DNA of 64,000 nucleotides from Terriglobus albidus (GTDB taxonomy: Bacteria; Acidobacteriota; Terriglobia; Terriglobales; Acidobacteriaceae): the NCBI RefSeq assembly GCF_008000815.1, contig NZ_CP042806.1:1922001-1986000 (forward strand), read 5' to 3'. Of the stretch, positions 1-64,000 are shown piece after piece. Under the pieces are notes generated by a model. That model saw only the letters and a list, made by a program, of their open reading frames with translations, ran no database searches and had not been told where the DNA came from. Both the position numbers and the translations under genes were made by a program. Position 1 is the stretch's first letter. Every line of letters begins with the position of its first letter.

Positions 1-1
1 A

Positions 2-139
2 CTTGTTTTCCCCGCGGGATTCCAACAGGCGAAGTTCCTGCTGGATGCGCTGCAACAGTGGCAGTTCCGGCCGGCGCTGCAGGATGGACATGTTTCGATG
101 GTCGAAGTCCTGCTGATCATTCCCGAAGAGGCAGAGTAG
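2..139 (+). CDS. C-terminal fragment of a TonB-like energy-transducer protein (5' end outside the window)
   Basis: An open frame runs from the window edge to a TAG at 137-139 and encodes about 45 residues. It contains the pattern WQFRPALQDGHVSMVEVLL, which resembles the C-terminal domain of TonB-family proteins, where an aromatic-x-F-x-PA segment is followed by an (E/D)G turn and an alternating hydrophobic strand. TonB C-termini reach across the periplasm to outer-membrane receptors. Only the last third of such a domain is visible, so the assignment rests on this short match and could be wrong. No start or neighbour on the left can be seen. Confidence 0.45.
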   Translation, partial: LVFPAGFQQAKFLLDALQQWQFRPALQDGHVSMVEVLLIIPEEAE

Positions 140-235
140 TTCGGGTTGCTACGAACTGCGCTCGAGCAGTTGTACGATGGCGGGGGGAATGCGGGTTCTT
201 CGCTATGCTTAGGATTACAAGCCATAAAATATTCC

Positions 236-277
236 TGTCATCCTGAGCGTAGCGAAGGACCCGCTTCACCTTTGCAG
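236..277 (+). repeat. REP-like dispersed repeat, copy 1
   Basis: The segment starts TGTCATCCTGAGCG and ends CTTCACCTTTGCAG. The reverse complement of 627-680 has the same start (TGTCATCCTGAG) and the same end (GCTTCACCTTTGCAG) with a short insertion between. The core GTCATCCTGA...GAAGGACC also lies inside the larger elements at 17598-17767 and 34144-34309. Such dispersed repeats are common in acidobacterial intergenic DNA; their role is unknown. Confidence 0.7.
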
Positions 278-626
278 AATCTCTTACCCTTCAAAACCCT
301 TTTCCACCACCAGTTCCTGATACCGCGGAACAGGGAGCCGCACGAACAAACTGGGATATGAATTTTCCCCAAATTTGGTTGTTTTGCTTGATCAGAGCGA
401 CTTTTTTTGCGCGCAGCCATCCGTTAACCTGCTTCTCGCGGCGGATCGCCATCCGGATATCAGTGAAGTGTTCAAATGGCGATGTGCCTCAACGCGACGG
501 CGCAATTAATTCGTAACCCCGGTATAAAGCGTTCTAGACCGACTCACGAGGATATAGACGTAGTAGTGATGCTCTTCTTTCGGCACGATCTGCGGTCTCA
601 GGCTTGCAGCGCCTCAGCATAACATC

Positions 627-680
627 CTGCAAAGGTGAAGCAGGTCCTTCGCTTCGGCTGCGCCTACACTCAGGATGACA
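627..680 (-). repeat. REP-like dispersed repeat, copy 2 (inverted relative to copy 1)
   Basis: Read on the minus strand it begins TGTCATCCTGAGTG and ends CTTCACCTTTGCAG, matching 236-277 with about 12 extra bases in the middle (GTAGGCGCAGCCGAAG in place of GTAGCGAAG). The two copies form a divergent pair about 350 bp apart. Confidence 0.7.
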
Positions 681-807
681 AACCATAAATGATCGGTTGT
701 CACGAAACATATGAGTTGCTATCCCGAGCCGCAGTGAAGGAGTTGCTTTCCAAAAATCTCGCCGCGGAATGCCTTCATGATTCCTTAGAAACAGCACACT
801 AGCAAAG

Positions 808-843
808 CCAGGGCGTATCGACTGATTTGTCGATACGCCCTGG
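808..843 (-). terminator. Hairpin terminator downstream of tadG and the Tad operon
   Basis: CCAGGGCGTATCGA (808-821) and its perfect reverse complement (830-843) enclose an 8-base loop, 26 bp beyond the end of the last Tad gene. The T-tract on the minus strand is short (CTTT), so it may work as a processing or stability hairpin as well as a terminator. Being symmetric it could also act on the plus strand. Confidence 0.65.
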
Positions 844-868
844 TTTGCGGTCAGATGCAGCTTCCAGC

Positions 869-2353
869 CTATTGCACCAGTGCGACCTCATTGACGTTTA
901 AAATTGCAAGGGAGCTGAGGTTCATCGTGATGGCGCCATTGCCACCCAGTTGCAGCGCTCCAACGATGATCTCTCCTTGCACTAGGGTGCCACTTCCGGA
1001 CCCGCCCTGTAGATTGAGCTGCTGGAACTGAGTTGGGGTGCTCAGCATCGTGGCGCGGGCATTAGTGAGATAGATGGTTCCTCTCAGCGTCATGGCTCCG
1101 CCGCCACCCAGGTTATGTGTAGTCGCGGCAGCTGTGCGGTCCTGGAAGAACAGAATGCCTTTATAGGCCGAGTCGGATGGCGAACCGATAAGGTTGATGG
1201 TGCCATTGGCTCCAAGGTTGAAGTTGCCGCCTCCCGTGTTGTAGACCATGATGCCGCCTCCGGTAGGCGTTCCGTCCCAACCTGTATTCGTGCCAAGGGA
1301 TCCATCAGTAAATCCTGTAGCCATGTACATGTCACAATTTGCCGAGCAGTCCATACCACCGCTCTGGATGTAGTAGATTCCCGGCTTCATCACGGGAGTT
1401 TTATTCTTTCCATCAAGTCCGGTCGGGTAGATGCCAGGCGAAAAGAGATAGCAGGTTTTACCGGGAGATACCGGGCACCCGCTGGTGCCAGGCGTAAGTG
1501 CTGTCGGAAGTGGTGCGGTTGGGAGAGTCGCCAGAGTCGGTGGGTCGACACCGGCAAGAGGGTCCTGCATCCAGGAATCGGGTTCCACATAGTGTCCCGT
1601 GGTTCCATAACTTACGCTGGGAGATGTGCTCGGCCCTCCAGTCACACCAAGGTCGGCGCCCGTTCCCGTAGTGCAGTTTCCTCCCGTGTCGTTCGGGCCG
1701 GCATGGGAGAGGTCGATGCTGGAATTGCCTCCGGTGGCGGCTGCCGATGCAGAGGTGGAGTTGACCTGGATGCTACGGCTGGGACCTCCGCAGATCTTGA
1801 TCGTAGGCGTGCCTTGCAGAGACAGAGAGCTCGCCATCGTTGGATGTGTCACAAGGATGGGAACCGGAGCGACGACACTGACGATGGCCGCTGTGGCCGT
1901 GGCGCTCACGGTTGTTGCCGTCTGACCAATGAGGGCGATCAGGAACGTATTCACGTTTCGGCTCACCGTGGCGCGAACAACGTTCACGGGATAGCCTGTC
2001 GCCAGGTTTACCCCCGGTGCGCCGGCGCTGCCAGGAAAGTCGATGGTTACTGTATCGCTGGCAGAACCGCCAAAGCTATTATTGCGCGCATAAACGCAAG
2101 GTGTTTTAGCGTCGCTTGTGCCGCATGTAAATGATCCTGATGTAGAAAATGCGGCCGTACCCGAGGTATTGGTGCTGTTGAAGACACTCATCATACCCGC
2201 AGTAGCGGCTGCATCTGCTGCCGTCTGCGCCATCTGTCGTTGCGAATACAGATGCGATCCATCTATACCCAGACCAATGGCGCCGATCAAAAAGATGCTC
2301 ATTGCAAGCGCGACAATAATTACCGCCTGTCCATCTTCCTCTTTAAATCGCAT
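869..2353 (-). CDS. tadG: TadG-like pilus assembly protein
   Basis: The 494-residue protein opens with a short basic stretch and one hydrophobic helix (about residues 10-30, AVIIVALAMSIFLIGAIGLG), followed by the amphipathic segment SQRQMAQTAADAAATAG, the signature of the TadG/TadE-like N-terminal domain in which new periplasmic proteins are threaded from a single anchor. The rest is a long Gly/Ser/Thr-rich extracytoplasmic region with scattered cysteines and no von Willebrand domain that I can recognise. It is the last gene of the Tad operon, 11 bp after tadE, with a clear GAGGAG site before ATG 2353. In characterised Tad systems TadE, TadF and TadG are minor pseudopilins or assembly factors. 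The call is firm for the N-terminus; the function of the large C-terminal part is open. Confidence 0.8.
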   Translation of the reverse strand: MRFKEEDGQAVIIVALAMSIFLIGAIGLGIDGSHLYSQRQMAQTAADAAATAGMMSVFNSTNTSGTAAFSTSGSFTCGTSDAKTPCVYARNNSFGGSASDTVTIDFPGSAGAPGVNLATGYPVNVVRATVSRNVNTFLIALIGQTATTVSATATAAIVSVVAPVPILVTHPTMASSLSLQGTPTIKICGGPSRSIQVNSTSASAAATGGNSSIDLSHAGPNDTGGNCTTGTGADLGVTGGPSTSPSVSYGTTGHYVEPDSWMQDPLAGVDPPTLATLPTAPLPTALTPGTSGCPVSPGKTCYLFSPGIYPTGLDGKNKTPVMKPGIYYIQSGGMDCSANCDMYMATGFTDGSLGTNTGWDGTPTGGGIMVYNTGGGNFNLGANGTINLIGSPSDSAYKGILFFQDRTAAATTHNLGGGGAMTLRGTIYLTNARATMLSTPTQFQQLNLQGGSGSGTLVQGEIIVGALQLGGNGAITMNLSSLAILNVNEVALVQ

Positions 2354-2364
2354 AACGTAACTCC

Positions 2365-2826
2365 TCAGAAGGTAATAATTCCCTCGCTGGTGCTCCCCAT
2401 TGTTGTATTCAGAATTGTGCTGAAGTACGGAATGAGTGGGTCATAGGGATAACTCACCGTAACCGTCACAGCCTTGCCTGCTGCATTGCTACCGTTGGGG
2501 TAGCCCACCGTGACTGTCAGTCTGGTGGTGTCGACCAGGCCGGCGCTGGCAAAGTTCGTGACGACGGTTGTGATCTGTGTGCATGTGCATGGGCTTCCCG
2601 GCCCGCTCGGCCCGTCAACGCCAGATCCTGTCCGATCTCCGCCGTGAACGATGGCATATCGTGCGCCGGCTCGAGCCGCATTCGCCACGGTGGTGTATAC
2701 AAGCACCATCCTTCCCATCTCCACGACACCCGCCAACACGATGATGAACATGAAGGCGACCAGGCAGAATTCGATGAGGGTGCTCCCCTCATCTTTTTGC
2801 AAACGCCGGATAGCTTGAATTCTCAT
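2365..2826 (-). CDS. tadE: TadE-like minor pseudopilin
   Basis: This 153-residue protein has the TadE-family N-terminus: a charged leader, EGSTLIEFCLVAFMFIIVLA with the conserved Glu near the start of the hydrophobic helix, then the typical NAARAGARYAI segment. TadE proteins are processed by the CpaA/TadV prepilin peptidase and are needed for pilus assembly. The remaining about 100 residues form a small periplasmic domain with a CTCT cysteine pair. The start ATG overlaps the stop of the upstream PilZ-TadE gene by 4 bp (ATGA), so translation is probably coupled; GAGGAC lies a suitable distance upstream. Confidence 0.85.
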   Translation of the reverse strand: MRIQAIRRLQKDEGSTLIEFCLVAFMFIIVLAGVVEMGRMVLVYTTVANAARAGARYAIVHGGDRTGSGVDGPSGPGSPCTCTQITTVVTNFASAGLVDTTRLTVTVGYPNGSNAAGKAVTVTVSYPYDPLIPYFSTILNTTMGSTSEGIITF

Positions 2827-3686
2827 TGGATCGTCCTCATGACGGCCCGGCGACTGATCGTCGTCGGAGGCAGCGTCGCGTAGATGTTAAGAGAAGGGAA
2901 CTGGAACGCGGAGATAAATGGAACGTAGGTATAGGTCACATCAATGCTGGTCAGCACATAACTCGCCGCCTCGGGATCCGAGGGGGGCGCTGTGCAGGAT
3001 CCAGTAATCGTTCCATTTCTATTGGTGCAGACGCTTACGCTCAGACTTGCCGCATTAGGGAGCGAGGAAGCATCCTGCTGAATGAGTGTGGTGATCTGAG
3101 TCGTAGAAGGTACGCCAGGTGCTCCCACGGAAGCTCCGCCAAGGATGGCATAATCGGCGCCGGCGCGAGCGGCATTCGCGACCGTAATCCATGCGAAGAA
3201 GAAGCCGCCGAAATTAACCAGGTTGACGATGAGCAGGAAGACCAGGGGCAGGATCAGGGCATACTCGATCAATGCCTGCCCGCGGTTCTCCTGGAGACGC
3301 TTCAGAAAGTGGCGGAAGGTTTTTCTGTCCGCACCCCCGGGAAGAGCCTCTCTGGTAAGATCACGCGGGTTCTTTTCCGGCAGTACAAGAGCGAAGGAGA
3401 CTCCACTTTCGTCTGAGCCCACTACCTGCCCCTTGACCGCAATCACGCGGTCAGGATCTGTTGCGGGAATGTCCTCTCTCTGCAACGACAGCATAACCAG
3501 CGTGCCGGGGTACCAGCGCTGATCGGTCACGAGGTAGAGCTTGTCGGAGCTGATCTCCCGTACCTTATGCGCCATGGGGGCACCTCCGTCCCAGTAGTGA
3601 GCCACCAACGGCACATCGTCCTGCCGCTCTGCCCTCCGTGTTTCTCGAAATGTTGGCCATACCAGCCACTCCAAAATCGCTCTCAT
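2823..3686 (-). CDS. PilZ-like domain fused to a TadE-like pseudopilin domain
   Basis: The 287-residue product has two parts. Residues 1-110 look like a PilZ-type beta-barrel: ETRRAERQDDVPLVAHYW, then a VREISSDKLYLVTDQRWYPG segment and a V.G.VVG...SGVSFAL strand pattern. Residues 130-287 are TadE-like: RGQALIEYALILPLVFLL followed by NAARAGADYAIL. PilZ domains bind cyclic di-GMP through RxxxR and D/NxSxxG motifs; here an arginine cluster is present but the second motif is degenerate (ISSDKLY). A cytoplasmic PilZ region joined to a TadE anchor would place a possible c-di-GMP sensor directly on a pilus component. No frameshift is needed to join the parts. Start ATG 3686 has only a weak Shine-Dalgarno sequence. 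Confidence 0.7.
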   Translation of the reverse strand: MRAILEWLVWPTFRETRRAERQDDVPLVAHYWDGGAPMAHKVREISSDKLYLVTDQRWYPGTLVMLSLQREDIPATDPDRVIAVKGQVVGSDESGVSFALVLPEKNPRDLTREALPGGADRKTFRHFLKRLQENRGQALIEYALILPLVFLLIVNLVNFGGFFFAWITVANAARAGADYAILGGASVGAPGVPSTTQITTLIQQDASSLPNAASLSVSVCTNRNGTITGSCTAPPSDPEAASYVLTSIDVTYTYVPFISAFQFPSLNIYATLPPTTISRRAVMRTIQ

Positions 3687-3720
3687 ATGCTGTCCATTCT
3701 CAGTGAGGTTTTTCTTTAGC

Positions 3721-4143
3721 TCACTCCCTACGAGCGCTGCGATGCGCTTCTTCTTTCACTGGGGCCAGGTGTTCTCTCATCTCCTCGGCAACACAGATCA
3801 ACATCTGATCCCCGATCTGGGTATTCGTGGAATAGATCGTGTGAGTCGGCAGTTCCAGGACGCTTCCGGCCTGAGTCTTTATTGGTCCAATGCGAAAAGA
3901 TGGGATGGATTCAACAAGGTGAATGACCCGGTTTTGTTCATCCAGATAGATCAGGTCGAGCGGGAAAAATAACCCCAGGGTATGAACGCCTTGAGAAGGC
4001 ACCACCCATATTCCCTCGTCGGCCCGGAGTCTCAGTCTCCCGATCAATCCCTTCAGGCGCATCAAGATGGTGTCCGCCGCCTTCACGTTCAGGCTAAGGA
4101 AACTCTCCCGCGTTAGGTTATAAACGCAATACGTCTTTTCCAT
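3721..4143 (-). CDS. DUF192 family protein
   Basis: The 140-residue protein matches the DUF192 family along its length: MRLKGLIGR near the start, GIWVVPSQGVHTLGLFFPLD containing the characteristic central strand-turn, then VIHLVESIPSFRIGP and a late SVLELP. DUF192 proteins are small beta-barrel domains, often exported, with no established biochemical activity. This copy has no obvious signal peptide. It lies between tadC (with the small gene at 4500-4595) and the PilZ-TadE gene on the same strand, a position that suggests a role linked to Tad assembly. The start has a weak GAAGCGAG site. Confidence 0.7.
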   Translation of the reverse strand: MEKTYCVYNLTRESFLSLNVKAADTILMRLKGLIGRLRLRADEGIWVVPSQGVHTLGLFFPLDLIYLDEQNRVIHLVESIPSFRIGPIKTQAGSVLELPTHTIYSTNTQIGDQMLICVAEEMREHLAPVKEEAHRSARRE

Positions 4144-4386
4144 CTCGCTTCAATGCCTCGCAGGCGAAGTGCCACACATAGCCTTCGCACGCGAGTCTCC
4201 AATCTTTCCGTTTGCGAATTAAAGGTTCATGTTTTCCAACTCAAACAGGGTGGCCGAACACCTTTCTTTCCTCAGGGCCATACATGCAGCGGACAACTCG
4301 ATACGACAACGAGATGTTGTACTGCAGCGTCCTCGCGTGCATGACCTCAGGAAGAGAGCGACGGCCCTTCTGCCAGATGCCGGTTT

Positions 4387-4503
4387 CTAGAGCATTTTTC
4401 CTGTTGCTGGGTATCCCGGTAGAGGGGTGCAGCGGCGTTTTCATTGCGGAAAACGCCCATAGATGTGCAAGCCCTACACGACACCTACAGGAAAAAGCTC
4501 TAG
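4387..4503. repeat. Family A inverted-repeat element (MITE-like), copy 1
   Basis: The 117-bp element begins CTAGAGCATTTTTCCTG and ends CAGGAAAAAGCTCTAG, giving near-perfect terminal inverted repeats of about 16 bp. Its centre is a strong hairpin, GGCGTTTTC-ATTGCG-GAAAACGCC. Copies occur at 22083-22200, 52474-52591 and 53603-53720. It has no coding capacity. The right-hand CTAG contains the stop codon of the minus-strand gene at 4500-4595. Confidence 0.85.
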
Positions 4504-4595
4504 TGGACCCGGGTGCGGCGGCGATAGATGAGAAACATCAGCACCACGACGAAAAGCACACCAGATACGATTCGAATAAGCGTTACGTTGTCCAT
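4500..4595 (-). CDS. 31-residue single-pass membrane peptide in the Tad operon
   Basis: A short frame from ATG 4595 encodes 31 residues: a short N-terminus, the hydrophobic run IVSGVLFVVVLMFLIY, and a basic tail RRRTRVH, the layout of a one-helix inner-membrane peptide with a cytoplasmic positive tail. AAGGAGA sits 6-7 bases before the ATG, and the gene starts 19 bp after tadC on the same strand, which is strong evidence that it is translated. Its TAG stop lies in the terminal CTAG of a family A repeat, so the original C-terminus may have been at the same place or slightly longer. The function is unknown; a helper of TadB/TadC is a guess. Confidence 0.65.
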   Translation of the reverse strand: MDNVTLIRIVSGVLFVVVLMFLIYRRRTRVH

Positions 4596-4614
4596 GGGAA
4601 GTCTCCTTGTTCTT

Positions 4615-5529
4615 TCAGTGGTTGAGGTATTTATCGAAGGACTCTGCCATGATGATGGCGGCAGGCCCCAGGGTGACGAGAAACAGTGAGGGGAAGATAA
4701 ACAAGACCAACGGAAAAACGAGCTTCACCGTAGTCTTGGCTGCTTGCTCCTCTACTTTTTGGCGGCGCTGGGTTCTCAGCGTGTCAGAATGTACGCGCAG
4801 CGTCTTGGCGACACTCGTACCCAACTGCTCGGACTGTACAAGTACCGAAACGAGGTTCCGTACGCTGTCGACTGCTGTGCGCTCTGCAAATTGTTTCCAG
4901 GCGTCTGAGCGGGCGCGGCCGGCGCGCTGCTCCAGAACCACGATGCCCAACTCGTCGCAGATTGCTGGGTGAGCAAGGCGCAGCTCTTCGCTGGTGCGGG
5001 CCGTCGCCTGATCCATGCTCAGTCCTGCTTCGATGCAGATGGTCAGCAGGTCAAGCACATCCGGAAGCCCCTGCCTGATCTGCGTCTGACGGTTTGTGAC
5101 CTTGCGTCCGAGCCAGAAGTCCGGTAGCAGGAATCCCAGTCCTAAAGCGATTGCATAGACAAAGAACTCATTGCCGCGCGCCAGCCCGCTGGCAAACGCA
5201 AGTGCACCCAATGTGAGAGGAACCAGCACTTTTGCGCCATAGAACAGGCTCAATGCTGAATCTTCGCGAAGGCCTGCTCGTATGAGACGCTGCTGGATAA
5301 CAGAGACCTCCGCCTGGCTTTTCGGAAGAACGCGTTCGAGATGCCCCACCATGCCACCGAGCGAAGAACCCGTCAGTTGAATGGTGCGCAGAAGAGCATG
5401 CTCTTCCTTCGCGTGGGGATTCACGACCTCCCCGATTCGCTGGAGCATGGCTTCGCGGTAGAACAGCAGAAGGCCACCACTGACAATCAAGACAAAGATG
5501 ATGAAAAATGTAACCGCAGCAAATAACAT
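4615..5529 (-). CDS. tadC: TadC, inner-membrane platform protein of the Tad pilus
   Basis: This 304-residue protein belongs to the type II secretion F / GspF family. It has an N-terminal membrane helix (about 2-22), a pair of helices around 105-140, a cytoplasmic helical F domain with GLPDVLDLLTICIEAGLSMD and SLVQSEQLGTSVAKTLR-like segments, and a C-terminal helix pair ending near KTTVKLVFPLVLFIFPSLF. TadC and TadB form the platform on which the CpaF ATPase works. It lies 10 bp after tadB. ATG 5529 is preceded by AAGGGTGCGTT. Confidence 0.9.
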   Translation of the reverse strand: MLFAAVTFFIIFVLIVSGGLLLFYREAMLQRIGEVVNPHAKEEHALLRTIQLTGSSLGGMVGHLERVLPKSQAEVSVIQQRLIRAGLREDSALSLFYGAKVLVPLTLGALAFASGLARGNEFFVYAIALGLGFLLPDFWLGRKVTNRQTQIRQGLPDVLDLLTICIEAGLSMDQATARTSEELRLAHPAICDELGIVVLEQRAGRARSDAWKQFAERTAVDSVRNLVSVLVQSEQLGTSVAKTLRVHSDTLRTQRRQKVEEQAAKTTVKLVFPLVLFIFPSLFLVTLGPAAIIMAESFDKYLNH

Positions 5530-5539
5530 AACGCACCCT

Positions 5540-6508
5540 TCAAACCTTCATGTTGACGATCTTGCGAATAATCAAAGCGCCACTGACAGTCATGAACGCC
5601 GATAGATACAGAAGCTTGATACCGATGGCATGTGTCCACAGGGTGCTCATGGTCTTCGGATTGATCAGATAGAGCGCAATGCCCAGGACGATTGGGAGGA
5701 AAGAAAGAATCCATCCTGTCAGACGCCCCTGCGCTGTATGCACCCGGATCTGCCGTTTCAGGCGGAATCTCTCCCGGATCACGTGAGCAGCTTTTTCGAG
5801 CACTTCGGCGAGGTTGCCGCCACTTTCCTTCTGGATCAGAATTGCCGTGACGACAATACGCAGATCCTGGAGAGGCACGCGTTTCACCAGATTCTCCATC
5901 GCCGTTCTCAGCTCAAGTCCGTAGTTTTGTTCGTCGAAGCAGATCTTGAACTCGCCGCTGATCGGTTCAGGAGATTCGTGCGCGACAAGCCGCAATGTGG
6001 TTACCAGGCTGTGCCCAGCACGCAGGCCGCTTACCATCAGGTCCAACGCTTCCGGCAGCTCCTGTTCCATCTGATTGAAGCGGCTGGAGCGCTTGTAGAG
6101 GACGAAGGCCAGCGGCGCCAGAGCAAAGAGAACGCCGAGCAAGAGGGAAAAGATGAGGACACCCGTCCGCCAGTACAGCAGATACGCCGGAAAGACAAAG
6201 CAGGCGGCGGACATCAGTAGCAGAGCGCCTACCGTCCATTTCAATCCAGATTGGTAAAGCAACGTACGAAGCTGAGGGGCCAATTCAAGCTGCAGCAGCC
6301 AGCGATTGATCCAGGGAACAGCGCTGAAGAGTTCTTTCTTGCGGATGTCGACGACCGAATCCGCCTCCGACCGTCCAGTGGCCAGGGCAGCATACAGGTT
6401 CGCTCGTGCGCGTTCTGCCTGCTGCGACGCGCCGGCTCCGCCGGCTGTCAGCAGCAGCGCGCACGTGGCGAATACGCCGAAGAATACCAATACCAGAATC
6501 AGCCCCAT
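5540..6508 (-). CDS. tadB: TadB, inner-membrane platform protein of the Tad pilus
   Basis: From ATG 6508 the protein is 322 residues. It begins with a hydrophobic helix (MGLILVLVFFGVFATCALLL), has a second helix pair near 95-145, and carries the type II secretion F domain with ELPEALDLMVSGLRAGHSL and ESGGNLAEVLEKAAHVIRER, typical of TadB. The frame stays open 40 codons further upstream, but AAGGAGG lies 6 bases before ATG 6508 and the extension would overlap the cpaF stop by more than 100 bp, so 6508 is chosen. It follows cpaF by 10 bp. Confidence 0.9.
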   Translation of the reverse strand: MGLILVLVFFGVFATCALLLTAGGAGASQQAERARANLYAALATGRSEADSVVDIRKKELFSAVPWINRWLLQLELAPQLRTLLYQSGLKWTVGALLLMSAACFVFPAYLLYWRTGVLIFSLLLGVLFALAPLAFVLYKRSSRFNQMEQELPEALDLMVSGLRAGHSLVTTLRLVAHESPEPISGEFKICFDEQNYGLELRTAMENLVKRVPLQDLRIVVTAILIQKESGGNLAEVLEKAAHVIRERFRLKRQIRVHTAQGRLTGWILSFLPIVLGIALYLINPKTMSTLWTHAIGIKLLYLSAFMTVSGALIIRKIVNMKV

Positions 6509-6518
6509 ATTCGCCTCC

Positions 6519-7799
6519 TTAGTTGACTTCCATCTTCTGTTCGAACAGCGCCGGCGACAGGAAAATGCCTGAGATGCGCAGCCGCTCAACAAACTTGGGA
6601 CGGATCCCGCTCGGTTCAAAGACTCCAATCACCTTGCCGTCCGGGCCAACGCCCTTTCTCTTGAAGGTGAAGATGTCCTGCATACTGATCGTGTTCTCTT
6701 CCATGCCTGTGATCTCGGAGATGCTCATGACTTTGCGGGTGCCGTCGCTCATGCGGGAGACCTGTACGACAATCGCAATCGCCGATACCATCTGCTGGCG
6801 GACACTCTTCTCCGGAAGATTGAGGTTGCTCATTGCAACCATGGACTCAAGCCTGGTGAGAGCGTCTCTCGGTGTGTTGGCGTGAATGGTGGTCATCGAT
6901 CCCTCGTGACCGGTATTCATTGCCTGGAGCATGTCGAAAGCCTCTTCACCACGGACCTCGCCGATGATGATGCGGTCGGGGCGCATACGCAGACTGTTGA
7001 TCAGCAGTTGGCGCTGACGTACGGCGCCATTACCTTCTACGTTCGGCGGCCGCGTCTCCATGCGCACGATGTTCTCAAGGCCAAGGCGCAATTCAGCGGC
7101 ATCCTCAATCGTCACAATGCGTTCGGTCTTCGGAACGTACTGCGACAGAATGTTCAGGAAGGTTGTTTTGCCGGCGCCTGTTCCGCCCGAGATAAGGATG
7201 CTGATGCGCGCCCGCACCGCGGCCGTGAGAAGCTCCATCATCTCCGGGGAGATGCTCTTCAGCTCCACCAGTTGATTGGCAGCCAATGGACCAGTGCCAA
7301 AGCGGCGGATGGACAAGGCCGGACCATCGAGCGCGAGCGGGGGAATGATGGCATTCACGCGGGAGCCGTCAGGCAGACGGGCGTCGACCATCGGAGAGGA
7401 CTCGTCGACTCTGCGTCCGACCCTGGAGACGATCCGGTCGATGATCTGCAGCAGATGACGGTCGTCCCGAAACGCCGTATCAACGCGCTGCAACATGCCG
7501 CCGCGCTCGATAAAGACGTGGTTCTTGTCATTGACAAGAATGTCGGAGATGCTTGAGTCCGCAAGCAGAGGCTCCAATGGACCCAGACCGAAGACTTCAT
7601 CCAGCAGCTCCGCTTCGATCTTTGCCTCTTCCGCGAGACTTAGCGGTACGGATTGCCGAGAGATGATCTCATTCACCATTCCGGCTACAGCCTGTCTCGC
7701 CTGGCTGTTGTTGACGCGTGACAGCTTCTCCAGGTCAAGCTTGGAAATCAGCGTCCGGTGTATCTCGGCTTTGAAATTGTCAAAATTTACTCGATCCAT
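6519..7799 (-). CDS. cpaF: CpaF/TadA secretion ATPase of the Tad pilus
   Basis: This 426-residue protein is a type II/IV secretion ATPase of the VirB11-CpaF group. After an N-terminal helical region with [20 protein letters not shown] it shows the Walker A motif GGTGAGKTT (about 204-212), an Asp box region [12 protein letters not shown], the Walker B/His region [18 protein letters not shown] (about 271-288), and [20 protein letters not shown]. These are all the catalytic motifs expected. CpaF hydrolyses ATP at the inner-membrane platform to drive pilus polymerisation. It sits between cpaE and tadB. Confidence 0.95.
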
Positions 7800-7831
7800 A
7801 CTGGCTTCATCCTTTTGAATTCTTATCTCTG

Positions 7832-9100
7832 TTATCCGAACAAGCTGAACCGCTTTTTCTTTTCGGTCTTCTCTGCTGTGCCATGGGTTTCTCGCACCAT
7901 CTCCCGGATCACTCGGGAAACCGGCGAGTCCTTGAGCACCAGCGGAACTGCTGTATTCTGCGCACTCCGGGCAGATGCCTCGTCATTTGGAATCTTCCAA
8001 CGAGCGGGCATCGTGAGCGCCTTCGTGATGTTTTCTTCATCGATCACCAGGGAGCGCGGGGTATACCGGTTCAGCACCACCTGGACCTTGGTTCCCGACT
8101 TCGATAGAAGCTCCGAGACAATCCGGTTGGCATTACGCAGATCGGGGATACCAACCTGCGTTACCAGATACACGCCCGCTCCGTCGTCAACGAGTGCATG
8201 ACCGGTAGCTCCCAGATGGGATCCCGCATCAACCACAACGTAGTCGAAGTTCTGCCGCGCAACCAACAACAATTGCTCGACTGCCTTACTCGACGGGTCG
8301 ATCTCGATGTATTTGTCTGAAGCGGCCAGAACGGACAGGCCTGACTTATGTTTCGTCAAGAGTCTCGAGAGAAAATTAGAGTCCAGGCGATGAGCTTCTT
8401 CCAGCGCATCCGCCGTTGAATACTGGGGAGCAATTCCGAGCTGAAGCGCGACATCGCCGAGAGGGAGAGTCAGGTCGATCAGCAAGACGCTCTGGTTGCT
8501 CTCCGCGCATTCCTGCGCCAGGGCTACCGCAAAGTTACAGGCGACAGTGGTGACGCCCGATCCGCCCTTCGCCCCAATGAAGACCATCGCCTTACCGGCG
8601 GTCTTGCTTACCGATCGAGAAGCCGAGCTTCGCGCCGTAGCGCGGACCAGAGCCTCTGCGATCACCGTTGAGGAAATGGGTGGTGTCAGGAACTCGCGGG
8701 CTCCGGCACGCATGCAGCGAACCAGCATCTCCGGTTGGACCAGGGAAGAGTAGACCATGACGGTGGAGGCGCCGTTCGCACAGATTGCCTCCACCAGTTC
8801 CAGTGCATACTCCGGATCACTGTCCAGTTCAACAATGACAACGTCGTAGTCGCTACCTAACGGGGATGACTTATCGCCAAGATCAGGATAGAAGCAAAAT
8901 TCGTGTGTCGTGTATCCCCAAAGCCCCGTGAGTGCATCTGCGACGAGCTGACGTTGTAACAGTTGGGGAAAAATGAGTGCAACAGATGTCACATTTCCTC
9001 CAAGCGCAGTGGAAGTATTGGCTGAATCTGTCATTGCTCGGTGGCCGTTTCTCGCTGCCAGCAATGTTCCCGACGATTGAGGTGAAGTTTGCATATTCAT
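7832..9100 (-). CDS. cpaE: CpaE/TadZ-type pilus localisation protein
   Basis: The 422-residue protein has a receiver-like N-terminal domain (about 38-160, with [20 protein letters not shown] and [12 protein letters not shown]) and a ParA/MinD-type ATPase domain from about 170. The deviant Walker A motif is [16 protein letters not shown], and [20 protein letters not shown] is the switch region. TadZ/CpaE proteins localise Tad machinery to the pole. The receiver-like domain lacks the usual phospho-acceptor context and is probably an interaction domain, as in other TadZ proteins. It starts 21 bp after cpaA. Confidence 0.88.
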
Positions 9101-9121
9101 GGCCTATAAGGTTGCGTTACG

Positions 9122-9637
9122 TTACCTGGCAAAAAACGAGATGAGTGTCCCGATGGCAATTGCCGGAGCGTACGGCATCTTTCGCGTCAGTGGGTTGTTG
9201 AGCACCAGATCTGGGTGTGGCGTAAGTCCACGCTTTCTGAAGCCGAAGATAAGATCTCCTGTGCCCTGGAACATCTCGACTGCAAATCCTCCAGCGACTG
9301 CCAGGGCGACAGCGATGATTCCGCCCGCGATTCCGGTCATTACAAGAGCAACCAGCATCTGCGACGGTCCAACCCATGCACCGATTGCACCGCAGAGCTT
9401 GACGTCACCCATCCCCATGCCGCCCATCAGGCAAAGTAGGCCGAACAGTGCGGCGCCAACGGCCAGGCCGGCAGTGCTCTGCATAAGACCGTTGAGGCCA
9501 TGCTGCAGGCCGGAGACAACAAATCCGGTGATAAGGAATGGAAACACCAGCCAGTTCGGGATACGCCGGCTGCGAAGGTCAGTGACAGTTGCCACCGCGA
9601 CTACGATCAATGTTGGCCACCAGGCAGCGGAATGCAT
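9122..9637 (-). CDS. cpaA: CpaA/TadV prepilin peptidase (A24 family)
   Basis: The 171-residue polytopic protein carries both catalytic aspartates of A24 aspartic peptidases: the first in VTDLRSRRIPNWL (about residue 20) and the second in GGMGMGDVKL (about residue 76). It lacks the N-terminal methylase domain, as is usual for the short TadV/CpaA enzymes. It would cleave the leaders of the Flp pilin and of the TadE-like pseudopilins. It is the first gene of the operon. A GGGAG site precedes ATG 9637, and a candidate sigma-54 promoter lies about 50 bp upstream. Confidence 0.9.
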   Translation of the reverse strand: MHSAAWWPTLIVVAVATVTDLRSRRIPNWLVFPFLITGFVVSGLQHGLNGLMQSTAGLAVGAALFGLLCLMGGMGMGDVKLCGAIGAWVGPSQMLVALVMTGIAGGIIAVALAVAGGFAVEMFQGTGDLIFGFRKRGLTPHPDLVLNNPLTRKMPYAPAIAIGTLISFFAR

Positions 9638-9685
9638 ATGAGCTAACTCCCAAGGGAGAAATCAATGAAAATCACTGGACCCAGT

Positions 9686-9701
9686 TGCAATTGCCGATCC
9701 A
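9686..9701 (-). promoter_or_regulatory. Candidate sigma-54 (RpoN) promoter of the Tad operon
   Basis: On the minus strand the site reads TGGATCGGCAATTGCA. It has GG and GC separated by exactly 10 bases and a full TTGCA at -12, against the consensus TGGCACG-N4-TTGCW; only the fourth and fifth bases differ. Transcription would start near 9675, leaving a leader of about 38 nt before cpaA. A sigma-54 activator gene is divergent next to it, which supports the call. Confidence 0.65.
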
Positions 9702-9737
9702 AAATTTTGGGGCTGATTTAGCTCAAAGTGTTTACGG

Positions 9738-9747
9738 CTGTATACAG
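9738..9747. promoter_or_regulatory. Palindrome CTGTATACAG, possible activator site
   Basis: A perfect 10-bp palindrome lies about 40 bp upstream of the candidate sigma-54 promoter, where an enhancer-binding protein could sit. Only one copy is evident and 10-bp palindromes arise by chance, so this is tentative. Confidence 0.25.
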
Positions 9748-10029
9748 TTGCGTTTCAGGGTGGGTCCGGGACAATACACCAGGGAGGGCACAGGGAGAAG
9801 GGTGACGAATGCGGACTGAATCAATCCTTCTTGTTGCGCAAAGCCGTATCTGAATCCCGATCTGGGAAGCAGCACACCGGTAACTTACTTAAGTTGCAGT
9901 CGATTTATCTCGACGAATCCGGAAAGTGTGGCTCAGAATACAAACCAACATCAGTGCACTGGAAGTGCTAACGAAACGGCGGACGATGCCCGGATTGAGA
10001 AGCTCGCACGAGATAGAGGCACCAGAAAC

Positions 10030-11430
10030 ATGATTCGAATTGGACTGTTTTCAAATGATCAGACACTGCCCTCACTTCTCTCATCTGCACTTGGCAAGGA
10101 ATTCGATGTCATCCAGGTCTCCATCAAAGACGAGAATCCGAGGTATCCGGGAAAGCCTCGTTATGAAGTGATCCTTCTGGATCTGGACTCGCTGCCGGAC
10201 TCCCTGACCTTCTTTCAGAAGATGATCGCGTCGAAGATACCTGTCCTGATTCTCTCGAGCGATGGCCTGCGCTCCACCGCCATCGACCTTGTCCGGCAGG
10301 GAGCTTATGGCTATTGCCGCAGACCGCCATCGATTCGCGAACTGAAGACGATGCTGGTTCGCGCCCACGAGGGCTCCGCGCTACGCCGGGAATTGTCAGA
10401 TAGACAGCATAGTGAAGAGACTGAGAGCCGGAGCCCTATTTTAGGGGGCAGTCCGCAGATTCAGCGTGTTCATGAACTGATACGGAGGGTGTGCAATATT
10501 AATGCATCCGTCCTTATCACTGGCGAAAGCGGCACGGGGAAAGAGCTGATCGCAAGCGGCATCCATAACCTCGGTTCCCGGGCAGACCAGCCATTCATTG
10601 CGGTTTCCTGTGGCGCCATCCCGGAGAACCTTATCGATACAGAGCTCTTCGGTTACGAAAACGACTCCTTTACGGGGACGACGGAATCATCAGTCGGCTA
10701 TCTGGAGCTGGCGGGCGAAGGGACTCTCTTTCTGGATGAGATCGGGGAGCTTAGCCCTGCTACCCAGGTAAAGCTCCTGCGGGTTCTTCAGCAACGTGAG
10801 TTCAGCCGCCAGGGCAGTACGGAACCTATTCCCCTGAAGGCCCGGCTCATCTTTGCGACTCATCAGAATCTTAGCGACATGGTGGCACGCGGTGCGTTTC
10901 GTCAGGATCTCTATTACCGCATGAATGTTATTCGGATAGATGCTCCCCCGCTACGCGAGCATTCGGACGATATTCCGCAGATCGCAGAGCATCTCTTGAG
11001 AAAGTACTCGAAGAGCTTCCGCAGCCCGGTTATCAGGATCGAGGATGATGCGATGTCGATGCTGCAGGCCTATTCCTGGCCTGGAAACGTCCGTGAGCTG
11101 GAAAATGTGATCCAGCAGGCGCTGATCGTTGCGAATGGGGAAAGTATCCACCTGGAAGATCTGGCTTCCAACATCCTGGAGGAAACTCTTGTCCATATGG
11201 ACGACGACTATCATCCGGGGGGATCCTTCGAGCGGCAGCTTCGAGACTACAAAGTCAAGCTGGCGACGTCCGCCCTTCGTGAAAGCAACGGTAATAAGAC
11301 GCTGGCGGCGCGCAGCCTGAATATCTCCAGGGCCTATCTTCATCGGCTGCTTCGGATTGGAGAGCCAGATGAACTTATTAATACGGAGATTTCCGCTGAA
11401 AGGGAGTCGCCTGAAGCGGGCATGGCATGA
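10030..11430 (+). CDS. Sigma-54-dependent transcriptional activator with degenerate receiver
   Basis: From ATG 10030 the protein is 466 residues in NtrC order. The receiver-like domain (1-120) keeps VILLDLDSLP but has CRRPPS where response regulators have a conserved Lys-Pro. The AAA+ domain has Walker A GESGTGKE (about 164-171) and Walker B GTLFLDEIGEL. The C-terminal Fis-type helix-turn-helix (about 420-441) reads NKTLAARSLNISRAYLHRLL. The sigma-54-contacting GAFTGA loop reads DSFTGT (about 211-217): the critical FTG is kept but both flanks differ. GTG 9928 would add 34 residues without a good ribosome site; GAGG precedes ATG 10030. It is divergent from the Tad operon, whose promoter looks RpoN-type, and is probably its activator. 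Confidence 0.85.
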   Translation: MIRIGLFSNDQTLPSLLSSALGKEFDVIQVSIKDENPRYPGKPRYEVILLDLDSLPDSLTFFQKMIASKIPVLILSSDGLRSTAIDLVRQGAYGYCRRPPSIRELKTMLVRAHEGSALRRELSDRQHSEETESRSPILGGSPQIQRVHELIRRVCNINASVLITGESGTGKELIASGIHNLGSRADQPFIAVSCGAIPENLIDTELFGYENDSFTGTTESSVGYLELAGEGTLFLDEIGELSPATQVKLLRVLQQREFSRQGSTEPIPLKARLIFATHQNLSDMVARGAFRQDLYYRMNVIRIDAPPLREHSDDIPQIAEHLLRKYSKSFRSPVIRIEDDAMSMLQAYSWPGNVRELENVIQQALIVANGESIHLEDLASNILEETLVHMDDDYHPGGSFERQLRDYKVKLATSALRESNGNKTLAARSLNISRAYLHRLLRIGEPDELINTEISAERESPEAGMA

Positions 11431-12923
11431 GCGAAGGGACGGCCGTCGCTACGCAGATTGAGGCCGCAAAGGTCTCCTATTTGCGGCGGGTGTTCTCCTT
11501 TCCTGTCATGTTGGCAAGCCTTCTGGTTGTTCTGGCCGTACTGACCGTAAGGGGCCGCTTCGACGACCCCGATATGTGGTGGCATCTAAAGATGGGGAAT
11601 GTTATTTGGGAGACCCATAGCATTCCACATACGGATCTCTTCTCCTACACGACAGCCCACCATGCTTATATTCCCCACGAATGGCTCTCGGAGCTTTCGA
11701 TTTACGGGGCGTACCGATGGGGAGGCTACCCAGGCCTGATGGTCTGGCTGTGCTTCTTCACCTCAGCTTTACTTGTCTCCGGCTACTGTTTGTGCTGGCT
11801 TTACTCGAAGAATGCCAAAATAGCCTTTCTTGGGCCGCTGATAATCTGGCTGTTCTCCACGATAGGCGTCGCAATTCGGCCGCAGATCGTTGGCTACTTA
11901 TTCCTGGTTTTTGAACTATTACTCCTCCATGCCGGGCAAACCCGCAATCCGCGCTGGTTTTTTGCGCTGCCCCCGCTCTTTGCCATTTGGGTGAACGCCC
12001 ATGGGTCTTTCTTTCTGGGTCTTCTGGTCGCAGCGCTGGTGCTAGCCAGTTCGTTTGTTGATTTCCAGGCAGGCCTGCTGACCTGCCGGCGTTGGGAGGC
12101 GAGCAGGCGTGGAGCACTCGCATTCGCGGTAGCTCTTTCGATCGCGGCGCTCTTCCTGAATCCAATTGGTCTGAGCCAGATACTGTATCCCGTTGACACG
12201 CTGCTTCATCAGCACATTGGTCTCAGTCAGGTCGAGGAGTGGCAGGCGCTGCAATTTTCCGAGGGCCGCGACTTTGCATTCCTGGGGATCATTGCTCTTA
12301 TCCTTTTGCTTCCGGCTATCCGCCGGACAGAGCTGTGGTGCCAGGAACTGCTGTTATTAGCCCTCGGAGCATGGCTGGCCGCCAGCCATCATCGCATGCT
12401 CTTTGTCTTCGGTATCCTGACCGCTCCCATACTGTCGCGTTTACTGGCGACCGCGTGGGACAACTACGACGCGGCACATGACCTCCCGGGGGCCAACGCA
12501 ATCCTGATAGCGGTTTCCGTGCTTTTCGTCTTTTGGATGTTTCCATCGCAACGAAATCTGGAAAACCAGGTAGAGGGAAAAAGCCCGGTAAAGGCCGTAG
12601 AGTTCATCAGGAGCCATCACCTCCCAGGCCCGATGCTGAATGAGTACGTTTATGGCGGCTACCTCATTTGGGCGTCGCCTGGGAATCCCGTCTTTGTGGA
12701 CGGCCGGTCCGATGTTTTTGAGGCCACTGGCGTTCTAGCTGAATTCGCCGAGTGGTCCATGCTTCAGGACGATCCGAACCAGCTTCTGGCAAAGTATCGA
12801 ATCAATTTCTGTCTCATGGCGCGGAACTCGCCGATGGTACCGGTACTTGCTCTCATGCGGTGGAAGACCGTCTATTCCGACGACATCTCCGTCGTCCTCG
12901 TTCGTGATGAACAAGACCACTAA
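11427..12923 (+). CDS. Polytopic membrane protein, GT-C glycosyltransferase-like
   Basis: The 498-residue protein has about ten hydrophobic segments spread along its length. The first periplasmic loop carries DDPDMWWHLKMGNVIW, HSIPHTDLFSYT and HEWLSE, a pattern shared by large membrane proteins that resemble GT-C (lipid-linked sugar) glycosyltransferases with acidic residues in the first loop. A C-terminal soluble part includes GNPVFVDGRSDVF. No donor or acceptor can be named. Its ATG overlaps the TGA of the sigma-54 activator by 4 bp, so the two are translated together; a role in glycosylating pilin or a surface glycan under the same control is possible but only inferred. Confidence 0.6.
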   Translation: MSEGTAVATQIEAAKVSYLRRVFSFPVMLASLLVVLAVLTVRGRFDDPDMWWHLKMGNVIWETHSIPHTDLFSYTTAHHAYIPHEWLSELSIYGAYRWGGYPGLMVWLCFFTSALLVSGYCLCWLYSKNAKIAFLGPLIIWLFSTIGVAIRPQIVGYLFLVFELLLLHAGQTRNPRWFFALPPLFAIWVNAHGSFFLGLLVAALVLASSFVDFQAGLLTCRRWEASRRGALAFAVALSIAALFLNPIGLSQILYPVDTLLHQHIGLSQVEEWQALQFSEGRDFAFLGIIALILLLPAIRRTELWCQELLLLALGAWLAASHHRMLFVFGILTAPILSRLLATAWDNYDAAHDLPGANAILIAVSVLFVFWMFPSQRNLENQVEGKSPVKAVEFIRSHHLPGPMLNEYVYGGYLIWASPGNPVFVDGRSDVFEATGVLAEFAEWSMLQDDPNQLLAKYRINFCLMARNSPMVPVLALMRWKTVYSDDISVVLVRDEQDH

Positions 12924-13069
12924 CGTAAAGCCGCAAACCCATATGACCCGGTAAGCCAGAGGAATGCAGGGTGTAACCCCGTACTGCCGGACATCGCCAA
13001 TGGCGCTGCAGCCTATTGCACATAGTTGACAGAGCGACAAGGAAATCAGGCACAGCGAAGACTTCTACG

Positions 13070-13741
13070 TCACCTGCGGCGCTGTGCCGAGCTCGCAATA
13101 CCGGTTGCCCCCAGGCCTTTTGGTGGTAGGCCGGAGATCTCTTTGAGAGTCGGCATCACCAGGGAACGAAATAACCCGTCGACTGCCTTCGGAGGGAGCG
13201 GACACTTATTTTCGACCCACCAGTTGAGAACCAGGATGAAGGTTGAATCGATATACCGAACCAGAAGATCCAACGGTATCTGGTCCGCCTTTCGGTTCGC
13301 ATGAAAATGCTTTTCAACATCTTCGGTGATCAGCACCGCTAAGGCGTTTTGAAGGTGTCCGTGCAGAACAGCCCGCCCCTTTGGTCCGAGCTTGAGTTCG
13401 CCGATATGCCGAAGCCGATCGAGATGCTCGAAGATCGGAAGACTGAACCAGAGAAGTCTTTCATGCTGGCTATCGCCGGATGCCGGGCGTGATGAACGGA
13501 CAGTCCCCAGTATGTCGTGAAAGGTGTGGACCAGAAGCTCGTCCTTATCGCGGAAATGCATGTAGAAAGCGGACCGGCCAACATTGGCGCGGTCGAGTAT
13601 TTCCTTGATGACGATGGAGTCATAGTCCCGCTCGTGGATCAGGGAGTGAAGCGCGTCGCGGAGAGACCTCTGGGTCCTGGTAACCCGCCGGTCTGTTTTT
13701 CTGACATCCGGAGCTGGAGTTTTGCGGTTCTGCGGAGACAT
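13070..13741 (-). CDS. TetR family transcriptional regulator
   Basis: From ATG 13741 the protein is 223 residues. The N-terminal helix-turn-helix spans about 20-65: TQRSLRDALHSLIHERDYDS then VKEILDRANVGRSAFYMHFR, the TetR recognition-helix pattern. The C-terminal part is a ligand-binding domain of unknown specificity. The frame is open for 160 codons further upstream, but that part overlaps the divergent methyltransferase gene, and AAAGGAAG precedes ATG 13741. It is divergent from the methyltransferase at 13912 and probably controls it and itself. Confidence 0.88.
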   Translation of the reverse strand: MSPQNRKTPAPDVRKTDRRVTRTQRSLRDALHSLIHERDYDSIVIKEILDRANVGRSAFYMHFRDKDELLVHTFHDILGTVRSSRPASGDSQHERLLWFSLPIFEHLDRLRHIGELKLGPKGRAVLHGHLQNALAVLITEDVEKHFHANRKADQIPLDLLVRYIDSTFILVLNWWVENKCPLPPKAVDGLFRSLVMPTLKEISGLPPKGLGATGIASSAQRRR

Positions 13742-13911
13742 GGCTTCCTTTCTACGAAACAAAACGAACAAAGGTATCTTGTTGTCCGCTAACGCACAGT
13801 GCGATCCTCGCTGTTCTTCCGTGCGAACCAGGTTCAGTCTAGGCTCGATTTCGAACAGACGTCCATTTTCAGACTCATGTTCCGAAACATAACCATCGAA
13901 AGAGAGGCTCA

Positions 13912-14583
13912 ATGAAGACGGCAGAAGTGCAACAGTTACCCAAGACCTCGGGCCTGGTCCTCCATAAGGCCGCACAGTACGATCTCCTGCTCTGGCTGCT
14001 GACGCTGGGGAGAGAGCGAAATTTTCGGGAGCGTGCGTTAGGCCTGGCGAACCTGTCTCCCGGTGAGTCAGTTCTGGATATTGGTTGCGGAACCGGGACG
14101 TTGGCAATCGCGGCAAAGCGGCAGGTGGGCTCGAATGGGCGTGTGCACGGGATAGACGCATCGAGTGAGATGATCCGCCGGGCGTCCAGAAAGGCGAGTA
14201 AGGCAGGAACGGACGTCGCATTCCAGACTGGGCTGGTGGAATCTCTTCCGTTCTGCGATGGAAGCTTTGATGTCGTGCTCAGCACCCTGATGCTGCACCA
14301 CCTGCCGGGAACATTACGCAGTCAGTGCGCCGCCGAGGTTCGGAGGGTATTGAAGCCGGAAGGCCGTTTGCTGGCCATCGACTTTGGAACCTCTCCGGGA
14401 GAGAAGGGCATCGTCGCCCACTTTCATCGTCATGGCCATATCAACCTTTCTGAGATGGCCGCAATCTTTCGCGGGGCTGGATTGCAGATTTCAGAGAGCG
14501 GCACGGTCGGAATCGGCGATCTTGAATATTTGCTTGCAGTTTCGCCATGTTGCGACGCATCTGCTGAACAAGGAGCACACTAA
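13912..14583 (+). CDS. Class I SAM-dependent methyltransferase
   Basis: The 223-residue protein has the UbiE/Methyltransf_11-type Rossmann fold motifs: VLDIGCGTGTLAIAAK (motif I, about 60-75), VHGIDASSEMIRRA (motif II), and SFDVVLSTLMLHHLP (motif IV region). These bind S-adenosylmethionine. The acceptor cannot be read from the sequence. It starts with AGAGG 4 bases before the ATG, is divergent from a TetR regulator, and overlaps the next gene by one base (TAATG). This TetR-methyltransferase-small membrane protein unit suggests an inducible detoxification or membrane-modification function. Confidence 0.85.
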   Translation: MKTAEVQQLPKTSGLVLHKAAQYDLLLWLLTLGRERNFRERALGLANLSPGESVLDIGCGTGTLAIAAKRQVGSNGRVHGIDASSEMIRRASRKASKAGTDVAFQTGLVESLPFCDGSFDVVLSTLMLHHLPGTLRSQCAAEVRRVLKPEGRLLAIDFGTSPGEKGIVAHFHRHGHINLSEMAAIFRGAGLQISESGTVGIGDLEYLLAVSPCCDASAEQGAH

Positions 14584-14816
14584 TGTTGGCTGCAAAATCT
14601 CCGAATCGGCTCTCCTTGCGGCCCTGGGGCTGGGCTGTAGTGGCCATCCTGCTTCTAGCTGCGCATGGACTCGGTTTCTATTTTCTGCGGCATCTTGTGC
14701 TGTCGGCCACACTCGCTTCAGGCCTGATCGTTCTCGCCGTGGTGAAACATCTGGGAATCCTCAGCTCCCTCTATGCCAGGCGAAGTCGATCTTCAAAGAC
14801 CGAAGCATCCCGGTAA
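14583..14816 (+). CDS. Small two-helix membrane protein
   Basis: The 77-residue protein has a basic N-terminus (SPNRLSLRPWG), two hydrophobic helices (AVVAILLLAAHGLGFYFL and LVLSATLASGLIVLAVV) and a basic, Ser-rich tail. The start codon overlaps the methyltransferase stop (TAATG), so it is translated in the same unit. No family was recognised. Confidence 0.6.
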   Translation: MLAAKSPNRLSLRPWGWAVVAILLLAAHGLGFYFLRHLVLSATLASGLIVLAVVKHLGILSSLYARRSRSSKTEASR

Positions 14817-14900
14817 GACGGGACAGGAAGATTGGTACACACGATCAGGCGGGAGGCCCCATCTTTTCTTTATGATTCGTGCGTGGTGAGGAGCCTGGCT

Positions 14901-15860
14901 ATGCATAACGAGGATGATCACGGCACGGCAGATCGTCTTTCCGCCATTGTGGCGAACTCCCTGGACACACAGGCGAAGACTGAGGATCTGGCGCGTTTGG
15001 CCTACCAAAGCCGCACGCAGTTCCACAGGCTCTTCCGGGCAGTAGCGGAGGAGACTCCGGGAGCCATGCGGCGAAGGCTCCGGTTGGAAAGGGCAGCTTA
15101 CCAGTTGGCATATACCGGGATGTCGGTCACGGACGTCGCCCTCGATGCCAACTTCGGTTCGCTGGAGGCATTCTCCCGAGCGTTCCGGAGGGCTTTTCGG
15201 ATATCTCCAAGTCTTTACCGCCGCATGCGCGATCCGCACTTTCACCTGCCGTCATCCAACAAAATTCACTTTCTTACACCGGGATCCCCTACAAAAAGAG
15301 GAGGAGATATGGACCTATTCGATCGCTTTGCAGGCAATGATTCCTGGCATACGCGGCGTTTGCTGGAGTATGCAAGCACCTTAACAGAGGAACAACTGGA
15401 CCGGCCATTGCCCACAGTCGTAGAGCTGCTGCCGTGGCGGGAGTCGAATAAGACACTGAGACAGCTGCTGGAGAACATTATCTTCACGAAGGAGGTCTGG
15501 ACCGCGGCTCTCTCCGGAGCCGAGATGGATACGAAGGGGCCTCCCATGTCACAGCGCTCTCCGCAGGCGATGTTGCAGCGGCTCGAAAAGACCGATGTTG
15601 AACTGCATCGTATTTTGTGTGATGTCCGCAATCGCTCAGCCTGGGACGATACCTTCGTTGATGCTCTGTGTGAGCCGGCAGAGACCTTTACGTTCGGCGG
15701 CGTCTTCGCCCACATCATGACGTTTAACGCGCATCGCCGCCTGATGGCCCTGGATGCTCTACGCCAACTCGGCATCCAGACCGAAGGCTTCGGCGATCCC
15801 ATGGAGTATGAGGAGAGCGTTGCGCCCTGGGACCGGCGCGTCGCTGTCAAAACCCCATGA
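14901..15860 (+). CDS. AraC-type HTH fused to a DinB-like domain
   Basis: From ATG 14901 the protein is 319 residues. Residues 10-110 hold a two-helix-turn-helix AraC domain (SLDTQAKTEDLARLAYQSRT and MSVTDVALDANFGSLEAFSR, ending FRISPSLYRR). Residues 135-300 resemble the DinB/YfiT four-helix bundle: MDLFDRFAGNDSWHTRRLLE, and late FAHIMTFNAHRRLMALD with His residues placed as in the metal-binding DinB superfamily. A TTG at 14832 would lengthen it, but GAGGAG stands 8-9 bases before ATG 14901. Fusions of this kind put a small-molecule or thiol-dependent bundle on a DNA-binding module; the ligand and targets are unknown. Confidence 0.75.
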   Translation: MHNEDDHGTADRLSAIVANSLDTQAKTEDLARLAYQSRTQFHRLFRAVAEETPGAMRRRLRLERAAYQLAYTGMSVTDVALDANFGSLEAFSRAFRRAFRISPSLYRRMRDPHFHLPSSNKIHFLTPGSPTKRGGDMDLFDRFAGNDSWHTRRLLEYASTLTEEQLDRPLPTVVELLPWRESNKTLRQLLENIIFTKEVWTAALSGAEMDTKGPPMSQRSPQAMLQRLEKTDVELHRILCDVRNRSAWDDTFVDALCEPAETFTFGGVFAHIMTFNAHRRLMALDALRQLGIQTEGFGDPMEYEESVAPWDRRVAVKTP

Positions 15861-15875
15861 AGGGGTATGGCCTGG

Positions 15876-17012
15876 CTACGTCGAAGGCGCCTCTGGGTAG
15901 GTGCGGTTCTTCCATCCGCCGCCTCGGCCCATATAGTGACGGAACGCTGAGGCAACGGTGGCGCCCAGGTAGAACATTGCAATGCCCGGAAGCGCGACTC
16001 CCCACAAGGGAGATCTGCGATATCGCCGAAGCGTCGGCTGCAAGGCGATTACCATCATGAGCCATGCGGCAGCGGCAAGCGCGCTGGTCAGACCATGTCC
16101 AAACAGGGCCAGCAGCACCGGAGCCACGTACAGTAATCCCATGCCCGCAATGCAGCCAAGCAGCATGAGTGGAGAATGGCCGAGCTGCACATAGGCAGTG
16201 CGTGCAATCATGTTCCAGACCTCGCGCCAGTCTGCATAGACACGCAATGACCGGGCAAGTTCGGCGTGTCCCAGCCAGATCTTCCCGCCTGAAGACTTGA
16301 TCTGGCGAGCCAGAGCGCAGTCGTCGATCAGATGGTGCTGAATGCGGCGTACGCCATCGACGCGCTCAAGAGCTGTGCGGCGAACGAGCATCGTTCCGCC
16401 GGCCGCGCCGGCAACGGTGCGACGCGGGTCCGCTACCCATGCAAAGGGGTAGAGCATCTGGAAGAAGAAGATAAAGGCGGGAATCAGAGCTCGTTCCGCT
16501 GGCGTACTGCAGTGAAGGCGCACCATCTCCGAGACGAGGTCACGGCCGTTTGCTTCGGCTTCATGCACCAGCATTGCGACATGCGTAGATGCATGCTCGA
16601 TGTCCGCGTCAGTCAGCAGGATATAGTCTGCACTTTGAGCCTCCGGCTGCACCAGCCCCTGGTGAACAGCCCATAGCTTGCCGCTCCATCCAGCCGGAAG
16701 AGGCTGGCCCGAGACGATCGTCAGCCGTCCCTGGTTCAACAGGGACGCGGCGATCTCCGCAGTCCCGTCGGCATTGTTGTCATCGACGAGGATGATGGAA
16801 AGCGCTCCTGGATACTGCTGCGCGAGAAGCGAGCTAAGACTGCGTCCGATGTTTTCAGCCTCGTCGCGGGCCGGCACGACCACCGCGACCTTCGCATCAG
16901 CGCAGGGCGTCTTGCTCTCGCGTAAGACAGGGCCGGAGCTCCAGAAACGGCCATGGAGTGCAAGCAGGTACAGCCACGCGGCGCAGCAGACAGCAGCAAG
17001 AAAAATGATCAT
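15876..17012 (-). CDS. hpnB: HpnB-like family 2 glycosyltransferase (hopanoid-associated)
   Basis: The 378-residue protein has an N-terminal membrane helix, then a GT-A domain with VAVVVPARDEAENIGRSL, IILVDDNNADGTAEIA, the DxD-like YILLTDADIEHA, and the acceptor-side RRIQHHLIDDCALARQI. At least three C-terminal membrane helices follow, and the end reads YMGRGGGWKNRTYP. This order and the GGGW-K/N-R-Y end are those of the hopene-associated glycosyltransferase HpnB. No other hopanoid gene is in the window, so the hopanoid link rests on the family. It is divergent from the gene at 17104. Confidence 0.72.
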   Translation of the reverse strand: MIIFLAAVCCAAWLYLLALHGRFWSSGPVLRESKTPCADAKVAVVVPARDEAENIGRSLSSLLAQQYPGALSIILVDDNNADGTAEIAASLLNQGRLTIVSGQPLPAGWSGKLWAVHQGLVQPEAQSADYILLTDADIEHASTHVAMLVHEAEANGRDLVSEMVRLHCSTPAERALIPAFIFFFQMLYPFAWVADPRRTVAGAAGGTMLVRRTALERVDGVRRIQHHLIDDCALARQIKSSGGKIWLGHAELARSLRVYADWREVWNMIARTAYVQLGHSPLMLLGCIAGMGLLYVAPVLLALFGHGLTSALAAAAWLMMVIALQPTLRRYRRSPLWGVALPGIAMFYLGATVASAFRHYMGRGGGWKNRTYPEAPST

Positions 17013-17103
17013 CGGCTCGATTTATTGTCTCGCGAGCTGCCGGGTGTGGCTGTGTATAGTACGTTGTACACTCATCGACAACGATCAAACAGGGAGGTTG
17101 CAT

Positions 17104-17601
17104 ATGCGTCGTGCCTGGATGCGGACGGTTGTGATTGCTGCTTTTGTACTAGCCTTCGGTTGTGTCACCACCTCATGTTTTGCGCAACAAACTGCCGAAC
17201 GCCAGATTCTGTTCGTCTGCGAACACGGGAATGTGAAGAGTCTTATGGCGGCGTCGTACTTCAATCAAAATATCCGCGAGTTCAATCTCCCATATCGGGC
17301 GGTAGCGCGTGGAAGTGCTCCTGATTCCACGACTGTGCCGGCACCCATCGTGCAGGGCCTGGGGCACGACGGCATTGATGTGAGCACCTTTCAGCCCACG
17401 AAGGTGAGCGCGTCTGACATTGCTTCCCCAGTCCGTATCATCCTGATCGGAACATCATTACCTGCCAATCTGCAGGCGAGCTCAAAAGTCCGGATTGAAC
17501 AGTGGAACGATGTTCCTCCGGCCAGCGTTGATTTTGAAGCAACACGGGAATCTCTGAGAAAACACGTCCGGGAATTGATCGCACAGCTGCCCAGGCGCTA
17601 G
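17104..17601 (+). CDS. Exported low-molecular-weight phosphatase/arsenate reductase-like protein
   Basis: From ATG 17104 (GGGAGG 6 bases upstream) the protein is 165 residues. A signal peptide ends at about SCFA-QQ (residue 27). The mature part begins with QILFVCEHGNVKSLMAASYF, which aligns with the LMW-PTP/ArsC P-loop CX5R-S at the N-terminus of the fold. The invariant Arg is Lys here (C-EHGNV-K-S), and the usual C-terminal catalytic Asp-Pro is not obvious, although WNDVPPASVDF sits about where it would be. Export and the loss of Arg argue against ordinary phosphatase chemistry. Its TAG stop lies in the CTAG terminus of a family B element. Confidence 0.6.
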   Translation: MRRAWMRTVVIAAFVLAFGCVTTSCFAQQTAERQILFVCEHGNVKSLMAASYFNQNIREFNLPYRAVARGSAPDSTTVPAPIVQGLGHDGIDVSTFQPTKVSASDIASPVRIILIGTSLPANLQASSKVRIEQWNDVPPASVDFEATRESLRKHVRELIAQLPRR

Positions 17602-17767
17602 TGTGGTGAGTCTAAAGTTCGCAACATAAATCATGAACAGCTTTGCCATCCGAAGCGTTGAAAAAGCAGGTCCTTCACTAATCACCCCAGCCAGCACAGC
17701 TGGCCGGGGACCCCGGACGTTCAGGATGACAACATTTACGACAAGAACTTCAGACTCAGGACACTAG
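17598..17767. repeat. Family B inverted-repeat element (MITE-like), copy 1
   Basis: The 170-bp element starts CTAGTGTGGTGAGTCT and ends with the reverse complement of CTAGTGTCCTGAGTCT, so the termini are imperfect inverted repeats of about 24 bp beginning with CTAG. Inside lies the REP-like core (AAGCAGGTCCTTCACTAATC ... GTTCAGGATGACAA) shared with 236-277. A second copy is at 34144-34309. The left CTAG contains the stop codon of the gene at 17104-17601. No coding capacity is seen. Confidence 0.8.
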
Positions 17768-17788
17768 GGCCGTTTGGACATATTGTCC

Positions 17789-18817
17789 CTACGGCGCTGG
17801 AGCAAACACTCGAATCTCCGCGGTCTGCGATCCTTGCCTGCGGACAGCGAGATAGAGCCGGTCCAGTTCAGGGGAATAAAGACCCGTTCGCGCGCCGCTG
17901 ACGGTTTTCACGCGTCCGAGCTCTTCGTAATGATCCGGATCCTTCTGATGGAATACCGAAATCTCACCATCTCCTCCAATTGCATAGATACGGTGACGGC
18001 GCTGGTCCAGGAAAACGTCGTCGCAGTCGCCGACAACGGAGAGGCTGGCGATCCTTTGGCCGTGATCGCTATCAAGGACGATCAAGCGTGCTGGAAACCG
18101 CGTCACCACGAAGAGCCGGTGGTTCGCTTCATCCAGAGCCATGGGATAGTTAGCCAGCGGACCTCCTGTCCCCCACGAACCCAGTACTGATCTCGATTTG
18201 CGGTCGACAACCGTAATCTTTCGGGAACGCGGCAGGTTGACGAAGATGCGTGACCCGCCTTTCTCAAGCTGGAACGACTCCGGATGGGCGCCAAGTGGAA
18301 TATCCGCGAGTTTGGCGCCGTTCTGGTCGAATTCGCCCAATGCTCCGGAACCGTAACCGACCCATATATGCTCACTCTCTGAGTCATAGCGAAGATTGTC
18401 GGCATCGTCTCCATATGAGATCGAAGTGAGCGACTTCCAGGATGCAGCATCGAATGCCCGTACCGATCCATCTTTGCCGTTGGCGACGAAGACCCGGTTC
18501 GTTGCGGGAACGAAGGCGACACCTTGCGGCTCGGTTAATCCAGGGATGGTATGAAGCCGCTTCTTCTCTCGAAGATCGATGACTTCCAGACAGTTATTCC
18601 CCAAAGCGGCGACAAACAAACGGTGACCCTGGAGATCGATCGCAAGATGATCGATACGGCCCTGGACATCTGCCATCGGAATAGTAGACTCGAGCCGCAG
18701 AAGCTCGCTTGTATTTGTCTGAGCGGTGGAGGTTTGAATGGCGGTCGAAAGCAGGAGGACGGCCAGGCTGCCGGTAATACGTGCCACCACTGTTCTTCTC
18801 TCGTTCGTGTTTCCCAT
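17789..18817 (-). CDS. Exported YncE-like beta-propeller protein
   Basis: The 342-residue protein has a signal peptide (about 1-32, ending STAQ) and a row of six to seven propeller blades: LFVAALGNNCLEVIDLR, RVFVANGKDGSVRAFD, IWVGYGSGALGEFD, IFVNLPRSRKITVVDRK, LFVVTRFPARLIVLD, IYAIGGDGEISVF. Each has the V-(A/V)-x...I-x-V-x-D rhythm of YncE/PQQ-like propellers. GGAGGT stands 4 bases before ATG 18817 (an ATG directly upstream at 18820 is too close). It follows chrA by 32 bp and is the last gene of the chromate operon. The function is unknown; a periplasmic binding role is possible. Confidence 0.75.
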   Translation of the reverse strand: MGNTNERRTVVARITGSLAVLLLSTAIQTSTAQTNTSELLRLESTIPMADVQGRIDHLAIDLQGHRLFVAALGNNCLEVIDLREKKRLHTIPGLTEPQGVAFVPATNRVFVANGKDGSVRAFDAASWKSLTSISYGDDADNLRYDSESEHIWVGYGSGALGEFDQNGAKLADIPLGAHPESFQLEKGGSRIFVNLPRSRKITVVDRKSRSVLGSWGTGGPLANYPMALDEANHRLFVVTRFPARLIVLDSDHGQRIASLSVVGDCDDVFLDQRRHRIYAIGGDGEISVFHQKDPDHYEELGRVKTVSGARTGLYSPELDRLYLAVRRQGSQTAEIRVFAPAP

Positions 18818-18849
18818 CATGACCTCCGTGGGCTTGCCGATGCATGGCG

Positions 18850-19992
18850 CTAGCGAAAGATCAATATTCCAATAAGTCCGGCAGTGATCACCACCAGGGG
18901 TTCTGGAAGCTTCCACTTCCAGAGAACGCCGTAGGTTACACCGGCAATCATGATCCCGAGATAGCTCGTCACCGACTGCCGCGCAATGACGACGATTGCA
19001 CCAGCGATAGCGCCAGTGGCGGCGGCCGTAACGCCTCTCACAAAAGAACGTAGGACGGTATTCGACGACAGCCTTCGGTAGATCGGCGCGAACAGGATCA
19101 CCGCCAGATATACCGGCAGAAATACTCCAAGTGCGGCGAGACTCGCACCCACCAGGCCATCGGCGAGATAGCCGATAAAGGCTACCGTAATGACAACCGG
19201 ACCAGGTGTAATCATGGCGACGGCAATCGCATCCAGAAACTGTTGCTCGGTCAACCAGTGATGGACTTCCACGACGCCTCCGTGCAGGAACGGGATAATC
19301 GCGAGACCGCTACCGAAGACAAAGAGGCTTGATTTGACGAAGTAACCGAGAATCTCCCAGTGTCTGCCGGCAGGCGTGGCGAACAGGCCCCCGATGAGAG
19401 GAACGACCGCCAGGTTCCAGGAGCGACGTGGCCAGTTTTGAACCGCAACTGAAATGAGGCCGGCGACGAGGACGAGCCATACGGCCTCATGTCCTGTGAA
19501 GGCAGTGGTGGCGGCAAGAGTCGCGGCGATGACCCAAAGCAGACGCTCCTTCTTAAGCGTGGTCTTCGCCAGTTTTGTTACGGAACGCACTATGATCGCG
19601 ACCACAGCAGCGCCGACTCCATGGAAGGCAGCCTGCATCCAGGGCAGGCCATCGAATCGGATGTAGAGCAGTGAGATGCCCAGCACCATCAGGAAAGAGG
19701 GCGCAATAAACGCCACTCCGACGAGGCTTGCTCCCAGAAACCCGGACCGTACATATCCCAGGTACATCGCCAGTTGTGCAGCCAATGGTCCAGGCAAAAG
19801 CTGAGATAGCGCGAGGCCTTCCAAATAGTCCTGCTGTTGGATGCCGTAACGCTCGCCGACCAGATCGCGCTCCATGCGCGCTGCAAGGGCGATCGGCCCT
19901 CCAAAACCCGCGGTCCCGAGACGCAAGAAGTACAAGACGAACTTTGAAAGCGGTTGAACGTCAGTACTTTGTTCTTGCGTGCTCGGGGCCAT
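18850..19992 (-). CDS. chrA: Chromate transporter ChrA
   Basis: From ATG 19992 the protein is 380 residues and has the two homologous halves of the long (bidomain) CHR family. The N-terminal half has FLRLGTAGFGGPIALAARME and LEGLALSQLLPGPLAAQLAM; the C-terminal half has FGSGLAIIPFLHGGVVEVH and LDAIAVAMITPGPVVITVAF. About ten membrane helices are seen. ChrA exports chromate by a chromate-sulfate type antiport. AAGGAG precedes the start. The stop of the DUF1259 gene lies 4 bp upstream, so they form one operon with chrB. Confidence 0.92.
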   Translation of the reverse strand: MAPSTQEQSTDVQPLSKFVLYFLRLGTAGFGGPIALAARMERDLVGERYGIQQQDYLEGLALSQLLPGPLAAQLAMYLGYVRSGFLGASLVGVAFIAPSFLMVLGISLLYIRFDGLPWMQAAFHGVGAAVVAIIVRSVTKLAKTTLKKERLLWVIAATLAATTAFTGHEAVWLVLVAGLISVAVQNWPRRSWNLAVVPLIGGLFATPAGRHWEILGYFVKSSLFVFGSGLAIIPFLHGGVVEVHHWLTEQQFLDAIAVAMITPGPVVITVAFIGYLADGLVGASLAALGVFLPVYLAVILFAPIYRRLSSNTVLRSFVRGVTAAATGAIAGAIVVIARQSVTSYLGIMIAGVTYGVLWKWKLPEPLVVITAGLIGILIFR

Positions 19993-19996
19993 GCGG

Positions 19997-20899
19997 TCAT
20001 CTCCTTGTGCGTTGGGAGTTTGTAAGATCGAGTGCAGTCTTAAGGCCTTGCGCGAGCGTAACCGCATCGGCGTTGGCCCAGAAATGCATGAAGTAAAGGT
20101 GGGGCTCATCGAAGAGCATGTGATTGTGCATTGCGGTCACTTCGATTCCGTGCGTTCGCAGCGCCCGCAGCACAGGGTTCACTTCTTCTTTCAGAAGGAC
20201 AAAATCTCCCGAGATAGCGGCTTTGCCTCCGCCGGTTGGCTGAAAGTTAATGGCGGTTGCGGTTCCCATCGCAGGAGGAATATCCATGCCGCTGTCTGAG
20301 ATCTTCTCGGCCCTCGGGATACTGAATTGAAGGATTCCACCACTGACTTTGCCCGCCACGCCAATGGATTGCTCAATAGCCTTCGTATCCAGCTCGATGG
20401 TGGGAGCCGAGGCTGAGGCGGGACTCGCCGGTGCGGGTGCCGGTGTCTTCGTCAGTGCAAGAGCGGCATTCAGTGCGGTGGCAAGCTTGACCGGATCGCC
20501 GTGTCCGGAGATGTGCATGTAGACGATGTGAGGGGTTTCGCCCAGAAGATGGTTATGGATGGAGGTTTGCTCGATCCCATCTTGCTGCAGCTTGAGCATG
20601 ACTGGTTCAATCTCATCTTCTGTAAGCACGAGATCCCCCATTACCATGGCTTCATTTCCCATCATTTTGAAAGCGGCCCACGATCCCAATGCGAGCCCCG
20701 GTGCAACGGTTGTGCCATCCTTCGTCACTTTCAGGTCACGCCGCGGCATCGAGTATTTGTAGACATCACCCGGCTGCATTTGCCCAGTACGTCCTCCCAG
20801 CGCTGCATCGACGGCCTTCCAATGATCGGCCGGCGCCTGCGCCAGGAGCGGGGTACAAAGACATGCGATACAGAAGACTACGTTGCGAGTGGTTTTCAT
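19997..20899 (-). CDS. Exported protein with two DUF1259 domains
   Basis: The 300-residue protein has a signal peptide (1-21, ending LLAQ) and two repeated DUF1259 domains. The repeats share a G-MQPG-VYK or G-KVSGGILQFS-type start, a V-GDLVLTEDEI-PVM block, and the Q-DGIEQTSIHNHLLGETPHI / THGIEVTAMHNHMLFDEPHL block with paired His residues that could bind a metal. An Ala/Pro linker joins them. DUF1259 proteins are found beside chromate-transport genes; no activity is established to my knowledge. GAAGGAG precedes ATG 20899. Confidence 0.85.
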   Translation of the reverse strand: MKTTRNVVFCIACLCTPLLAQAPADHWKAVDAALGGRTGQMQPGDVYKYSMPRRDLKVTKDGTTVAPGLALGSWAAFKMMGNEAMVMGDLVLTEDEIEPVMLKLQQDGIEQTSIHNHLLGETPHIVYMHISGHGDPVKLATALNAALALTKTPAPAPASPASASAPTIELDTKAIEQSIGVAGKVSGGILQFSIPRAEKISDSGMDIPPAMGTATAINFQPTGGGKAAISGDFVLLKEEVNPVLRALRTHGIEVTAMHNHMLFDEPHLYFMHFWANADAVTLAQGLKTALDLTNSQRTRR

Positions 20900-20970
20900 G
20901 GCTCCTTCTTTCCGGTTGGTTATCTCTTGCGCGAACCTTTCACGCGTCCCATGAGCAAAAACGAGTTGCC

Positions 20971-21000
20971 CGTCACTTACCTGCTGGAAGTTAAGTGACG
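20971..21000. other. Stem-loop at the chrB stop codon
   Basis: CGTCACTTA (20971-20979) and TAAGTGACG (20992-21000) are perfect complements with a 12-base loop. The right arm includes the chrB TAA stop. There is no U-tract directly after it on the transcribed strand, so it may tune expression between chrB and the downstream genes rather than terminate. Confidence 0.4.
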
Positions 21001-21911
21001 TGGTACATGGCTTCGATCAGGTCTGCGCCTCGCCTGAGAAGCTCTTCATCGGAAAGCCCTTGCTTCGCCCATCCCTTGAGGACCTGATTGATGGCGATGC
21101 CTTCCTGTCTCCCGAACCTGGGCTCTTCGAAGTCCGCATCATGAATGGCCTGTCCGATCCGTAACACGGCCTTGTCGCGAATCCCAAAGCGCATGCAGAG
21201 GACTTCGAATGTGCAAAGTTCGCCTTCATGGGCGAATCCATGTCCCTGAAACATATCGAACGGAATTGCCTTCGGATGTGCCGCCGGATCAGGGCCAAAG
21301 ATAAAACGAGCCTTTGGATCGATGAATCGTTTGATGAGCCACGCTGAGGAGACACGGTCGATGCCTGGACGAGGCCTGGTCATCCATGTCTTAGATTGAA
21401 AGTCCATCGCGGAAAGTCTTCCTGCGCTGAAATGCTTCGTTTGCGGCCTCTCCAAAAGATCAATCGCCTTTTCTGTATCCCCCTGAAGCGAAGACTGGAA
21501 GAAGTCGATCTCTCGAATCTCTTCGAAGCGCCGCTTCAGGCGAGCCAACTGCGCCGCGGAAACCTGGCCTTTGCTTCCGGCCTCTTTGATATCTCCAAGC
21601 AGTGCTTCATAGTCTTTTTTTCGCTCGTCCCGGAAGCTTTGCATTAACTCTTCCCAGCTTGGGTCATCGATCGCACCGACCTGAAGCACGGAAACCTCTC
21701 CCCCGACTGCACGGATGCTGGTCGCCAGCCAGGCGAACCGTTCCTGATTCGCGGGCGTGTCAGGCAGCAAATATCCCGAGTTGCGTAAGGAGAGTGCTCC
21801 CGTCGCCTGGAGTTTCCGCCAGACTCCAACACGCTCGCTCGCCTTCTTCCCAGGCAGGAAAAATATCAGCAGGAGCCAGTTTCCTTCTTTTGGCGGCTGT
21901 TTCTTTGCCAT
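20991..21911 (-). CDS. chrB: ChrB chromate resistance/regulatory protein
   Basis: The 306-residue protein has the ChrB layout: an N-terminal region (1-80) with WLLLIFFLPGKKASERVGVW and LRNSGYLLPDTPANQERFAW, a helical linker with EALLGDIKEA, and a C-terminal domain starting MTRPRPGIDRVSSAWLIKRF with FIDPKARFIF and FDMFQGHGFAHEGELCTFE. ChrB is required for induction and resistance in chromate operons. It leads the operon chrB-DUF1259-chrA-propeller, and a perfect 32-bp palindrome lies 46 bp upstream of its ATG, a likely operator. Confidence 0.9.
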   Translation of the reverse strand: MAKKQPPKEGNWLLLIFFLPGKKASERVGVWRKLQATGALSLRNSGYLLPDTPANQERFAWLATSIRAVGGEVSVLQVGAIDDPSWEELMQSFRDERKKDYEALLGDIKEAGSKGQVSAAQLARLKRRFEEIREIDFFQSSLQGDTEKAIDLLERPQTKHFSAGRLSAMDFQSKTWMTRPRPGIDRVSSAWLIKRFIDPKARFIFGPDPAAHPKAIPFDMFQGHGFAHEGELCTFEVLCMRFGIRDKAVLRIGQAIHDADFEEPRFGRQEGIAINQVLKGWAKQGLSDEELLRRGADLIEAMYHVT

Positions 21912-21956
21912 ATCGGAGCCGCGTTCCCCTCTTCAGTGCAATATGTCTCTTCACTG

Positions 21957-21988
21957 CAAATCTATGATATGTACATATCATAGATTTG
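21957..21988. promoter_or_regulatory. Perfect 32-bp palindrome upstream of chrB, likely operator
   Basis: CAAATCTATGATATGT is followed immediately by its exact reverse complement. The site ends 46 bp before the chrB start codon, where promoter elements are expected. A 32-bp perfect palindrome without spacer is far beyond chance and fits a dimeric repressor, possibly ChrB itself or an unlinked MarR/PadR-type protein. Confidence 0.75.
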
Positions 21989-22082
21989 TTATGGTGTATC
22001 ACCACAAAGGAAGGAGTGTCAACTCGTTGCTGATTCGATAGCGGGCTCAACCGGCTTTGTTTACGAGGGCGGTCGCGCGTGT

Positions 22083-22200
22083 CTAGAGCATTTTCCCTGT
22101 TGCTGGGTATCCCGGAAGTGACGTGCAGTGGCGTTTTCATTGGGGAAAACGCCCATAGGTGCGGAAGCCCTACTCTACACCTACAGGGAAGATGCTCTAG
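22083..22200. repeat. Family A inverted-repeat element, copy 2
   Basis: It begins CTAGAGCATTTTCCCTG and ends CAGGGAAGATGCTCTAG, with the same central hairpin (GGCGTTTTC ... GAAAACGCC). The right-hand CTAG (22197-22200) supplies the TAG stop of the minus-strand secretin gene. Confidence 0.85.
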
Positions 22201-23630
22201 CGGTCAGATCTGGCATCGAGGACATAGGGAGTCATTACGATCACGAGTTGCGTAGTGGTTTTATCCAGCATCGACTCTGTCGGCACGGCAGACGTCAGAC
22301 CACGAATGGCTCGTGTCTCCGATTGACTCACATCGCTGACCAGCAGTGCGCTTCCGTTGTGCGGAACGGACAGAGATGTTGCAAATTCCTGGTTGTCAAG
22401 TATAGGAATACCATTCGCCTTCTGTCCCTGAAGGCCCCGTATCGTCTGATGGAGCTCCAGGCAAGTGTCTCCCTCTGCTGACAGATGCACTTTGGTCTCC
22501 AGCGTGACTCCCAGGTCTTCATACTGGATGCTTGGAGTAGTTGTGCTGCTGCTTGAGGATGTGGATGAGGTTGTCACGCTTGTTCTGGAGGTTTCAATCG
22601 GATATCTCTGTCCGAAGCGGAGCTTCCCGCTACTTCCATCTGCAAGTAGCAGGGTCTGCTCCTGCAGGCGCTCAAGCTTTGACCGTTGCAGGCTGGTTTG
22701 AACTGACGCGGAATCGAACTGAACGCCGGTGGCCGTGCGCCCTCCCCCGAAATAAACAGAAGAGTTTCCCAATACCGAGCTTCCGGCATATCCGCTAGCG
22801 ATCAGTAGCGATGCAATCGTCAGGACGTCACCTTCGGAGGCAAGGCCCTCGCTAATGATCTCCTCAACGACCGATGCATTGTCCCGGATCAGCTTGTTGG
22901 CTTCCGTAAGTACATTGAAGAACGTGAACTTCGTCGGGAACTCGATGCCTGCTTTACGAGTGTTGGTGGACGTAACGAGGTAGGAACGCATTACAAGGCG
23001 AACGCGAGGAGTCGGGCGATAGAGATGCTCTGCGGTCCTGGAGATCTGGTCCAGCGCTTCGGGATCTCCACGGACGGTCAGAAGACCATCATGAAGAGAT
23101 GCTCCTGGTAGCTCAAAAACTGTGGAGGCCAAACGAGAGATAACTTCCGATTCCTTGCGATCGACCACATTGTTGACGGGAATTATGGCGACGCTTTTCC
23201 TCGAGAAGGCTGATCGGTTTTCGGGAGTATTCGCAACAACAAGAGCAAGATGCTTGTTAATCGGTACAAAGAAAGAGTTGGTCATTATGCCGAGGACGTA
23301 GCCTGCCGTCGATAGGTCAGCTCCCTCCAGATCAAACCGGATAGACCGCTGTGGCGGAATGGATGGATGCGCCCACACAACATCAACACCATAGACGTGC
23401 AGCACTTGTTTGAGGATTGCCTTAGCATCCCCCTCAAGATGAAAGCTACGGCAGTCCTGACATGCGGGATTCTCGATCATTGACGAACTCTGTGTGGCCT
23501 CTTGCGCAAAGAGGCTAAGCGGGAAAGAGACAGCGAGTACAAGCGCTCCTGTTGCGATTCCATGACATCTCACACTACTTTGACGATGTTTCTCGACGAC
23601 CGCGTACAGCTCGACATTTTTCGACAGCAT
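22197..23630 (-). CDS. Secretin-family protein (short form)
   Basis: The 477-residue protein has a signal-like hydrophobic stretch (about 26-42, GALVLAVSFPLSLFA), an STN/N0-like region (ILKQVLHVYGVDVVWAHPS ... RFDLEGADL), an N1-like domain (ISRLASTVFELPGASLHDGL, VRGDPEALDQISRTAEHL), and a C-terminal secretin domain: FGQRYPIETS, a Ser/Thr-rich loop, YEDLGVTLETKVHLSAEGD and TTTQLVIVMTPYVLDAR. Secretins form outer-membrane pores for type II, IV or Tad secretion. The CQDC pair near residue 60 is unusual. The start at 23630 has a poor ribosome site, so the first 20-25 residues are uncertain. The stop lies in a family A repeat. It is divergent from a second secretin gene. Confidence 0.75.
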   Translation of the reverse strand: MLSKNVELYAVVEKHRQSSVRCHGIATGALVLAVSFPLSLFAQEATQSSSMIENPACQDCRSFHLEGDAKAILKQVLHVYGVDVVWAHPSIPPQRSIRFDLEGADLSTAGYVLGIMTNSFFVPINKHLALVVANTPENRSAFSRKSVAIIPVNNVVDRKESEVISRLASTVFELPGASLHDGLLTVRGDPEALDQISRTAEHLYRPTPRVRLVMRSYLVTSTNTRKAGIEFPTKFTFFNVLTEANKLIRDNASVVEEIISEGLASEGDVLTIASLLIASGYAGSSVLGNSSVYFGGGRTATGVQFDSASVQTSLQRSKLERLQEQTLLLADGSSGKLRFGQRYPIETSRTSVTTSSTSSSSSTTTPSIQYEDLGVTLETKVHLSAEGDTCLELHQTIRGLQGQKANGIPILDNQEFATSLSVPHNGSALLVSDVSQSETRAIRGLTSAVPTESMLDKTTTQLVIVMTPYVLDARSDR

Positions 23631-23748
23631 ACCTACGACAAAATATGTTGGAATTCGTCAAAGCCAGTAACTACACGAGTCAGAAGCAATCGTGCTCATC
23701 GTTTTGTGAGGCATGAGGCAAGGGCGATCTGTGTGGAGAGGGACGTTC

Positions 23749-25446
23749 ATGTTGGAAGTATCTCCGCATTGTCTATTGCGGATCGGCGTTTGTTGTTGCC
23801 TGATGATTACGGGGCCGGTCGTGGCTCAATCTGCGAAAGCGCTCTACAAACAAGGCGAAACTGCCGAAGCAAAGGATGACTTTGAGGCTGCCCTCAAAGC
23901 ATACGGCCTTGCATACGCAAAGAAGCCGGAAGACCTGCGTTATAAGGTAGCTCGGGACCGCGTTCGTTTCAGCGCGGCGATTCAGCATATTCATCGTGGT
24001 GAGGCTCTTGAATCGGAAGGGCACCAAAAAGAGGCGCTGGTCGAATTTCTCCGCGCCTTGGAGATTGATCCGAGCAATCGGGCCGCTACGCAGCAGGTCG
24101 TGCAGGTGAGAGATCAGCTCGACCAAGAAGCAGGGAAGCTGGTCTCCTCTGGAGGCCCTACGGCTGAGGACCTTGACCGACCGGGACCACCTGTTCATCT
24201 GGCCCCGTTCTCAAAAGAACGAATTACGCTCCACATGACGGAAGGCGTGGCGACACTTTATCAGACAGTTGGAAAGATTGCCGGGATCAATGTTCTGCTT
24301 GATCCTGAGCTTCCACTCAAACGTGTCTCTGTGGATCTTCAGGACGTTGGAATGGAGGAGGCTCTTCGTGTGCTTGAAGGGCTCTCCGGAACCTTCTGGA
24401 CAGCGACCACGTCCAATACGATTTACGTTGCACAGGACACACGCACCAAACGTACACAGATCGAGCGGCTTGCGGTCCGCACTTTCTACTTGTCGAATGC
24501 GACGCAACAGCAGGACCTGAACGAAATTCTCACCGCTCTGCGGAACCTGTTCCCACCTACTACAAAGATCTTTTCCGTTATGACGCAGAACGCGATCGTC
24601 ATTCGTGGGACGCCTGACGAGATCATGCTTGCAAAAAGCCTGATCCAGAGCCTGGATCGGCCAAAGCCCGAAGTGCTGATAGATGTCTACGTCATGGAAG
24701 TTAGAAAGGATAAGCTGCGCAACATTGGCATCTCGCTGCCTACGTCGCTCTCGGTGACCTCCAGTTCTTCGTCGACACTTAGTGGAATCGGGAGTACCTC
24801 GTCATACAGTTATTCCATCGGTCAGGCTGCGGTAGAGCTCCTGCTCACCGATTCGGATACGCGTGTACTGCAGCAGCCGAGTATTCGGGCGATCGATGGT
24901 CAAAAGGCGATGCTGAAGATCGGACAGAGAATTCCGATTGCGACAGGAAGCTACACGACGGCCACATCGACTTCATCGTCCGCGGTCCAGACTCAGTTCC
25001 AATACATCGATGTGGGAGTGAACCTTGATATCACACCCACCATCCATCAGGATCGCGATGTGACCATGAAGCTGGCGGTGGAAGTGTCGTCGCAAAGCGG
25101 CAGTACGACCATCAGTGGAGTGTCTGAGCCAATCATCAGCCAGCAAAAAGCTGAGCAGATGGTCCGTTTGAAGGATGGGGAAGTTAATATTTTGGCCGGT
25201 CTGGTTCAGAAACAGAGCAGCCGAAGCGTGAGCGGAACGCCTGGTCTGGGTGAGATTCCGGCCATCAAATATATGTTCAGTACGCAGGAGACGGAGACTG
25301 TGGATGACGAGATCGTCTTCATGCTGGTGCCGCATGTCGTCCGCATGGTCGAGGTCAATATTGGCGCGGCTCAGGCGATTGAGACCGGAGGTTCCGAGGC
25401 CATTCAACTCAACCGAATCTCGGTCCCACCGGCTTCACAACCGTAG
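23749..25446 (+). CDS. Secretin (GspD/PilQ-like) with N-terminal TPR repeats
   Basis: From ATG 23749 the protein is 565 residues. A signal peptide (about 1-27) is followed by TPR-like repeats (ALYKQGETAEAKDDFEAALK and AIQHIHRGEALESEGHQKEA), an STN domain (VATLYQTVGKIAGINVLLDP), an N1 domain (LNEILTALRNLFPP ... IVIRGTPDEIMLAKSLIQSL), and the secretin domain (VLQQPSIRAIDGQKAMLKIG, FQYIDVGVNLDITPTIHQD, LAGLVQKQ ... GLGEIPAIKYMF). ATG 23713 is also possible, but GAGAGGGA precedes 23749. It is divergent from the shorter secretin at 22197-23630. The Tad operon at 0.9-9.6 kb has no secretin, so one of these could serve it, or they may belong to a type II system elsewhere. Confidence 0.88.
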   Translation: MLEVSPHCLLRIGVCCCLMITGPVVAQSAKALYKQGETAEAKDDFEAALKAYGLAYAKKPEDLRYKVARDRVRFSAAIQHIHRGEALESEGHQKEALVEFLRALEIDPSNRAATQQVVQVRDQLDQEAGKLVSSGGPTAEDLDRPGPPVHLAPFSKERITLHMTEGVATLYQTVGKIAGINVLLDPELPLKRVSVDLQDVGMEEALRVLEGLSGTFWTATTSNTIYVAQDTRTKRTQIERLAVRTFYLSNATQQQDLNEILTALRNLFPPTTKIFSVMTQNAIVIRGTPDEIMLAKSLIQSLDRPKPEVLIDVYVMEVRKDKLRNIGISLPTSLSVTSSSSSTLSGIGSTSSYSYSIGQAAVELLLTDSDTRVLQQPSIRAIDGQKAMLKIGQRIPIATGSYTTATSTSSSAVQTQFQYIDVGVNLDITPTIHQDRDVTMKLAVEVSSQSGSTTISGVSEPIISQQKAEQMVRLKDGEVNILAGLVQKQSSRSVSGTPGLGEIPAIKYMFSTQETETVDDEIVFMLVPHVVRMVEVNIGAAQAIETGGSEAIQLNRISVPPASQP

Positions 25447-25684
25447 CATCGGGAATCCATACTCTACTCCTCCAGGTTCGGGAGGTCCTTGGGAGGAAGC
25501 GTCCGGACAGGATGCAGGAAGTACCTATGGGCGTCCCGATTTACACTTGACAAGATTTTTCACAAGGGTAATAGTCTTCCATGTTCATCAAGAGACAGAT
25601 GTTCACGTTGTAGAAAATTCTTACTTTCTGCCTTATCCCCTGTCCTGTGCTCCGAGCTGAGTAACTTTCAAAGGAACTGGGAAG

Positions 25685-26680
25685 ATGCGAATTTTGAAAG
25701 GCGCCGTTACTTCGGAGAAGCGCACTCCGGTCGTTTTTCTTCATGATGCGGCCATCGACGAATTTATTTCGTCGATGTTGCTGACTGTGATGCCGGGCAT
25801 CGATCTGCTGGGCATTGTCGTAATCAATGCGGACTGTATCGCCGATCCCGCGATGCAGGCATCGTCCCGGTTGATGCAGTTTATGAACCGCACCGACATT
25901 CCGGTGGCACTGAGCCGTGCGCGCGGATGGAATGCGTTTCCATGGCCATATCGCGGAGACTGCGTTTCATTCAATGAACTCCCCAGTCTGAAGCCATACA
26001 CGCCGCATGTGTCCACACCTCCTCCTGATGGAGAGGCGCTGTTGGCGAAGCTGCTGGACGAGGCTATCCGGCAGCACACCCCGATAACCCTTCTAATGAC
26101 TGGCCCCATGACACCGTTGGTGGATGTTCTGGGAAAGAACCCACTGCTGGCCGCCGGTATCGATCGCATGATCTGGATGGGAGGGGCAATCAAGGTCGAC
26201 GGCAATATCGATCCCACGACGACAAACAACGTTGTCGCGAACAAACATGCCGAATGGAATGCCTTCTGGGATCCATATGCAGTTCACGATGTCCTCAACA
26301 CCTTCGGCAGCATTCAGATGTTTCCACTGGACATCAGCAACTCGGCGCCTGTGAGCGAGCATTTTCGCAACGCGCTCGAAGCTCAGGGGCAGAAGTACCG
26401 GTATTCGCAGCTTGCGTATGAGGCGTACAGCCTGGTCACCAAAGAGCCGTTTTACCGGTTGTGGGACGTGACCGCTACCTGCTGGTTGACGCGTCCCGAC
26501 CTCTATACTCCACCGACACCAATGCCATTGACGATCGTGCAGTGGGGTTTTGAACAGGGCTGGATTCACAAACCGTCCAGCGCTGGCGCTGAAAAACCCC
26601 AGGACGTCTTCTTCAGCTTCTCGAACATTCGAGGCTTCTACCAGTACGTTTTAGAGTTGTTAGCCACCGACGGCAATTAG
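25685..26680 (+). CDS. Nucleoside hydrolase family protein with altered N-terminal metal motif
   Basis: The 331-residue protein matches the IUNH fold: TPITLLMTGPMTPLVDVL, DRMIWMGGAIKVDGNI, and EWNAFWDPYAVHDVL carrying the C-terminal Asp. These enzymes cleave the N-glycosidic bond of nucleosides using Ca2+ held by DxDxxxDD at the N-terminus. Here that position reads LHDAAIDE: two of the four acidic residues are kept, the first Asp is Leu and the last is Glu. Calcium binding may be weakened, or the substrate may differ. No signal peptide is seen. It stands alone on the plus strand upstream of the cytochrome/oxidase pair. Confidence 0.78.
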   Translation: MRILKGAVTSEKRTPVVFLHDAAIDEFISSMLLTVMPGIDLLGIVVINADCIADPAMQASSRLMQFMNRTDIPVALSRARGWNAFPWPYRGDCVSFNELPSLKPYTPHVSTPPPDGEALLAKLLDEAIRQHTPITLLMTGPMTPLVDVLGKNPLLAAGIDRMIWMGGAIKVDGNIDPTTTNNVVANKHAEWNAFWDPYAVHDVLNTFGSIQMFPLDISNSAPVSEHFRNALEAQGQKYRYSQLAYEAYSLVTKEPFYRLWDVTATCWLTRPDLYTPPTPMPLTIVQWGFEQGWIHKPSSAGAEKPQDVFFSFSNIRGFYQYVLELLATDGN

Positions 26681-26759
26681 ATCAAAGACCAGAACTGCCA
26701 TGGGTGGAACGCACTTCCGTGCCCATTTACGGGCGAACTTGCGCACTACAGGAGCAATG

Positions 26760-28244
26760 ATGAAATCGATGCGAATTGTTTTTTCGGCCTTGGTGACTCT
26801 GGCGGCCATAACACCGCTCTGGGGACAGGCTCCGGTAAAACCGGACTCCGCAGCTGCGGCTGCATTTCGGGATGCGGTTGTGTCCGCACCGAAAAAGCCA
26901 ACCACCACACCAGTCTTCAAGCTCAGTCACGACTATCCCCGCAGTGTGCCTGATACGTGCCCGGAATGCGCATGGCTGAACATCAATGTGAACTTCGGCA
27001 CGAAATTCCCTCCACAGAAAGTGGAATCGCCGCAGTGGCATGGTCAGCACTGGGATGAGTACATCCAGGCCATTCTCGACTATGTGAAGCAGGGGCAGGA
27101 TCCCCAGTTATCGAATGAAGTGGGCTGGAGAACCAAGGTCGACGGAAAGACCCGCTGGTACAACGTGCCGTGGATGGCATACGACCCAACCGCGGGCCGC
27201 GAGTATGTGCATGGCACGACGAACGAGCGCACGGCAACGCTCGGTGAGTTTTTGAAGGCTCCAGGTAGCGGGCCCCATGTTCAGTTCTTCATGGCCGGCA
27301 TGACGGAGGCCTGTAAGACCGAGTATCCGTGGGGCTTTGAGTCGTGGTCAGTCGGTTATTACAACGAGTACGGTGGCTACGCGCTTGGCCGTACCGTTCC
27401 ACCCAGCGGTGTGCCACAGATGGGAGAATACCTTGGCAGCGCGGTACCGGCGGGACTCCCATTTCCCACGGGAACCGTAGTGGTGAAGGTGCTTACGTCG
27501 AATGTACCGGTCGATTGCGTGCCTTTCCTGCATGGCTCGCCAGAGTGGATGGTGGATCGCCATAAGTACACGAAGGCCAAAGGCTATGAGTGTGATCGCG
27601 AAGTGCAATCTGACCATGTCGTTCAGGTGGATGTGGCAGTGGTCGATTCCCGCTCGCCATCGCGCTGGGTCTATGGCACCTTTGCCTATGACGGTGATAC
27701 GCAGGGCAGCACCTTCTGGGATCACCTTGTTCCTGTTGGTCTGCAATGGGGTTCTGATCCATGGACGTTCCCCGCGGTTCCGGAGTCTGCCAGTCTGCCA
27801 TTGCAGCAGAGCGCGATCAATACAGACATCGGTACCTTCCAGCATCTGGGCTGCAAGGACCGTCTTGCGGGGCCGGTTGATAATCCGCAGTCGTCATGTA
27901 CGTCGTGTCATGCCAGCGCGTATGCCGCGCCGAAGGGAGCTCCCGGCGTTATGGGCGTAAATGCCCCGCCAAGCTTTGGCTTCGACGGTATGTGCCAGTC
28001 CTACTCGCTGGAGAATGCAGCGTACTTCCAGAACCAGGCCTTTCCGCAGCGCTTTCCCGGTGGACAGTACAGTGATGCGTTCTCTCTAGATACATCGCTC
28101 CAACTCGCGGTGGCTTTCACGCAGTATGGCTACTTCAACACGGATCATGCGCCGGTGGCTTGCACTGATCCCAACCAGATCAAGCCTGCACAGCAGAAGG
28201 TGGAAACGCTTCTAAAGATGAGGAAGAAGGCGGTGACGAAATGA
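26760..28244 (+). CDS. Exported cytochrome c-like protein
   Basis: From ATG 26760 (GGAG 5 bases upstream) the protein is 494 residues with a signal peptide (about 1-21, ending PLWGQ). Near residue 385 it carries one CXXCH heme-binding motif, SSCTSCHASAY. The central part is rich in Trp, Tyr and Gly and ends in a typical late region VETLLKMRKK. Similar proteins with a single late CXXCH are annotated as cytochrome c family proteins. Its stop overlaps the start of the multicopper oxidase (ATGA), so the two are made together and electron transfer between them is a reasonable inference. An ATG at 26757 is an equally possible start. Confidence 0.65.
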   Translation: MKSMRIVFSALVTLAAITPLWGQAPVKPDSAAAAAFRDAVVSAPKKPTTTPVFKLSHDYPRSVPDTCPECAWLNINVNFGTKFPPQKVESPQWHGQHWDEYIQAILDYVKQGQDPQLSNEVGWRTKVDGKTRWYNVPWMAYDPTAGREYVHGTTNERTATLGEFLKAPGSGPHVQFFMAGMTEACKTEYPWGFESWSVGYYNEYGGYALGRTVPPSGVPQMGEYLGSAVPAGLPFPTGTVVVKVLTSNVPVDCVPFLHGSPEWMVDRHKYTKAKGYECDREVQSDHVVQVDVAVVDSRSPSRWVYGTFAYDGDTQGSTFWDHLVPVGLQWGSDPWTFPAVPESASLPLQQSAINTDIGTFQHLGCKDRLAGPVDNPQSSCTSCHASAYAAPKGAPGVMGVNAPPSFGFDGMCQSYSLENAAYFQNQAFPQRFPGGQYSDAFSLDTSLQLAVAFTQYGYFNTDHAPVACTDPNQIKPAQQKVETLLKMRKKAVTK

Positions 28245-30016
28245 AGAATGTATCCCGGCGTAACTTTATGGCACTGGCGGCGGGAGCCGCTGCCAGTGCG
28301 GCCGCTCCGAAGGGGAACGCACAGCAACATCCAGCGGAGCACCACATGACCATGGAGGAAGCAGCTCCGCTGCCGCTACAGGCAAACGAAGAGCACTTCG
28401 TGCCCGATTACACGCTTGAAGTGAAGTGGAAGATCATGACCATCGATGGTCACAAGGTAAAAGTTCGCGCTTATAACGACACGATCCCCGGACCGCCGAT
28501 CATTGCTAAACCAGGCACCACGGTGAAGGTCCGCGTGAAGAATAGGCTGACGCCCTATGACTCGAAGGACTGGGGCGGCGACATGAACGTGCCGCACCAG
28601 TTGGACCACACCAACCTGCATCTACACGGACTGGACATTGCGCCGCATATCTTTGAACCTTTGGGCACCAGCGAGGTGACCGCTCCGATGATTTCGATCG
28701 GCCCGGGTGAGTATAAGGACTATCCGTTCGTCATTCCCAAAGACCAGTCTCCGGGCTTGAACTGGTACCATCCGCACGCCCATGGTTCAACCGCAGTGCA
28801 GGCTGTCTCCGGCATGGCAGGCGGCATCCTTGTTCCAGGCGCGATCGATGAAGTGCCTGAGATCAAGGCGGCCGCGGACTACCTTCTTGTAGTGCAGGAC
28901 ATCGGCCTCTTCAAGACCGATGAGCCGCATGCCGACTATACCGAGAGTTTCGAGCCGAAACAGAATGCCATCTGGCAGACTTTTGCCAAAGACAAGTCGG
29001 AGTCGGTCACCATTGATGGAAAGCCAACCAATCCCCCGCAAAGCTGTGGCTTCACCACCGGCGACTATCATCTGCGCTTTTACATGGTGAACGGAACCCC
29101 GTTCTTCAGGGAAGCGCACAATTTTGAGAAGCCGACGTCTCCGAAACATAAGCAGTTGGAGGCGCCAGTCTTCAAGATGCGTCCCGGCGAAGTGGCGCGC
29201 TTCCGCATGCTGAATGGCTGTTCTGACCTGATGATGCCGGTTCAGGTGGAAGAGCACACCATGTACCTGCTGGCCATGGATGGCAACAACTTCGATCATC
29301 CGTGGCCGAAAGAGTATGTCAATAATGCATCGCAGGTTGTTCTTGCACCGGCCAACCGCGCCGAGTTCCTGATCAGGGCGTGCGACACGCCCGGCAAGTA
29401 CAAGATCCTCCAACTCGCGCAGAACGCCCAGTTCCTGGAGGCCGTGCAGAAGACCATCGCCGTGATTGAGGTAGAAGGCGAGCCGATGGACATGAAGATC
29501 CCTCGTGATCTTCCGCCTCTCACCCGCGATACGCCCATCCGCCCGGATGAGATTGTGCGTAAGCGCAGGTTCATCTTCAGCGGACGCTTTCCCGGTGAAA
29601 AAAATCCGGTGGTCGGCATCGACTTCATGATCAATAACCAGCTCTACGATGAGTTCGCGGTGCCGACGACCGTATATCGCGGTACCTGTGAGGAGTGGAC
29701 GATCGAGGTTCCGGACTCGGCGCGCGGAGGCACGGAAGGCCATCCATTCCACATCCACGTGAACAACTTCGAGGTTGTCTCCCAAGCAGGCATCGAACCT
29801 CAGCATCGTCTCGTTCAGGACACGATCTGGGTAGCGCAGGATACGGCGACCGTCATTCGCATGCGCTTCCAGGAGTGGATAGGAAAGTCCGTCTTCCACT
29901 GTCACATTCTTCCGCATGAAGACACCGGCATGATGCAGAACTTCCTCATCTTGCCTGAGCATCCAAAACACCATCATCAACGCACGATTGAGTCACTGGG
30001 AGAGAAGAATAGCTAA
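28241..30016 (+). CDS. Tat-exported multicopper oxidase (CotA/bilirubin-oxidase-like)
   Basis: The 591-residue protein begins with a twin-arginine signal (VSRRNFMALAAG). The copper ligands are all present: HLHG (about 125), WYHPHAHG (about 174), HPFHIHV (about 500) and HCHILPHEDTGMM (about 552), which gives the T1 Cys-His-Met and the trinuclear His set. It resembles three-domain CotA-type laccases. There is no Met-rich insert like that of CueO. It would oxidise a phenolic, bilin-like or metal substrate in the periplasm with reduction of O2 to water. It overlaps the cytochrome c-like gene by 4 bp. Confidence 0.92.
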   Translation: MKNVSRRNFMALAAGAAASAAAPKGNAQQHPAEHHMTMEEAAPLPLQANEEHFVPDYTLEVKWKIMTIDGHKVKVRAYNDTIPGPPIIAKPGTTVKVRVKNRLTPYDSKDWGGDMNVPHQLDHTNLHLHGLDIAPHIFEPLGTSEVTAPMISIGPGEYKDYPFVIPKDQSPGLNWYHPHAHGSTAVQAVSGMAGGILVPGAIDEVPEIKAAADYLLVVQDIGLFKTDEPHADYTESFEPKQNAIWQTFAKDKSESVTIDGKPTNPPQSCGFTTGDYHLRFYMVNGTPFFREAHNFEKPTSPKHKQLEAPVFKMRPGEVARFRMLNGCSDLMMPVQVEEHTMYLLAMDGNNFDHPWPKEYVNNASQVVLAPANRAEFLIRACDTPGKYKILQLAQNAQFLEAVQKTIAVIEVEGEPMDMKIPRDLPPLTRDTPIRPDEIVRKRRFIFSGRFPGEKNPVVGIDFMINNQLYDEFAVPTTVYRGTCEEWTIEVPDSARGGTEGHPFHIHVNNFEVVSQAGIEPQHRLVQDTIWVAQDTATVIRMRFQEWIGKSVFHCHILPHEDTGMMQNFLILPEHPKHHHQRTIESLGEKNS

Positions 30017-30036
30017 AGAGCTTGCCCCCAAAAAAG

Positions 30037-30068
30037 AATGGCCGGATGCCATCAGGCATCCGGCCATT
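30037..30068. terminator. Bidirectional terminator between the oxidase and AhpD-like genes
   Basis: AATGGCCGGATGCC (30037-30050) pairs perfectly with 30055-30068 across a 4-base loop. On the minus strand it is followed by CTTTTTT, a classic U-tract; on the plus strand by TGTTCT. It lies between two convergent genes. Confidence 0.85.
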
Positions 30069-30096
30069 GTTCTCGTCGAGAGAGCTACTTGAGATG

Positions 30097-30645
30097 CTAC
30101 TTCGGCGGGACGTATCCCTGCTCCGCAAGACGAGCTCCCATCTGGAGGTAAGAGCCTTCCTCCTGCGGCTGCAAGGTAGCAAGTCCATCGACGTAGCGGT
30201 TGTACATACAGAATGCCGCCGCTATGAGAACGGTATCGTGAATCTCAAGATCTGACGCTCCGGCGTCGCGGGCTATCTTCACCATCTCCGGGGTAACCTT
30301 CTTACCGTCGATCTGGACTGCGGCGGCAATTGCCAGCAGCGCCTTCAGCTTTTGCGAGATATCCGCTGTTTGAAAATCGGTCCATACATCGTTCAGAAGT
30401 GAGCGGTCGCCCCCATTCAGATGAGTAGCCGCTGCGCCATGGCTCATCTTGCAGAAGGTGCAATCATTGCGCGAAGACACAAAGGCTGCGATGAGTTCGC
30501 GATCCCGGGAGCTCAGGTCGGTGTTGCGCCCCGAGGTATAGAGCAAAACATGCGCCAACTCGCGCATGGGGGCCGCGGTCTCTGGACGAAAGGCAAAACC
30601 GGAACTGATTCCGGGAAGGTTCTCGGGAAGTGGGATGTGAGGCAT
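30097..30645 (-). CDS. Carboxymuconolactone decarboxylase/AhpD-like protein
   Basis: The 182-residue all-helical protein has the AhpD core: RDRELIAAFVSSRNDCTFCKMSHG, with the CxxC pair and following His that form the redox/proton relay in AhpD. A second helix block reads VTPEMVKIARDAGASDLEIH. Such proteins are thiol peroxidase-like or alkylhydroperoxidase partners. AAGGAGAGAT precedes ATG 30645. It follows the MFS transporter by 11 bp, so they form a two-gene operon, and it ends at a strong terminator. Confidence 0.85.
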   Translation of the reverse strand: MPHIPLPENLPGISSGFAFRPETAAPMRELAHVLLYTSGRNTDLSSRDRELIAAFVSSRNDCTFCKMSHGAAATHLNGGDRSLLNDVWTDFQTADISQKLKALLAIAAAVQIDGKKVTPEMVKIARDAGASDLEIHDTVLIAAAFCMYNRYVDGLATLQPQEEGSYLQMGARLAEQGYVPPK

Positions 30646-30656
30646 ATCTCTCCTTA

Positions 30657-31916
30657 TTACTCCACCGCTGTGGACTCCAGCGTCATCGTGTCCAGTTCTG
30701 CTTCCTCAGCGCTGTATCGGGGTAGTGCGAAATTCATGAATGCGGCAATGACCGCGGTTCCTGCAAGTATAAGGATCGCGGAAGGGCGATAGCCGCCCAT
30801 CTGGTCATACAACCGGCCTATAAGTACAGGCCCCGTCGCTCCTCCAATGGCATAGGCTGTCCATGTGAGGCCATAAAGTGTGGCGAAACGGCTCTGCCCG
30901 AAATAGCGCGCAATCAGGTATGGGCCAATATCTCCTTCGCTGCCCATGCTGAACCCAAGAAGCAGGGCGCCTGCAATGCCCATCGCTGCGTTCGACGCAT
31001 ACGCGAACAGCGTGATGCCTGCGCCGGCAAGCAGAAACATGAGGAACGAAAGCGTGGGTGCGTAGAAGCGATCGAGAAGCCAGCCGGTTAGCAGGCGTCC
31101 GCCAATACCGGCAGCACCCAGACAAGACAGGGCTATCGCCGTGTCTGAACCGCTGATGCCGCGTTCGCTCAGGAGAGCGGCAAGATGCGAGAGTGCACCA
31201 TTTGCTCCAAAGCCGCCGAGCAGAATTGATCCCGCGATCAGCCAGAAGGTTGCCGACCCGAACACGCTGGAAGTGGCCGTCGGTTGCTTCCGTTCGGCAG
31301 GTTGCGACGCTGAACCAGGCATATTTCGCAGAAAGATGGTGGTCAGCGGAAAACCTAACAGCGCCAGCAACCCAAGCGTAAGATAGCCGGCACGCCATCC
31401 GCTGTTGTGAATGACATGTTGTGTGATCAGCGGCATTAGAATCGACCCCACTCCGCTGCCGGTCAGCATGAACGCCAATGCGGTTCCACGCATGGTGCGG
31501 AACCAGCTTAGAACGGCTCGTGAGTAGGACAACTGAGCGGTTCCATTTCCGACGACGCCGATAATGAAGTAGGTAAGGTAGAAACGGCCTAACTGCGGTG
31601 TAAGGCGGCTCAGCGAGAGAAGCGCGGCCGAAAATACGACGATACAGGGAAGCACTACTCTGCGAGGCGGAACGCGATCAAGCAGCATGCCGATGCCGGG
31701 CGAGAAGACCGCGACAGTCATCGCTGCAATCCCAAAGGTGCTTGAGATCGCCTCGCGCTTCCAGCCAAACGCGGCATGCAGAGGCGCGATAAAGAGGCTG
31801 AAAGTGAACGGGACAATCGCGGCGAAGCTGAACATTACCCCGAAAAACGCAGCAAGGACAACCGTCCAACCGCTATACCGCAGAGATCTCTCTGGAGTGA
31901 GTCGTGTGCTCGCCAC
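30657..31916 (-). CDS. MFS transporter, oxalate/formate antiporter-like group
   Basis: The 419-residue protein has twelve predicted membrane helices in two halves with the MFS loop 2-3 motif (GMLLDRVPPRRVVLP) and a second copy between helices 8 and 9 (GRLLTGWLLDRFYAPTLSFL). The helix 4-5 region SGVGSILMPLITQHVI resembles the monocarboxylate/OFA branch. The substrate is unknown; linkage to the AhpD-like gene hints at an organic acid. The start is a GTG at 31916. Confidence 0.8.
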   Translation of the reverse strand: MASTRLTPERSLRYSGWTVVLAAFFGVMFSFAAIVPFTFSLFIAPLHAAFGWKREAISSTFGIAAMTVAVFSPGIGMLLDRVPPRRVVLPCIVVFSAALLSLSRLTPQLGRFYLTYFIIGVVGNGTAQLSYSRAVLSWFRTMRGTALAFMLTGSGVGSILMPLITQHVIHNSGWRAGYLTLGLLALLGFPLTTIFLRNMPGSASQPAERKQPTATSSVFGSATFWLIAGSILLGGFGANGALSHLAALLSERGISGSDTAIALSCLGAAGIGGRLLTGWLLDRFYAPTLSFLMFLLAGAGITLFAYASNAAMGIAGALLLGFSMGSEGDIGPYLIARYFGQSRFATLYGLTWTAYAIGGATGPVLIGRLYDQMGGYRPSAILILAGTAVIAAFMNFALPRYSAEEAELDTMTLESTAVE

Positions 31917-32086
31917 GTGCCGGGCCTCTTTTGGGATGACAAGAGCATGATACCCGTGACTTACCTATAAATAGGGCCTCGGATGTGGAGAATAAGCTAG
32001 ACGAATAAAAGGCGAATTTGCGAGATCCATCGGGCCACGGTAAATAATCAGGACGTTAGAAAGATCGAGAATCTGGGGCCGAAGGA

Positions 32087-33103
32087 ATGCAGATCAAGCG
32101 AGCAATCGAACGAGTACCCGGCGGCATGATGGTCGTCCCTCTCTTGTGTGGAGCAACGCTCGCTACGTTCGCTCCGCACGCGGCTCCGTTCTTTGGATCT
32201 TTCACCAATGCGCTGTATACCGGAGCTCTACCGATCCTGGCTGTTTTCTACGTCTGCATGGGAGCGCGGATTTCGCTTGGCTCCCTGCCGCAGTTGCTGA
32301 AGAAGGGCGGAGCATTGATGACCACAAAGGTCGCTCTGGGGTTTCTTGCCAGCCTCGTCCTCGGGCATCTCATTGGCATTGACCCTGTTCGCACCGGGTG
32401 GTTTGCAGGTCTCTCCACGCTTGCTGTCGTCGCTGCTATCAACGACACTAATGGCGGCCTCTACATGGCGCTGATGGAACAGTATGGCCAGCCGGCCGAT
32501 TCGGCGGCCTACACCGTGATGACGCTTGAGTCAGGCCCGTTCCTCACGATGGTTTCTCTTGGCGTCGCAGGCCTGGCGGCCTTCCCCTGGCAGACGATGG
32601 TAGGAGCGATTCTGCCTCTGGCAGTAGGGATGGTGCTTGGAAACCTCGATCCCGAGATGCGCCGGTTTCTCTCGCAGGGCGTCTCGGTTCTTATCCCTTT
32701 CTTCGCATTTGCAATCGGATGCACGCTCGATCTGCATCGTGTCGCGACCGCTGGATTGCTCGGCCTCACCCTCGGGGTAGTTTTAGTGTTTGTCAGCGCC
32801 ATCTGCCTTATCGCCGCGGATCGCCTCATCGGTGGCGACGGCACCGCAGGAATTGCCGCAGCAACCACAGCAGGCAATGCCGCGGCCGTGCCGATGCTGG
32901 TAGCGGTTGCTAACCCCAGGTATGCAGCCGCAGCGGCATCGGCTACCGTGCTCGTCGCCTGTTGCGTTATCGTAAGCAGCCTGTTGGTTCCTCCGCTTAC
33001 GGCCTTGTGGAAGACGCGTGTAGTCCGTCGGCAAGAGATGGATGCGGCTCTGCTATCAGGAGAAGTTCAGAGAGTTGCGGAGACGCCTGATTCCAATCGA
33101 TGA
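32087..33103 (+). CDS. kdgT: KdgT-like 2-keto-3-deoxygluconate permease
   Basis: The 338-residue membrane protein has about ten helices and matches the KdgT family from the first residues (MQIKRAIERVPGGMMVVPLL) through STLAVVAAINDTNGGLYMAL and AGIAAATTAGNAAAVPMLVA. KdgT transporters take up sugar acids with protons. Because a pdxA2-type gene follows 45 bp downstream, the substrate here may be a four-carbon acid such as threonate or erythronate rather than KDG. Confidence 0.88.
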   Translation: MQIKRAIERVPGGMMVVPLLCGATLATFAPHAAPFFGSFTNALYTGALPILAVFYVCMGARISLGSLPQLLKKGGALMTTKVALGFLASLVLGHLIGIDPVRTGWFAGLSTLAVVAAINDTNGGLYMALMEQYGQPADSAAYTVMTLESGPFLTMVSLGVAGLAAFPWQTMVGAILPLAVGMVLGNLDPEMRRFLSQGVSVLIPFFAFAIGCTLDLHRVATAGLLGLTLGVVLVFVSAICLIAADRLIGGDGTAGIAAATTAGNAAAVPMLVAVANPRYAAAAASATVLVACCVIVSSLLVPPLTALWKTRVVRRQEMDAALLSGEVQRVAETPDSNR

Positions 33104-33148
33104 TCTTATAGGTACAAGCGGTCGCCATGCCGCAATAAGGAAGAGTTA

Positions 33149-34147
33149 ATGACCCCGATCATTGCCATCACCATGGGAGATGCAGCAGGTGTCGGCCCGG
33201 AGATCATCGTTAAAGCCCTCATGCACAAAGAGGTCTATGAGCGTTGCCGGCCACTCGTCATTGGGGATGCTCGCCGGCTCAGACAGGCCGCTGAGATCGT
33301 TCATGCAGAGCTCACCATTCATCCCCTGATCGAAGAACGCCTCTCAGAGGCCAGTTTTACTCCCGGAGTGATCGACTGCATTGACCTTGCCCTGATCCCT
33401 GACGATCTTCCATGGGGCAAGATATCTCCAATTGCCGGAGATGCGGCTTACCGTTATCTCAAAGTCGCAGCCAGGCTTGCGATGAATGGCGGCATCCAGG
33501 CCATCTGCACCGCGCCGCTTAATAAGGAAGCGCTTCATGCAGGCGGTCATCTCTTTCCCGGGCATACTGAGCTGCTCGCATCGCTAACCGGTGCGGGAGA
33601 AGTCTCGATGATGCTCTCGACCCCGAAGTTACGTGTTGTGCATGTCACAACCCATATTGGTCTTATCGATGCCATTGAGAAGATTGATGCCGATTTGGTT
33701 GAGCGAACCATCACCCGCGCCCATGCGGCACTTGAGCGCGCCGGCGTCAAGGATCCACGCATCGGCGTGTGCGGCATCAATCCTCATGCCGGCGAGAACG
33801 GACTCTTCGGCCGCGGCGAGGAGGGCGAGAAGATCGTACCGGCTGTTGAGGCGTGCAGGAGCAGAGGGTGGGATGTGAAGGGACCGCTCCCGGCGGACAC
33901 CCTGTTTTTTCTAGCTCAGCGCGGTGATTTCGACATGGTGGTCGCCATGTATCACGACCAGGGCCATGGGCCGGTGAAAGTCCTGGGGTTGGAATCAGGA
34001 GTAAATATTACCCTCGGGCTCCCCGTGATTCGTACCTCCGTCGATCATGGAACGGCCTTCGATATCGCCGGAACGGGCCAGGCCGACGAGCGTAGTTTGC
34101 TCGAAGCCATCAACCAGGCAATTCAACTAGCAACAGTTGGAAGCTAG
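33149..34147 (+). CDS. pdxA2: PdxA2-type 4-phospho-threonate/erythronate dehydrogenase
   Basis: The 332-residue protein is a PdxA-family dehydrogenase: ITMGDAAGVGPEI at the start, CTAPLNKEALHAGG, PGHTELLA, GINPHAGENGLFG, and the metal site MYHDQGHGPVKVLGLESGVN. It ends with TSVDHGTAFDIAGTGQAD. The GHGPVK variant and the pairing with a sugar-acid permease favour the PdxA2 branch, which decarboxylates D-threonate or D-erythronate 4-phosphate to dihydroxyacetone phosphate, over PdxA of vitamin B6 synthesis. The partner kinase (DtnK/DenK) is not in the window. AAGGAAGAG precedes the ATG. The TAG stop lies in a family B repeat terminus. Confidence 0.8.
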   Translation: MTPIIAITMGDAAGVGPEIIVKALMHKEVYERCRPLVIGDARRLRQAAEIVHAELTIHPLIEERLSEASFTPGVIDCIDLALIPDDLPWGKISPIAGDAAYRYLKVAARLAMNGGIQAICTAPLNKEALHAGGHLFPGHTELLASLTGAGEVSMMLSTPKLRVVHVTTHIGLIDAIEKIDADLVERTITRAHAALERAGVKDPRIGVCGINPHAGENGLFGRGEEGEKIVPAVEACRSRGWDVKGPLPADTLFFLAQRGDFDMVVAMYHDQGHGPVKVLGLESGVNITLGLPVIRTSVDHGTAFDIAGTGQADERSLLEAINQAIQLATVGS

Positions 34148-34309
34148 TGTCCTGAATCTAAAGGTCATGACATAAATCACGAAGAGCTTTGCCCCCGAAG
34201 CCTTGAAAAGCAGGTCCTTCACTAATCACCCCAGCGAACAAGTTCGCCGGGGACCCCGAACGTTCAGGATGACAACATTTATGACAAGAACTTCTTAGAC
34301 TACACACTG
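34144..34309. repeat. Family B inverted-repeat element, copy 2
   Basis: It begins CTAGTGTCCTGAATCT and ends with a degenerate terminus (reverse complement CCAGTGTGTAGTCT). The interior matches 17598-17767 closely (ACATAAATCA, AAGCAGGTCCTTCACTAATC, GTTCAGGATGACAACATTTA). The left CTAG contains the pdxA2 stop codon. It fills most of the 198-bp gap to the next gene. Confidence 0.8.
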
Positions 34310-34345
34310 GATTGGTTGAAACAACGTGAGCTCGGATCTATTTCT

Positions 34346-36145
34346 TTAGACCTTCAGACCAATAAGCCGCATCAGCTCGACGCCGTTGCTCTTAGTGACT
34401 ACGCCTTCTTGCAGAAGGAAGTCGAACTGCATCTTTCCGTCCACAATGGCATCTTGAAAATGCATATTTCTCAGCATGCCGTCTTCATGGTCCATATGGG
34501 TGAGTGAAAGATCATGCGTCGTCAAAATTCCGATGGCGCCGGCCTCGACGAGCTCACGCGTAACTCCTTCCGCACCGATGCGGCGGTCCTTCGAGTTGGT
34601 TCCTTGCAATAATTCATCCAAAAGAAAAAGCAGCGGTGGCCCGGACTGTTGCGCAAGGCTGCATATTGCTTGAAGCTTTTCGATCTCGGCATAGAACCGC
34701 GAGGCTCCACGCTGGAGAGAGTCATTGACCAGCAGGCTTGCCCCGATCCGCAGAGGCGTCAATTGCATCCGCTTTGCCCGAACCGGGGCACCGCACAATG
34801 CCAGCACTGTGTTGATGCCCACGGTACGCATCAACGTGCTCTTTCCGGACATGTTGGAACCGCTGACTAGCAGCACCCTGGCGGGCTCGCCGATGTCCAC
34901 GCTGTTCCGGACGCACTTCGCAGCCGGAATCAGCGGATGGCCGAGGTATTCGGCGTGGAAGTTCCCCGGCCCGTCGACAAAGGTTGGAAACGGGTCTTCA
35001 GGATGTTCGTAGCTGTAGGCCGCCAGTGAGAGCAGCGCCTCCATCTCCCCAAGGCTGTCTAGCCAGGATGCCAGCGCATGGCCATGCCGCTCGCGCCAGG
35101 CATGAATCGCAAAAGCAAGCTGCACAGTGTACATCAGCGGTAGATTGAATAGCCTGACGAATGGATTTGCCAGAGCTTCCAGATAGTCGACAATCTTTCC
35201 CAGTTGCGCAATCGCTTCAGAGGCCGCGATATGTCCTGAGAAAAGTTGCTTCTGGATGCTCTGAAGATGAGGTCCTTCGAAATGCTGCTGCTCTATCTCG
35301 TGCAGCAGCGCTGAAACCAGTTTCAGATTCTGAAAGGCTTTGTCGGCACCATCGAGCGTCAGTGCTATCCGGCGTTTCAGATACCGTACAAGGCACCACT
35401 GCGCCACCAGCACCGCAAGCAGGGGGCCGGCGAATCCATGTGTGAGCCAGAAAGCCGCCGCACCAACCGCAAGAAGCGTGAGCCCCGCGGCAAGCCAGCG
35501 AAGCCAGATACTGGCGAATGGGTGAGTGGATGCTCCCCATTGCTTGAGCGATTCAGGCCATACTCCAATCGAGACGGCCTCGCCCGTGACCGCCATCTCT
35601 TCTCTAAAATCCAGTTGACCTCGAAGCTCAGATACTGCGTTCTGTCTACGGTAAATCGTCTCCGGCGAGGCAGCGTGAAGCAGCCACGCCAGCAGGCACT
35701 GTTCGCCCATGCGTGTCCGCGCTACGCAGAGCAGCTCGAACAGACTTCCTTTTCCGACGATATCCAGGTCCCGGGCGTAGAGACTGGACATAATCGCCTG
35801 CTCCGGTAGTGAGCGTTCCGTAGTTCGCGGCCAGTCGTCTCCAATCCGCGCCAGGCCCTTACTGTAAAACTCCACGGCTCGGCGTTCGTCTGCCTGTCGG
35901 CGCAGGACGCGTGAGTGATAAACCGCGACTGCGATGAATAACAATATCGGGATGCCCGGAAGCCAGAGGGATCGATAGGAATGGCTGCGCGACAACCAGG
36001 CGATGGCAATCGTAGCGGCGATGAGCAGCAGCTTCAGATAACCGAGGGCAATGTGCCGGGTCTCATGTCTTTCGACCTGCTGCTCACGTAGACGTCGCCG
36101 ACGCATGTATTCCTCAACTGGAGACCAGGGAGACGAAGCTGCCAT
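34346..36145 (-). CDS. Membrane-anchored MutS-family ATPase
   Basis: The 599-residue protein has two N-terminal membrane helices (about 35-75), a further hydrophobic pair near 225-260, helical lever-like regions, and a C-terminal MutS ABC ATPase domain. Walker A is SGSNMSGKST (about 425-434), the composite motif is FYAEIEKLQAI, Walker B is LLFLLDELLQGTNS (about 505), and the H-loop is TTHDLSL. It lacks the mismatch-recognition and connector domains of MutS1. Such MutS-like membrane proteins are widespread but uncharacterised; a role in mismatch repair is unlikely without domain I. It stands alone between a repeat and the divergent GntR-ABC operon. Confidence 0.85.
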   Translation of the reverse strand: MAASSPWSPVEEYMRRRRLREQQVERHETRHIALGYLKLLLIAATIAIAWLSRSHSYRSLWLPGIPILLFIAVAVYHSRVLRRQADERRAVEFYSKGLARIGDDWPRTTERSLPEQAIMSSLYARDLDIVGKGSLFELLCVARTRMGEQCLLAWLLHAASPETIYRRQNAVSELRGQLDFREEMAVTGEAVSIGVWPESLKQWGASTHPFASIWLRWLAAGLTLLAVGAAAFWLTHGFAGPLLAVLVAQWCLVRYLKRRIALTLDGADKAFQNLKLVSALLHEIEQQHFEGPHLQSIQKQLFSGHIAASEAIAQLGKIVDYLEALANPFVRLFNLPLMYTVQLAFAIHAWRERHGHALASWLDSLGEMEALLSLAAYSYEHPEDPFPTFVDGPGNFHAEYLGHPLIPAAKCVRNSVDIGEPARVLLVSGSNMSGKSTLMRTVGINTVLALCGAPVRAKRMQLTPLRIGASLLVNDSLQRGASRFYAEIEKLQAICSLAQQSGPPLLFLLDELLQGTNSKDRRIGAEGVTRELVEAGAIGILTTHDLSLTHMDHEDGMLRNMHFQDAIVDGKMQFDFLLQEGVVTKSNGVELMRLIGLKV

Positions 36146-36323
36146 CTGCCTATTATCCGCTGGCAGCTCGGCCGTTAATGGCGAACCGGCTGGCGGTAGC
36201 GTTTTTCGATCCGGTGCTTTCGTGATGAAGTCTCTGAAAAAATCTCTTGCATTAACGGAACATCGTTGTAGTGTTGTACGTAACTAAAACAGTGCATCGG
36301 TCATCGATGCAAAGAAGGTGCTC

Positions 36324-36686
36324 ATGGACCAGCTTTGGGATGACGGTCAGCCGATTTATCTGCAGCTACGCGACCGAATTGTGGCCATGTTTCTGGATGG
36401 CACGCTGCGCGAGGGCGATCCACTTCCATCAGTGCGGAACATCGCCGCGGAGTACAGAATCAATCCCCTGACGGTCCTCAAGGGCTATCAGGAGCTTGTC
36501 GACAGTGGTCTGGTGGAAAGCCGTCGTGGTTTGGGGATGTATATGCTTCCCGGGGCACGCGACCTGCTGCTGCAGGCCGAACGCCAGCGGTTTTTGACCA
36601 CGCAGTGGCCCAAGGTCGTAGCGACCATCCGTCGCCTGGGGCTTCGCCCCGAAGAGCTTTTGAAAACGTTGAAGGAGGCGCAATGA
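36324..36686 (+). CDS. GntR family (YtrA-type) transcriptional regulator
   Basis: From ATG 36324 the protein is 120 residues: a GntR winged helix (QPIYLQLRDRIVAMFLDGTL, LPSVRNIAAEYRINPLTVLK, LVESRRGLGMYML) and a short helical tail typical of the YtrA subfamily. These regulators control the adjacent ABC transporter. GTG 36318 is also in frame, but AAGGTG suits the ATG. Its TGA overlaps the ATG of the ABC ATPase. Confidence 0.9.
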   Translation: MDQLWDDGQPIYLQLRDRIVAMFLDGTLREGDPLPSVRNIAAEYRINPLTVLKGYQELVDSGLVESRRGLGMYMLPGARDLLLQAERQRFLTTQWPKVVATIRRLGLRPEELLKTLKEAQ

Positions 36687-37546
36687 CTGCCTGCATTGAA
36701 GCGCAAGGACTCCGCAAAACCTACGGGTCGACCACTGCTCTCGGCGGAGTGGATCTCCACGTCGAAGAAGGCCGAATTCTCGGCCTGATCGGGCCGAACG
36801 GGGCTGGAAAGAGCACAACGCTCGACGCCATTCTCGGGCTGATTCCTTACGAAGGCGCCCTTCAGGTGCTTGGCTTGAACCCCTGGATGCAGCGTGAGAA
36901 GTTGATGCAGCAGGTCGCCTTCATCGCCGACGTAGCCGTGCTGCCGCGCTGGATCCGCGTCCACCAGGCGCTGGACTATATGGAAGGCATTCATCCGCGC
37001 TTTGACCGAGCCAAGGCTGAAACCTTTCTGGCAAAGACCTCCATTCCTCCCAAGGCTCGCGTGAAGGCGCTCTCCAAGGGAATGACAGCGCAACTGCACC
37101 TGGCGCTGATCATGGCCATCGATGCCAAACTGCTGGTGCTCGATGAGCCGACGCTTGGCCTCGACATCCTCTACCGCAGGCAGTTTTACGACTCGCTGTT
37201 GAACGACTACTTCGACCACCGCCGCACGATCCTGATCACGACGCACCAGGTGGAAGAGGTGCAGCACATCCTGACCGATGTGCTCTTCATCCAGCGCGGC
37301 AAGATCACCTTCTCCTCCAGCATGGAGGCATTCGAGACGCGCTACGCCGAGGTGATGGTCCAGCCAGAGAACCTGAATGCCGCCCGCGCGTTGAAACCGG
37401 TCTCGGAGCGGCAGGTCTTTGGCCGAAGCGTTCTGCTCTTCGACGGGCTCGAACCGGAGAAGGCAGCAGCACTTGGTGAAGTCCGCACTCCAAGCCTTGC
37501 AGATGTATTCGTTGCCATGATGACGCACCAGGGAGGGATCCAATGA
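36683..37546 (+). CDS. ABC transporter ATPase (YtrB-like)
   Basis: From ATG 36683 the protein is 287 residues with Walker A GPNGAGKST, signature ALSKGM (degenerate for LSGGQ), Walker B LLVLDEPTLGLD and H-loop ITTHQVEE. A C-terminal extension of about 70 residues follows. GAAGGAGG precedes the start. The ATGA overlaps with the genes on both sides show a translationally coupled GntR-ATPase-permease operon of the YtrABC type, often induced by cell-wall or membrane stress. Confidence 0.9.
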   Translation: MTACIEAQGLRKTYGSTTALGGVDLHVEEGRILGLIGPNGAGKSTTLDAILGLIPYEGALQVLGLNPWMQREKLMQQVAFIADVAVLPRWIRVHQALDYMEGIHPRFDRAKAETFLAKTSIPPKARVKALSKGMTAQLHLALIMAIDAKLLVLDEPTLGLDILYRRQFYDSLLNDYFDHRRTILITTHQVEEVQHILTDVLFIQRGKITFSSSMEAFETRYAEVMVQPENLNAARALKPVSERQVFGRSVLLFDGLEPEKAAALGEVRTPSLADVFVAMMTHQGGIQ

Positions 37547-38469
37547 CCAGCGCCGAAACCCTTGCCATACCTTCTGTCGAGACAGAGAAGACGGTAAATG
37601 CACCGCGCCCCTTCTACTGGTCCATCCGTCGCGAGCTGTGGGAGCACCGCTCAATCCTGTTCGCTCCCGCCACCGTGGCGGCTGCGATCATTGTCGTCGC
37701 GATTGTGCGTATCAGCTTCCTCACGGCGTTTGTACACAATGGAGGCTCCGTACGCATGGAGAGGAATGGTGGCGGCCAGGACATTGTTGCCGGCATGTTC
37801 ATGGTTGCGGCCGGCCTTGTCCTCATCACTGCCATTCTGACCGGTGTCTTTTATTCGCTCGATGCGTTATTGAGCGAGCGCCGCGACCGCAGCATTCTTT
37901 TCTGGAAGTCACTGCCCGTTTCGGACCGGACGACCGTGCTCGCGAAAGCCGCCGTTCCCATAGTGGTTCTCCCGGGGGTGGCATTTGTTATTACCATCGC
38001 GATGAACATTGTGCTGGCTCTGATCTTTTCGTTTGGCCTGCTCATCTTCCGAGAACCACTGGGTGATCTATGGAGCCAGCTTCCGTTCTTTCAGATCCAG
38101 GTCTTCGTGCTCTACTTCATCGTGACCTGCACGCTGTGGTATGCCCCTATTTATGGTTGGCTGCTGCTGGTCTCAAGCATCAGCCGGCGGGCAGCTCTTG
38201 TCTGGGCAGTGGTGCCTTTCATCGGCGCCGTGGGATTGGAGCGCTTCGCTTTCAGGACCGAGTATGTCGGCCGTTGGCTGCAGCATCGGCTAGCTGGAGG
38301 TGTACAGGCGGCCTTCCACTATGCCACGAAGCACAATGGCCCAATAGGCCTGAGAGATGCCACGCCGCTCGTCTACCTGGCGGAGCCGGGACTCTGGATG
38401 GGACTCGCAGCTTTCGCGATCTTCCTCTTTCTCTGCATCCGGATGCGCCGTTTCCAAGGGCCCATCTAG
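37543..38469 (+). CDS. ABC transporter permease of the YtrB-like exporter
   Basis: The 308-residue protein has six hydrophobic segments (about 45-62, 85-110, 145-175, 185-215, 225-245, 285-300) and the cytoplasmic motif LDALLSERRDRSILFWKSLP, which is typical of ABC-2-type exporter permeases just after the second helix. It overlaps the ATPase gene by 4 bp and ends the operon. Confidence 0.85.
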   Translation: MTSAETLAIPSVETEKTVNAPRPFYWSIRRELWEHRSILFAPATVAAAIIVVAIVRISFLTAFVHNGGSVRMERNGGGQDIVAGMFMVAAGLVLITAILTGVFYSLDALLSERRDRSILFWKSLPVSDRTTVLAKAAVPIVVLPGVAFVITIAMNIVLALIFSFGLLIFREPLGDLWSQLPFFQIQVFVLYFIVTCTLWYAPIYGWLLLVSSISRRAALVWAVVPFIGAVGLERFAFRTEYVGRWLQHRLAGGVQAAFHYATKHNGPIGLRDATPLVYLAEPGLWMGLAAFAIFLFLCIRMRRFQGPI

Positions 38470-38775
38470 GAGCTGTTATTTGGGATGAAAAGAGGGTTTG
38501 CCTCCGATACCCATTAAGACTAGTCCGCGTGCAATCTTGATACAAACTGGTGTGGGGCCGGGAGAGACCGAAGGGTGTCTTCCGGCCAAAGGGCCAGCCC
38601 CGCGGATCGGGGCCGGTTCGATGGAGAAGCCTCCAAGCCCCCAGGCATTCTTTCTTCCACAGGTAACGACAAGCTCTCAATGGAATGTTCTATTGACTGA
38701 AACCCTATAGCAGGCGCTACCCTCGCATCGGGCCAGATGTGACGTGCCAGATACCTGCTATTCGGGAGATAGATC
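38470..38775. other. 306-bp intergenic region with two adjacent stem-loops
   Basis: No gene was recognised. Hairpin A pairs GGCCGGGAGA (38556-38565) with 38578-38587, and hairpin B pairs CCAGCCCCG (38594-38602) with 38608-38616. Neither is followed by a U-run. They could be part of a leader of the creatininase-like gene or an RNA processing signal behind the ABC operon. Confidence 0.4.
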
Positions 38776-39657
38776 ATGTACAGACCATTCATCGCGCGCG
38801 TCATTGCGATGGCAGCAATCGCCGTTTCGGCTCTACACGGCCAGTCACTCTCCACGCACTGGGAAGACCTCACAGCCCCTGATTTCGTTCAAGCGCTGCA
38901 ACAGTCGAAGCAGACCTGCCTTCTGCCCTTCGGCATCATCGAGAAGCATGGTCCATCCGGCCCGCTCGGAACGGATCTGATGAATGGCCGCTATATCGCC
39001 GATCTGGCCTCCCATCAGGAATACACCATCATCTTTCCTCCGTATTACTTCGGTCAGATCGCCGAGGCGCGCTCTCAGCCTGGAACTCTCGCCTACCCAG
39101 CCCGCATTCAGATGAAGCTGCTGCAGCTGACGGTCGATGAGATGGCCCGCAACGGATGCAAAAAGATCATCATTCAAAACGCGCACGGTGGAAACACCAT
39201 GCTGCTGCATTATTTCGCGCAGACGCAGCTCGATCAGCGGCACGACTACGTTGTCTATGGTTACTTCGCTACGCCGGCCTCGGATCTTCCAGCCGCCGCC
39301 AAGCCATCGAAGCCTGGCGTCGACGGTCATGCCGGCGAGGGAGAGGTCTCCAATATCATGGCGCACACACCGCAGGATGCTCATCCGGAACGCGCCGGCC
39401 AGCAGTCAGGTGCCGACCAGCAACGGCTTAGCCTTCCTGGAAGCGTCTATACGGGCATATGGTGGTATGCCAGCTATCCGAATCACTATCAGGGTGATGC
39501 CTCCGGAGCGACGGCAGCTCGGGGAAAAGCAGCTACGGAATTCAGCGCCAAACAACTGGCTGCCGCCATCAAGGCAATCAAGGAAGATACCAGCGCCGCA
39601 GCCATACAGAAGGAGTTTTACGATAAGGCCGATACGCCGGTTAACACCAAGCAGTAG
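38776..39657 (+). CDS. Exported creatininase-family amidohydrolase
   Basis: The 293-residue protein has a signal-like N-terminus (about 1-22, ending LHGQ) and the creatininase metal motifs: LPFGIIEKHGPSGPLGTD (E-x-H-G-P ... D), QNAHGGNT, and GVDGHAGEGEVSNIM with the late Glu. The family includes creatininase and the PQQ/mycofactocin protein MftE, and works as a Zn/Mn amidohydrolase. The exported form is common in Acidobacteriota; its substrate is unknown. GGGAG precedes the ATG. No partner genes are adjacent. Confidence 0.82.
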   Translation: MYRPFIARVIAMAAIAVSALHGQSLSTHWEDLTAPDFVQALQQSKQTCLLPFGIIEKHGPSGPLGTDLMNGRYIADLASHQEYTIIFPPYYFGQIAEARSQPGTLAYPARIQMKLLQLTVDEMARNGCKKIIIQNAHGGNTMLLHYFAQTQLDQRHDYVVYGYFATPASDLPAAAKPSKPGVDGHAGEGEVSNIMAHTPQDAHPERAGQQSGADQQRLSLPGSVYTGIWWYASYPNHYQGDASGATAARGKAATEFSAKQLAAAIKAIKEDTSAAAIQKEFYDKADTPVNTKQ

Positions 39658-39699
39658 CGCGTGCAAGCTCGGGCCAGGACGGCGAAACTCGGGGCTTAT

Positions 39700-40464
39700 C
39701 TACTTCGCTTGCATGCGCAAGGCGCCGTCCAGCCGGATGGTTTCTCCGTTGATCATGATCTGCTCAAAAACGGAGCAAACAAGCTGTGCAAACTCTTCTG
39801 GCTTGCCTAGCCGGGAAGGGAAGGGAACGGTCTGCGCCAGCGAGTCCTGTACTTCCTGGGAGAAGCCGCTCATCATCGGCGTCAGGAAAAGTCCCGGAGC
39901 AATGGCCACAACCCTGATTCCGCTGCGCGCAAGCTCCCGCGCTGCCGGTAGCGTCAGGCCTACAACCCCCGCCTTCGATGCCGCATACGCTGTCTGCCCG
40001 ATCTGTCCCTCGAACGCAGCAATTGAAGCGGTATTCACAATCACGCCTCGCTCTCCATCCGCAGTCGGAGTATTCTGAGACATTGCGGCGGCGGCCAGGC
40101 GCATCATATTGAATGTGCCAATCAGATTGACCGTAATGGCCTTGGTGAAGGTAGAAAGCGAATGAGGGCCGTTCTTTCCAACCACACGCTCACCCGGCGC
40201 AATACCCGCGCAATTCACCAGTCCATGCAACGCGCCAAACCGTCGTTTAGCTTCCTGTACGGCGTTCAGTCCATCATCTTCACTTGTCACATCTGTCGGC
40301 ACGTATACGGCGGACTTTCCCAGCTCTTGCGCTAAAACGTTGCCTGTCGGGCTCACATCCGCGACGACAACGGAGCCTCCGCGACTCACCAGTGCGCGCG
40401 CGGTTGCAGCTCCGAGCCCTGAAGCAGAACCGGTGACAAGAAATGTTCTTCCCGCAATCTCCAC
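39700..40464 (-). CDS. Short-chain dehydrogenase, 3-hydroxyacyl-CoA dehydrogenase type-2-like
   Basis: From GTG 40464 the protein is 254 residues. It has the SDR cofactor motif VTGSASGLGAATA, NCAG near residue 90, and catalytic Ser-Tyr-Lys in TASIAAFEGQIGQTAYAASK. The region LIGTFNMMRLAAAAM and ARSGIRVVAIAPGLFLTPMM closely resembles human HADH2/HSD17B10 and bacterial 2-methyl-3-hydroxybutyryl-CoA dehydrogenases, which act in isoleucine breakdown. It is divergent from the acyl-CoA dehydrogenase operon, which fits. A start at ATG 40497 is possible but has a worse ribosome site. Confidence 0.82.
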   Translation of the reverse strand: MEIAGRTFLVTGSASGLGAATARALVSRGGSVVVADVSPTGNVLAQELGKSAVYVPTDVTSEDDGLNAVQEAKRRFGALHGLVNCAGIAPGERVVGKNGPHSLSTFTKAITVNLIGTFNMMRLAAAAMSQNTPTADGERGVIVNTASIAAFEGQIGQTAYAASKAGVVGLTLPAARELARSGIRVVAIAPGLFLTPMMSGFSQEVQDSLAQTVPFPSRLGKPEEFAQLVCSVFEQIMINGETIRLDGALRMQAK

Positions 40465-40652
40465 TCGTTTCCCCCGGCATTTCCTGGTTGGTGACATCCT
40501 GATAGCGGACGCTATAAACTGCACACCACTTCGCGCAGAATGGCGAGACCCAACTTAGTGAATCCGAAAACCGCTGTCAACCTTGTGCGCAACCAATTGA
40601 ATAATGGGGATCATGGCCGGCGGAACGGGACTTCTCACTGATCAGGAAGGCG

Positions 40653-41807
40653 ATGGCACATCTCTTCTCTCTTACAGCCGAGCAACAGGAAATCAGCAAT
40701 GTGGCGAAGAAATTCGCTGCGACCGAGATTGCTCCGCACGCTCTCGAATGGGACCAGGCAAGACATCTCCCATTAGACGTGATCCGTTCCACCGCACCTC
40801 TCGGCATGGGTGGGATCTACGTGCGAGAGGATGTCGGCGGCAGCGGGCTCGATCGCCTCGATGGTGTGCTGATCTTCGAAGGTCTTGCGACAGGATGTCC
40901 TGTGATCTCCGCTTATATCTCCGTTCACAACATGGTCGCCTGGATCATCGACACCTTCGGTGACGAATCTCAACGAAAAGCCTATTTACCCAGACTGTGC
41001 TCTATGGAATCGACGGGAGCATACGCGCTGACCGAGCCTTCGTCTGGTTCCGACGCCGGCGCTCTCGCTGCGAGAGCTGTTCGCGATGGCGACACGTACG
41101 TTCTAAACGGGGTCAAGCAGTTCATCAGCGGGGCCGGTGTACCTGGGACTATCTATATCGTTATGGCCCGTACCGCGGATACAGGTAGCCGCGGAATATC
41201 GGCGTTCCTGATTGAAGACGGAACGCCGGGACTCTCTTTTGGAGCGCATGAAAAGAAGATGGGCTGGCATGCTCAGCCAACTCGTCAGTTGATTCTCGAA
41301 GATGTACGAATCCCGGCGAGGAACCTGATCGGACAAGAAGGACAAGGCTTCAAGATCGCCATGGCGGCCTTGGATGGCGGCCGACTGAACATTGCAGCGT
41401 GTTCGTTGGGCGGGGCTTCCACGGCGCTGGAAAAGACGCTCCACTACGTCGCAGATCGGCATGCATTCGGAAAGCGCCTGGCCGACTTCCAGGCACTTCA
41501 ATTCAGGCTTGCCGATATGGCAACCGAGCTCGAAATCGCGCGAACATTCCTATGGCGGGCCGCCGCATCTCTCAGTGGGCGCAGCCGCGATGCAACTGTC
41601 TTGTGCGCGATGGCAAAGCGATTTGTGACCGACGTAGGCTTTCACGTGGCGAATGAAGCACTTCAGCTTCACGGCGGTTATGGCTATCTGTTGGAGTACG
41701 GCATCGAAAAGATCGTCCGTGATCTGCGTGTCCATCAGATTCTTGAGGGAACGAACGAGATTATGCGGCTGATTGTCTCTCGGAGCCTTCTCGAGGACCT
41801 CAAGTGA
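40653..41807 (+). CDS. Acyl-CoA dehydrogenase, isobutyryl/2-methyl branched-chain type
   Basis: The 384-residue protein is a standard acyl-CoA dehydrogenase: YALTEPSSGSDAGAL, KMGWHAQPTRQLILEDVRIP, and the C-terminal QLHGGYGYLLEYGIEKIVRD with the catalytic Glu in ILEGTNEI (about residue 366). The overall pattern matches isobutyryl-CoA dehydrogenases (ACAD8-like). It would use FAD and pass electrons to ETF. The next gene, a 3-hydroxyisobutyryl-CoA hydrolase, starts inside its stop (GTGA), supporting a role in valine degradation. Confidence 0.88.
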   Translation: MAHLFSLTAEQQEISNVAKKFAATEIAPHALEWDQARHLPLDVIRSTAPLGMGGIYVREDVGGSGLDRLDGVLIFEGLATGCPVISAYISVHNMVAWIIDTFGDESQRKAYLPRLCSMESTGAYALTEPSSGSDAGALAARAVRDGDTYVLNGVKQFISGAGVPGTIYIVMARTADTGSRGISAFLIEDGTPGLSFGAHEKKMGWHAQPTRQLILEDVRIPARNLIGQEGQGFKIAMAALDGGRLNIAACSLGGASTALEKTLHYVADRHAFGKRLADFQALQFRLADMATELEIARTFLWRAAASLSGRSRDATVLCAMAKRFVTDVGFHVANEALQLHGGYGYLLEYGIEKIVRDLRVHQILEGTNEIMRLIVSRSLLEDLK

Positions 41808-42916
41808 GCGAGGTCGAAATCCGGGTCGAAGGCGCTTGCGGCCGTTTGACCCTGAATCGTCCATCAGCGCTCAATTCATTGACGCTGATGATGGTGCGTG
41901 AGCTTAAAGCTGCTCTACGGCAATGGATAGAAGATCCTGCAGTTGAGTTCATCCTGCTCGATGGCGCCGGTGAGCGTGGACTATGCGCGGGTGGTGATAT
42001 CCGGGCCTTGTACGATGCAGCCCGATCAGGACGTCTCGAGGAAGCAGCAACTTTCTTTCGCGAAGAGTATGAACTAAACAGTCTGATCTCCAGTTACCCA
42101 AAGCCATACATCGCATTGATGGACGGTGTTGTCATGGGTGGCGGCATCGGTATCTCAGCCCATGGCTCACTCCGCGTCGTCACGGAACGTTCTACCCTGG
42201 CCATGCCCGAAACGAGAATCGGATTTATTCCGGACGTGGGCGGGACATTTCTGTTAGCCAGGGCTCCGGATGAACTGGGAACCTATGCAGCACTGACCGC
42301 CAGTCGTTTAGGCCCGGCGGACGCGCTTCTTCTCCGGCTAGGCGATCTGTTCATCTCGTCAAACGAAATTCCCTCGATGATCGCGGAACTAGCGCTCTGC
42401 AGGACGGCACTGGATGCGCACGAATTGCTCCTCAACAAGAGCGCAGCCCCATCGCCTGGTTCTTTGGAAGCGGAGCGCCAGTGGATTCGCCGCTGCTTCT
42501 CGAGGCAGACAATCGAAGAGATTCTCAACAGCCTGGACGAAGAAACGAGCGATATCGCCCAACGTGCCGCCGCGGAGATCCGCAAAAACTCGCCTACCGC
42601 GCTCAAGGTCACTCTTCGCGCTCTGCGGGATGCGCGGCACAAGGCTGACCTTGGCTATTCTCTGCGGCAAGAGTACAACCTTGCCATGGCGTGTCTGCAA
42701 AATCCGGACTTCCTCGAAGGAGTACGCGCGGCACTCATTGATAAGGACCAACAGCCTCGCTGGTCCCCCGATGACCCGGCTCGCGTCACCGGTGAACAAG
42801 TCGAGAAGTTTTTTCAGAACCACGAATTCCCACCCCTAAACCTGGGTCATACGTACTCACAACGAGGGGTGTCGGGCGACAATCGTAGAAATCTGAGTAG
42901 AGGGAACTATGGCTGA
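41804..42916 (+). CDS. 3-hydroxyisobutyryl-CoA hydrolase
   Basis: The 370-residue protein is a crotonase-fold enzyme with the features of HIBYL-CoA hydrolase: [14 protein letters not shown] (oxyanion hole), [15 protein letters not shown], and [19 protein letters not shown], with the long C-terminal half ([37 protein letters not shown]) that hydratases lack. It releases 3-hydroxyisobutyrate in valine catabolism. The GTG start overlaps the acyl-CoA dehydrogenase stop. The last 22 residues (GHTYSQRG onward) are an unusual tail that overlaps the next gene by 8 bp. Confidence 0.9.
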
Positions 42917-43700
42917 ACAACAATTAAATCAAGCCGAAACATTACTGATCGAGACTCGCGGTCGTGTAGCTCTCATCACCCTGAATCGCCCCGGCGCTTT
43001 GAATGCTCTCAATAGGCAAGCGATGCAGGAGTTAGCGGAAGCGACACGCCACTTCGACCGCGATCCGAATATCGGCTGCATCGTGATCACTGGTTCCGAA
43101 AAGGCTTTTGCGGCTGGTGCAGACATCAAAGAGATGCAGCACCAGAGCTTCATGGACGTTTATCTCGCTGATTGGTTTTCCGGCTGGGAAGAGTTGACGC
43201 GCACCCGTAAGCCGATGATCGCTGCAGTCTCCGGCTATGCGCTGGGAGGCGGATGTGAATTGGCGATGATGTGTGACATCATCTATGCCTCGGAGACGGC
43301 GAAGTTCGGCCAACCGGAGATAAAACTTGGTGTTATACCAGGCATGGGCGGCACGCAACGGCTAACGCTCGCCATCGGCAAGTCGAAAGCGATGGAGATG
43401 TTTCTCACCGGCCGCGTGATGGACGCAGCCGAAGCAGAAAGGAGCGGCCTGGTCGCGAAAGTCTTTCCGGTCGATCGACTCCTGGAAGAAGCTTTAAAAA
43501 CCGCGGAGACGATTGCAGCGATGTCGATGCCAGCAACCATGATGATGAAGGAAGCAGTCAACCGATCCTTTGAGGTCTGTCTTGCTGAAGGGATACGTTT
43601 TGAGCGCCGCGCATTTCACTCCATCTTTGCCACTCAGGACAAGGCCGAAGGCATGAGTGCCTTCGTCGAAAAACGAACACCCAACTTTTCAAACAGCTAG
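42909..43700 (+). CDS. Enoyl-CoA hydratase, short-chain (ECHS1-like)
   Basis: The 263-residue protein has both catalytic glutamates of crotonases: [16 protein letters not shown] and [19 protein letters not shown], with the oxyanion-hole [11 protein letters not shown]. It closely follows the mitochondrial-type enoyl-CoA hydratase pattern. It would hydrate methacrylyl-CoA or tiglyl-CoA, the step between the two enzymes encoded upstream. It overlaps the hydrolase gene by 8 bp. Confidence 0.92.
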
Positions 43701-43772
43701 GAAGCCCCAGATGTTGGAGAAAATGCATTGACGCTCCACGGCGATCAACTTAGCGTTTAGACGGAGAAAAGT

Positions 43773-44681
43773 GTGGCGAATCAGGCGATGGAATCACCGG
43801 GACTGAAGTTTAGGACTGCCGTAAGAGAAGAGAAACCCCTGCAGATCGCAGGCGCTATTACGGCCTATGCCGCCCGCCTGGCGGAGGCAGCCGGGTTCCG
43901 TGCGTTGTATCTTTCCGGCGGAGGAGTCGCGGCAAACTCTCTCGGTCTTCCGGATCTGGGGATCAGCACGATGGAAGATGTCTTGATCGATGCTCGTCGA
44001 ATTACGGATGCTTCCGCACTTCCGCTGCTGGTTGATATCGACACCGGGTGGGGTGGCGCCTTCAATATTGCGCGCACCATCCGCTCGATGATCAAAGTAG
44101 GAGTTGCTGCGGTTCACATGGAAGACCAGGTAGGCGCGAAGCGATGTGGACACCGGCCGGGCAAAGAGCTGGTCAGCCGGGAAGAGATGGTTGACCGGAT
44201 TAAAGCGGCGTGCGACGCCCGCACCGACGAGAATTTTGTATTGATGGCAAGAACCGATGCACTGGCGAGCGAGGGGCTCTCCGCGGCTCTCGATCGCTGT
44301 GCGGCCTATATCGCGGCCGGCGCAGACATGATCTTTGCTGAGGCGGTAACCGATCTAGAGACCTATCCGAAGTTTGCAGAGCTTGGGGTGCCGATTCTGG
44401 CAAACATCACCGAATTTGGACAGACTCCGCTCTTCACGCTGGAACAGCTCAGTGAAGCGAAAGTCGACATGGTTCTCTATTGCTGCGCGGCCTACCGTGC
44501 CATGAATGCAGCTGCTCTAAAGGTTTATCAGACTATCCGAAAGGAAGGGACGCAGCAGAATGTCGTTCCGCTGATGCAAAGCCGCGCAGACCTTTATCAA
44601 TATCTCGGTTATCACGCTTACGAAGACAAGTTGGATGAGCTGTTTTCCAAATCGAAAACGGATCCGGCTTCCAAACGGTAG
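43773..44681 (+). CDS. prpB: 2-methylisocitrate lyase
   Basis: The 302-residue protein has the PEP-mutase/isocitrate-lyase fold with the motif [36 protein letters not shown], the metal-binding [13 protein letters not shown] (catalytic Cys, about residue 121) and IMART-equivalent LMARTDALA. The KRCGH motif and length identify PrpB, which splits 2-methylisocitrate into pyruvate and succinate. It heads prpB-prpC-prpD, directly downstream of the branched-chain acyl-CoA genes. Confidence 0.95.
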
Positions 44682-44708
44682 CCGCATTTCAAATGCATGG
44701 AGCAACGT

Positions 44709-45875
44709 ATGTCCGAAGCAACGGTACCTGGCTCAAATCCGGCTTTCAAGCCCAAGAAATCAGTTGCACTCTCTGGCACCCCCGCCGGAAACACTGAACT
44801 ATGCACCGTCGGCCGCTCCGGCAATGACCTGCACTACCGCGGTTACGACATCCTCGAGTTTGCGGATACAGCCGAATTCGAAGAGATCGCGCATCTCCTG
44901 GTGCATGGTGTTCTTCCAAACGCCGCAGAACTGAGCGCATACAAACGAAAGCTTTGGGCACTACGCGGGTTGCCTTCAGAGGTCAAGGCCGCGCTGGAGT
45001 TACTGCCGGCGGCGGCACATCCGATGGATGTCCTCCGGAGTGGTGTATCAGCCCTTGGGTGTGCGTTGCCGGAAAAGGACGATCACAACCTCGCCGGAGC
45101 ACGAGACATCGCCGATCGCTTGATGGCATCGCTCGGGTCGATGCTCCTGTATTGGTATCACTTTCGGATCCATGGAAGAAAGATCGAAGTCGAGACGGAC
45201 GACGAGACGATTGCAGCCCATTTTCTTCATCTGCTACACGGCAAGACGGCGTCCCCAGAGTGGATTCGCGCAATGGATACCAGTCTGATTCTCTATGCCG
45301 AGCATGAGTTCAATGCATCCACCTTTACAGCGCGTGTGATCGCAGGAACTGGTTCCGATCTCTTTTCGTGCATTACCGGCGCGATTGGTGCTCTCCGTGG
45401 CCCGAAACACGGCGGGGCGAACGAGGTCGCACTGGATATCCAGAAGCGATACTCATCGGCGGATCAGGCTGAAGAAGACATCCGGCGGCGACTTGAGGCC
45501 AAAGAGGTCATCATCGGCTTTGGACATCCCGTTTACACGGTGTCCGACCCGCGCAACAAGGTGATTAAAGAGGTTGCGCGTCGGCTCTCTAAGGACGCCA
45601 ACGATATGAAGATCTTCGAGGTCGCGGAGCGTCTGGAGGGCGTGATGTGGGAGACCAAGAAGATGTTTCCGAATCTGGACTGGTTCAGCGCAGTAAGTTA
45701 CCACATGATGCAGGTCCCTACGTCTCTATTTACGCCTCTGTTCGTGATCGCCCGCACCTCGGGCTGGAGCGCACATGTGATCGAACAACGTATAGATGGG
45801 AAGATCATTCGGCCGTCTGCCAATTACACCGGCCCGGAACCGCGTCCATTCGTTCCTCTTGCGGATCGAAAATAG
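44709..45875 (+). CDS. prpC: 2-methylcitrate synthase
   Basis: From ATG 44709 (GGAG 6 bases upstream) the protein is 388 residues. It shows citrate-synthase catalytic motifs: [33 protein letters not shown] with the catalytic His, and [15 protein letters not shown]. The short length and N-terminus [16 protein letters not shown]-type (here [20 protein letters not shown]) fit PrpC rather than GltA. It condenses propionyl-CoA with oxaloacetate. An ATG at 44697 lacks a ribosome site. Confidence 0.95.
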
Positions 45876-45908
45876 AATCAACACACCTAGTTGAAGATTG
45901 AGAGAGAT

Positions 45909-47357
45909 ATGTCCGGCGGATTTCTAAGCACGCAGCAAGAGTACGACCAGGTAATCGTGGACATCGTCGATTACGTGTACCACTATGTGATCGAAAGTAA
46001 CCTCGCATATGCGACGGCCCGGTGGTGTCTTATGGATACGCTTGGTTGCGGTCTGGAAGCACTTGAATATCCCGCCTGCACCAAACTTCTTGGGCCTGTC
46101 GTTCCAGGGACAGTGGTACCGCTCGGCGCAAAGGTTCCGGGAACACAGTTTCAATTAGACCCCGTACAGGCTGCCTTCAATATCGGAGCCATGATTCGAT
46201 GGCTGGACTTCAATGACACATGGCTGGCTGCTGAATGGGGACATCCATCGGACAACCTCGGCGCCATCCTGGCAGTTGCCGATTGGATCTCCCGTACGGC
46301 AATCGCTCAGGGCAAGCCAGCTTTATTGATGAGAGATGTCTTGACGGCGATGATCAAGGCACACGAGATCCAGGGGTGTCTTGCCCTCGAGAATTCCTTC
46401 AATCGAGTCGGCCTCGATCATGTGATCCTTGTGAAGGTTGCCTCGACTGCCGTGGTTAGCTGCATGTTGGGGCTGTCGCGAGCCGAGGCCCTTGCTGCTG
46501 TTTCACTCGCCTGGGTCGATGGGCAAAGTCTTCGCACATACAGACACTTCCCTAATACTGGTTCACGGAAGAGCTGGGCAGCCGGAGATGCAACCAGCAG
46601 GGCTGTACGTTTGGCCTTGATGGCATCTACCGGCGAGATGGGATATCCAAGCGCGCTGACGGCGAAGACCTGGGGTTTTTACGATGTCTCGTTCAAAGGG
46701 CAACCATTTCGTTTCCAACGCCCATATGGCTCATACGTAATGGAGAACGTCCTTTTCAAGATCAGCTTCCCGGCTGAATTCCATTCGCAGACCGCCGTAG
46801 AAGCAGCGATGACGCTGCATGGAAAACTGAGCGAGATCGGCAAAGACGCTTCAGCAATTCGAAAGATCACCATCCGCACGCACGAGGCCTGCCTTCGCAT
46901 CATCGATAAGAAGGGGCCATTGAAAAATCCGGCGGACCGCGATCACTGTATCCAATATATGGTGGCGGTGCCACTCCTCTTTGGACGCCTTCTTGCCTCG
47001 GACTATGAAGATCAGGTTGCCAACGATCCTCGTATCGATGCCTTGCGAGAGAAGATCGAGATGGTGGAGGAGCCGCAGTTTACGGCGGACTACCATGCTC
47101 CCGAGAAGCGCTCCATCGCGAACGCCTTAACGGTCGAGTTGACGGATGGAAGCACTCTTCAGGAGACGGTGGAGTTCCCAATCGGACATCGTCTTCGCCG
47201 CGAAGAAGGTGTTCCGCTGCTCGAGGCAAAGTTCCGCAGGAACCTCGCGCGGCGTTTCCCGCCAAAGCAGCAAGACCGGATTCTGGCGGCATCGGTGGAT
47301 CAGTCGCTCCTGGAAGCGATGCCTGTCCATAGTTATGTTGACATGTATGTGATCTAG
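45909..47357 (+). CDS. prpD: 2-methylcitrate dehydratase
   Basis: From ATG 45909 the protein is 482 residues, the usual PrpD length. It carries the MmgE/PrpD family blocks: [40 protein letters not shown] and [19 protein letters not shown]. PrpD removes water from 2-methylcitrate to give 2-methyl-cis-aconitate; no Fe-S cluster is needed. A TTG at 45891 would add six residues. It completes the prpBCD set; no acnM/acnD or prpF is present, consistent with the PrpD route using a general aconitase for rehydration. Confidence 0.95.
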
Positions 47358-47433
47358 CCCTGGTCAGAATTTAGGACGCCCTCTAAACGCACTAGAATGT
47401 CCACTTGTCCAGGAAGACAAGCAACTGGTTGCT

Positions 47434-47967
47434 TTAGAATCGCCATCCCAGATGTACAGTCGGGAACACACTGAGCTTATTTCCGCGAACGGTTTCTCCC
47501 GCGACGGAGACGTCCTTCGCACCAAACTGATAGTCCAACGAAATCCAGGGGCTCACATAGAAGTGCTCACCAACATTGAACCGGTAACCGACACGCGGGC
47601 CCAGGCCGGTAATGTTGTTGTAACGGCGTTCGTGCGTCTGGTTCAATTCATAACGGACCTGGGAATAATTGCTGTCGACGCCGAAGAACAATCCATCCAG
47701 AGGCCGCAAAGGGAAGTAGTCGAACTTGATCGTTCCTCCGCGGGAGTTGACGGTAAAAGCGCTGTTTCCGTAAGTCCACTGTGGAAGCTCAGCACCATAT
47801 GTTCCAAGTTGGAGGCGAAACCTGCCCGCAGAAGAAGGGCGGGCCACGTGAGCGGAGAATCCTTTTAATGCATAAGCCATTGGATCGGCCTCAACTTCCC
47901 ATTGAGCATGGGCGAAAGCTGATCCCGAAAAAAGCAGCGTGCAGCAGAAGAGCAATCGATAGAACAT
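47434..47967 (-). CDS. Small outer-membrane beta-barrel protein
   Basis: From ATG 47967 the protein is 177 residues: a signal peptide ending near AFAHAQ, then alternating strands (FRLQLGTYGAEL, GLFFGVDSNYSQVRYEL, GPRVGYRFNVGEHFYVSPWI) and a C-terminal strand LSVFPTVHLGWRF that ends in Phe, the signature for outer-membrane insertion. Eight strands seem likely. No enzyme motif was found. A TTG at 47976 could add three residues. Confidence 0.75.
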   Translation of the reverse strand: MFYRLLFCCTLLFSGSAFAHAQWEVEADPMAYALKGFSAHVARPSSAGRFRLQLGTYGAELPQWTYGNSAFTVNSRGGTIKFDYFPLRPLDGLFFGVDSNYSQVRYELNQTHERRYNNITGLGPRVGYRFNVGEHFYVSPWISLDYQFGAKDVSVAGETVRGNKLSVFPTVHLGWRF

Positions 47968-48040
47968 CTTTGTCAAAACCTTCTTTTGATCCTTTTTGTG
48001 CTTCGATTGCTACGATAGAGGCACTCTCTATGAGCAGTGA

Positions 48041-49114
48041 ATGACGCGGCCGGACCAAAGTATTGACCGAAATGGCCACACTCGAATGACGGCGTCGATA
48101 GGCAAGATTTCACTTTCCATCCGAACTGTTCAGCCTGTTCTCGCCTACATTTCTGGCAAAGGCTATGACAGTTCCGACTTTCTGCGATCCAACAATGTCG
48201 ATCCCTCGATCGTTCGCGATCCTGAAGCGCGTTTGCCTCATAATGTAGCGGTCTCATTGTGGCTGGCTGCAGGACGGCTGACGAATGATCCGAATCTGGG
48301 GCTTCATGTTGCCGGAGGTATTCGGCCTGGTGTGTATGGAGCACTGGACTATGCTGTGCGAACTTGCGAAACCCTGGGAGAAGGGCTGCAACGGCTTTGT
48401 CGCTATCATCGCTTTCTGCATGACATCGCGGAGACGAGACTCTCTGTCAACGGCGACCGTGCGATTCTCAATCATTTCCTGCCTCTCCCTGGGGGACCGC
48501 CAAGCGCAGTTTCGGAATATGTCGTGGCAAGTTGGCTGCTGGGCACACGTCAGGCTACCGGTTTAAATTGGACTCCCCTCGAGGTGCGGTTCCCTCACAC
48601 AGCGCCGGCTGACACGTCTGAACACAAGCGGTTGTTCGGTTGTAGCCTGAAATTCGGATGCGAGAGAAGTGAATTGGTTTTTGCGCGAGAACTTCTCGCA
48701 ACCCCTCTCCTAAAAGCCGATCCCGCTCTCCAGGCAATCCTGGAAGCTCATGTTGTAGCTATCATCGAAAGACTGCCAAAAGCAGAGGCGATAACAGATG
48801 CGGTTCGTCGTCATCTCGCCGGCGAACTGGGTAAACATCAGCCGAATCTCGAACGTATCGCACCCCGCATGCATATGACATCGAGAACGTTACGCAGGCG
48901 GTTGGATGAGGAAGGGACGAGCTTTCGCCAGATCCTCACTGATGTGCGACGTGAAATGGCCGTGCGCCATTTATTGGAAGGCCGTTTGGCTATTGGTGAA
49001 ATCGCGTTTCTACTCGGTTTTTCAGAGCCCAGTGCTTTTCATCGTGCTTTCAAGCATTGGACTGGTCATGCGCCACTCGCCTATCGTGCGGCACCTCCGC
49101 AGACCGGATCTTGA
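48041..49114 (+). CDS. AraC family transcriptional regulator with arabinose-binding-like N-terminal domain
   Basis: The 357-residue protein has an N-terminal domain of the Arabinose_bd (OruR/ArgR-type) kind (GSYD-like LGLHVAGGIRPGVYGALDYA and CETLGEGLQRLCRYHRFLHD) and a C-terminal AraC double helix-turn-helix: PNLERIAPRMHMTSRTLRRR, FRQILTDVRREMAVRHLL and IGEIAFLLGFSEPSAFHRAF. Members control catabolic or virulence genes; the target here is not clear, but the GH172 gene starts 67 bp downstream. An ATG at 48086 may be the true start. Confidence 0.88.
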   Translation: MTRPDQSIDRNGHTRMTASIGKISLSIRTVQPVLAYISGKGYDSSDFLRSNNVDPSIVRDPEARLPHNVAVSLWLAAGRLTNDPNLGLHVAGGIRPGVYGALDYAVRTCETLGEGLQRLCRYHRFLHDIAETRLSVNGDRAILNHFLPLPGGPPSAVSEYVVASWLLGTRQATGLNWTPLEVRFPHTAPADTSEHKRLFGCSLKFGCERSELVFARELLATPLLKADPALQAILEAHVVAIIERLPKAEAITDAVRRHLAGELGKHQPNLERIAPRMHMTSRTLRRRLDEEGTSFRQILTDVRREMAVRHLLEGRLAIGEIAFLLGFSEPSAFHRAFKHWTGHAPLAYRAAPPQTGS

Positions 49115-49181
49115 GGAAGTGATATCCTCCACGTCGTTAAGAAATGTCGCAAATGTGATGTGTCGGAGGGTTTGCTGAGGC

Positions 49182-50330
49182 ATGAAGTCCACAATCGTGT
49201 TTGTACTGTTCCTGGTTATGTCGTCCTGTTTTGTCCACGGCCAAGGTCTGGAGGGCTTTCCCGACCCCACGGTGCAGCAGACTTACACTATGCACCGGTC
49301 TTCGAGCCGTGAAGCTACCGGAGCGAATGCGGATTTCCGGACAATCACCCCTGGGGAAACTCTGACGATTCTTGATGTCGACGGCCCCGGCAGAATTTCA
49401 CACATCTGGTTCACCCTGAATGCTCCGGAGAGCTATCACCTGAAGCGTGCTGTTTTGCGCATGTACTGGGACGGAGAGAGCACGCCGAGTGTTGAGACGC
49501 CAATTGGAGACTTTTTCGGTTTGGGCAATGGCCAGTACTATTTCTGGTCGTCGCCGGTTTTGTCTGTTGGAACGGATCGCTCTCTCAATAGCTACTTTCC
49601 AATGCCGTATGCCAAGCATGCTCGTATCACCGTAACCAATGAAGGCAAGCAGTCGGTCAGCAACTTGTATTGGAATATTGATTATCGGCAGGAATTAAAA
49701 CCTCTACCTGCCGGTACGTTGTATTTTCACGCGCAATATCGGCAAGCGCAGCCGAATCATGGCTGGGTCTCCGACTGGTACGACAACGGTGATCCACGTG
49801 TGAACTACCGCCGCAACCTCGATGGCAAAGATAACTACGTATGGTTCGAAGCCAAGGGGCATGGGCAATTTATTGGTGTAACCATGTCTGTGCTGCAAAA
49901 CCAGGATGGATGGTGGGGGGAAGGGAACGACCGGTTTGAAGTCGACGACGGCGCCGTACCGACGGTTGTAGGAACGGGATCAGAAGACTACTTCCTGGGA
50001 GCGTGGGATTTCGGCGCGCCTCAGAGTTTTCTGCTACACGGCTCCCCGGTGGTGGGCCCAGAGCTCGCTGGATCTCGATCAAGTGTCTATCGTTTCCATC
50101 TTGATTCGCCAATTCCTTTTAGCAAGTCGATGAAGGCGAGCATTGAACATGGCCATGCCAATGCTCGTTCCGACAACTTCTATTCCGTTGCGTACTGGTA
50201 TCAAGCTGAGCCTCACGCGCCTTTTCCCGCTCTGCCTGAGATGAGTGAACGAATCCCTGCATTACAGGCGGTGGGCGGACCCGGCAATGCGAAGCAGCCT
50301 CGTCAGGAAGCTGACCCTCAGCCGAGGTGA
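49182..50330 (+). CDS. Exported DUF2961/GH172 family protein
   Basis: The 382-residue protein has a signal peptide (1-20, ending CFVHG) and the DUF2961 pattern: LDVDGPGRISHIWFTL, RMYWDGESTPSVETPIGDFF, FPMPYAKHARITVTNEGK and DGAVPTVVGTGSEDYFLGAW with the catalytic Glu region. DUF2961 is now glycoside hydrolase family 172, whose members act on D-arabinofuranosyl or D-fructofuranosyl linkages. Export fits a polysaccharide-degrading soil organism. The C-terminal 25 residues are low complexity. Confidence 0.85.
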   Translation: MKSTIVFVLFLVMSSCFVHGQGLEGFPDPTVQQTYTMHRSSSREATGANADFRTITPGETLTILDVDGPGRISHIWFTLNAPESYHLKRAVLRMYWDGESTPSVETPIGDFFGLGNGQYYFWSSPVLSVGTDRSLNSYFPMPYAKHARITVTNEGKQSVSNLYWNIDYRQELKPLPAGTLYFHAQYRQAQPNHGWVSDWYDNGDPRVNYRRNLDGKDNYVWFEAKGHGQFIGVTMSVLQNQDGWWGEGNDRFEVDDGAVPTVVGTGSEDYFLGAWDFGAPQSFLLHGSPVVGPELAGSRSSVYRFHLDSPIPFSKSMKASIEHGHANARSDNFYSVAYWYQAEPHAPFPALPEMSERIPALQAVGGPGNAKQPRQEADPQPR

Positions 50331-50345
50331 CTGTTATCTGATTGG

Positions 50346-51302
50346 CTAAAGAGGCGGCTGGCTATCATGATGTCGATAAATCGGAAAGTGATGATGGGCA
50401 CGTACGACATAGTGTCCGATCATCCACCCGGCAATGGAGCCAAGGAGTACATCCGTGGGGAAGTGTTTTTCGGCAAGTACACGTGTAAGAGAGGTGGCTG
50501 TCGCTCCGGAATAGATTGCGACTTGCTTCCACCGTGACGGATATTCAGCAGCGATCACCGCGGCGGCGGACCATGCCGTCATGGAGTGGCCAGAGATGAA
50601 AGAGGAGTTCGTCCCCGAAGAGAGTTGGTAGAAGTTGCCGGCATAGTTATCAACATTACTAGGACGTTCACGAAAAGACGCCAGTTTGACGATTTGCTGA
50701 AAAATCTGAGCATCCCCTTCCGCTTCGCCGGAGAGCAGGCCTGTTTCTCGAAGGTGATCGTTATGAGTAGCGATTCCGATCCCGTACATTGCGGCCGACC
50801 CACCGACATAGCCATACTCCAAAACATAGGAGACATTATCAGCAGCGTTGTTGAAGCCAGGATCGTGGCTGACAATATCGCGGGCAACGCGACTATCCTG
50901 CGTAAGAGAAACCCCGGTCGCAGCTGCAACCGGGAGTATCCATCTGAAATCCCCTGGGCGGATATAGATGGGAGAGGTAAAAATACGATACGTATCGCCC
51001 ACCACATTCAGCGGAATCTGCTTGAGCGTGACTGGTGGATGAGGGATGTCCTCAAGCGGAATCTTGCCCTGACCATGCGGTTTGGCGGTGATGAGTGAAG
51101 AGGGTGCGTTCGGCAGGTTGGCTTGAGTCGCCGGATTTGTCTGCGGTTGTGGTGTTTCCTTTTTTTCGGGCTTGTTCTGGTCGGCTGGAGCGGTGCTCTT
51201 CTGTGGCGTGGAGGAATCGTTCTGTGCGACAACCGATGTTGCGGTACAAATCAAAATACATATTACGAAGGAGAGCGAGCGCCGGTTAGTAACCGTTCTC
51301 AC
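50346..51302 (-). CDS. Exported PAP2-family phosphatase
   Basis: From GTG 51302, preceded by AAGGAGG, the protein is 318 residues. A signal peptide (RSLSFVICILICTATSVVAQ) is followed by a Pro/Gln/Asn-rich linker (about 25-75) and a PAP2 domain with all three motifs: KLASFRERPS, SSFISGHSM and SLTRVLAEKHFPTDV. The family dephosphorylates lipid phosphates, including undecaprenyl pyrophosphate, phosphatidic acid and lipid A phosphates. The frame is open 58 codons upstream but has no ribosome site there. It lies near a diacylglycerol-kinase-like gene and a PagL-like gene. Confidence 0.85.
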   Translation of the reverse strand: MRTVTNRRSLSFVICILICTATSVVAQNDSSTPQKSTAPADQNKPEKKETPQPQTNPATQANLPNAPSSLITAKPHGQGKIPLEDIPHPPVTLKQIPLNVVGDTYRIFTSPIYIRPGDFRWILPVAAATGVSLTQDSRVARDIVSHDPGFNNAADNVSYVLEYGYVGGSAAMYGIGIATHNDHLRETGLLSGEAEGDAQIFQQIVKLASFRERPSNVDNYAGNFYQLSSGTNSSFISGHSMTAWSAAAVIAAEYPSRWKQVAIYSGATATSLTRVLAEKHFPTDVLLGSIAGWMIGHYVVRAHHHFPIYRHHDSQPPL

Positions 51303-51582
51303 AACTGAGCCCCTCCTTGCCGTCTGCGGGAAGATAAATAAGACGATGAGGAAGGCTGAGAATTCTGCGCTACCGGTAAGCCCGACACAATCCCAACCAT
51401 CGAAGCGCTCTAACTGCGGCACGAGAAACGTCATTATCACAAAGAAGATCGCGACGAGTTGGAGAGGCCGATTCATCGGTAACCTCTTGTCAATGACGTT
51501 AGATGCGCATGGACCTTACGTCGGGCTTAAGTCGGATAGCAGACAGTCTGTCGTCAAGATGGTTTCTTGATAGTTAGAGGCA

Positions 51583-52467
51583 TTAGCCGGTAATAATCGG
51601 AACCTGAAGTGTCAGAAATTTTAACTGCAAAGGCAACTTCCCAATGAGTTCGCCGTCGATCTGAACTGGAAGTGATCCGCTTCCTTCAAGAATGACCTCT
51701 TGACACACGCTGATCCGAAGGTTGCGGCTCTGACCGTGAATGGCAAACAGCATTCTGGCCAATTGAAGGGCAAGTCTGAGTCTTCCCCTTTGCTGAAAAC
51801 TGACAACATGGAATGTTGGCTGTTTAATGTCTGCATGTGGCGTCAACTTCAGGCCACCCGCGAAACGCTGGATTCGTGTGACGATGACCCAGTGAGCGAC
51901 CCACTCCTCTTGAGGAGTTCGAATTGAAATAGGTTTTTCGTTATGTATCCATAGCGTGGCCAGGGCAGTCGCTATGATTCCGAATGTTCCGAAGCGGCGT
52001 GCTTGATATTTTTCGAAGATTTGGACGGCTGCAGCGTCAAAGCCCACACCAACGACGAACGCGAACGGGTGCCCATTGCAAACACTGACGGGAACCTTGA
52101 AGGTGGGCCCACGCATCAGCACTTCCGCAAGGGCAACAGGCGTGGTTGGTAGATCTATCTCCCGACTGAAGATGTTGGCGGTCCCAGAGGGAATCAAACC
52201 CAGCGGAATGTTCGAGCCGGCGATGCCGCGAAGCACATCATGCAATGTTCCGTCTCCACCCGCAGCGACGATTGCATCGAACTGCCCGCTTAGTGCTGCG
52301 TCTTTGGCGATACGCTCACCACGTTCATGTTGTGTCGTATCGACGATAGATATGTGGCAGCCAGCCCGCTGCAGTTCCCGAACGGTATTTCGAAACAACA
52401 AACGGCCTCGGGTGCCGGCGTTCGGGTTGTGGATCACGCAGAATCGTTTACGCAAGTCGGAACCCAC
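51583..52467 (-). CDS. Diacylglycerol/lipid kinase family protein (YegS/BmrU-like)
   Basis: The 294-residue protein has the DAGK catalytic domain motifs: FCVIHNPNAGTRGR, DAIVAAGGDGTLHDVLRG and LGLIPSGTANIFSREI, and the C-terminal sandwich with LPVQIDGELIGKLP. It would phosphorylate diacylglycerol or a related lipid. The start is GTG 52467, with no Shine-Dalgarno sequence, and a family A repeat begins only 7 bp upstream (52474). The natural promoter and ribosome site may have been displaced by the element, or transcription may start in it. Confidence 0.85.
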   Translation of the reverse strand: MGSDLRKRFCVIHNPNAGTRGRLLFRNTVRELQRAGCHISIVDTTQHERGERIAKDAALSGQFDAIVAAGGDGTLHDVLRGIAGSNIPLGLIPSGTANIFSREIDLPTTPVALAEVLMRGPTFKVPVSVCNGHPFAFVVGVGFDAAAVQIFEKYQARRFGTFGIIATALATLWIHNEKPISIRTPQEEWVAHWVIVTRIQRFAGGLKLTPHADIKQPTFHVVSFQQRGRLRLALQLARMLFAIHGQSRNLRISVCQEVILEGSGSLPVQIDGELIGKLPLQLKFLTLQVPIITG

Positions 52468-52473
52468 ATCGAT

Positions 52474-52591
52474 CTAGAGCATTTTTCCTGTTGCCGGGTA
52501 TCCCGGGGGAAACGTGCAGTGGCGTTTTCATTGCGGAAAACGCCCATAGATGAACTAGTCCTGCACTACACCTACAGGAAAAAGGCTCTAG
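52474..52591. repeat. Family A inverted-repeat element, copy 3
   Basis: It begins CTAGAGCATTTTTCCTG and ends CAGGAAAAAGGCTCTAG with the shared central hairpin. This is the one family A copy not located at a gene's stop codon; it lies directly upstream of the lipid kinase start. The rest of the 431-bp gap to 52899 holds no recognised feature. Confidence 0.85.
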
Positions 52592-52898
52592 CCGCGCTCG
52601 GTCGGGGATTGAAGATGCCGGCATGAAGATAATCATGACTGGGAATCGGCTGCAAAGAGAAGCTTAGAACATACAAGATGATCGATGAGGAGAGGTTGCC
52701 AGGCTTCGGAAAGAGAAGCCGCATCCGCATCTGCCTGAAGAATGCTTTGGGAGTATTGCAAGACTGAAGGTCATGATGAGTCGTCTCAGTAGTCTGGGAT
52801 CTGATGACGGCTCTCAAGCAATCCAATCCGCGCGGATGGGAGAAAACCTCCAATTAATACAAGCCTGCATCTTAATCCATATCTATGGGGTTGAGGCT

Positions 52899-53606
52899 AT
52901 GCCGCTCATCTCTTTGTTTCGCTGTAGGATCGCCCTTTTTACGGTCCTTCTGTTTACGGCTCCACTCATCGGCCAGTCCGTCCAAATGACCAATGATCTC
53001 TCTATTGGAATCTCGCCCCCTCCCCGACCTCCAGGCAAGGTCCACCGGGTTCAAGGGAGTGAACTTTCTGTCACTCTGATGATTCCAGACGGGAGCTATC
53101 GGCTCTTCAGCGCTACTCTGCAATGCTCCGCATGGACGGCAGGCATTGAATACGAGCGCCCTATGGGCCACATGTTCAGAATGCGTGTAGACTACGCCGC
53201 CGAGGTGATTCCTGTCTTTATCCTAAGTCAGCCAGCAAGGGCTGATTTTTGGGGGTATGCTATGACCGCCGACCAGAAATCGGTCCCTGGCATCTCTATC
53301 CTGCCTGTTGGATTTCGATTCCTGTTATTCGAGAACAGCAGAATCAGGCCTTTCGCCGTAGGAAAACTAGGGGGCGTTGTTTTCAATCAAAAGGCGCTCT
53401 CGCCTGCCGCAAGCAAGTACAACTTCAACATCCAGGCAGCCGCCGGCCTCTTATATGCGGTGAATAAGAGATATGACTTCCGTTTGGAACCCTTCGAATT
53501 TTTCCATGTCTCTAACGGTTATATGGCTGCAAGCAACCCCGGCATGGACGAGCTCGCAGTCCGAGTAGGAGTTACCTATCACTTTTCATCAACTGCGAAG
53601 GATTAG
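52899..53606 (+). CDS. PagL-like acyloxyacyl hydrolase (lipid A 3-O-deacylase family)
   Basis: From ATG 52899 the protein is 235 residues with a signal peptide (about 1-24, ending PLIGQ). The C-terminal half has the PagL barrel signature: RPFAVGKLGGVVFNQK, then FEFFHVSNGYMAASNPGMDE, with the His-Ser-Asn catalytic region (about 201-204) and the NPG turn, and a final strand VRVGVTYHF. PagL removes the 3-O acyl chain of lipid A in the outer membrane. TGAGG precedes the ATG; upstream in-frame codons do not encode a signal peptide. The stop TAG is the terminus of a family A repeat. Confidence 0.75.
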   Translation: MPLISLFRCRIALFTVLLFTAPLIGQSVQMTNDLSIGISPPPRPPGKVHRVQGSELSVTLMIPDGSYRLFSATLQCSAWTAGIEYERPMGHMFRMRVDYAAEVIPVFILSQPARADFWGYAMTADQKSVPGISILPVGFRFLLFENSRIRPFAVGKLGGVVFNQKALSPAASKYNFNIQAAAGLLYAVNKRYDFRLEPFEFFHVSNGYMAASNPGMDELAVRVGVTYHFSSTAKD

Positions 53607-53720
53607 AGCATTTTCCCTGTCGGTGTAGAGTAGGGTTTCCGTATCTATGGGCGTTTTCATTGCGGAAAACGCCCATAGATGCACAAGCCCTGCCCGACAC
53701 CTGCAGGAAAAATGCTCCAG
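53603..53720. repeat. Family A inverted-repeat element, copy 4 (fold-back variant)
   Basis: It begins TTAGAGCATTTTCCCTG and ends CAGGAAAAATGCTCCAG. The two halves are nearly complete inverted copies of each other (left GTGTAGAGTAGGG... mirrors right ...GCCCTGCCCGACAC), so this copy is a full fold-back, whereas copies 1-3 have a different left half. The left TAG (53604-53606) is the stop codon of the PagL-like gene. Confidence 0.8.
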
Positions 53721-54274
53721 GTCAAGGCCGCGAAGATGATCTTCACTGGAACCGGGCGCGAGGAGACTGTCGCTATGGATGAAGACAAGTGCTGATGTTG
53801 CGTCAGGTGGGATTACGCGAGCTTTTACCAGATCGTCAAATTCTCTTCAACGGTTCCCAATATCGTTCTCCTCATTAGTTCGGGGTTGCGGATGACACTG
53901 CTCCTTGCCTGTGGGCGAACGCAAGGCGGGATATATCGGCTCGTAGATCCAAACGGCAAAATGCCTGTACGAGGGGTCACAGGAGTGAAGGGGCCAAACC
54001 ATGAGTGACCGCGAAGTCTTGCAGAACTGCTGTTGATGAGCCGGTTAGAAATGTGCCGAAGGTGGATGATGACCATCACCGCGGCGATCTCGCAGGTTAG
54101 CGGTCAAAAGAGAGCCGTACTGTGACGTCGTCCCGGTAGCCCTAGGACCAAATGACAGATGGTCCATTTCACCTTGATTTGTTCGATAACTGAGGAGCCT
54201 ATCGCAGGAGCGATGCTGCCGCCGTTCCGATAGGAACCATTGCATAGAATCACAAATCACTTTTGGAGAAGGCA
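53721..54274. other. 554-bp gap with no recognised gene
   Basis: Short frames exist on both strands (for example 53825-54079 on the minus strand), but none has a family pattern, signal peptide or good ribosome site. A decayed gene cannot be excluded. Confidence 0.5.
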
Positions 54275-55495
54275 ATGCATCAGACCCGGTATTCAAACCT
54301 CTTGGGCATCTGCACGCTTGCGGTTGCGTGTACTTTTAACGCGCACGCCCAGCAGATCAAGACCGTCTTCGTCATTGCGATGGAGAATCACAACTGGACG
54401 CAGCCCGCGAACAAGTTCTCCGGCGGCATACAGCAGATCTATATGAATCCCAACGCCCCGTTTATCAACAGCCTCGTCGATGGAACCGCCTGGGCGGAGG
54501 TTAATGACGTGACCCAGCACATCAGCGAGCAGGTTGCATACGCCAACGCCTATCACAACGTGCTCGCTACACCCAGCGGTGACAACCCGGACATCCATCC
54601 CTCGGAGCCTAACTACATCTGGGCGGAGGCCGGCAGCAACCTGGGCGTGCTTAACGATAACGACCCCTACGCGACCAACGGCCCAACCGTTCAAAACACG
54701 AAGCATCATCTCGTGACGCTGCTCGCAAACGCTGGTCATACCTGGAGGTCCTACCAGGAAGACACCGATCTCGCAAAGGATGCGAATGGCAAGCTGACGA
54801 ACGTTCCGCTGTCCACTGATCAGTACACCGTTCCACTCAGCAGCTTATCCGGAAGATTCTCAAGCGGAGTCAACCAGTTCAACGGCTCCAACCAATACAA
54901 CTACGCAGCCAAACACAATCCAATGGTGTTCTTCGCTGATACAAACGGCGGCAATAATGCGACTGCCTCGAATCCGCTCGCCCCGCAGTACGCGCCTTTG
55001 CAGCAACTTTTCACTGATCTCGCGAACAATACCGTAGCCGAGTACAACTGGATCACTCCGAACCAGTACAACGACATGCACACCACGCTCAGCGATGGCT
55101 ACAAGGGCCTTACTGGTGACGCGGCCAAGATTCGCCAGGGCGATGACTTCCTTGCTCAGGTCGTGCCGGCCATCATGGCGTCAAAGGCCTACCAGGAGAA
55201 TGGTGTCATCATCCTCTGGTGGGATGAGTCCGAAGAGGACGGTATGACCGGGGATAAGCCGGATGATTTCAGCCATACCGTTCCCGAGATCATCATCTCC
55301 AAGCACGCGCGGCAGAACGACCATGGCGTTCCCTACGCCAGCACCGTCAACCTGACGCACTCCTCCGACCTGAGGACCATGGAGGAGATATTCCACCTCA
55401 CGCCGCTACTCCTTGACGCCGCAAACGCGCCCGATCTCTCTGATCTATTCCAGCCCGGCGCGATTCCAGGAGACAAAGTCAACAACGGCAAGTAA
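54275..55495 (+). CDS. Exported phosphoesterase-family protein (phospholipase C/acid phosphatase-like)
   Basis: From ATG 54275 (GGAGAAGG upstream) the protein is 406 residues with a signal peptide ending NAHAQ. It shows the phosphoesterase/AcpA pattern: VFVIAMENHNWTQP with the metal-binding ENH, FADTNGG in the middle, VIILWWDESEEDGMTGD and a late VPEIIISKHA. These metal-dependent enzymes of the alkaline phosphatase superfamily cleave phosphate esters, sometimes phospholipids. A TTG at 54263 could add four residues. A hairpin terminator follows. Confidence 0.82.
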   Translation: MHQTRYSNLLGICTLAVACTFNAHAQQIKTVFVIAMENHNWTQPANKFSGGIQQIYMNPNAPFINSLVDGTAWAEVNDVTQHISEQVAYANAYHNVLATPSGDNPDIHPSEPNYIWAEAGSNLGVLNDNDPYATNGPTVQNTKHHLVTLLANAGHTWRSYQEDTDLAKDANGKLTNVPLSTDQYTVPLSSLSGRFSSGVNQFNGSNQYNYAAKHNPMVFFADTNGGNNATASNPLAPQYAPLQQLFTDLANNTVAEYNWITPNQYNDMHTTLSDGYKGLTGDAAKIRQGDDFLAQVVPAIMASKAYQENGVIILWWDESEEDGMTGDKPDDFSHTVPEIIISKHARQNDHGVPYASTVNLTHSSDLRTMEEIFHLTPLLLDAANAPDLSDLFQPGAIPGDKVNNGK

Positions 55496-56004
55496 CTCCG
55501 CAGCCGATTCGTCTGTTCTGGCTGATCCACAACAAGGCGCAGGTCCGCCAACCAGCGGCTACCTGCGCCTTTGGCCTTTGTTGAGTATCACGTACTCTCG
55601 GTAACTCAGCTCGCTAACGGCATATGCTTCCGCTCAGCAGCAGCGGATGCAGGATGGAAACAATTAGAAACATCTCTCTCGCATTGTCATTTCTTGCGGG
55701 CATGTCCCAGACAGGTAAGGTATGGGCGGTAGGTGCCGTCCCGAGCACTCCGGCCTCAGGCGGAGCCGGAGCGAGGGTAAAGAGTATCCTGTGGGCTAAG
55801 GCCGCTTCGATCTGAGACCTGATTGGGACGGCAGAGGACATGCGGAGTCAACCTGGAATATCCAATCAAGCATCTTCAATGACCGATAGAAGGCTCATAG
55901 AGCACGTTCTTTACGATGACCTCTCTTTGAGGGGCGGTTAGAGTCATTCGATTGAGCAAAAATAGGATTGATTCGGCAAACAAGCGAAGGGACTATGTGA
56001 AAGT
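55496..56004. other. 509-bp gap; terminator at its start, otherwise nothing recognised
   Basis: After the terminator at 55534-55571 there is a possible 63-residue frame (55624-55815), but its second half contains a direct-repeat-like CCGGCCTCAGGCGGAGCCGG tract and no family pattern, so it is not called a gene. Confidence 0.5.
55534..55571 (+). terminator. Terminator of the phosphoesterase gene
   Basis: AAGGCGCAGGT (55534-55544) pairs perfectly with ACCTGCGCCTT (55561-55571) across a 16-base loop, followed by TGGCCTTTGTT. It lies 38 bp after the stop. Confidence 0.65.
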
Positions 56005-57804
56005 ATGCACATGACTCGAGCCCGTAAGCTGGCGATTGCGATTTTGCTAGTTGTACTTGGCCTCACGTTGGCGGGCTCTTTTATGACTCGTGGTGTGATG
56101 GAATATCTTCCTTTCCTGCAAGCCAAAAAGGGGAACTGGACTGGGGAGTATGTCTCGCACGGGATTGTCGACCAGCGACCATGGCAGACCGCGGCGACGC
56201 TGGCAGGCATGGCACAGTCCGCGGAAGAGCGGGAGTTGGCTCGCGAGGCTGAGAGGCTTGCAGATCACGAGGTGGATCAGGCGTTCTCGCAGTCTCTAAG
56301 GCAGGCAAGCCTAGTGAAGCCGCAGCTCAACGGTAGGGCACTCGCGCTGCAGCAACGCGTTACTGAACTCCAGGCAACTGTAAAAGGCGACCAAGCTAGA
56401 ATTGCTGCGCTCACTGGAAGTTCGGGGGCGAAATCAGGTTCCACAGAGTCCAAGGATACCGATCTTGAAGTTGCAAAGGCTCAGCTTGGTCTCGATCAGA
56501 ATGAATTGGCGGATTCTATCGAAGATCTTTCGCGTGAAAGCGGCGACCCACGAGTCAAGCTTCAACAGGAATTAGCGGCGCGCCAAGCCGCGGTAAAGAA
56601 GTACTACGATAGCGCTTCGAAGGACGAAGGGCAGACCGCAGTCAGTTCTGCAGAGCAGTACAAGACACTTGCGCAACAGGCCTTTGCGTGGTGGTCCCAC
56701 CGCAAGCGAAGCCAGTTGATTTCGCAGGCTAAGCAACTGGCCCTGGCCGACGTAGCAGCCCTAACCGATGATCAGGCAAGAATGAAGGCGGAGGCATCTC
56801 AGATTGCTGCCAATGTTTCTGCGACAGCGGCATTGATGCCAAGCTCTGAACGCGTAGAGCAGTTGCAACGGTTGGCTGCCCAGCAGAATATTCAAAACAT
56901 CCTGAACGACCGTCTTGGAGCACAGCAGCAGCTCGTAGCCTTATACGAGCGATGGGGGAAGCAGGTAGAGATACAGAACAAGATTGTCATTCATCTCATG
57001 TTGCAATCGCTGGCAGTCATTGCAGCTATCTGTGTGCTGACGATACTGGCTGGCTGGTTCGTGCAAGTGGCCCTGGAACGAATGTTCCACGAGCGCAGAC
57101 AGAAGCAGACACTGAAGACTGTGTTGAATCTGAGTACACAACTCGTCGGCCTATTGCTGGTGCTGCTGGTTATATTCGGCGTTCCACGTCAGATGCCGAC
57201 GATTCTAGGCCTGGCCACGGCAGGATTGACTTTGGTCTTCCAGGACTTCATCCTGGCGTTCTGCGGCTGGTTTGTACTGATGGGACCGAACGGAATCAGG
57301 GTTCACGACTGGGTGGAGATCGATGGTGTGGGCGGTGAAGTGGTGCAACTCGGGTTGTTCCGAACATGGCTGCTTGAGACTGGCAACTGGACAGCGAATG
57401 GCCATCCTACGGGCAGAAAAGTTTCGTTCCTCAATGGTTATGCGATCCGTGGAAAGTATTTCAACTTCTCCACCGTGGGACAGTGGATGTGGGACGAGAT
57501 CAATATCAATATTCCGTCTGAGACGAGTGTTCATCCGCTCATCGAGAAGATATATGAAGCATCGGTGCAGGCTACAGAGGCCGATGCCAAGATGGCTCAG
57601 GAGGAGTGGAAGAGAGTAACGCACGAAGAGGGATCCCCGCAGTTCAGTGCTATGCCCTCTGTCAACCTGCGGCCGGCGGGATCAGGTGTTGATGTCGTAG
57701 TCCGCTACATAACGCGTGCCGGGGTGAGACTGGAAACTCGGAATCACTTGTTTGAGACAGTTATCGATCTCATGCGGGAATTGAACCCGCGCTCAGGTCA
57801 TTGA
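56005..57804 (+). CDS. MscS-family mechanosensitive channel with long coiled-coil periplasmic region
   Basis: The 599-residue protein starts with a membrane helix (about 8-28). A long Ala/Gln/Glu-rich region (about 60-315) with heptad-like patterns (LQQRVTELQATVKGDQ, SAEQYKTLAQQAF) follows, probably periplasmic coiled coil. The MscS core has three helices (about 330-355, 370-392, 395-420; the pore helix includes ILGLATAGLTLVFQDFILA) and the beta domain GIRVHDWVEIDGVGGEVVQLGL. The pore helix keeps the alternating Gly/Ala pattern only in part. The last codons and stop lie in a 42-bp palindrome shared with the convergent aminotransferase gene. Confidence 0.85.
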   Translation: MHMTRARKLAIAILLVVLGLTLAGSFMTRGVMEYLPFLQAKKGNWTGEYVSHGIVDQRPWQTAATLAGMAQSAEERELAREAERLADHEVDQAFSQSLRQASLVKPQLNGRALALQQRVTELQATVKGDQARIAALTGSSGAKSGSTESKDTDLEVAKAQLGLDQNELADSIEDLSRESGDPRVKLQQELAARQAAVKKYYDSASKDEGQTAVSSAEQYKTLAQQAFAWWSHRKRSQLISQAKQLALADVAALTDDQARMKAEASQIAANVSATAALMPSSERVEQLQRLAAQQNIQNILNDRLGAQQQLVALYERWGKQVEIQNKIVIHLMLQSLAVIAAICVLTILAGWFVQVALERMFHERRQKQTLKTVLNLSTQLVGLLLVLLVIFGVPRQMPTILGLATAGLTLVFQDFILAFCGWFVLMGPNGIRVHDWVEIDGVGGEVVQLGLFRTWLLETGNWTANGHPTGRKVSFLNGYAIRGKYFNFSTVGQWMWDEININIPSETSVHPLIEKIYEASVQATEADAKMAQEEWKRVTHEEGSPQFSAMPSVNLRPAGSGVDVVVRYITRAGVRLETRNHLFETVIDLMRELNPRSGH

Positions 57805-57833
57805 ACAGATCTAAATCTGTTCAATGACCTGAG
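57792..57833. terminator. Perfect 19-bp inverted repeat covering both convergent gene ends
   Basis: CTCAGGTCATTGAACAGAT (57792-57810) and its exact complement (57815-57833) enclose a 4-base loop. The left arm holds the mscS stop codon (57802-57804); the right arm is coding sequence of the aminotransferase C-terminus, whose TAG is in the loop. It probably acts as a bidirectional terminator although U-tracts are weak. Confidence 0.75.
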
Positions 57834-59025
57834 TGATCTTTTCCAGACCCCAATCGAGATCGCCAGGGCTGATCGTAAGCGGTGGTGCAATACGAATAAC
57901 CTTCTCGTGCGTCTCCTTGCAGAGAACACCGCGATCACGAATTTGTTCGCAGAACGGCCTCGCGGGCACGTTGAGTTCTATGGCGAGCCACAGACCAAGG
58001 CCACGAACGTCAACCACGTGCGGGCTACGAATCTGCTTTAGTTTTGCGAGAGCGTGGGCGCCTAATTCCGCTGAGCGCGTGGGAAGATCTTCGTCGACAA
58101 CAACACGGAGCGCTGCCCGGGCGACGGCGCAGGCAAGCGGATTACCGCCGAAGGTGCTGCCATGATCTCCTGGTTGAAACACGCCAAGGACTTCACGCGA
58201 GGAGAGCACCGCCGAGACAGGATAGAACCCTCCAGAGAGCGCCTTACCGATGATGAGGACATCAGGCGCGATCTGGTCATGCATGTAAGCGAAGAGCTTT
58301 CCTGTCCGTCCAAGGCCTGACTGGATTTCATCCAGGATCAGCAACACATTGTTTTCGCGGCAGATGCTCGCCACTTCACGAAGATAGCCGGCGGGAGGAA
58401 GGATAATTCCGGCTTCGCCCTGGATTGGTTCAACGAGGAAAGCACAGGTGTTGGGTGTGATCGCGTTGCGTAATGCTTCGACGTCACCAAAGGGGACGTT
58501 CCGGAAGCCCGCTGAGAATGGGCCAAAGCCGTCGCGATACTGTGGCTCGGTAGAAAAGCCCACGATGGAAATGGTTCGTCCATGGAAGTTGTTGGCGCCG
58601 ACGATGATTTCGGCGCGGTCCTTCGCTATTCCTTTGACCTTCTCACCCCATTTGCGGGCCGCCTTGAGAGCCGTTTCAACTGCCTCGGCTCCGGAGTTCA
58701 TGGGCAGCGCCATGTCGAACCCAGTAAGATCGTGCAGATCGCGGAGCAGCAAAGGGAGTTGTGTGTTGCGAAAGGCACGTGAAGTCAGAGCTACCTTGCC
58801 CGCCTGTTCCATCATGGCACGAAGAATCGCAGGATGGCAGTGACCCTGATTCACCGCGGAATAGGCGGCGAGAAAGTCCAGATAGCGCCGGCCTTCGACA
58901 TCGGTGACCCAGGCGCCCTGCGCGCTCTCAATGACAACATCGAGCGGATGATAGTTGTGGGCGCCATACTTCTCTTCGAGCGCGATTAGATCGTTAGCGG
59001 CGGAATACTGCGATGTCAGTTGCAT
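57811..59025 (-). CDS. rocD: Ornithine aminotransferase
   Basis: From ATG 59025 the protein is 404 residues. It has the class III PLP fold with the ornithine-aminotransferase pattern YGAHNYHPLDVVIESAQGAW, LDFLAAYSAVNQGHCHP, MNSGAEAVETALKAARKW, NNFHGRTISIVGFS, LLILDEIQSGLGRTGK and the PLP lysine in LIIGKALSGGFYPVSA. It converts ornithine and 2-oxoglutarate to glutamate semialdehyde and glutamate. ATG 59088 is in frame, but that would overlap the upstream gene by 73 bp and adds a non-conserved leader. It is translated with the DDAH-like hydrolase gene (10-bp overlap), and ARG boxes lie upstream. Confidence 0.9.
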   Translation of the reverse strand: MQLTSQYSAANDLIALEEKYGAHNYHPLDVVIESAQGAWVTDVEGRRYLDFLAAYSAVNQGHCHPAILRAMMEQAGKVALTSRAFRNTQLPLLLRDLHDLTGFDMALPMNSGAEAVETALKAARKWGEKVKGIAKDRAEIIVGANNFHGRTISIVGFSTEPQYRDGFGPFSAGFRNVPFGDVEALRNAITPNTCAFLVEPIQGEAGIILPPAGYLREVASICRENNVLLILDEIQSGLGRTGKLFAYMHDQIAPDVLIIGKALSGGFYPVSAVLSSREVLGVFQPGDHGSTFGGNPLACAVARAALRVVVDEDLPTRSAELGAHALAKLKQIRSPHVVDVRGLGLWLAIELNVPARPFCEQIRDRGVLCKETHEKVIRIAPPLTISPGDLDWGLEKITQVIEQI

Positions 59026-59924
59026 GATCTCACGGTGTGATTCAGCGGTTGCAGATGTAGCTCCGGAGTCAACTGCATGACCAGACATTTAGCAGCGCCC
59101 CCGGCTTTAAGGAATTCACTCAGTTCAACCTGGATTACTTCGAATCCCCGAACTATAAGTTTACATTCGAGTTCAGAGCTGATGCGGTTGAGCACGATCG
59201 TTCTGCCAATGTTAACTGCGTTACATGCGAAGCTCATCGCATCTTCTTCGCTGACAACGATGCGCTGAGCTGGCGGGTAATAGGACTCGATCCTGGCAAG
59301 CGATGCCTTGTCAAACGCAGGTGGAAAGTAGAGCAGGGAGCCGTCTCTGAGCGGGGCAAAGCAGGTGTCAAGATGATAGAAACGCGGATCCACGAGGTGG
59401 AGACCCACAACCTCCACGCCCCATAGTTCACGAAGAATTGCGTGGCTGCTTTCGTGAGTGCGGTAGCCATATCCCGCCCAGAGGCGTAACCCGTCAGAGG
59501 AGAACAGTGCATCGCCTTCACCCTCGAACGCAATCTCGCGAGGCAAATCAGCGACTCTGTAACCAGCGTCAGCAAACCAGCGGCGGAAGTGTGCCTCTTC
59601 GTTCTGGCGCTCCGGGTAATAGAAGTTGCTGATCGCGACAATACCGGCGTGCGCAAGACCGGCATTTGCGGTAAAGACCATATCGGGCGAGCCGACAACA
59701 GGTTCAACCAGAAGAACATGCGTCATGCCAGACAGGACACGGTACAACTTTTGCCACTGCTGCATGGCAAGCGACAGCGAAGATTTACCCAGGTTTCCCC
59801 GCATCCACGGGTTGATGACATAGGAAACGCCATAAAACCTGGGCGGACACATCAGCAGCGCGGGAACAAGATGACTCTCGCCAGGAAGGGACTCTTGTTC
59901 CTTCTTATATGGCTCGGAAATCAT
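59016..59924 (-). CDS. DDAH/arginine-deiminase superfamily hydrolase
   Basis: The 302-residue protein has the amidinotransferase/DDAH fold: ALLMCPPRFYGVSYVINPWM at the start, GSPDMVFTANAGL, the catalytic Glu in IAFEGEGDAL, catalytic His in RFYHLDTCFAPL, and catalytic Cys in AGGAAKCLVMQL. Enzymes of this type act on arginine or N-methylarginine, giving citrulline, or in the dihydrolase branch ornithine plus ammonia and CO2. Adjacent ornithine aminotransferase favours a product that becomes ornithine, but dimethylarginine hydrolysis is not excluded. Two ARG boxes lie 59-94 bp upstream of its ATG. Confidence 0.82.
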   Translation of the reverse strand: MISEPYKKEQESLPGESHLVPALLMCPPRFYGVSYVINPWMRGNLGKSSLSLAMQQWQKLYRVLSGMTHVLLVEPVVGSPDMVFTANAGLAHAGIVAISNFYYPERQNEEAHFRRWFADAGYRVADLPREIAFEGEGDALFSSDGLRLWAGYGYRTHESSHAILRELWGVEVVGLHLVDPRFYHLDTCFAPLRDGSLLYFPPAFDKASLARIESYYPPAQRIVVSEEDAMSFACNAVNIGRTIVLNRISSELECKLIVRGFEVIQVELSEFLKAGGAAKCLVMQLTPELHLQPLNHTVRSCN

Positions 59925-60405
59925 GGCCTGTACCCACCCCTATGGTCTGGAGAATGGCAGAACATATACCTACGGGTCAACGAGAATGATTATTCAATGG
60001 GAGTTGAATAAATATTCATCGTCATTCCCGACCGGACCAAAGATCAGCTACTCTTCTGCTGCCGGGAGCAGGCAGTTGTGGTTTGTGGTATTCATTGCCT
60101 TCGACGTGCGCTATACTTTCGGCGAAACGGAGTCAAGCATATGTTGAGGCCTGACAATCCGACCAACGCCTTCGTGCTTATCGGAGTTCGGTGCAGAACG
60201 CGCCATAACTTGTCTGAGACGGCCCGGGCTGTTCCAAGCACCGTACGGCCGAATCTCTTCTCGGGCGACTAGCGCATTTCAATCCAAATCTCAGGAATAC
60301 TGAGCCTCAGTTTTGCCTGACGGCTATCTCGTCGCGTTTCGATCGCGAGATCGGCCCTGGCTCAGAGGTGAAACCAGATTGCTCCCCAGCCTGCTGGAGG
60401 ATTGT
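59925..60405. other. Divergent regulatory region of the arginine/ornithine and lysine gene sets
   Basis: No gene was recognised in this 481-bp region. It contains the tandem ARG boxes at 59983-60018 near the minus-strand operon. A TTG-initiated frame could extend the plus-strand aminotransferase upstream to 60313, but the good ribosome site is at 60406. Confidence 0.6.
59983..60018. promoter_or_regulatory. Two tandem ARG boxes (ArgR/AhrC operator)
   Basis: Box 2 (60005-60018) reads TGAATAAATATTCA, an exact match to the core ARG box TGAATNNNNATTCA. Box 1 (59983-59996) reads AGAATGATTATTCA, one mismatch. Their centres are 22 bp apart, close to the 21 bp spacing known for ArgR hexamer operators. 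They lie 59-94 bp upstream of the DDAH-like gene, a position suited to activation by ArgR in the presence of arginine. Confidence 0.8.
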
Positions 60406-61803
60406 ATGAGCATTGAAATGCAAGCATCTGTACGCGTTGCCAACTCTGATTTGCACGCAAAATTTGGTCCGAAGTTAATCACCAGCGTGCCAGGACCCCG
60501 AGCGCAGAGAATAGTGGCTGATGACCACCGTCTCATTTCGCCAAGCTACACGCGTGGTTATCCTCTCGTCGTGAAGAATGGGCGTGGCTGTCGGATTCAG
60601 GATGTAGACGGCAATGAGTTTCTGGACTTTACTGCCGGCATCGCCGTCGACTCTACCGGCCATTGCCATCCGGAGGTCGTGAAGGCGATCCAGGAGCAGG
60701 CCGCGCAGTTGATCCATATGTCTGGTACAGACTTCTACTACGATCTGATGCCGCAGGTCGCATCGCGCCTGTCTGCCATTGCGCCGATGCCGGGGCCGCA
60801 TCGTTTTTACTTCGGAAATTCAGGCGCAGAGGCTGTAGAGTGCGCTTTGAAGCTGGCGCGTTACCACACAGGACGGCAAAACATCATCAGCTTCTTCGGC
60901 AGCTTCCACGGCCGTACGATGGGGGCGCTCTCGCTCACTGCTTCCAAGGTCCAGCAGAAGCGTCGTTTTGCCCCGTTTGTTCCTGGTGTCACGCACGTTC
61001 CATATCCCTATAGGTATCGCGGTACCGGCGGAGGTCCTCAGGAAGAGGAGGCGTACGGCCTGTCATGCGCACGCTTTCTAGAGGAGAAGTTGTTCAAGAC
61101 AATGTTGCCGCCCGAGGAGGTCGCCGCCATCTTCGTCGAACCCATTCAAGGGGAAGGTGGATACGTTGTGCCGCCGAATATCTTCCTGCAGGAACTTCGG
61201 CGCATCTGTGATCGTCACGGCATCCTTCTTGTCGCTGATGAGGTCCAGTCAGGCGTTGGAAGAACAGGAAGGTGGTGGGCCATTGAACACTCAGGTGTAG
61301 AGCCCGATATCGTCTGCATCGCGAAGGGAATTGCATCCGGGATGCCGCTCGGTATCTGCATGGCGAAGGCTGAGCTTATGGACTGGGTTCCAGGGTCGCA
61401 CGCAAGTACGTATGGCGGGAACCCCATCTGCCTCGCGGCCGCGATGGCGACTCTGAACATTATTGAGCGCGAAGGCATGAATAACGCTGCGACGGTGGGA
61501 GCTGCAGCTTTTGCAAGGCTCGGCGCCTGGGTGGAAAAGTATGAGATCGTTGGAGACGTTCGTGGACGTGGTTTGATGATCGGAGTCGAGATCATCGAGG
61601 ACAAGCAATCGCGCAAACAGGCAGGTGCACTGCGCGACCGCATCGTCGATCTCGCTTTCGAAAGAGGGCTGTTGCTGCTTGGCTGTGGAGAGAATACGGT
61701 CCGGCTTTGCCCACCGCTGATCGTTACACAAGAAGAAACAGATGTTGCTCTCGACATCCTGGAGTGCGTCATAGAAGAATGCGTTATGCTCGCCACCCGA
61801 TAA
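60406..61803 (+). CDS. Class III aminotransferase, probable L-lysine or 4-aminobutyrate type
   Basis: From ATG 60406 (GGAGG 5 bases upstream) the protein is 465 residues with class III PLP motifs: FLDFTAGIAVDSTGHCHPEV, FGNSGAEAVECALKLARY, FFGSFHGRTMGALSLT, LLVADEVQSGVGRTGR and PLP lysine in IVCIAKGIASGMPLG. The pattern SPSYTRGYPLVVKNGRG resembles the GabT/acetylornithine-like group that accepts terminal amino groups. Because the downstream genes encode 2-oxoadipate and aminoadipate-semialdehyde enzymes, lysine 6-transamination is the favoured role by context; 4-aminobutyrate or ornithine remain alternatives. Confidence 0.8.
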   Translation: MSIEMQASVRVANSDLHAKFGPKLITSVPGPRAQRIVADDHRLISPSYTRGYPLVVKNGRGCRIQDVDGNEFLDFTAGIAVDSTGHCHPEVVKAIQEQAAQLIHMSGTDFYYDLMPQVASRLSAIAPMPGPHRFYFGNSGAEAVECALKLARYHTGRQNIISFFGSFHGRTMGALSLTASKVQQKRRFAPFVPGVTHVPYPYRYRGTGGGPQEEEAYGLSCARFLEEKLFKTMLPPEEVAAIFVEPIQGEGGYVVPPNIFLQELRRICDRHGILLVADEVQSGVGRTGRWWAIEHSGVEPDIVCIAKGIASGMPLGICMAKAELMDWVPGSHASTYGGNPICLAAAMATLNIIEREGMNNAATVGAAAFARLGAWVEKYEIVGDVRGRGLMIGVEIIEDKQSRKQAGALRDRIVDLAFERGLLLLGCGENTVRLCPPLIVTQEETDVALDILECVIEECVMLATR

Positions 61804-61829
61804 CAGAATCTCGGAAAAGGAGAAGGAAG

Positions 61830-62858
61830 ATGCCAACCAAGGTCGCTGTACTGCAGGGAACGCTCGAAGAGGTTGTCGGTGCAGAGCGCTCACACCGTCT
61901 GTTTGAAGTGCTCAAAGTTTCCGGAGCTCTCATGGAAGAGTCCGGTGCGAGCATTTCACGTGCAGGCATTGCACAAGTACTGAACATGATGCTGTTCGAA
62001 GATCTGTTGAACCGCGTGCCGGATGCAAAGCTCTACGCGGAAGACTGTCTTCGTGATGGCAAGAAGATCATGCATGATCATGGCGCGGTCCGCACCGTAG
62101 CACTGAGCGGAATGGGCACGCTGCCGGCAGGTGAAGAGGCAATCATCCGCATCCTGCGTCCGCTCGGTTATGCGTTGAACGGCGTCTATCCGCTGGAGCG
62201 CCTGAAGATGACCGGACGTTCGTATGCTCAGGTGGAGTACCCGGAGGAACTCGCACAGTTCTTTATCAGCGAACTACACCCGGACCGCTTTTCCGCGGAA
62301 TTCCAGGCGGCCGTCCAGCGTGTCACATCAACCTCTCGCGACCCGCTTACAGCCGAGGCAAAGGCTCTCCTCATTGAATTGGAAACGCAGCGTTCTCTGT
62401 CTGTAGAAAAAGCGGTTGCGCTGTTGCCCGTGCTTGCAAAGGTCTTTAGCCGCCAGCATGATGATCCGGCTCTGGCCGACTACGAGACTTTGCTGGCTGA
62501 ATCGGCAGAGATGGCATGGATTGCCACGGAAGGAAACGCCTTCAACCACGCTACGGACCGAGTCATCGATGTCGATCGGCTGGCCGAAGAGCAGAAGGCG
62601 CTTGGCCGCGCCATGAAGGCAACGGTTGAGACCTCGCAATCAGGCAGGGTTCGCCAGACTGCGTTCCTTGCGGCTCGGGTGCGACGTGACTTCCGCACAG
62701 AAGGTGGCAGCCTGATTGAAAAGGAAGTGCCGGGGTCGTTCTACGAATTCATCACGCGGCTTCCGCTCCCGGCAGAGGATGGAAAGACCAAGCTCGACCT
62801 CAGCTTTGACAGTTCCAATGCCCAGGCAATCTTTAAAGTGACCGCCAACCAGAAGTAG
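61830..62858 (+). CDS. hglS: DUF1338 2-oxoadipate dioxygenase/decarboxylase (HglS-like)
   Basis: The 342-residue protein belongs to the DUF1338/YdcJ family: IMHDHGAVRTVALSGMGTLP with the first metal His, LGYALNGVYPLERLKMTGRS, then WIATEGNAFNHATDRVIDV with the second metal His, and IEKEVPGSFYEFITR with the metal Glu. HglS converts 2-oxoadipate to D-2-hydroxyglutarate with O2 and Fe(II) in bacterial and plant lysine breakdown. AAAGGAGAAGG precedes the ATG, 26 bp after the aminotransferase gene, and an ALDH7 gene follows, which makes lysine catabolism the most likely pathway. Confidence 0.85.
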   Translation: MPTKVAVLQGTLEEVVGAERSHRLFEVLKVSGALMEESGASISRAGIAQVLNMMLFEDLLNRVPDAKLYAEDCLRDGKKIMHDHGAVRTVALSGMGTLPAGEEAIIRILRPLGYALNGVYPLERLKMTGRSYAQVEYPEELAQFFISELHPDRFSAEFQAAVQRVTSTSRDPLTAEAKALLIELETQRSLSVEKAVALLPVLAKVFSRQHDDPALADYETLLAESAEMAWIATEGNAFNHATDRVIDVDRLAEEQKALGRAMKATVETSQSGRVRQTAFLAARVRRDFRTEGGSLIEKEVPGSFYEFITRLPLPAEDGKTKLDLSFDSSNAQAIFKVTANQK

Positions 62859-62933
62859 GCAGGTGCTCTTGCCGAGGTGCGGGCACAAGGCGACGCCGCC
62901 ATTCGGTAACGGAGAAGTGAAAGATGACGAGCA

Positions 62934-64000
62934 ATAAGAGTTCACTTGAGCAAGAAGTGCATCGATTGCTCAAAAATCTCGGGGTGCCGGCTACTGCTTA
63001 TACGCATGGAGAACTGATCGTGCGGACACCCATCACCGGCGAGGTGATTGCACGCGTCGCGAAGACTGACGCGACAGCGGTCAACGATGCGCTGACGGCG
63101 GCACGGAATGCGTTCGTTGCGTGGCGTAGTGTTCCCGCTCCCAAACGCGGAGATCTGGTTCGACTGCTTGGCGAAGAGCTGCGGTCAGAGCTACCAGCGC
63201 TTGGCCGGCTTGTGACGATCGAGACGGGCAAAATCCTGTCAGAAGGTCTCGGAGAGGTGCAGGAGATGATCGATATCTGCGCCTTTGCCGCTGGACTATC
63301 GCGGCAACTCACCGGTCTCACCATCACGTCTGAACGCGCAAATCATCGCATGATGGAGACGTGGCATCCGCTCGGGGTTGTCGGCGTAATCTCCGCGTTC
63401 AACTTTCCGGTCGCGGTGTGGTCCTGGAACGCAGCACTCGCGCTAGTCTGTGGCAACGCCGTGGTATGGAAGCCCTCGGAGAAGACGCCACTCACAGCAC
63501 TCGCGACGCAGGCGTTATTTGAGCGGGCGGCAGCCAAATTTGGCGGCGTGCCCGCTGGACTCTCGACCTTGCTTGTAGGCGACGGAGGCCTGGGGCAGAT
63601 GCTTGTCGATAGCCCGAGCGTGTCGCTTGTCTCGGCAACTGGCTCGACTGCGATGGGGCGTGCCGTTGCACCGCGGCTCGCAGGGCGCTTCGCGCGAGCC
63701 ATCCTCGAGCTTGGCGGAAATAACGCCGCGATTGTCTGCCCAAGCGCCGATCTGGATCTGGCTCTACGGGCCATCGCATTCTCGGCGATGGGCACAGCGG
63801 GACAGCGTTGCACGACGCTTCGACGATTGATCGTGCATGACACGATCTATGACAACCTTGTCGCACGGCTCAAGAAGGTTTATCACTCTGTCGTCATCGG
63901 CGATCCGCGCAAAACAGGCACACTGGTTGGCCCGCTGATCGATGCACGTGCCTTTGAAGCAATGCAGCGTGCTCTCGTAGAAGCACGAATGGCAGGAGCA
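62934..64000 (+). CDS. amaB: ALDH7-type aldehyde dehydrogenase (2-aminoadipate semialdehyde), 3' end outside the window
   Basis: The frame from ATG 62934 encodes 355 residues up to the window edge. It matches ALDH7 closely: ISAFNFPVAVWSWNAALALV, GNAVVWKPSEKTPLTALA, TGSTAMGRAVAPRLAGRF, the catalytic Glu in AILELGGNNAAIV (about 258) and the catalytic Cys in GTAGQRCTTLRR (about 291). The GGNNA and GQRCTT-RR blocks are typical for antiquitin/aminoadipate semialdehyde dehydrogenase. It oxidises allysine/piperideine-6-carboxylate to 2-aminoadipate with NAD. It follows the DUF1338 gene by 75 bp. About 150 further residues are expected beyond the window. Confidence 0.9.

Follow-up and report, generated by a model that had tools for sequence, protein, structure and literature searches.

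Family A is a MITE of about 115 bp which occurs in some 250-360 copies in the genome that contains the window (the whole 64-kb stretch of DNA analysed here), and its association with stop codons goes beyond chance. TA on both sides of the element, ends that begin with G, an excess at stop codons and empty sites in relatives are all observed. Family A (and probably family B) is likely a non-autonomous element of the IS630/Tc1-mariner type which rebuilds the stop codon when it inserts at TA, and for which stops are a safe harbour. It is proposed that a transposase acting in trans, putatively of the IS630 type, would insert family A at TA, preferably at YTA or YTAR, and duplicate the TA. As G is the first base of the element, a TAA or TAG stop whose TA is the target would read TAG after insertion and the end of the protein would be kept, with conversion of TAA to TAG at about half of the insertions into stops. 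Copies inside genes would be lost and those at stops or in intergenic DNA that tolerates them would persist, which would make stops a safe harbour and allow family A to spread with little damage, because the first base of the element rebuilds the stop of the gene. The same rule would hold in any genome, in that a TA-targeting element beginning with G or A keeps TAA and TAG stops and one beginning with C or T destroys them. This would show how a mobile element can build up to hundreds of copies where genes are densely packed, and would make transposition a route to the editing of stop-codon identity.

The two families and their copies

The preliminary description had reported six copies of two families in the window, with the terminal TAG acting as the stop of the adjacent gene in five; all six are seen again at the same positions, and in five of them the stop of a called gene is the terminal TAG (Table 1). 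The ends read C/T-TA-G...C-TA-G with the exception of two right ends that carry CA (53718) and TG (34308), and the inverted repeat proper begins with G since the leading C or T belongs to the flanks and the TA to the duplicated target. Family A copies in the window are 71-85% identical to the copy at 22082, which served as the reference, and the copy at 53603 is inverted according to its inverted-repeat matches. The 31-aa ORF and ORF 16678-17601 gave no match in a Pfam search and have low coding scores (17 and 29, respectively); an Rfam search of the window gave no match.

Table 1. Elements in the window and the genes that end in them
Feature	Position	Strand	Inferred empty site or basis	Stop codon at the element
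Family A MITE, counted with both TA copies	4388..4502	+	CTAG	right end, TAG 4500-4502(-), 31-aa ORF
Family B MITE	17599..17766	+	CTAG	left end, TAG 17599-17601(+), ORF 16678-17601
Family A MITE	22084..22199	+	CTAG	right end, TAG 22197-22199(-), secretin-domain protein
Family B MITE, second TA = TG	34145..34309	+	at pdxA2	left end, TAG 34145-34147(+), pdxA2
Family A MITE	52475..52590	+	CTAG	no called stop
Family A MITE, inverted orientation, second TA = CA	53604..53719	-	TTAG	TAG 53604-53606(+), PagL-like gene
ORF, called start 17119, 3' end in family B	16678..17601	+	no Pfam match	
Secretin-domain gene, 3' end in family A	22197..23630	-	gene call and Pfam	
pdxA2 gene, 3' end in family B	33149..34147	+	gene call and Pfam (PdxA)	
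PagL-like ORF, called start 53181, 3' end in family A	52773..53606	+	Pfam	

Family A is short and non-coding, has terminal inverted repeats with the ends TA-GAGCATTTYYCCTGT, and is flanked by a duplicated target, with TA on each side and a single TA in relatives. In the same genus, 3 of 18 further genomes also have it in abundance. Copies were collected from 80 stretches of 20 kb at fixed steps in the window's genome (1.6 Mb) and from 40 stretches of 20 kb at fixed steps on two of the 60 contigs of a sister genome, G008 (0.8 Mb), and those without a recognisable end were dropped (17/91 and 25/79, respectively), as were 4/35 copies at the loci taken from two further genomes, G012 and G015. A length of 116 bp including both TAs is found in 34/74 two-ended copies in the window's genome and in 26/54 in G008, and in the window's genome the left TA is present in 61/74 copies and the right TA in 62/74. 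The 2.4 Mb sample contains 81 lone ends and three end pairs that lie 228-382 bp apart, and no family A element of IS length was found in it. Footprints of the form TAGAGC-N0..4-GCTCTA were absent from the 120 sampled stretches.

Association with stop codons

When the termini of the copies are scored against stop codons, the excess expected from the preliminary description is found. Two-ended copies lie at a stop in 28/74 cases in the window's genome (1.6 Mb) and in 18/54 in G008 (0.8 Mb), and among best-matching loci in 6/16 in G012 and 8/15 in G015; since some insertions are shared between genomes, these counts are not wholly independent of each other. Among insertions outside gene interiors, a set which excludes in-gene copies (4 and 2) and copies at stretch edges (1 and 1), stops account for 28/69 in the fixed-step sample of the window's genome (p = 7e-8) and for 18/51 in that of G008 (p = 2.7e-4), against an expected share of 14-15% in both samples. 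A test weighted by target, using a motif built from family A copies that are not at stops, gives 22/61 at stops against 9.1% expected (p = 8e-9). Gene calls may undercount these copies, since one copy (L211) is not called as stop-associated and yet the gene of a relative stops there.

Per 1000 eligible TA, family A is found 36.7 times at stops (46/1253), 17 times in the 30 nt after a stop (17/993), 8.8 times in other intergenic DNA (57/6448) and 0.2 times in gene interiors (6/34218). Most of the pattern is explained by the survival of harmless insertions, and the near absence from gene interiors suggests that coding insertions are removed by selection. A rather probable alternative is that survival is all there is, so that insertion takes no account of genes and the excess at stops stems from the loss of harmful insertions together with tolerant 3' ends. 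The nearly empty gene interiors are in keeping with this, as is the enrichment in the 30 nt past the stop relative to other intergenic DNA (p = 0.024), and of the 60 copies at most 30 nt from a stop, 45 coincide with it where 38.1 would do so by eligible TA alone. However, stops keep a twofold excess over the following 30 nt (p = 0.006), and a conditional test gives p = 0.004. Survival is the larger part of the stop-rebuilding explanation as well; what sets the rival apart is that it allows for no targeting of stops. That the stop itself is a hot target, favoured by insertion and not by survival alone, is unlikely; if true, the G-first end and the YTAR preference of this IS630 clade would amount to a design for stop-preserving insertion, and TAA stops would steadily become TAG within a genus.

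It is improbable that the elements were recruited, the hairpin at the gene end being kept as a terminator or protector of the transcript. The hairpins predicted for two copies and a consensus are strong (-54 to -75 kcal/mol), which would suit such a role, but a T-run is absent at the element ends in the window copies, stop-associated copies occur in both orientations across the four genomes, and family A is depleted in convergent intergenic DNA more than 30 nt away (1/1120 vs 56/5328), where a terminator would be useful.

Target site and proposed rebuilding of the stop

An IS630-type duplication of TA by an element whose first base rebuilds the stop, as put forward in the preliminary description, agrees with the TA on both sides and the single TA in relatives, whereas CTAG as the target of family A had to be abandoned in favour of YTA/YTAR. 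Inferred empty sites read CTAG in 10/61 cases in the window's genome and 14/46 in G008 (24/107), and YTA or TAR in 59/61 and 46/46, respectively, with 13/74 and 8/54 copies excluded for want of an intact TA or full flanks. The original codons inferred for 61 stop-supplying ends in the four genomes are TAA (32), TAG (28) and TAT (1); TAA was thus the original stop in about half of the cases and has since turned into TAG. Either stop becomes TAG because TA is duplicated upon insertion and the element begins with G. The single TAT, in the window's genome, speaks against the stop-rebuilding explanation. CTAG is indeed rare (1.6 Mb of the window's genome contain 812 where 1970 are expected), but the argument that its scarcity leaves stops among the few harmless targets does not apply to family A and can only concern family B.

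Unoccupied sites in relatives

Relatives without the element were expected to have their stop at the same site, and for family A this is the case: their genes stop at the same codon at 11/11 usable sites (8/8 in a first comparison and three further sites), one of which has altered bases after the stop codon in the relative. The first comparison comprised ten stop-associated rows, of which one shared insertion and one with a large gap were excluded, and one of the eight sites used has a 5-nt gap adjoining the insertion point; in the second comparison two rows (L212 and L213) duplicate a site of the first. For the secretin gene, the best orthologue candidate elsewhere in the genus is only 33% identical, so that no locus was taken and the copy at this gene yielded no empty site. 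The expectation failed for the family B copy at pdxA2, where the codon matching the TAG is a sense codon in three sister genomes and their stop, a TGA, comes three codons later, the window's pdxA2 being three codons shorter than in relatives.

The shortened pdxA2 and the end with TAT as its original codon would fit an artefact in which genes are truncated by in-frame insertion and the element then sets the end of the gene call, particularly as TAG arises from any in-frame insertion at TA. Such an artefact is nonetheless highly improbable given the TAA or TAG codons at 60/61 ends and the shared stop codon at all usable sites.

Candidate transposase

The ends of family A are very similar to those of IS630-family elements of 1 kb. 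In G015, one such element of 996 bp (L184) encodes an IS630 transposase (NF033545, E 5e-34; PF13358) and has the ends TA-GAGCA. When TA ends alone are required, an inverted-repeat pair is found at 31/70 loci of its relatives; 26 of these pairs have G as their first base and 23 start with GAGC. When GAGC-type ends are required, a pair is found at 46/94 loci and the empty site is YTAR in 42, although here the count of G-first ends is partly imposed by the search pattern and the 46 rows are interdependent (L184 and L217 are the same element, and several copies derive from a single genome). A further element, L282, has GAGCATTTCTCCTG at both ends, a variant that also occurs among family A ends. 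Family A thus has the duplicated TA target of IS630, and in related genomes only, its ends are common to elements with an IS630 transposase (L282, L184 and others); a transposase of the IS630 clade is the putative agent of its mobilisation. The window's genome gave no partner that carries family A ends, its own IS630 being rejected since both copies end differently, and no DDE_3 match was found in G012 (94% complete) despite hundreds of family A ends. The full-length IS630 relatives have no clear excess at stops; an open stretch of 80 codons or more is found at 17/92 ends in frame and at 29/184 in the other frames.

A search for DUF4096, which we take to be an IS5-type domain, gave a single match across four genomes, and an IS5-type partner was rejected on these grounds. 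Elements of the IS5 group with a 4-bp YTAR duplication, of the kind reported for MITEPsy1, can practically be set aside in spite of their similar-looking target (CTAG or YTAA, in the excerpted part of PMC3189936), because at TAA targets the codon beside family A is TAG and that on the other side TAA, so that only TA and not 4 bp is duplicated, and because the resembling ends sit on IS630 elements.

Relation to known elements

The comparisons below extend as far as the excerpted parts of the sources cited. ISY100, a member of IS630/Tc1-mariner, duplicates its TA target (PMC2170065), and IS630 prefers the TA in CTAG (Tenzen and Ohtsubo 1991, cited in PMC2170065). Family A is like IS630/Tc1-mariner in its duplicated TA and in its ends, which resemble those of elements with an IS630 transposase; unlike IS630 it is 115 bp long, has no gene and targets YTA, the preference being weaker on the other side. 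The pneumococcal RUP (~107 bp), which is thought to be moved by IS630-Spn1 (PMC2229807), shares the size and the TA target of family A, and the excerpts on RUP describe no stop-codon niche. The long TA-flanked inverted repeats and the IS630-like ends of family A speak against a relation to REP/RAYT, for which a Y1 transposase (RAYT) would be the partner.

The preliminary claim that a stop-codon niche had not been described was too strong, since MITE-encoded stops are already known from the pneumococcal BOX, which encodes the stop in 36/58 overlapping CDSs, strong evidence of truncation being absent (2011, PMC3049150). BOX is a composite repeat of another kind, and the excerpted account contains neither a rebuilding mechanism nor an empty-site test. 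ERIC/RU-1 is a palindromic repeat flanked by duplicated TA (PMC2759123), but unlike with family A, in the amidase example given for it the normal stop is lost and the protein becomes longer. The MITE QMITE2 of Coxiella, located at the 3' end of enhC (PMC5896051), likewise differs from family A in extending the protein. Rebuilding of stops by TA-duplicating elements was not found in the papers searched, which were chiefly open-access.

Family B

The stop excess of family B is weak, with 8/14 best-matching two-ended copies at a stop against 30% (p = 0.03) after 16/30 loci without an end pair, including the window's pdxA2 copy, were left out, and 3/6 copies at a stop in the fixed-step sample. As a target, CTAG suits family B better than family A. 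To judge from sequence, family B is probably a non-autonomous element of the IS630/Tc1-mariner type; its similarity to the ends of an IS630 element (L310) is short, as these read GTGTACTGA/GTGTGCTGA and those of family B only GTGTCCTGA.

Miniature elements in the window and in the genus

All six miniature elements of the preliminary description, four of family A (about 115 bp) and two of family B (about 170 bp), lie where it had placed them, and five of the six supply the TAG stop codon of a called gene. The secretin, PdxA and PagL among the genes terminated in this way are backed by Pfam, and no Pfam match was obtained for the 31-residue ORF or for one further ORF (see Table). At each end the order, reading inwards, is flank base, TA and the element's own G.

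Copies were detected with an nhmmer profile and genes called with a home-made hexamer model in 80 stretches of 20 kb taken at fixed steps from Terriglobus albidus (G000, 1.6 Mb) and in 40 stretches of 20 kb from two contigs of its sister genome (G008, 0.8 Mb). With one TA per side included, family A measures 116 bp in 34/74 (G000) and 26/54 (G008) two-ended copies. The G000 sample holds 91 family A copies, which extrapolates to about 360 genome-wide; halving the 507 ends that match TAGAGCATTTTTCCTGT with at most three mismatches, where a control pattern gives 2, yields an alternative estimate of about 250. At two mismatches there are 489 ends in G008, 337 and 317 in two further genomes of the genus (G012 and G015) and 0 or 1 in the rest of the 18 other genomes, a patchy distribution with hundreds of ends in 3/18. 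Family A is also nested within family A, and the two families adjoin at a common TA. An inverted repeat in the window, with GCGAAGGACC, resembles the family B core AGGTCCTTCGCT, parts of which are found alone elsewhere too.

Table. Coordinates of the features discussed
Feature	Sequence	Position
Window	G000 (6.41 Mb, one contig)	1,922,001-1,986,000
ORF with no Pfam match	window	16678-17601
pdxA2 copy (family B)	window	34145..34309
TAG of pdxA2 copy	window	34145-34147(+)
Inverted repeat	window	248-280 / 624-656
Nested or adjoining copies	L087	2548
	L129	19285
	L041	
	L063	19842
TAGAGC site of G008	L177	~9459-9490
IS630 gene of G015	L184	1387-2306

Insertion at stop codons

With TA duplicated on insertion and G as the first base of the element, TAA and TAG both become TAG, a rebuilding read directly off the sequences. 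Insertion at TA with its duplication is shown for ISY100 (PMC2170065). Taking the element out and keeping one TA gives a pre-insertion codon of TAA in 32 cases, TAG in 28 and TAT in 1 (ends in G000, G008 and G012/G015). A two-ended family A copy provides the gene stop in 28/74 cases in the G000 sample and 18/54 in the G008 sample, and in 6/16 and 8/15 best-matching loci of G012 and G015.

The stop-codon niche that had been proposed is borne out as an excess: 28/69 (G000) and 18/51 (G008) insertions outside gene interiors are at stops, against a null (the stop share of eligible sites outside gene interiors) of 14.2% and 15.0% (p 7e-8 and 2.7e-4), and the excess persists with target-motif weighting (22/61 vs 9.1% expected). 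Pooled insertions per 1000 eligible TA sites fall from 36.7 at stops to 17 in the next 30 nt, 8.8 in other intergenic DNA and 0.2 in gene interiors, and harmful copies would presumably be removed by purifying selection. Because 45 of the 60 copies within 30 nt of a stop are at the stop itself where 38.1 are expected (conditional test, p 0.004), the location of harmless TA sites accounts for most of the stop pattern, leaving a modest residue.

Beyond 30 nt from a stop, convergent intergenic DNA is depleted of family A (1/1120 eligible sites vs 56/5328 in the other compared classes, both samples). Among called stops, TAG is the most frequent (460/1247 in the G000 sample, 235/651 in that of G008), a predominance exceeding what the few element-made stops could account for. 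Stop copies in G000 are oriented: 22 face the gene with their right end, 5 with the left and 1 with both (p 0.0015 for 22/27; loci L063-L142); in G008, 7 face it with the right end and 11 with the left.

Family B supplies the stop in 8/14 best-matching copies and 3/6 in the fixed-step sample, stops making up 106/356 harmless CTAG sites (p 0.03). Its empty sites read CTAG in 8/14 two-ended copies, and its resemblance to the ends GTGTNCTGA of locus L310 is only weak. A passage in PMC3049150 reports that BOX repeats encode the stop in 36/58 overlapping CDSs; a word search of the main text of a 2024 review of prokaryotic MITEs (PMC10969869) did not find the phrase 'stop codon'.

Target sequence

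The preliminary description had both families targeting CTAG, whose rarity would favour stop codons. CTAG is indeed depleted (812 observed vs 1970 expected), but the argument does not apply to family A, where strict CTAG occurs at just 10/61 (G000) and 14/46 (G008) sites. The left flank base is Y in 55/61 and 42/46, and the right flank base R in 30/61 and 35/46. Since the flank is Y-biased and strict CTAG in the minority, the "CTAG" of the window copies of family A is Y-TA followed by the element's own G, with C three times and T once. Such asymmetric target use, Y-bound on the left and looser on the right, is unexpected for IS630. The preference of IS630 for CTAG appears in the title of a work cited in PMC2170065.

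Empty sites in relatives

Seventeen flank pairs can be aligned across the site between G000 and G008, ten of them from stop-associated copies. The orthologue stops at that codon in 8/8 unoccupied sites, with TAA in 4 and TAG in 4; of the other two pairs, one is occupied in both genomes and one has a large gap. Loci L199 and L028 are two further clean empty sites, and L212/L213 repeat an earlier one. At the site of L188/L209, G012 and G015 carry family A and G008 stops at the same codon with TAGAGC replacing TAACC, possibly an excision footprint.

Counter to this, the pdxA2 copy does not lie at the relatives' stop: G008, G012 and G015 have a sense codon at the TAG and a TGA three codons on (frames read by eye). 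Here the stop arose before, or together with, the insertion, leaving a protein three residues shorter.

Candidate IS630 partner elements

Family A is probably mobilised in trans by a transposase. DDE_3 transposases number two in G000, two in G008 (one partial) and one in G015, and a search for them in G012 found none. Both G000 copies (DDE_3/IS630; L061 and L062) have ends that begin with T after TA, and therefore insertion at a stop would give TAT, a built-in contrast with family A. The G015 element (L184), named IS630 by NCBIfam, has inverted repeats TA-GAGCA...GTGTAC. Across the 211 aa of the transposase query, an IS element of G015 shows no difference from one of Acidobacteriaceae bacterium isolate Bin6.3. 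The IS630 gene of L184 spans two overlapping frames, an arrangement known from frameshift-expressed transposases.

Relatives of the L184 transposase occur in, among others, Bradyrhizobium, a planctomycete and genomes of the same class. With TA ends as the sole requirement, 31/70 of their loci have an inverted-repeat pair (26 G-first, 23 GAGC); with GAGC-type ends required, 46/94 do, the empty site reading CTAG in 28 and YTAR in 42. Full-length IS630-type elements at loci with GAGC-type end pairs show no clear stop excess. Locus L282 has GAGCATTTCTCCTG at both ends, and the same variant is present among family A ends.
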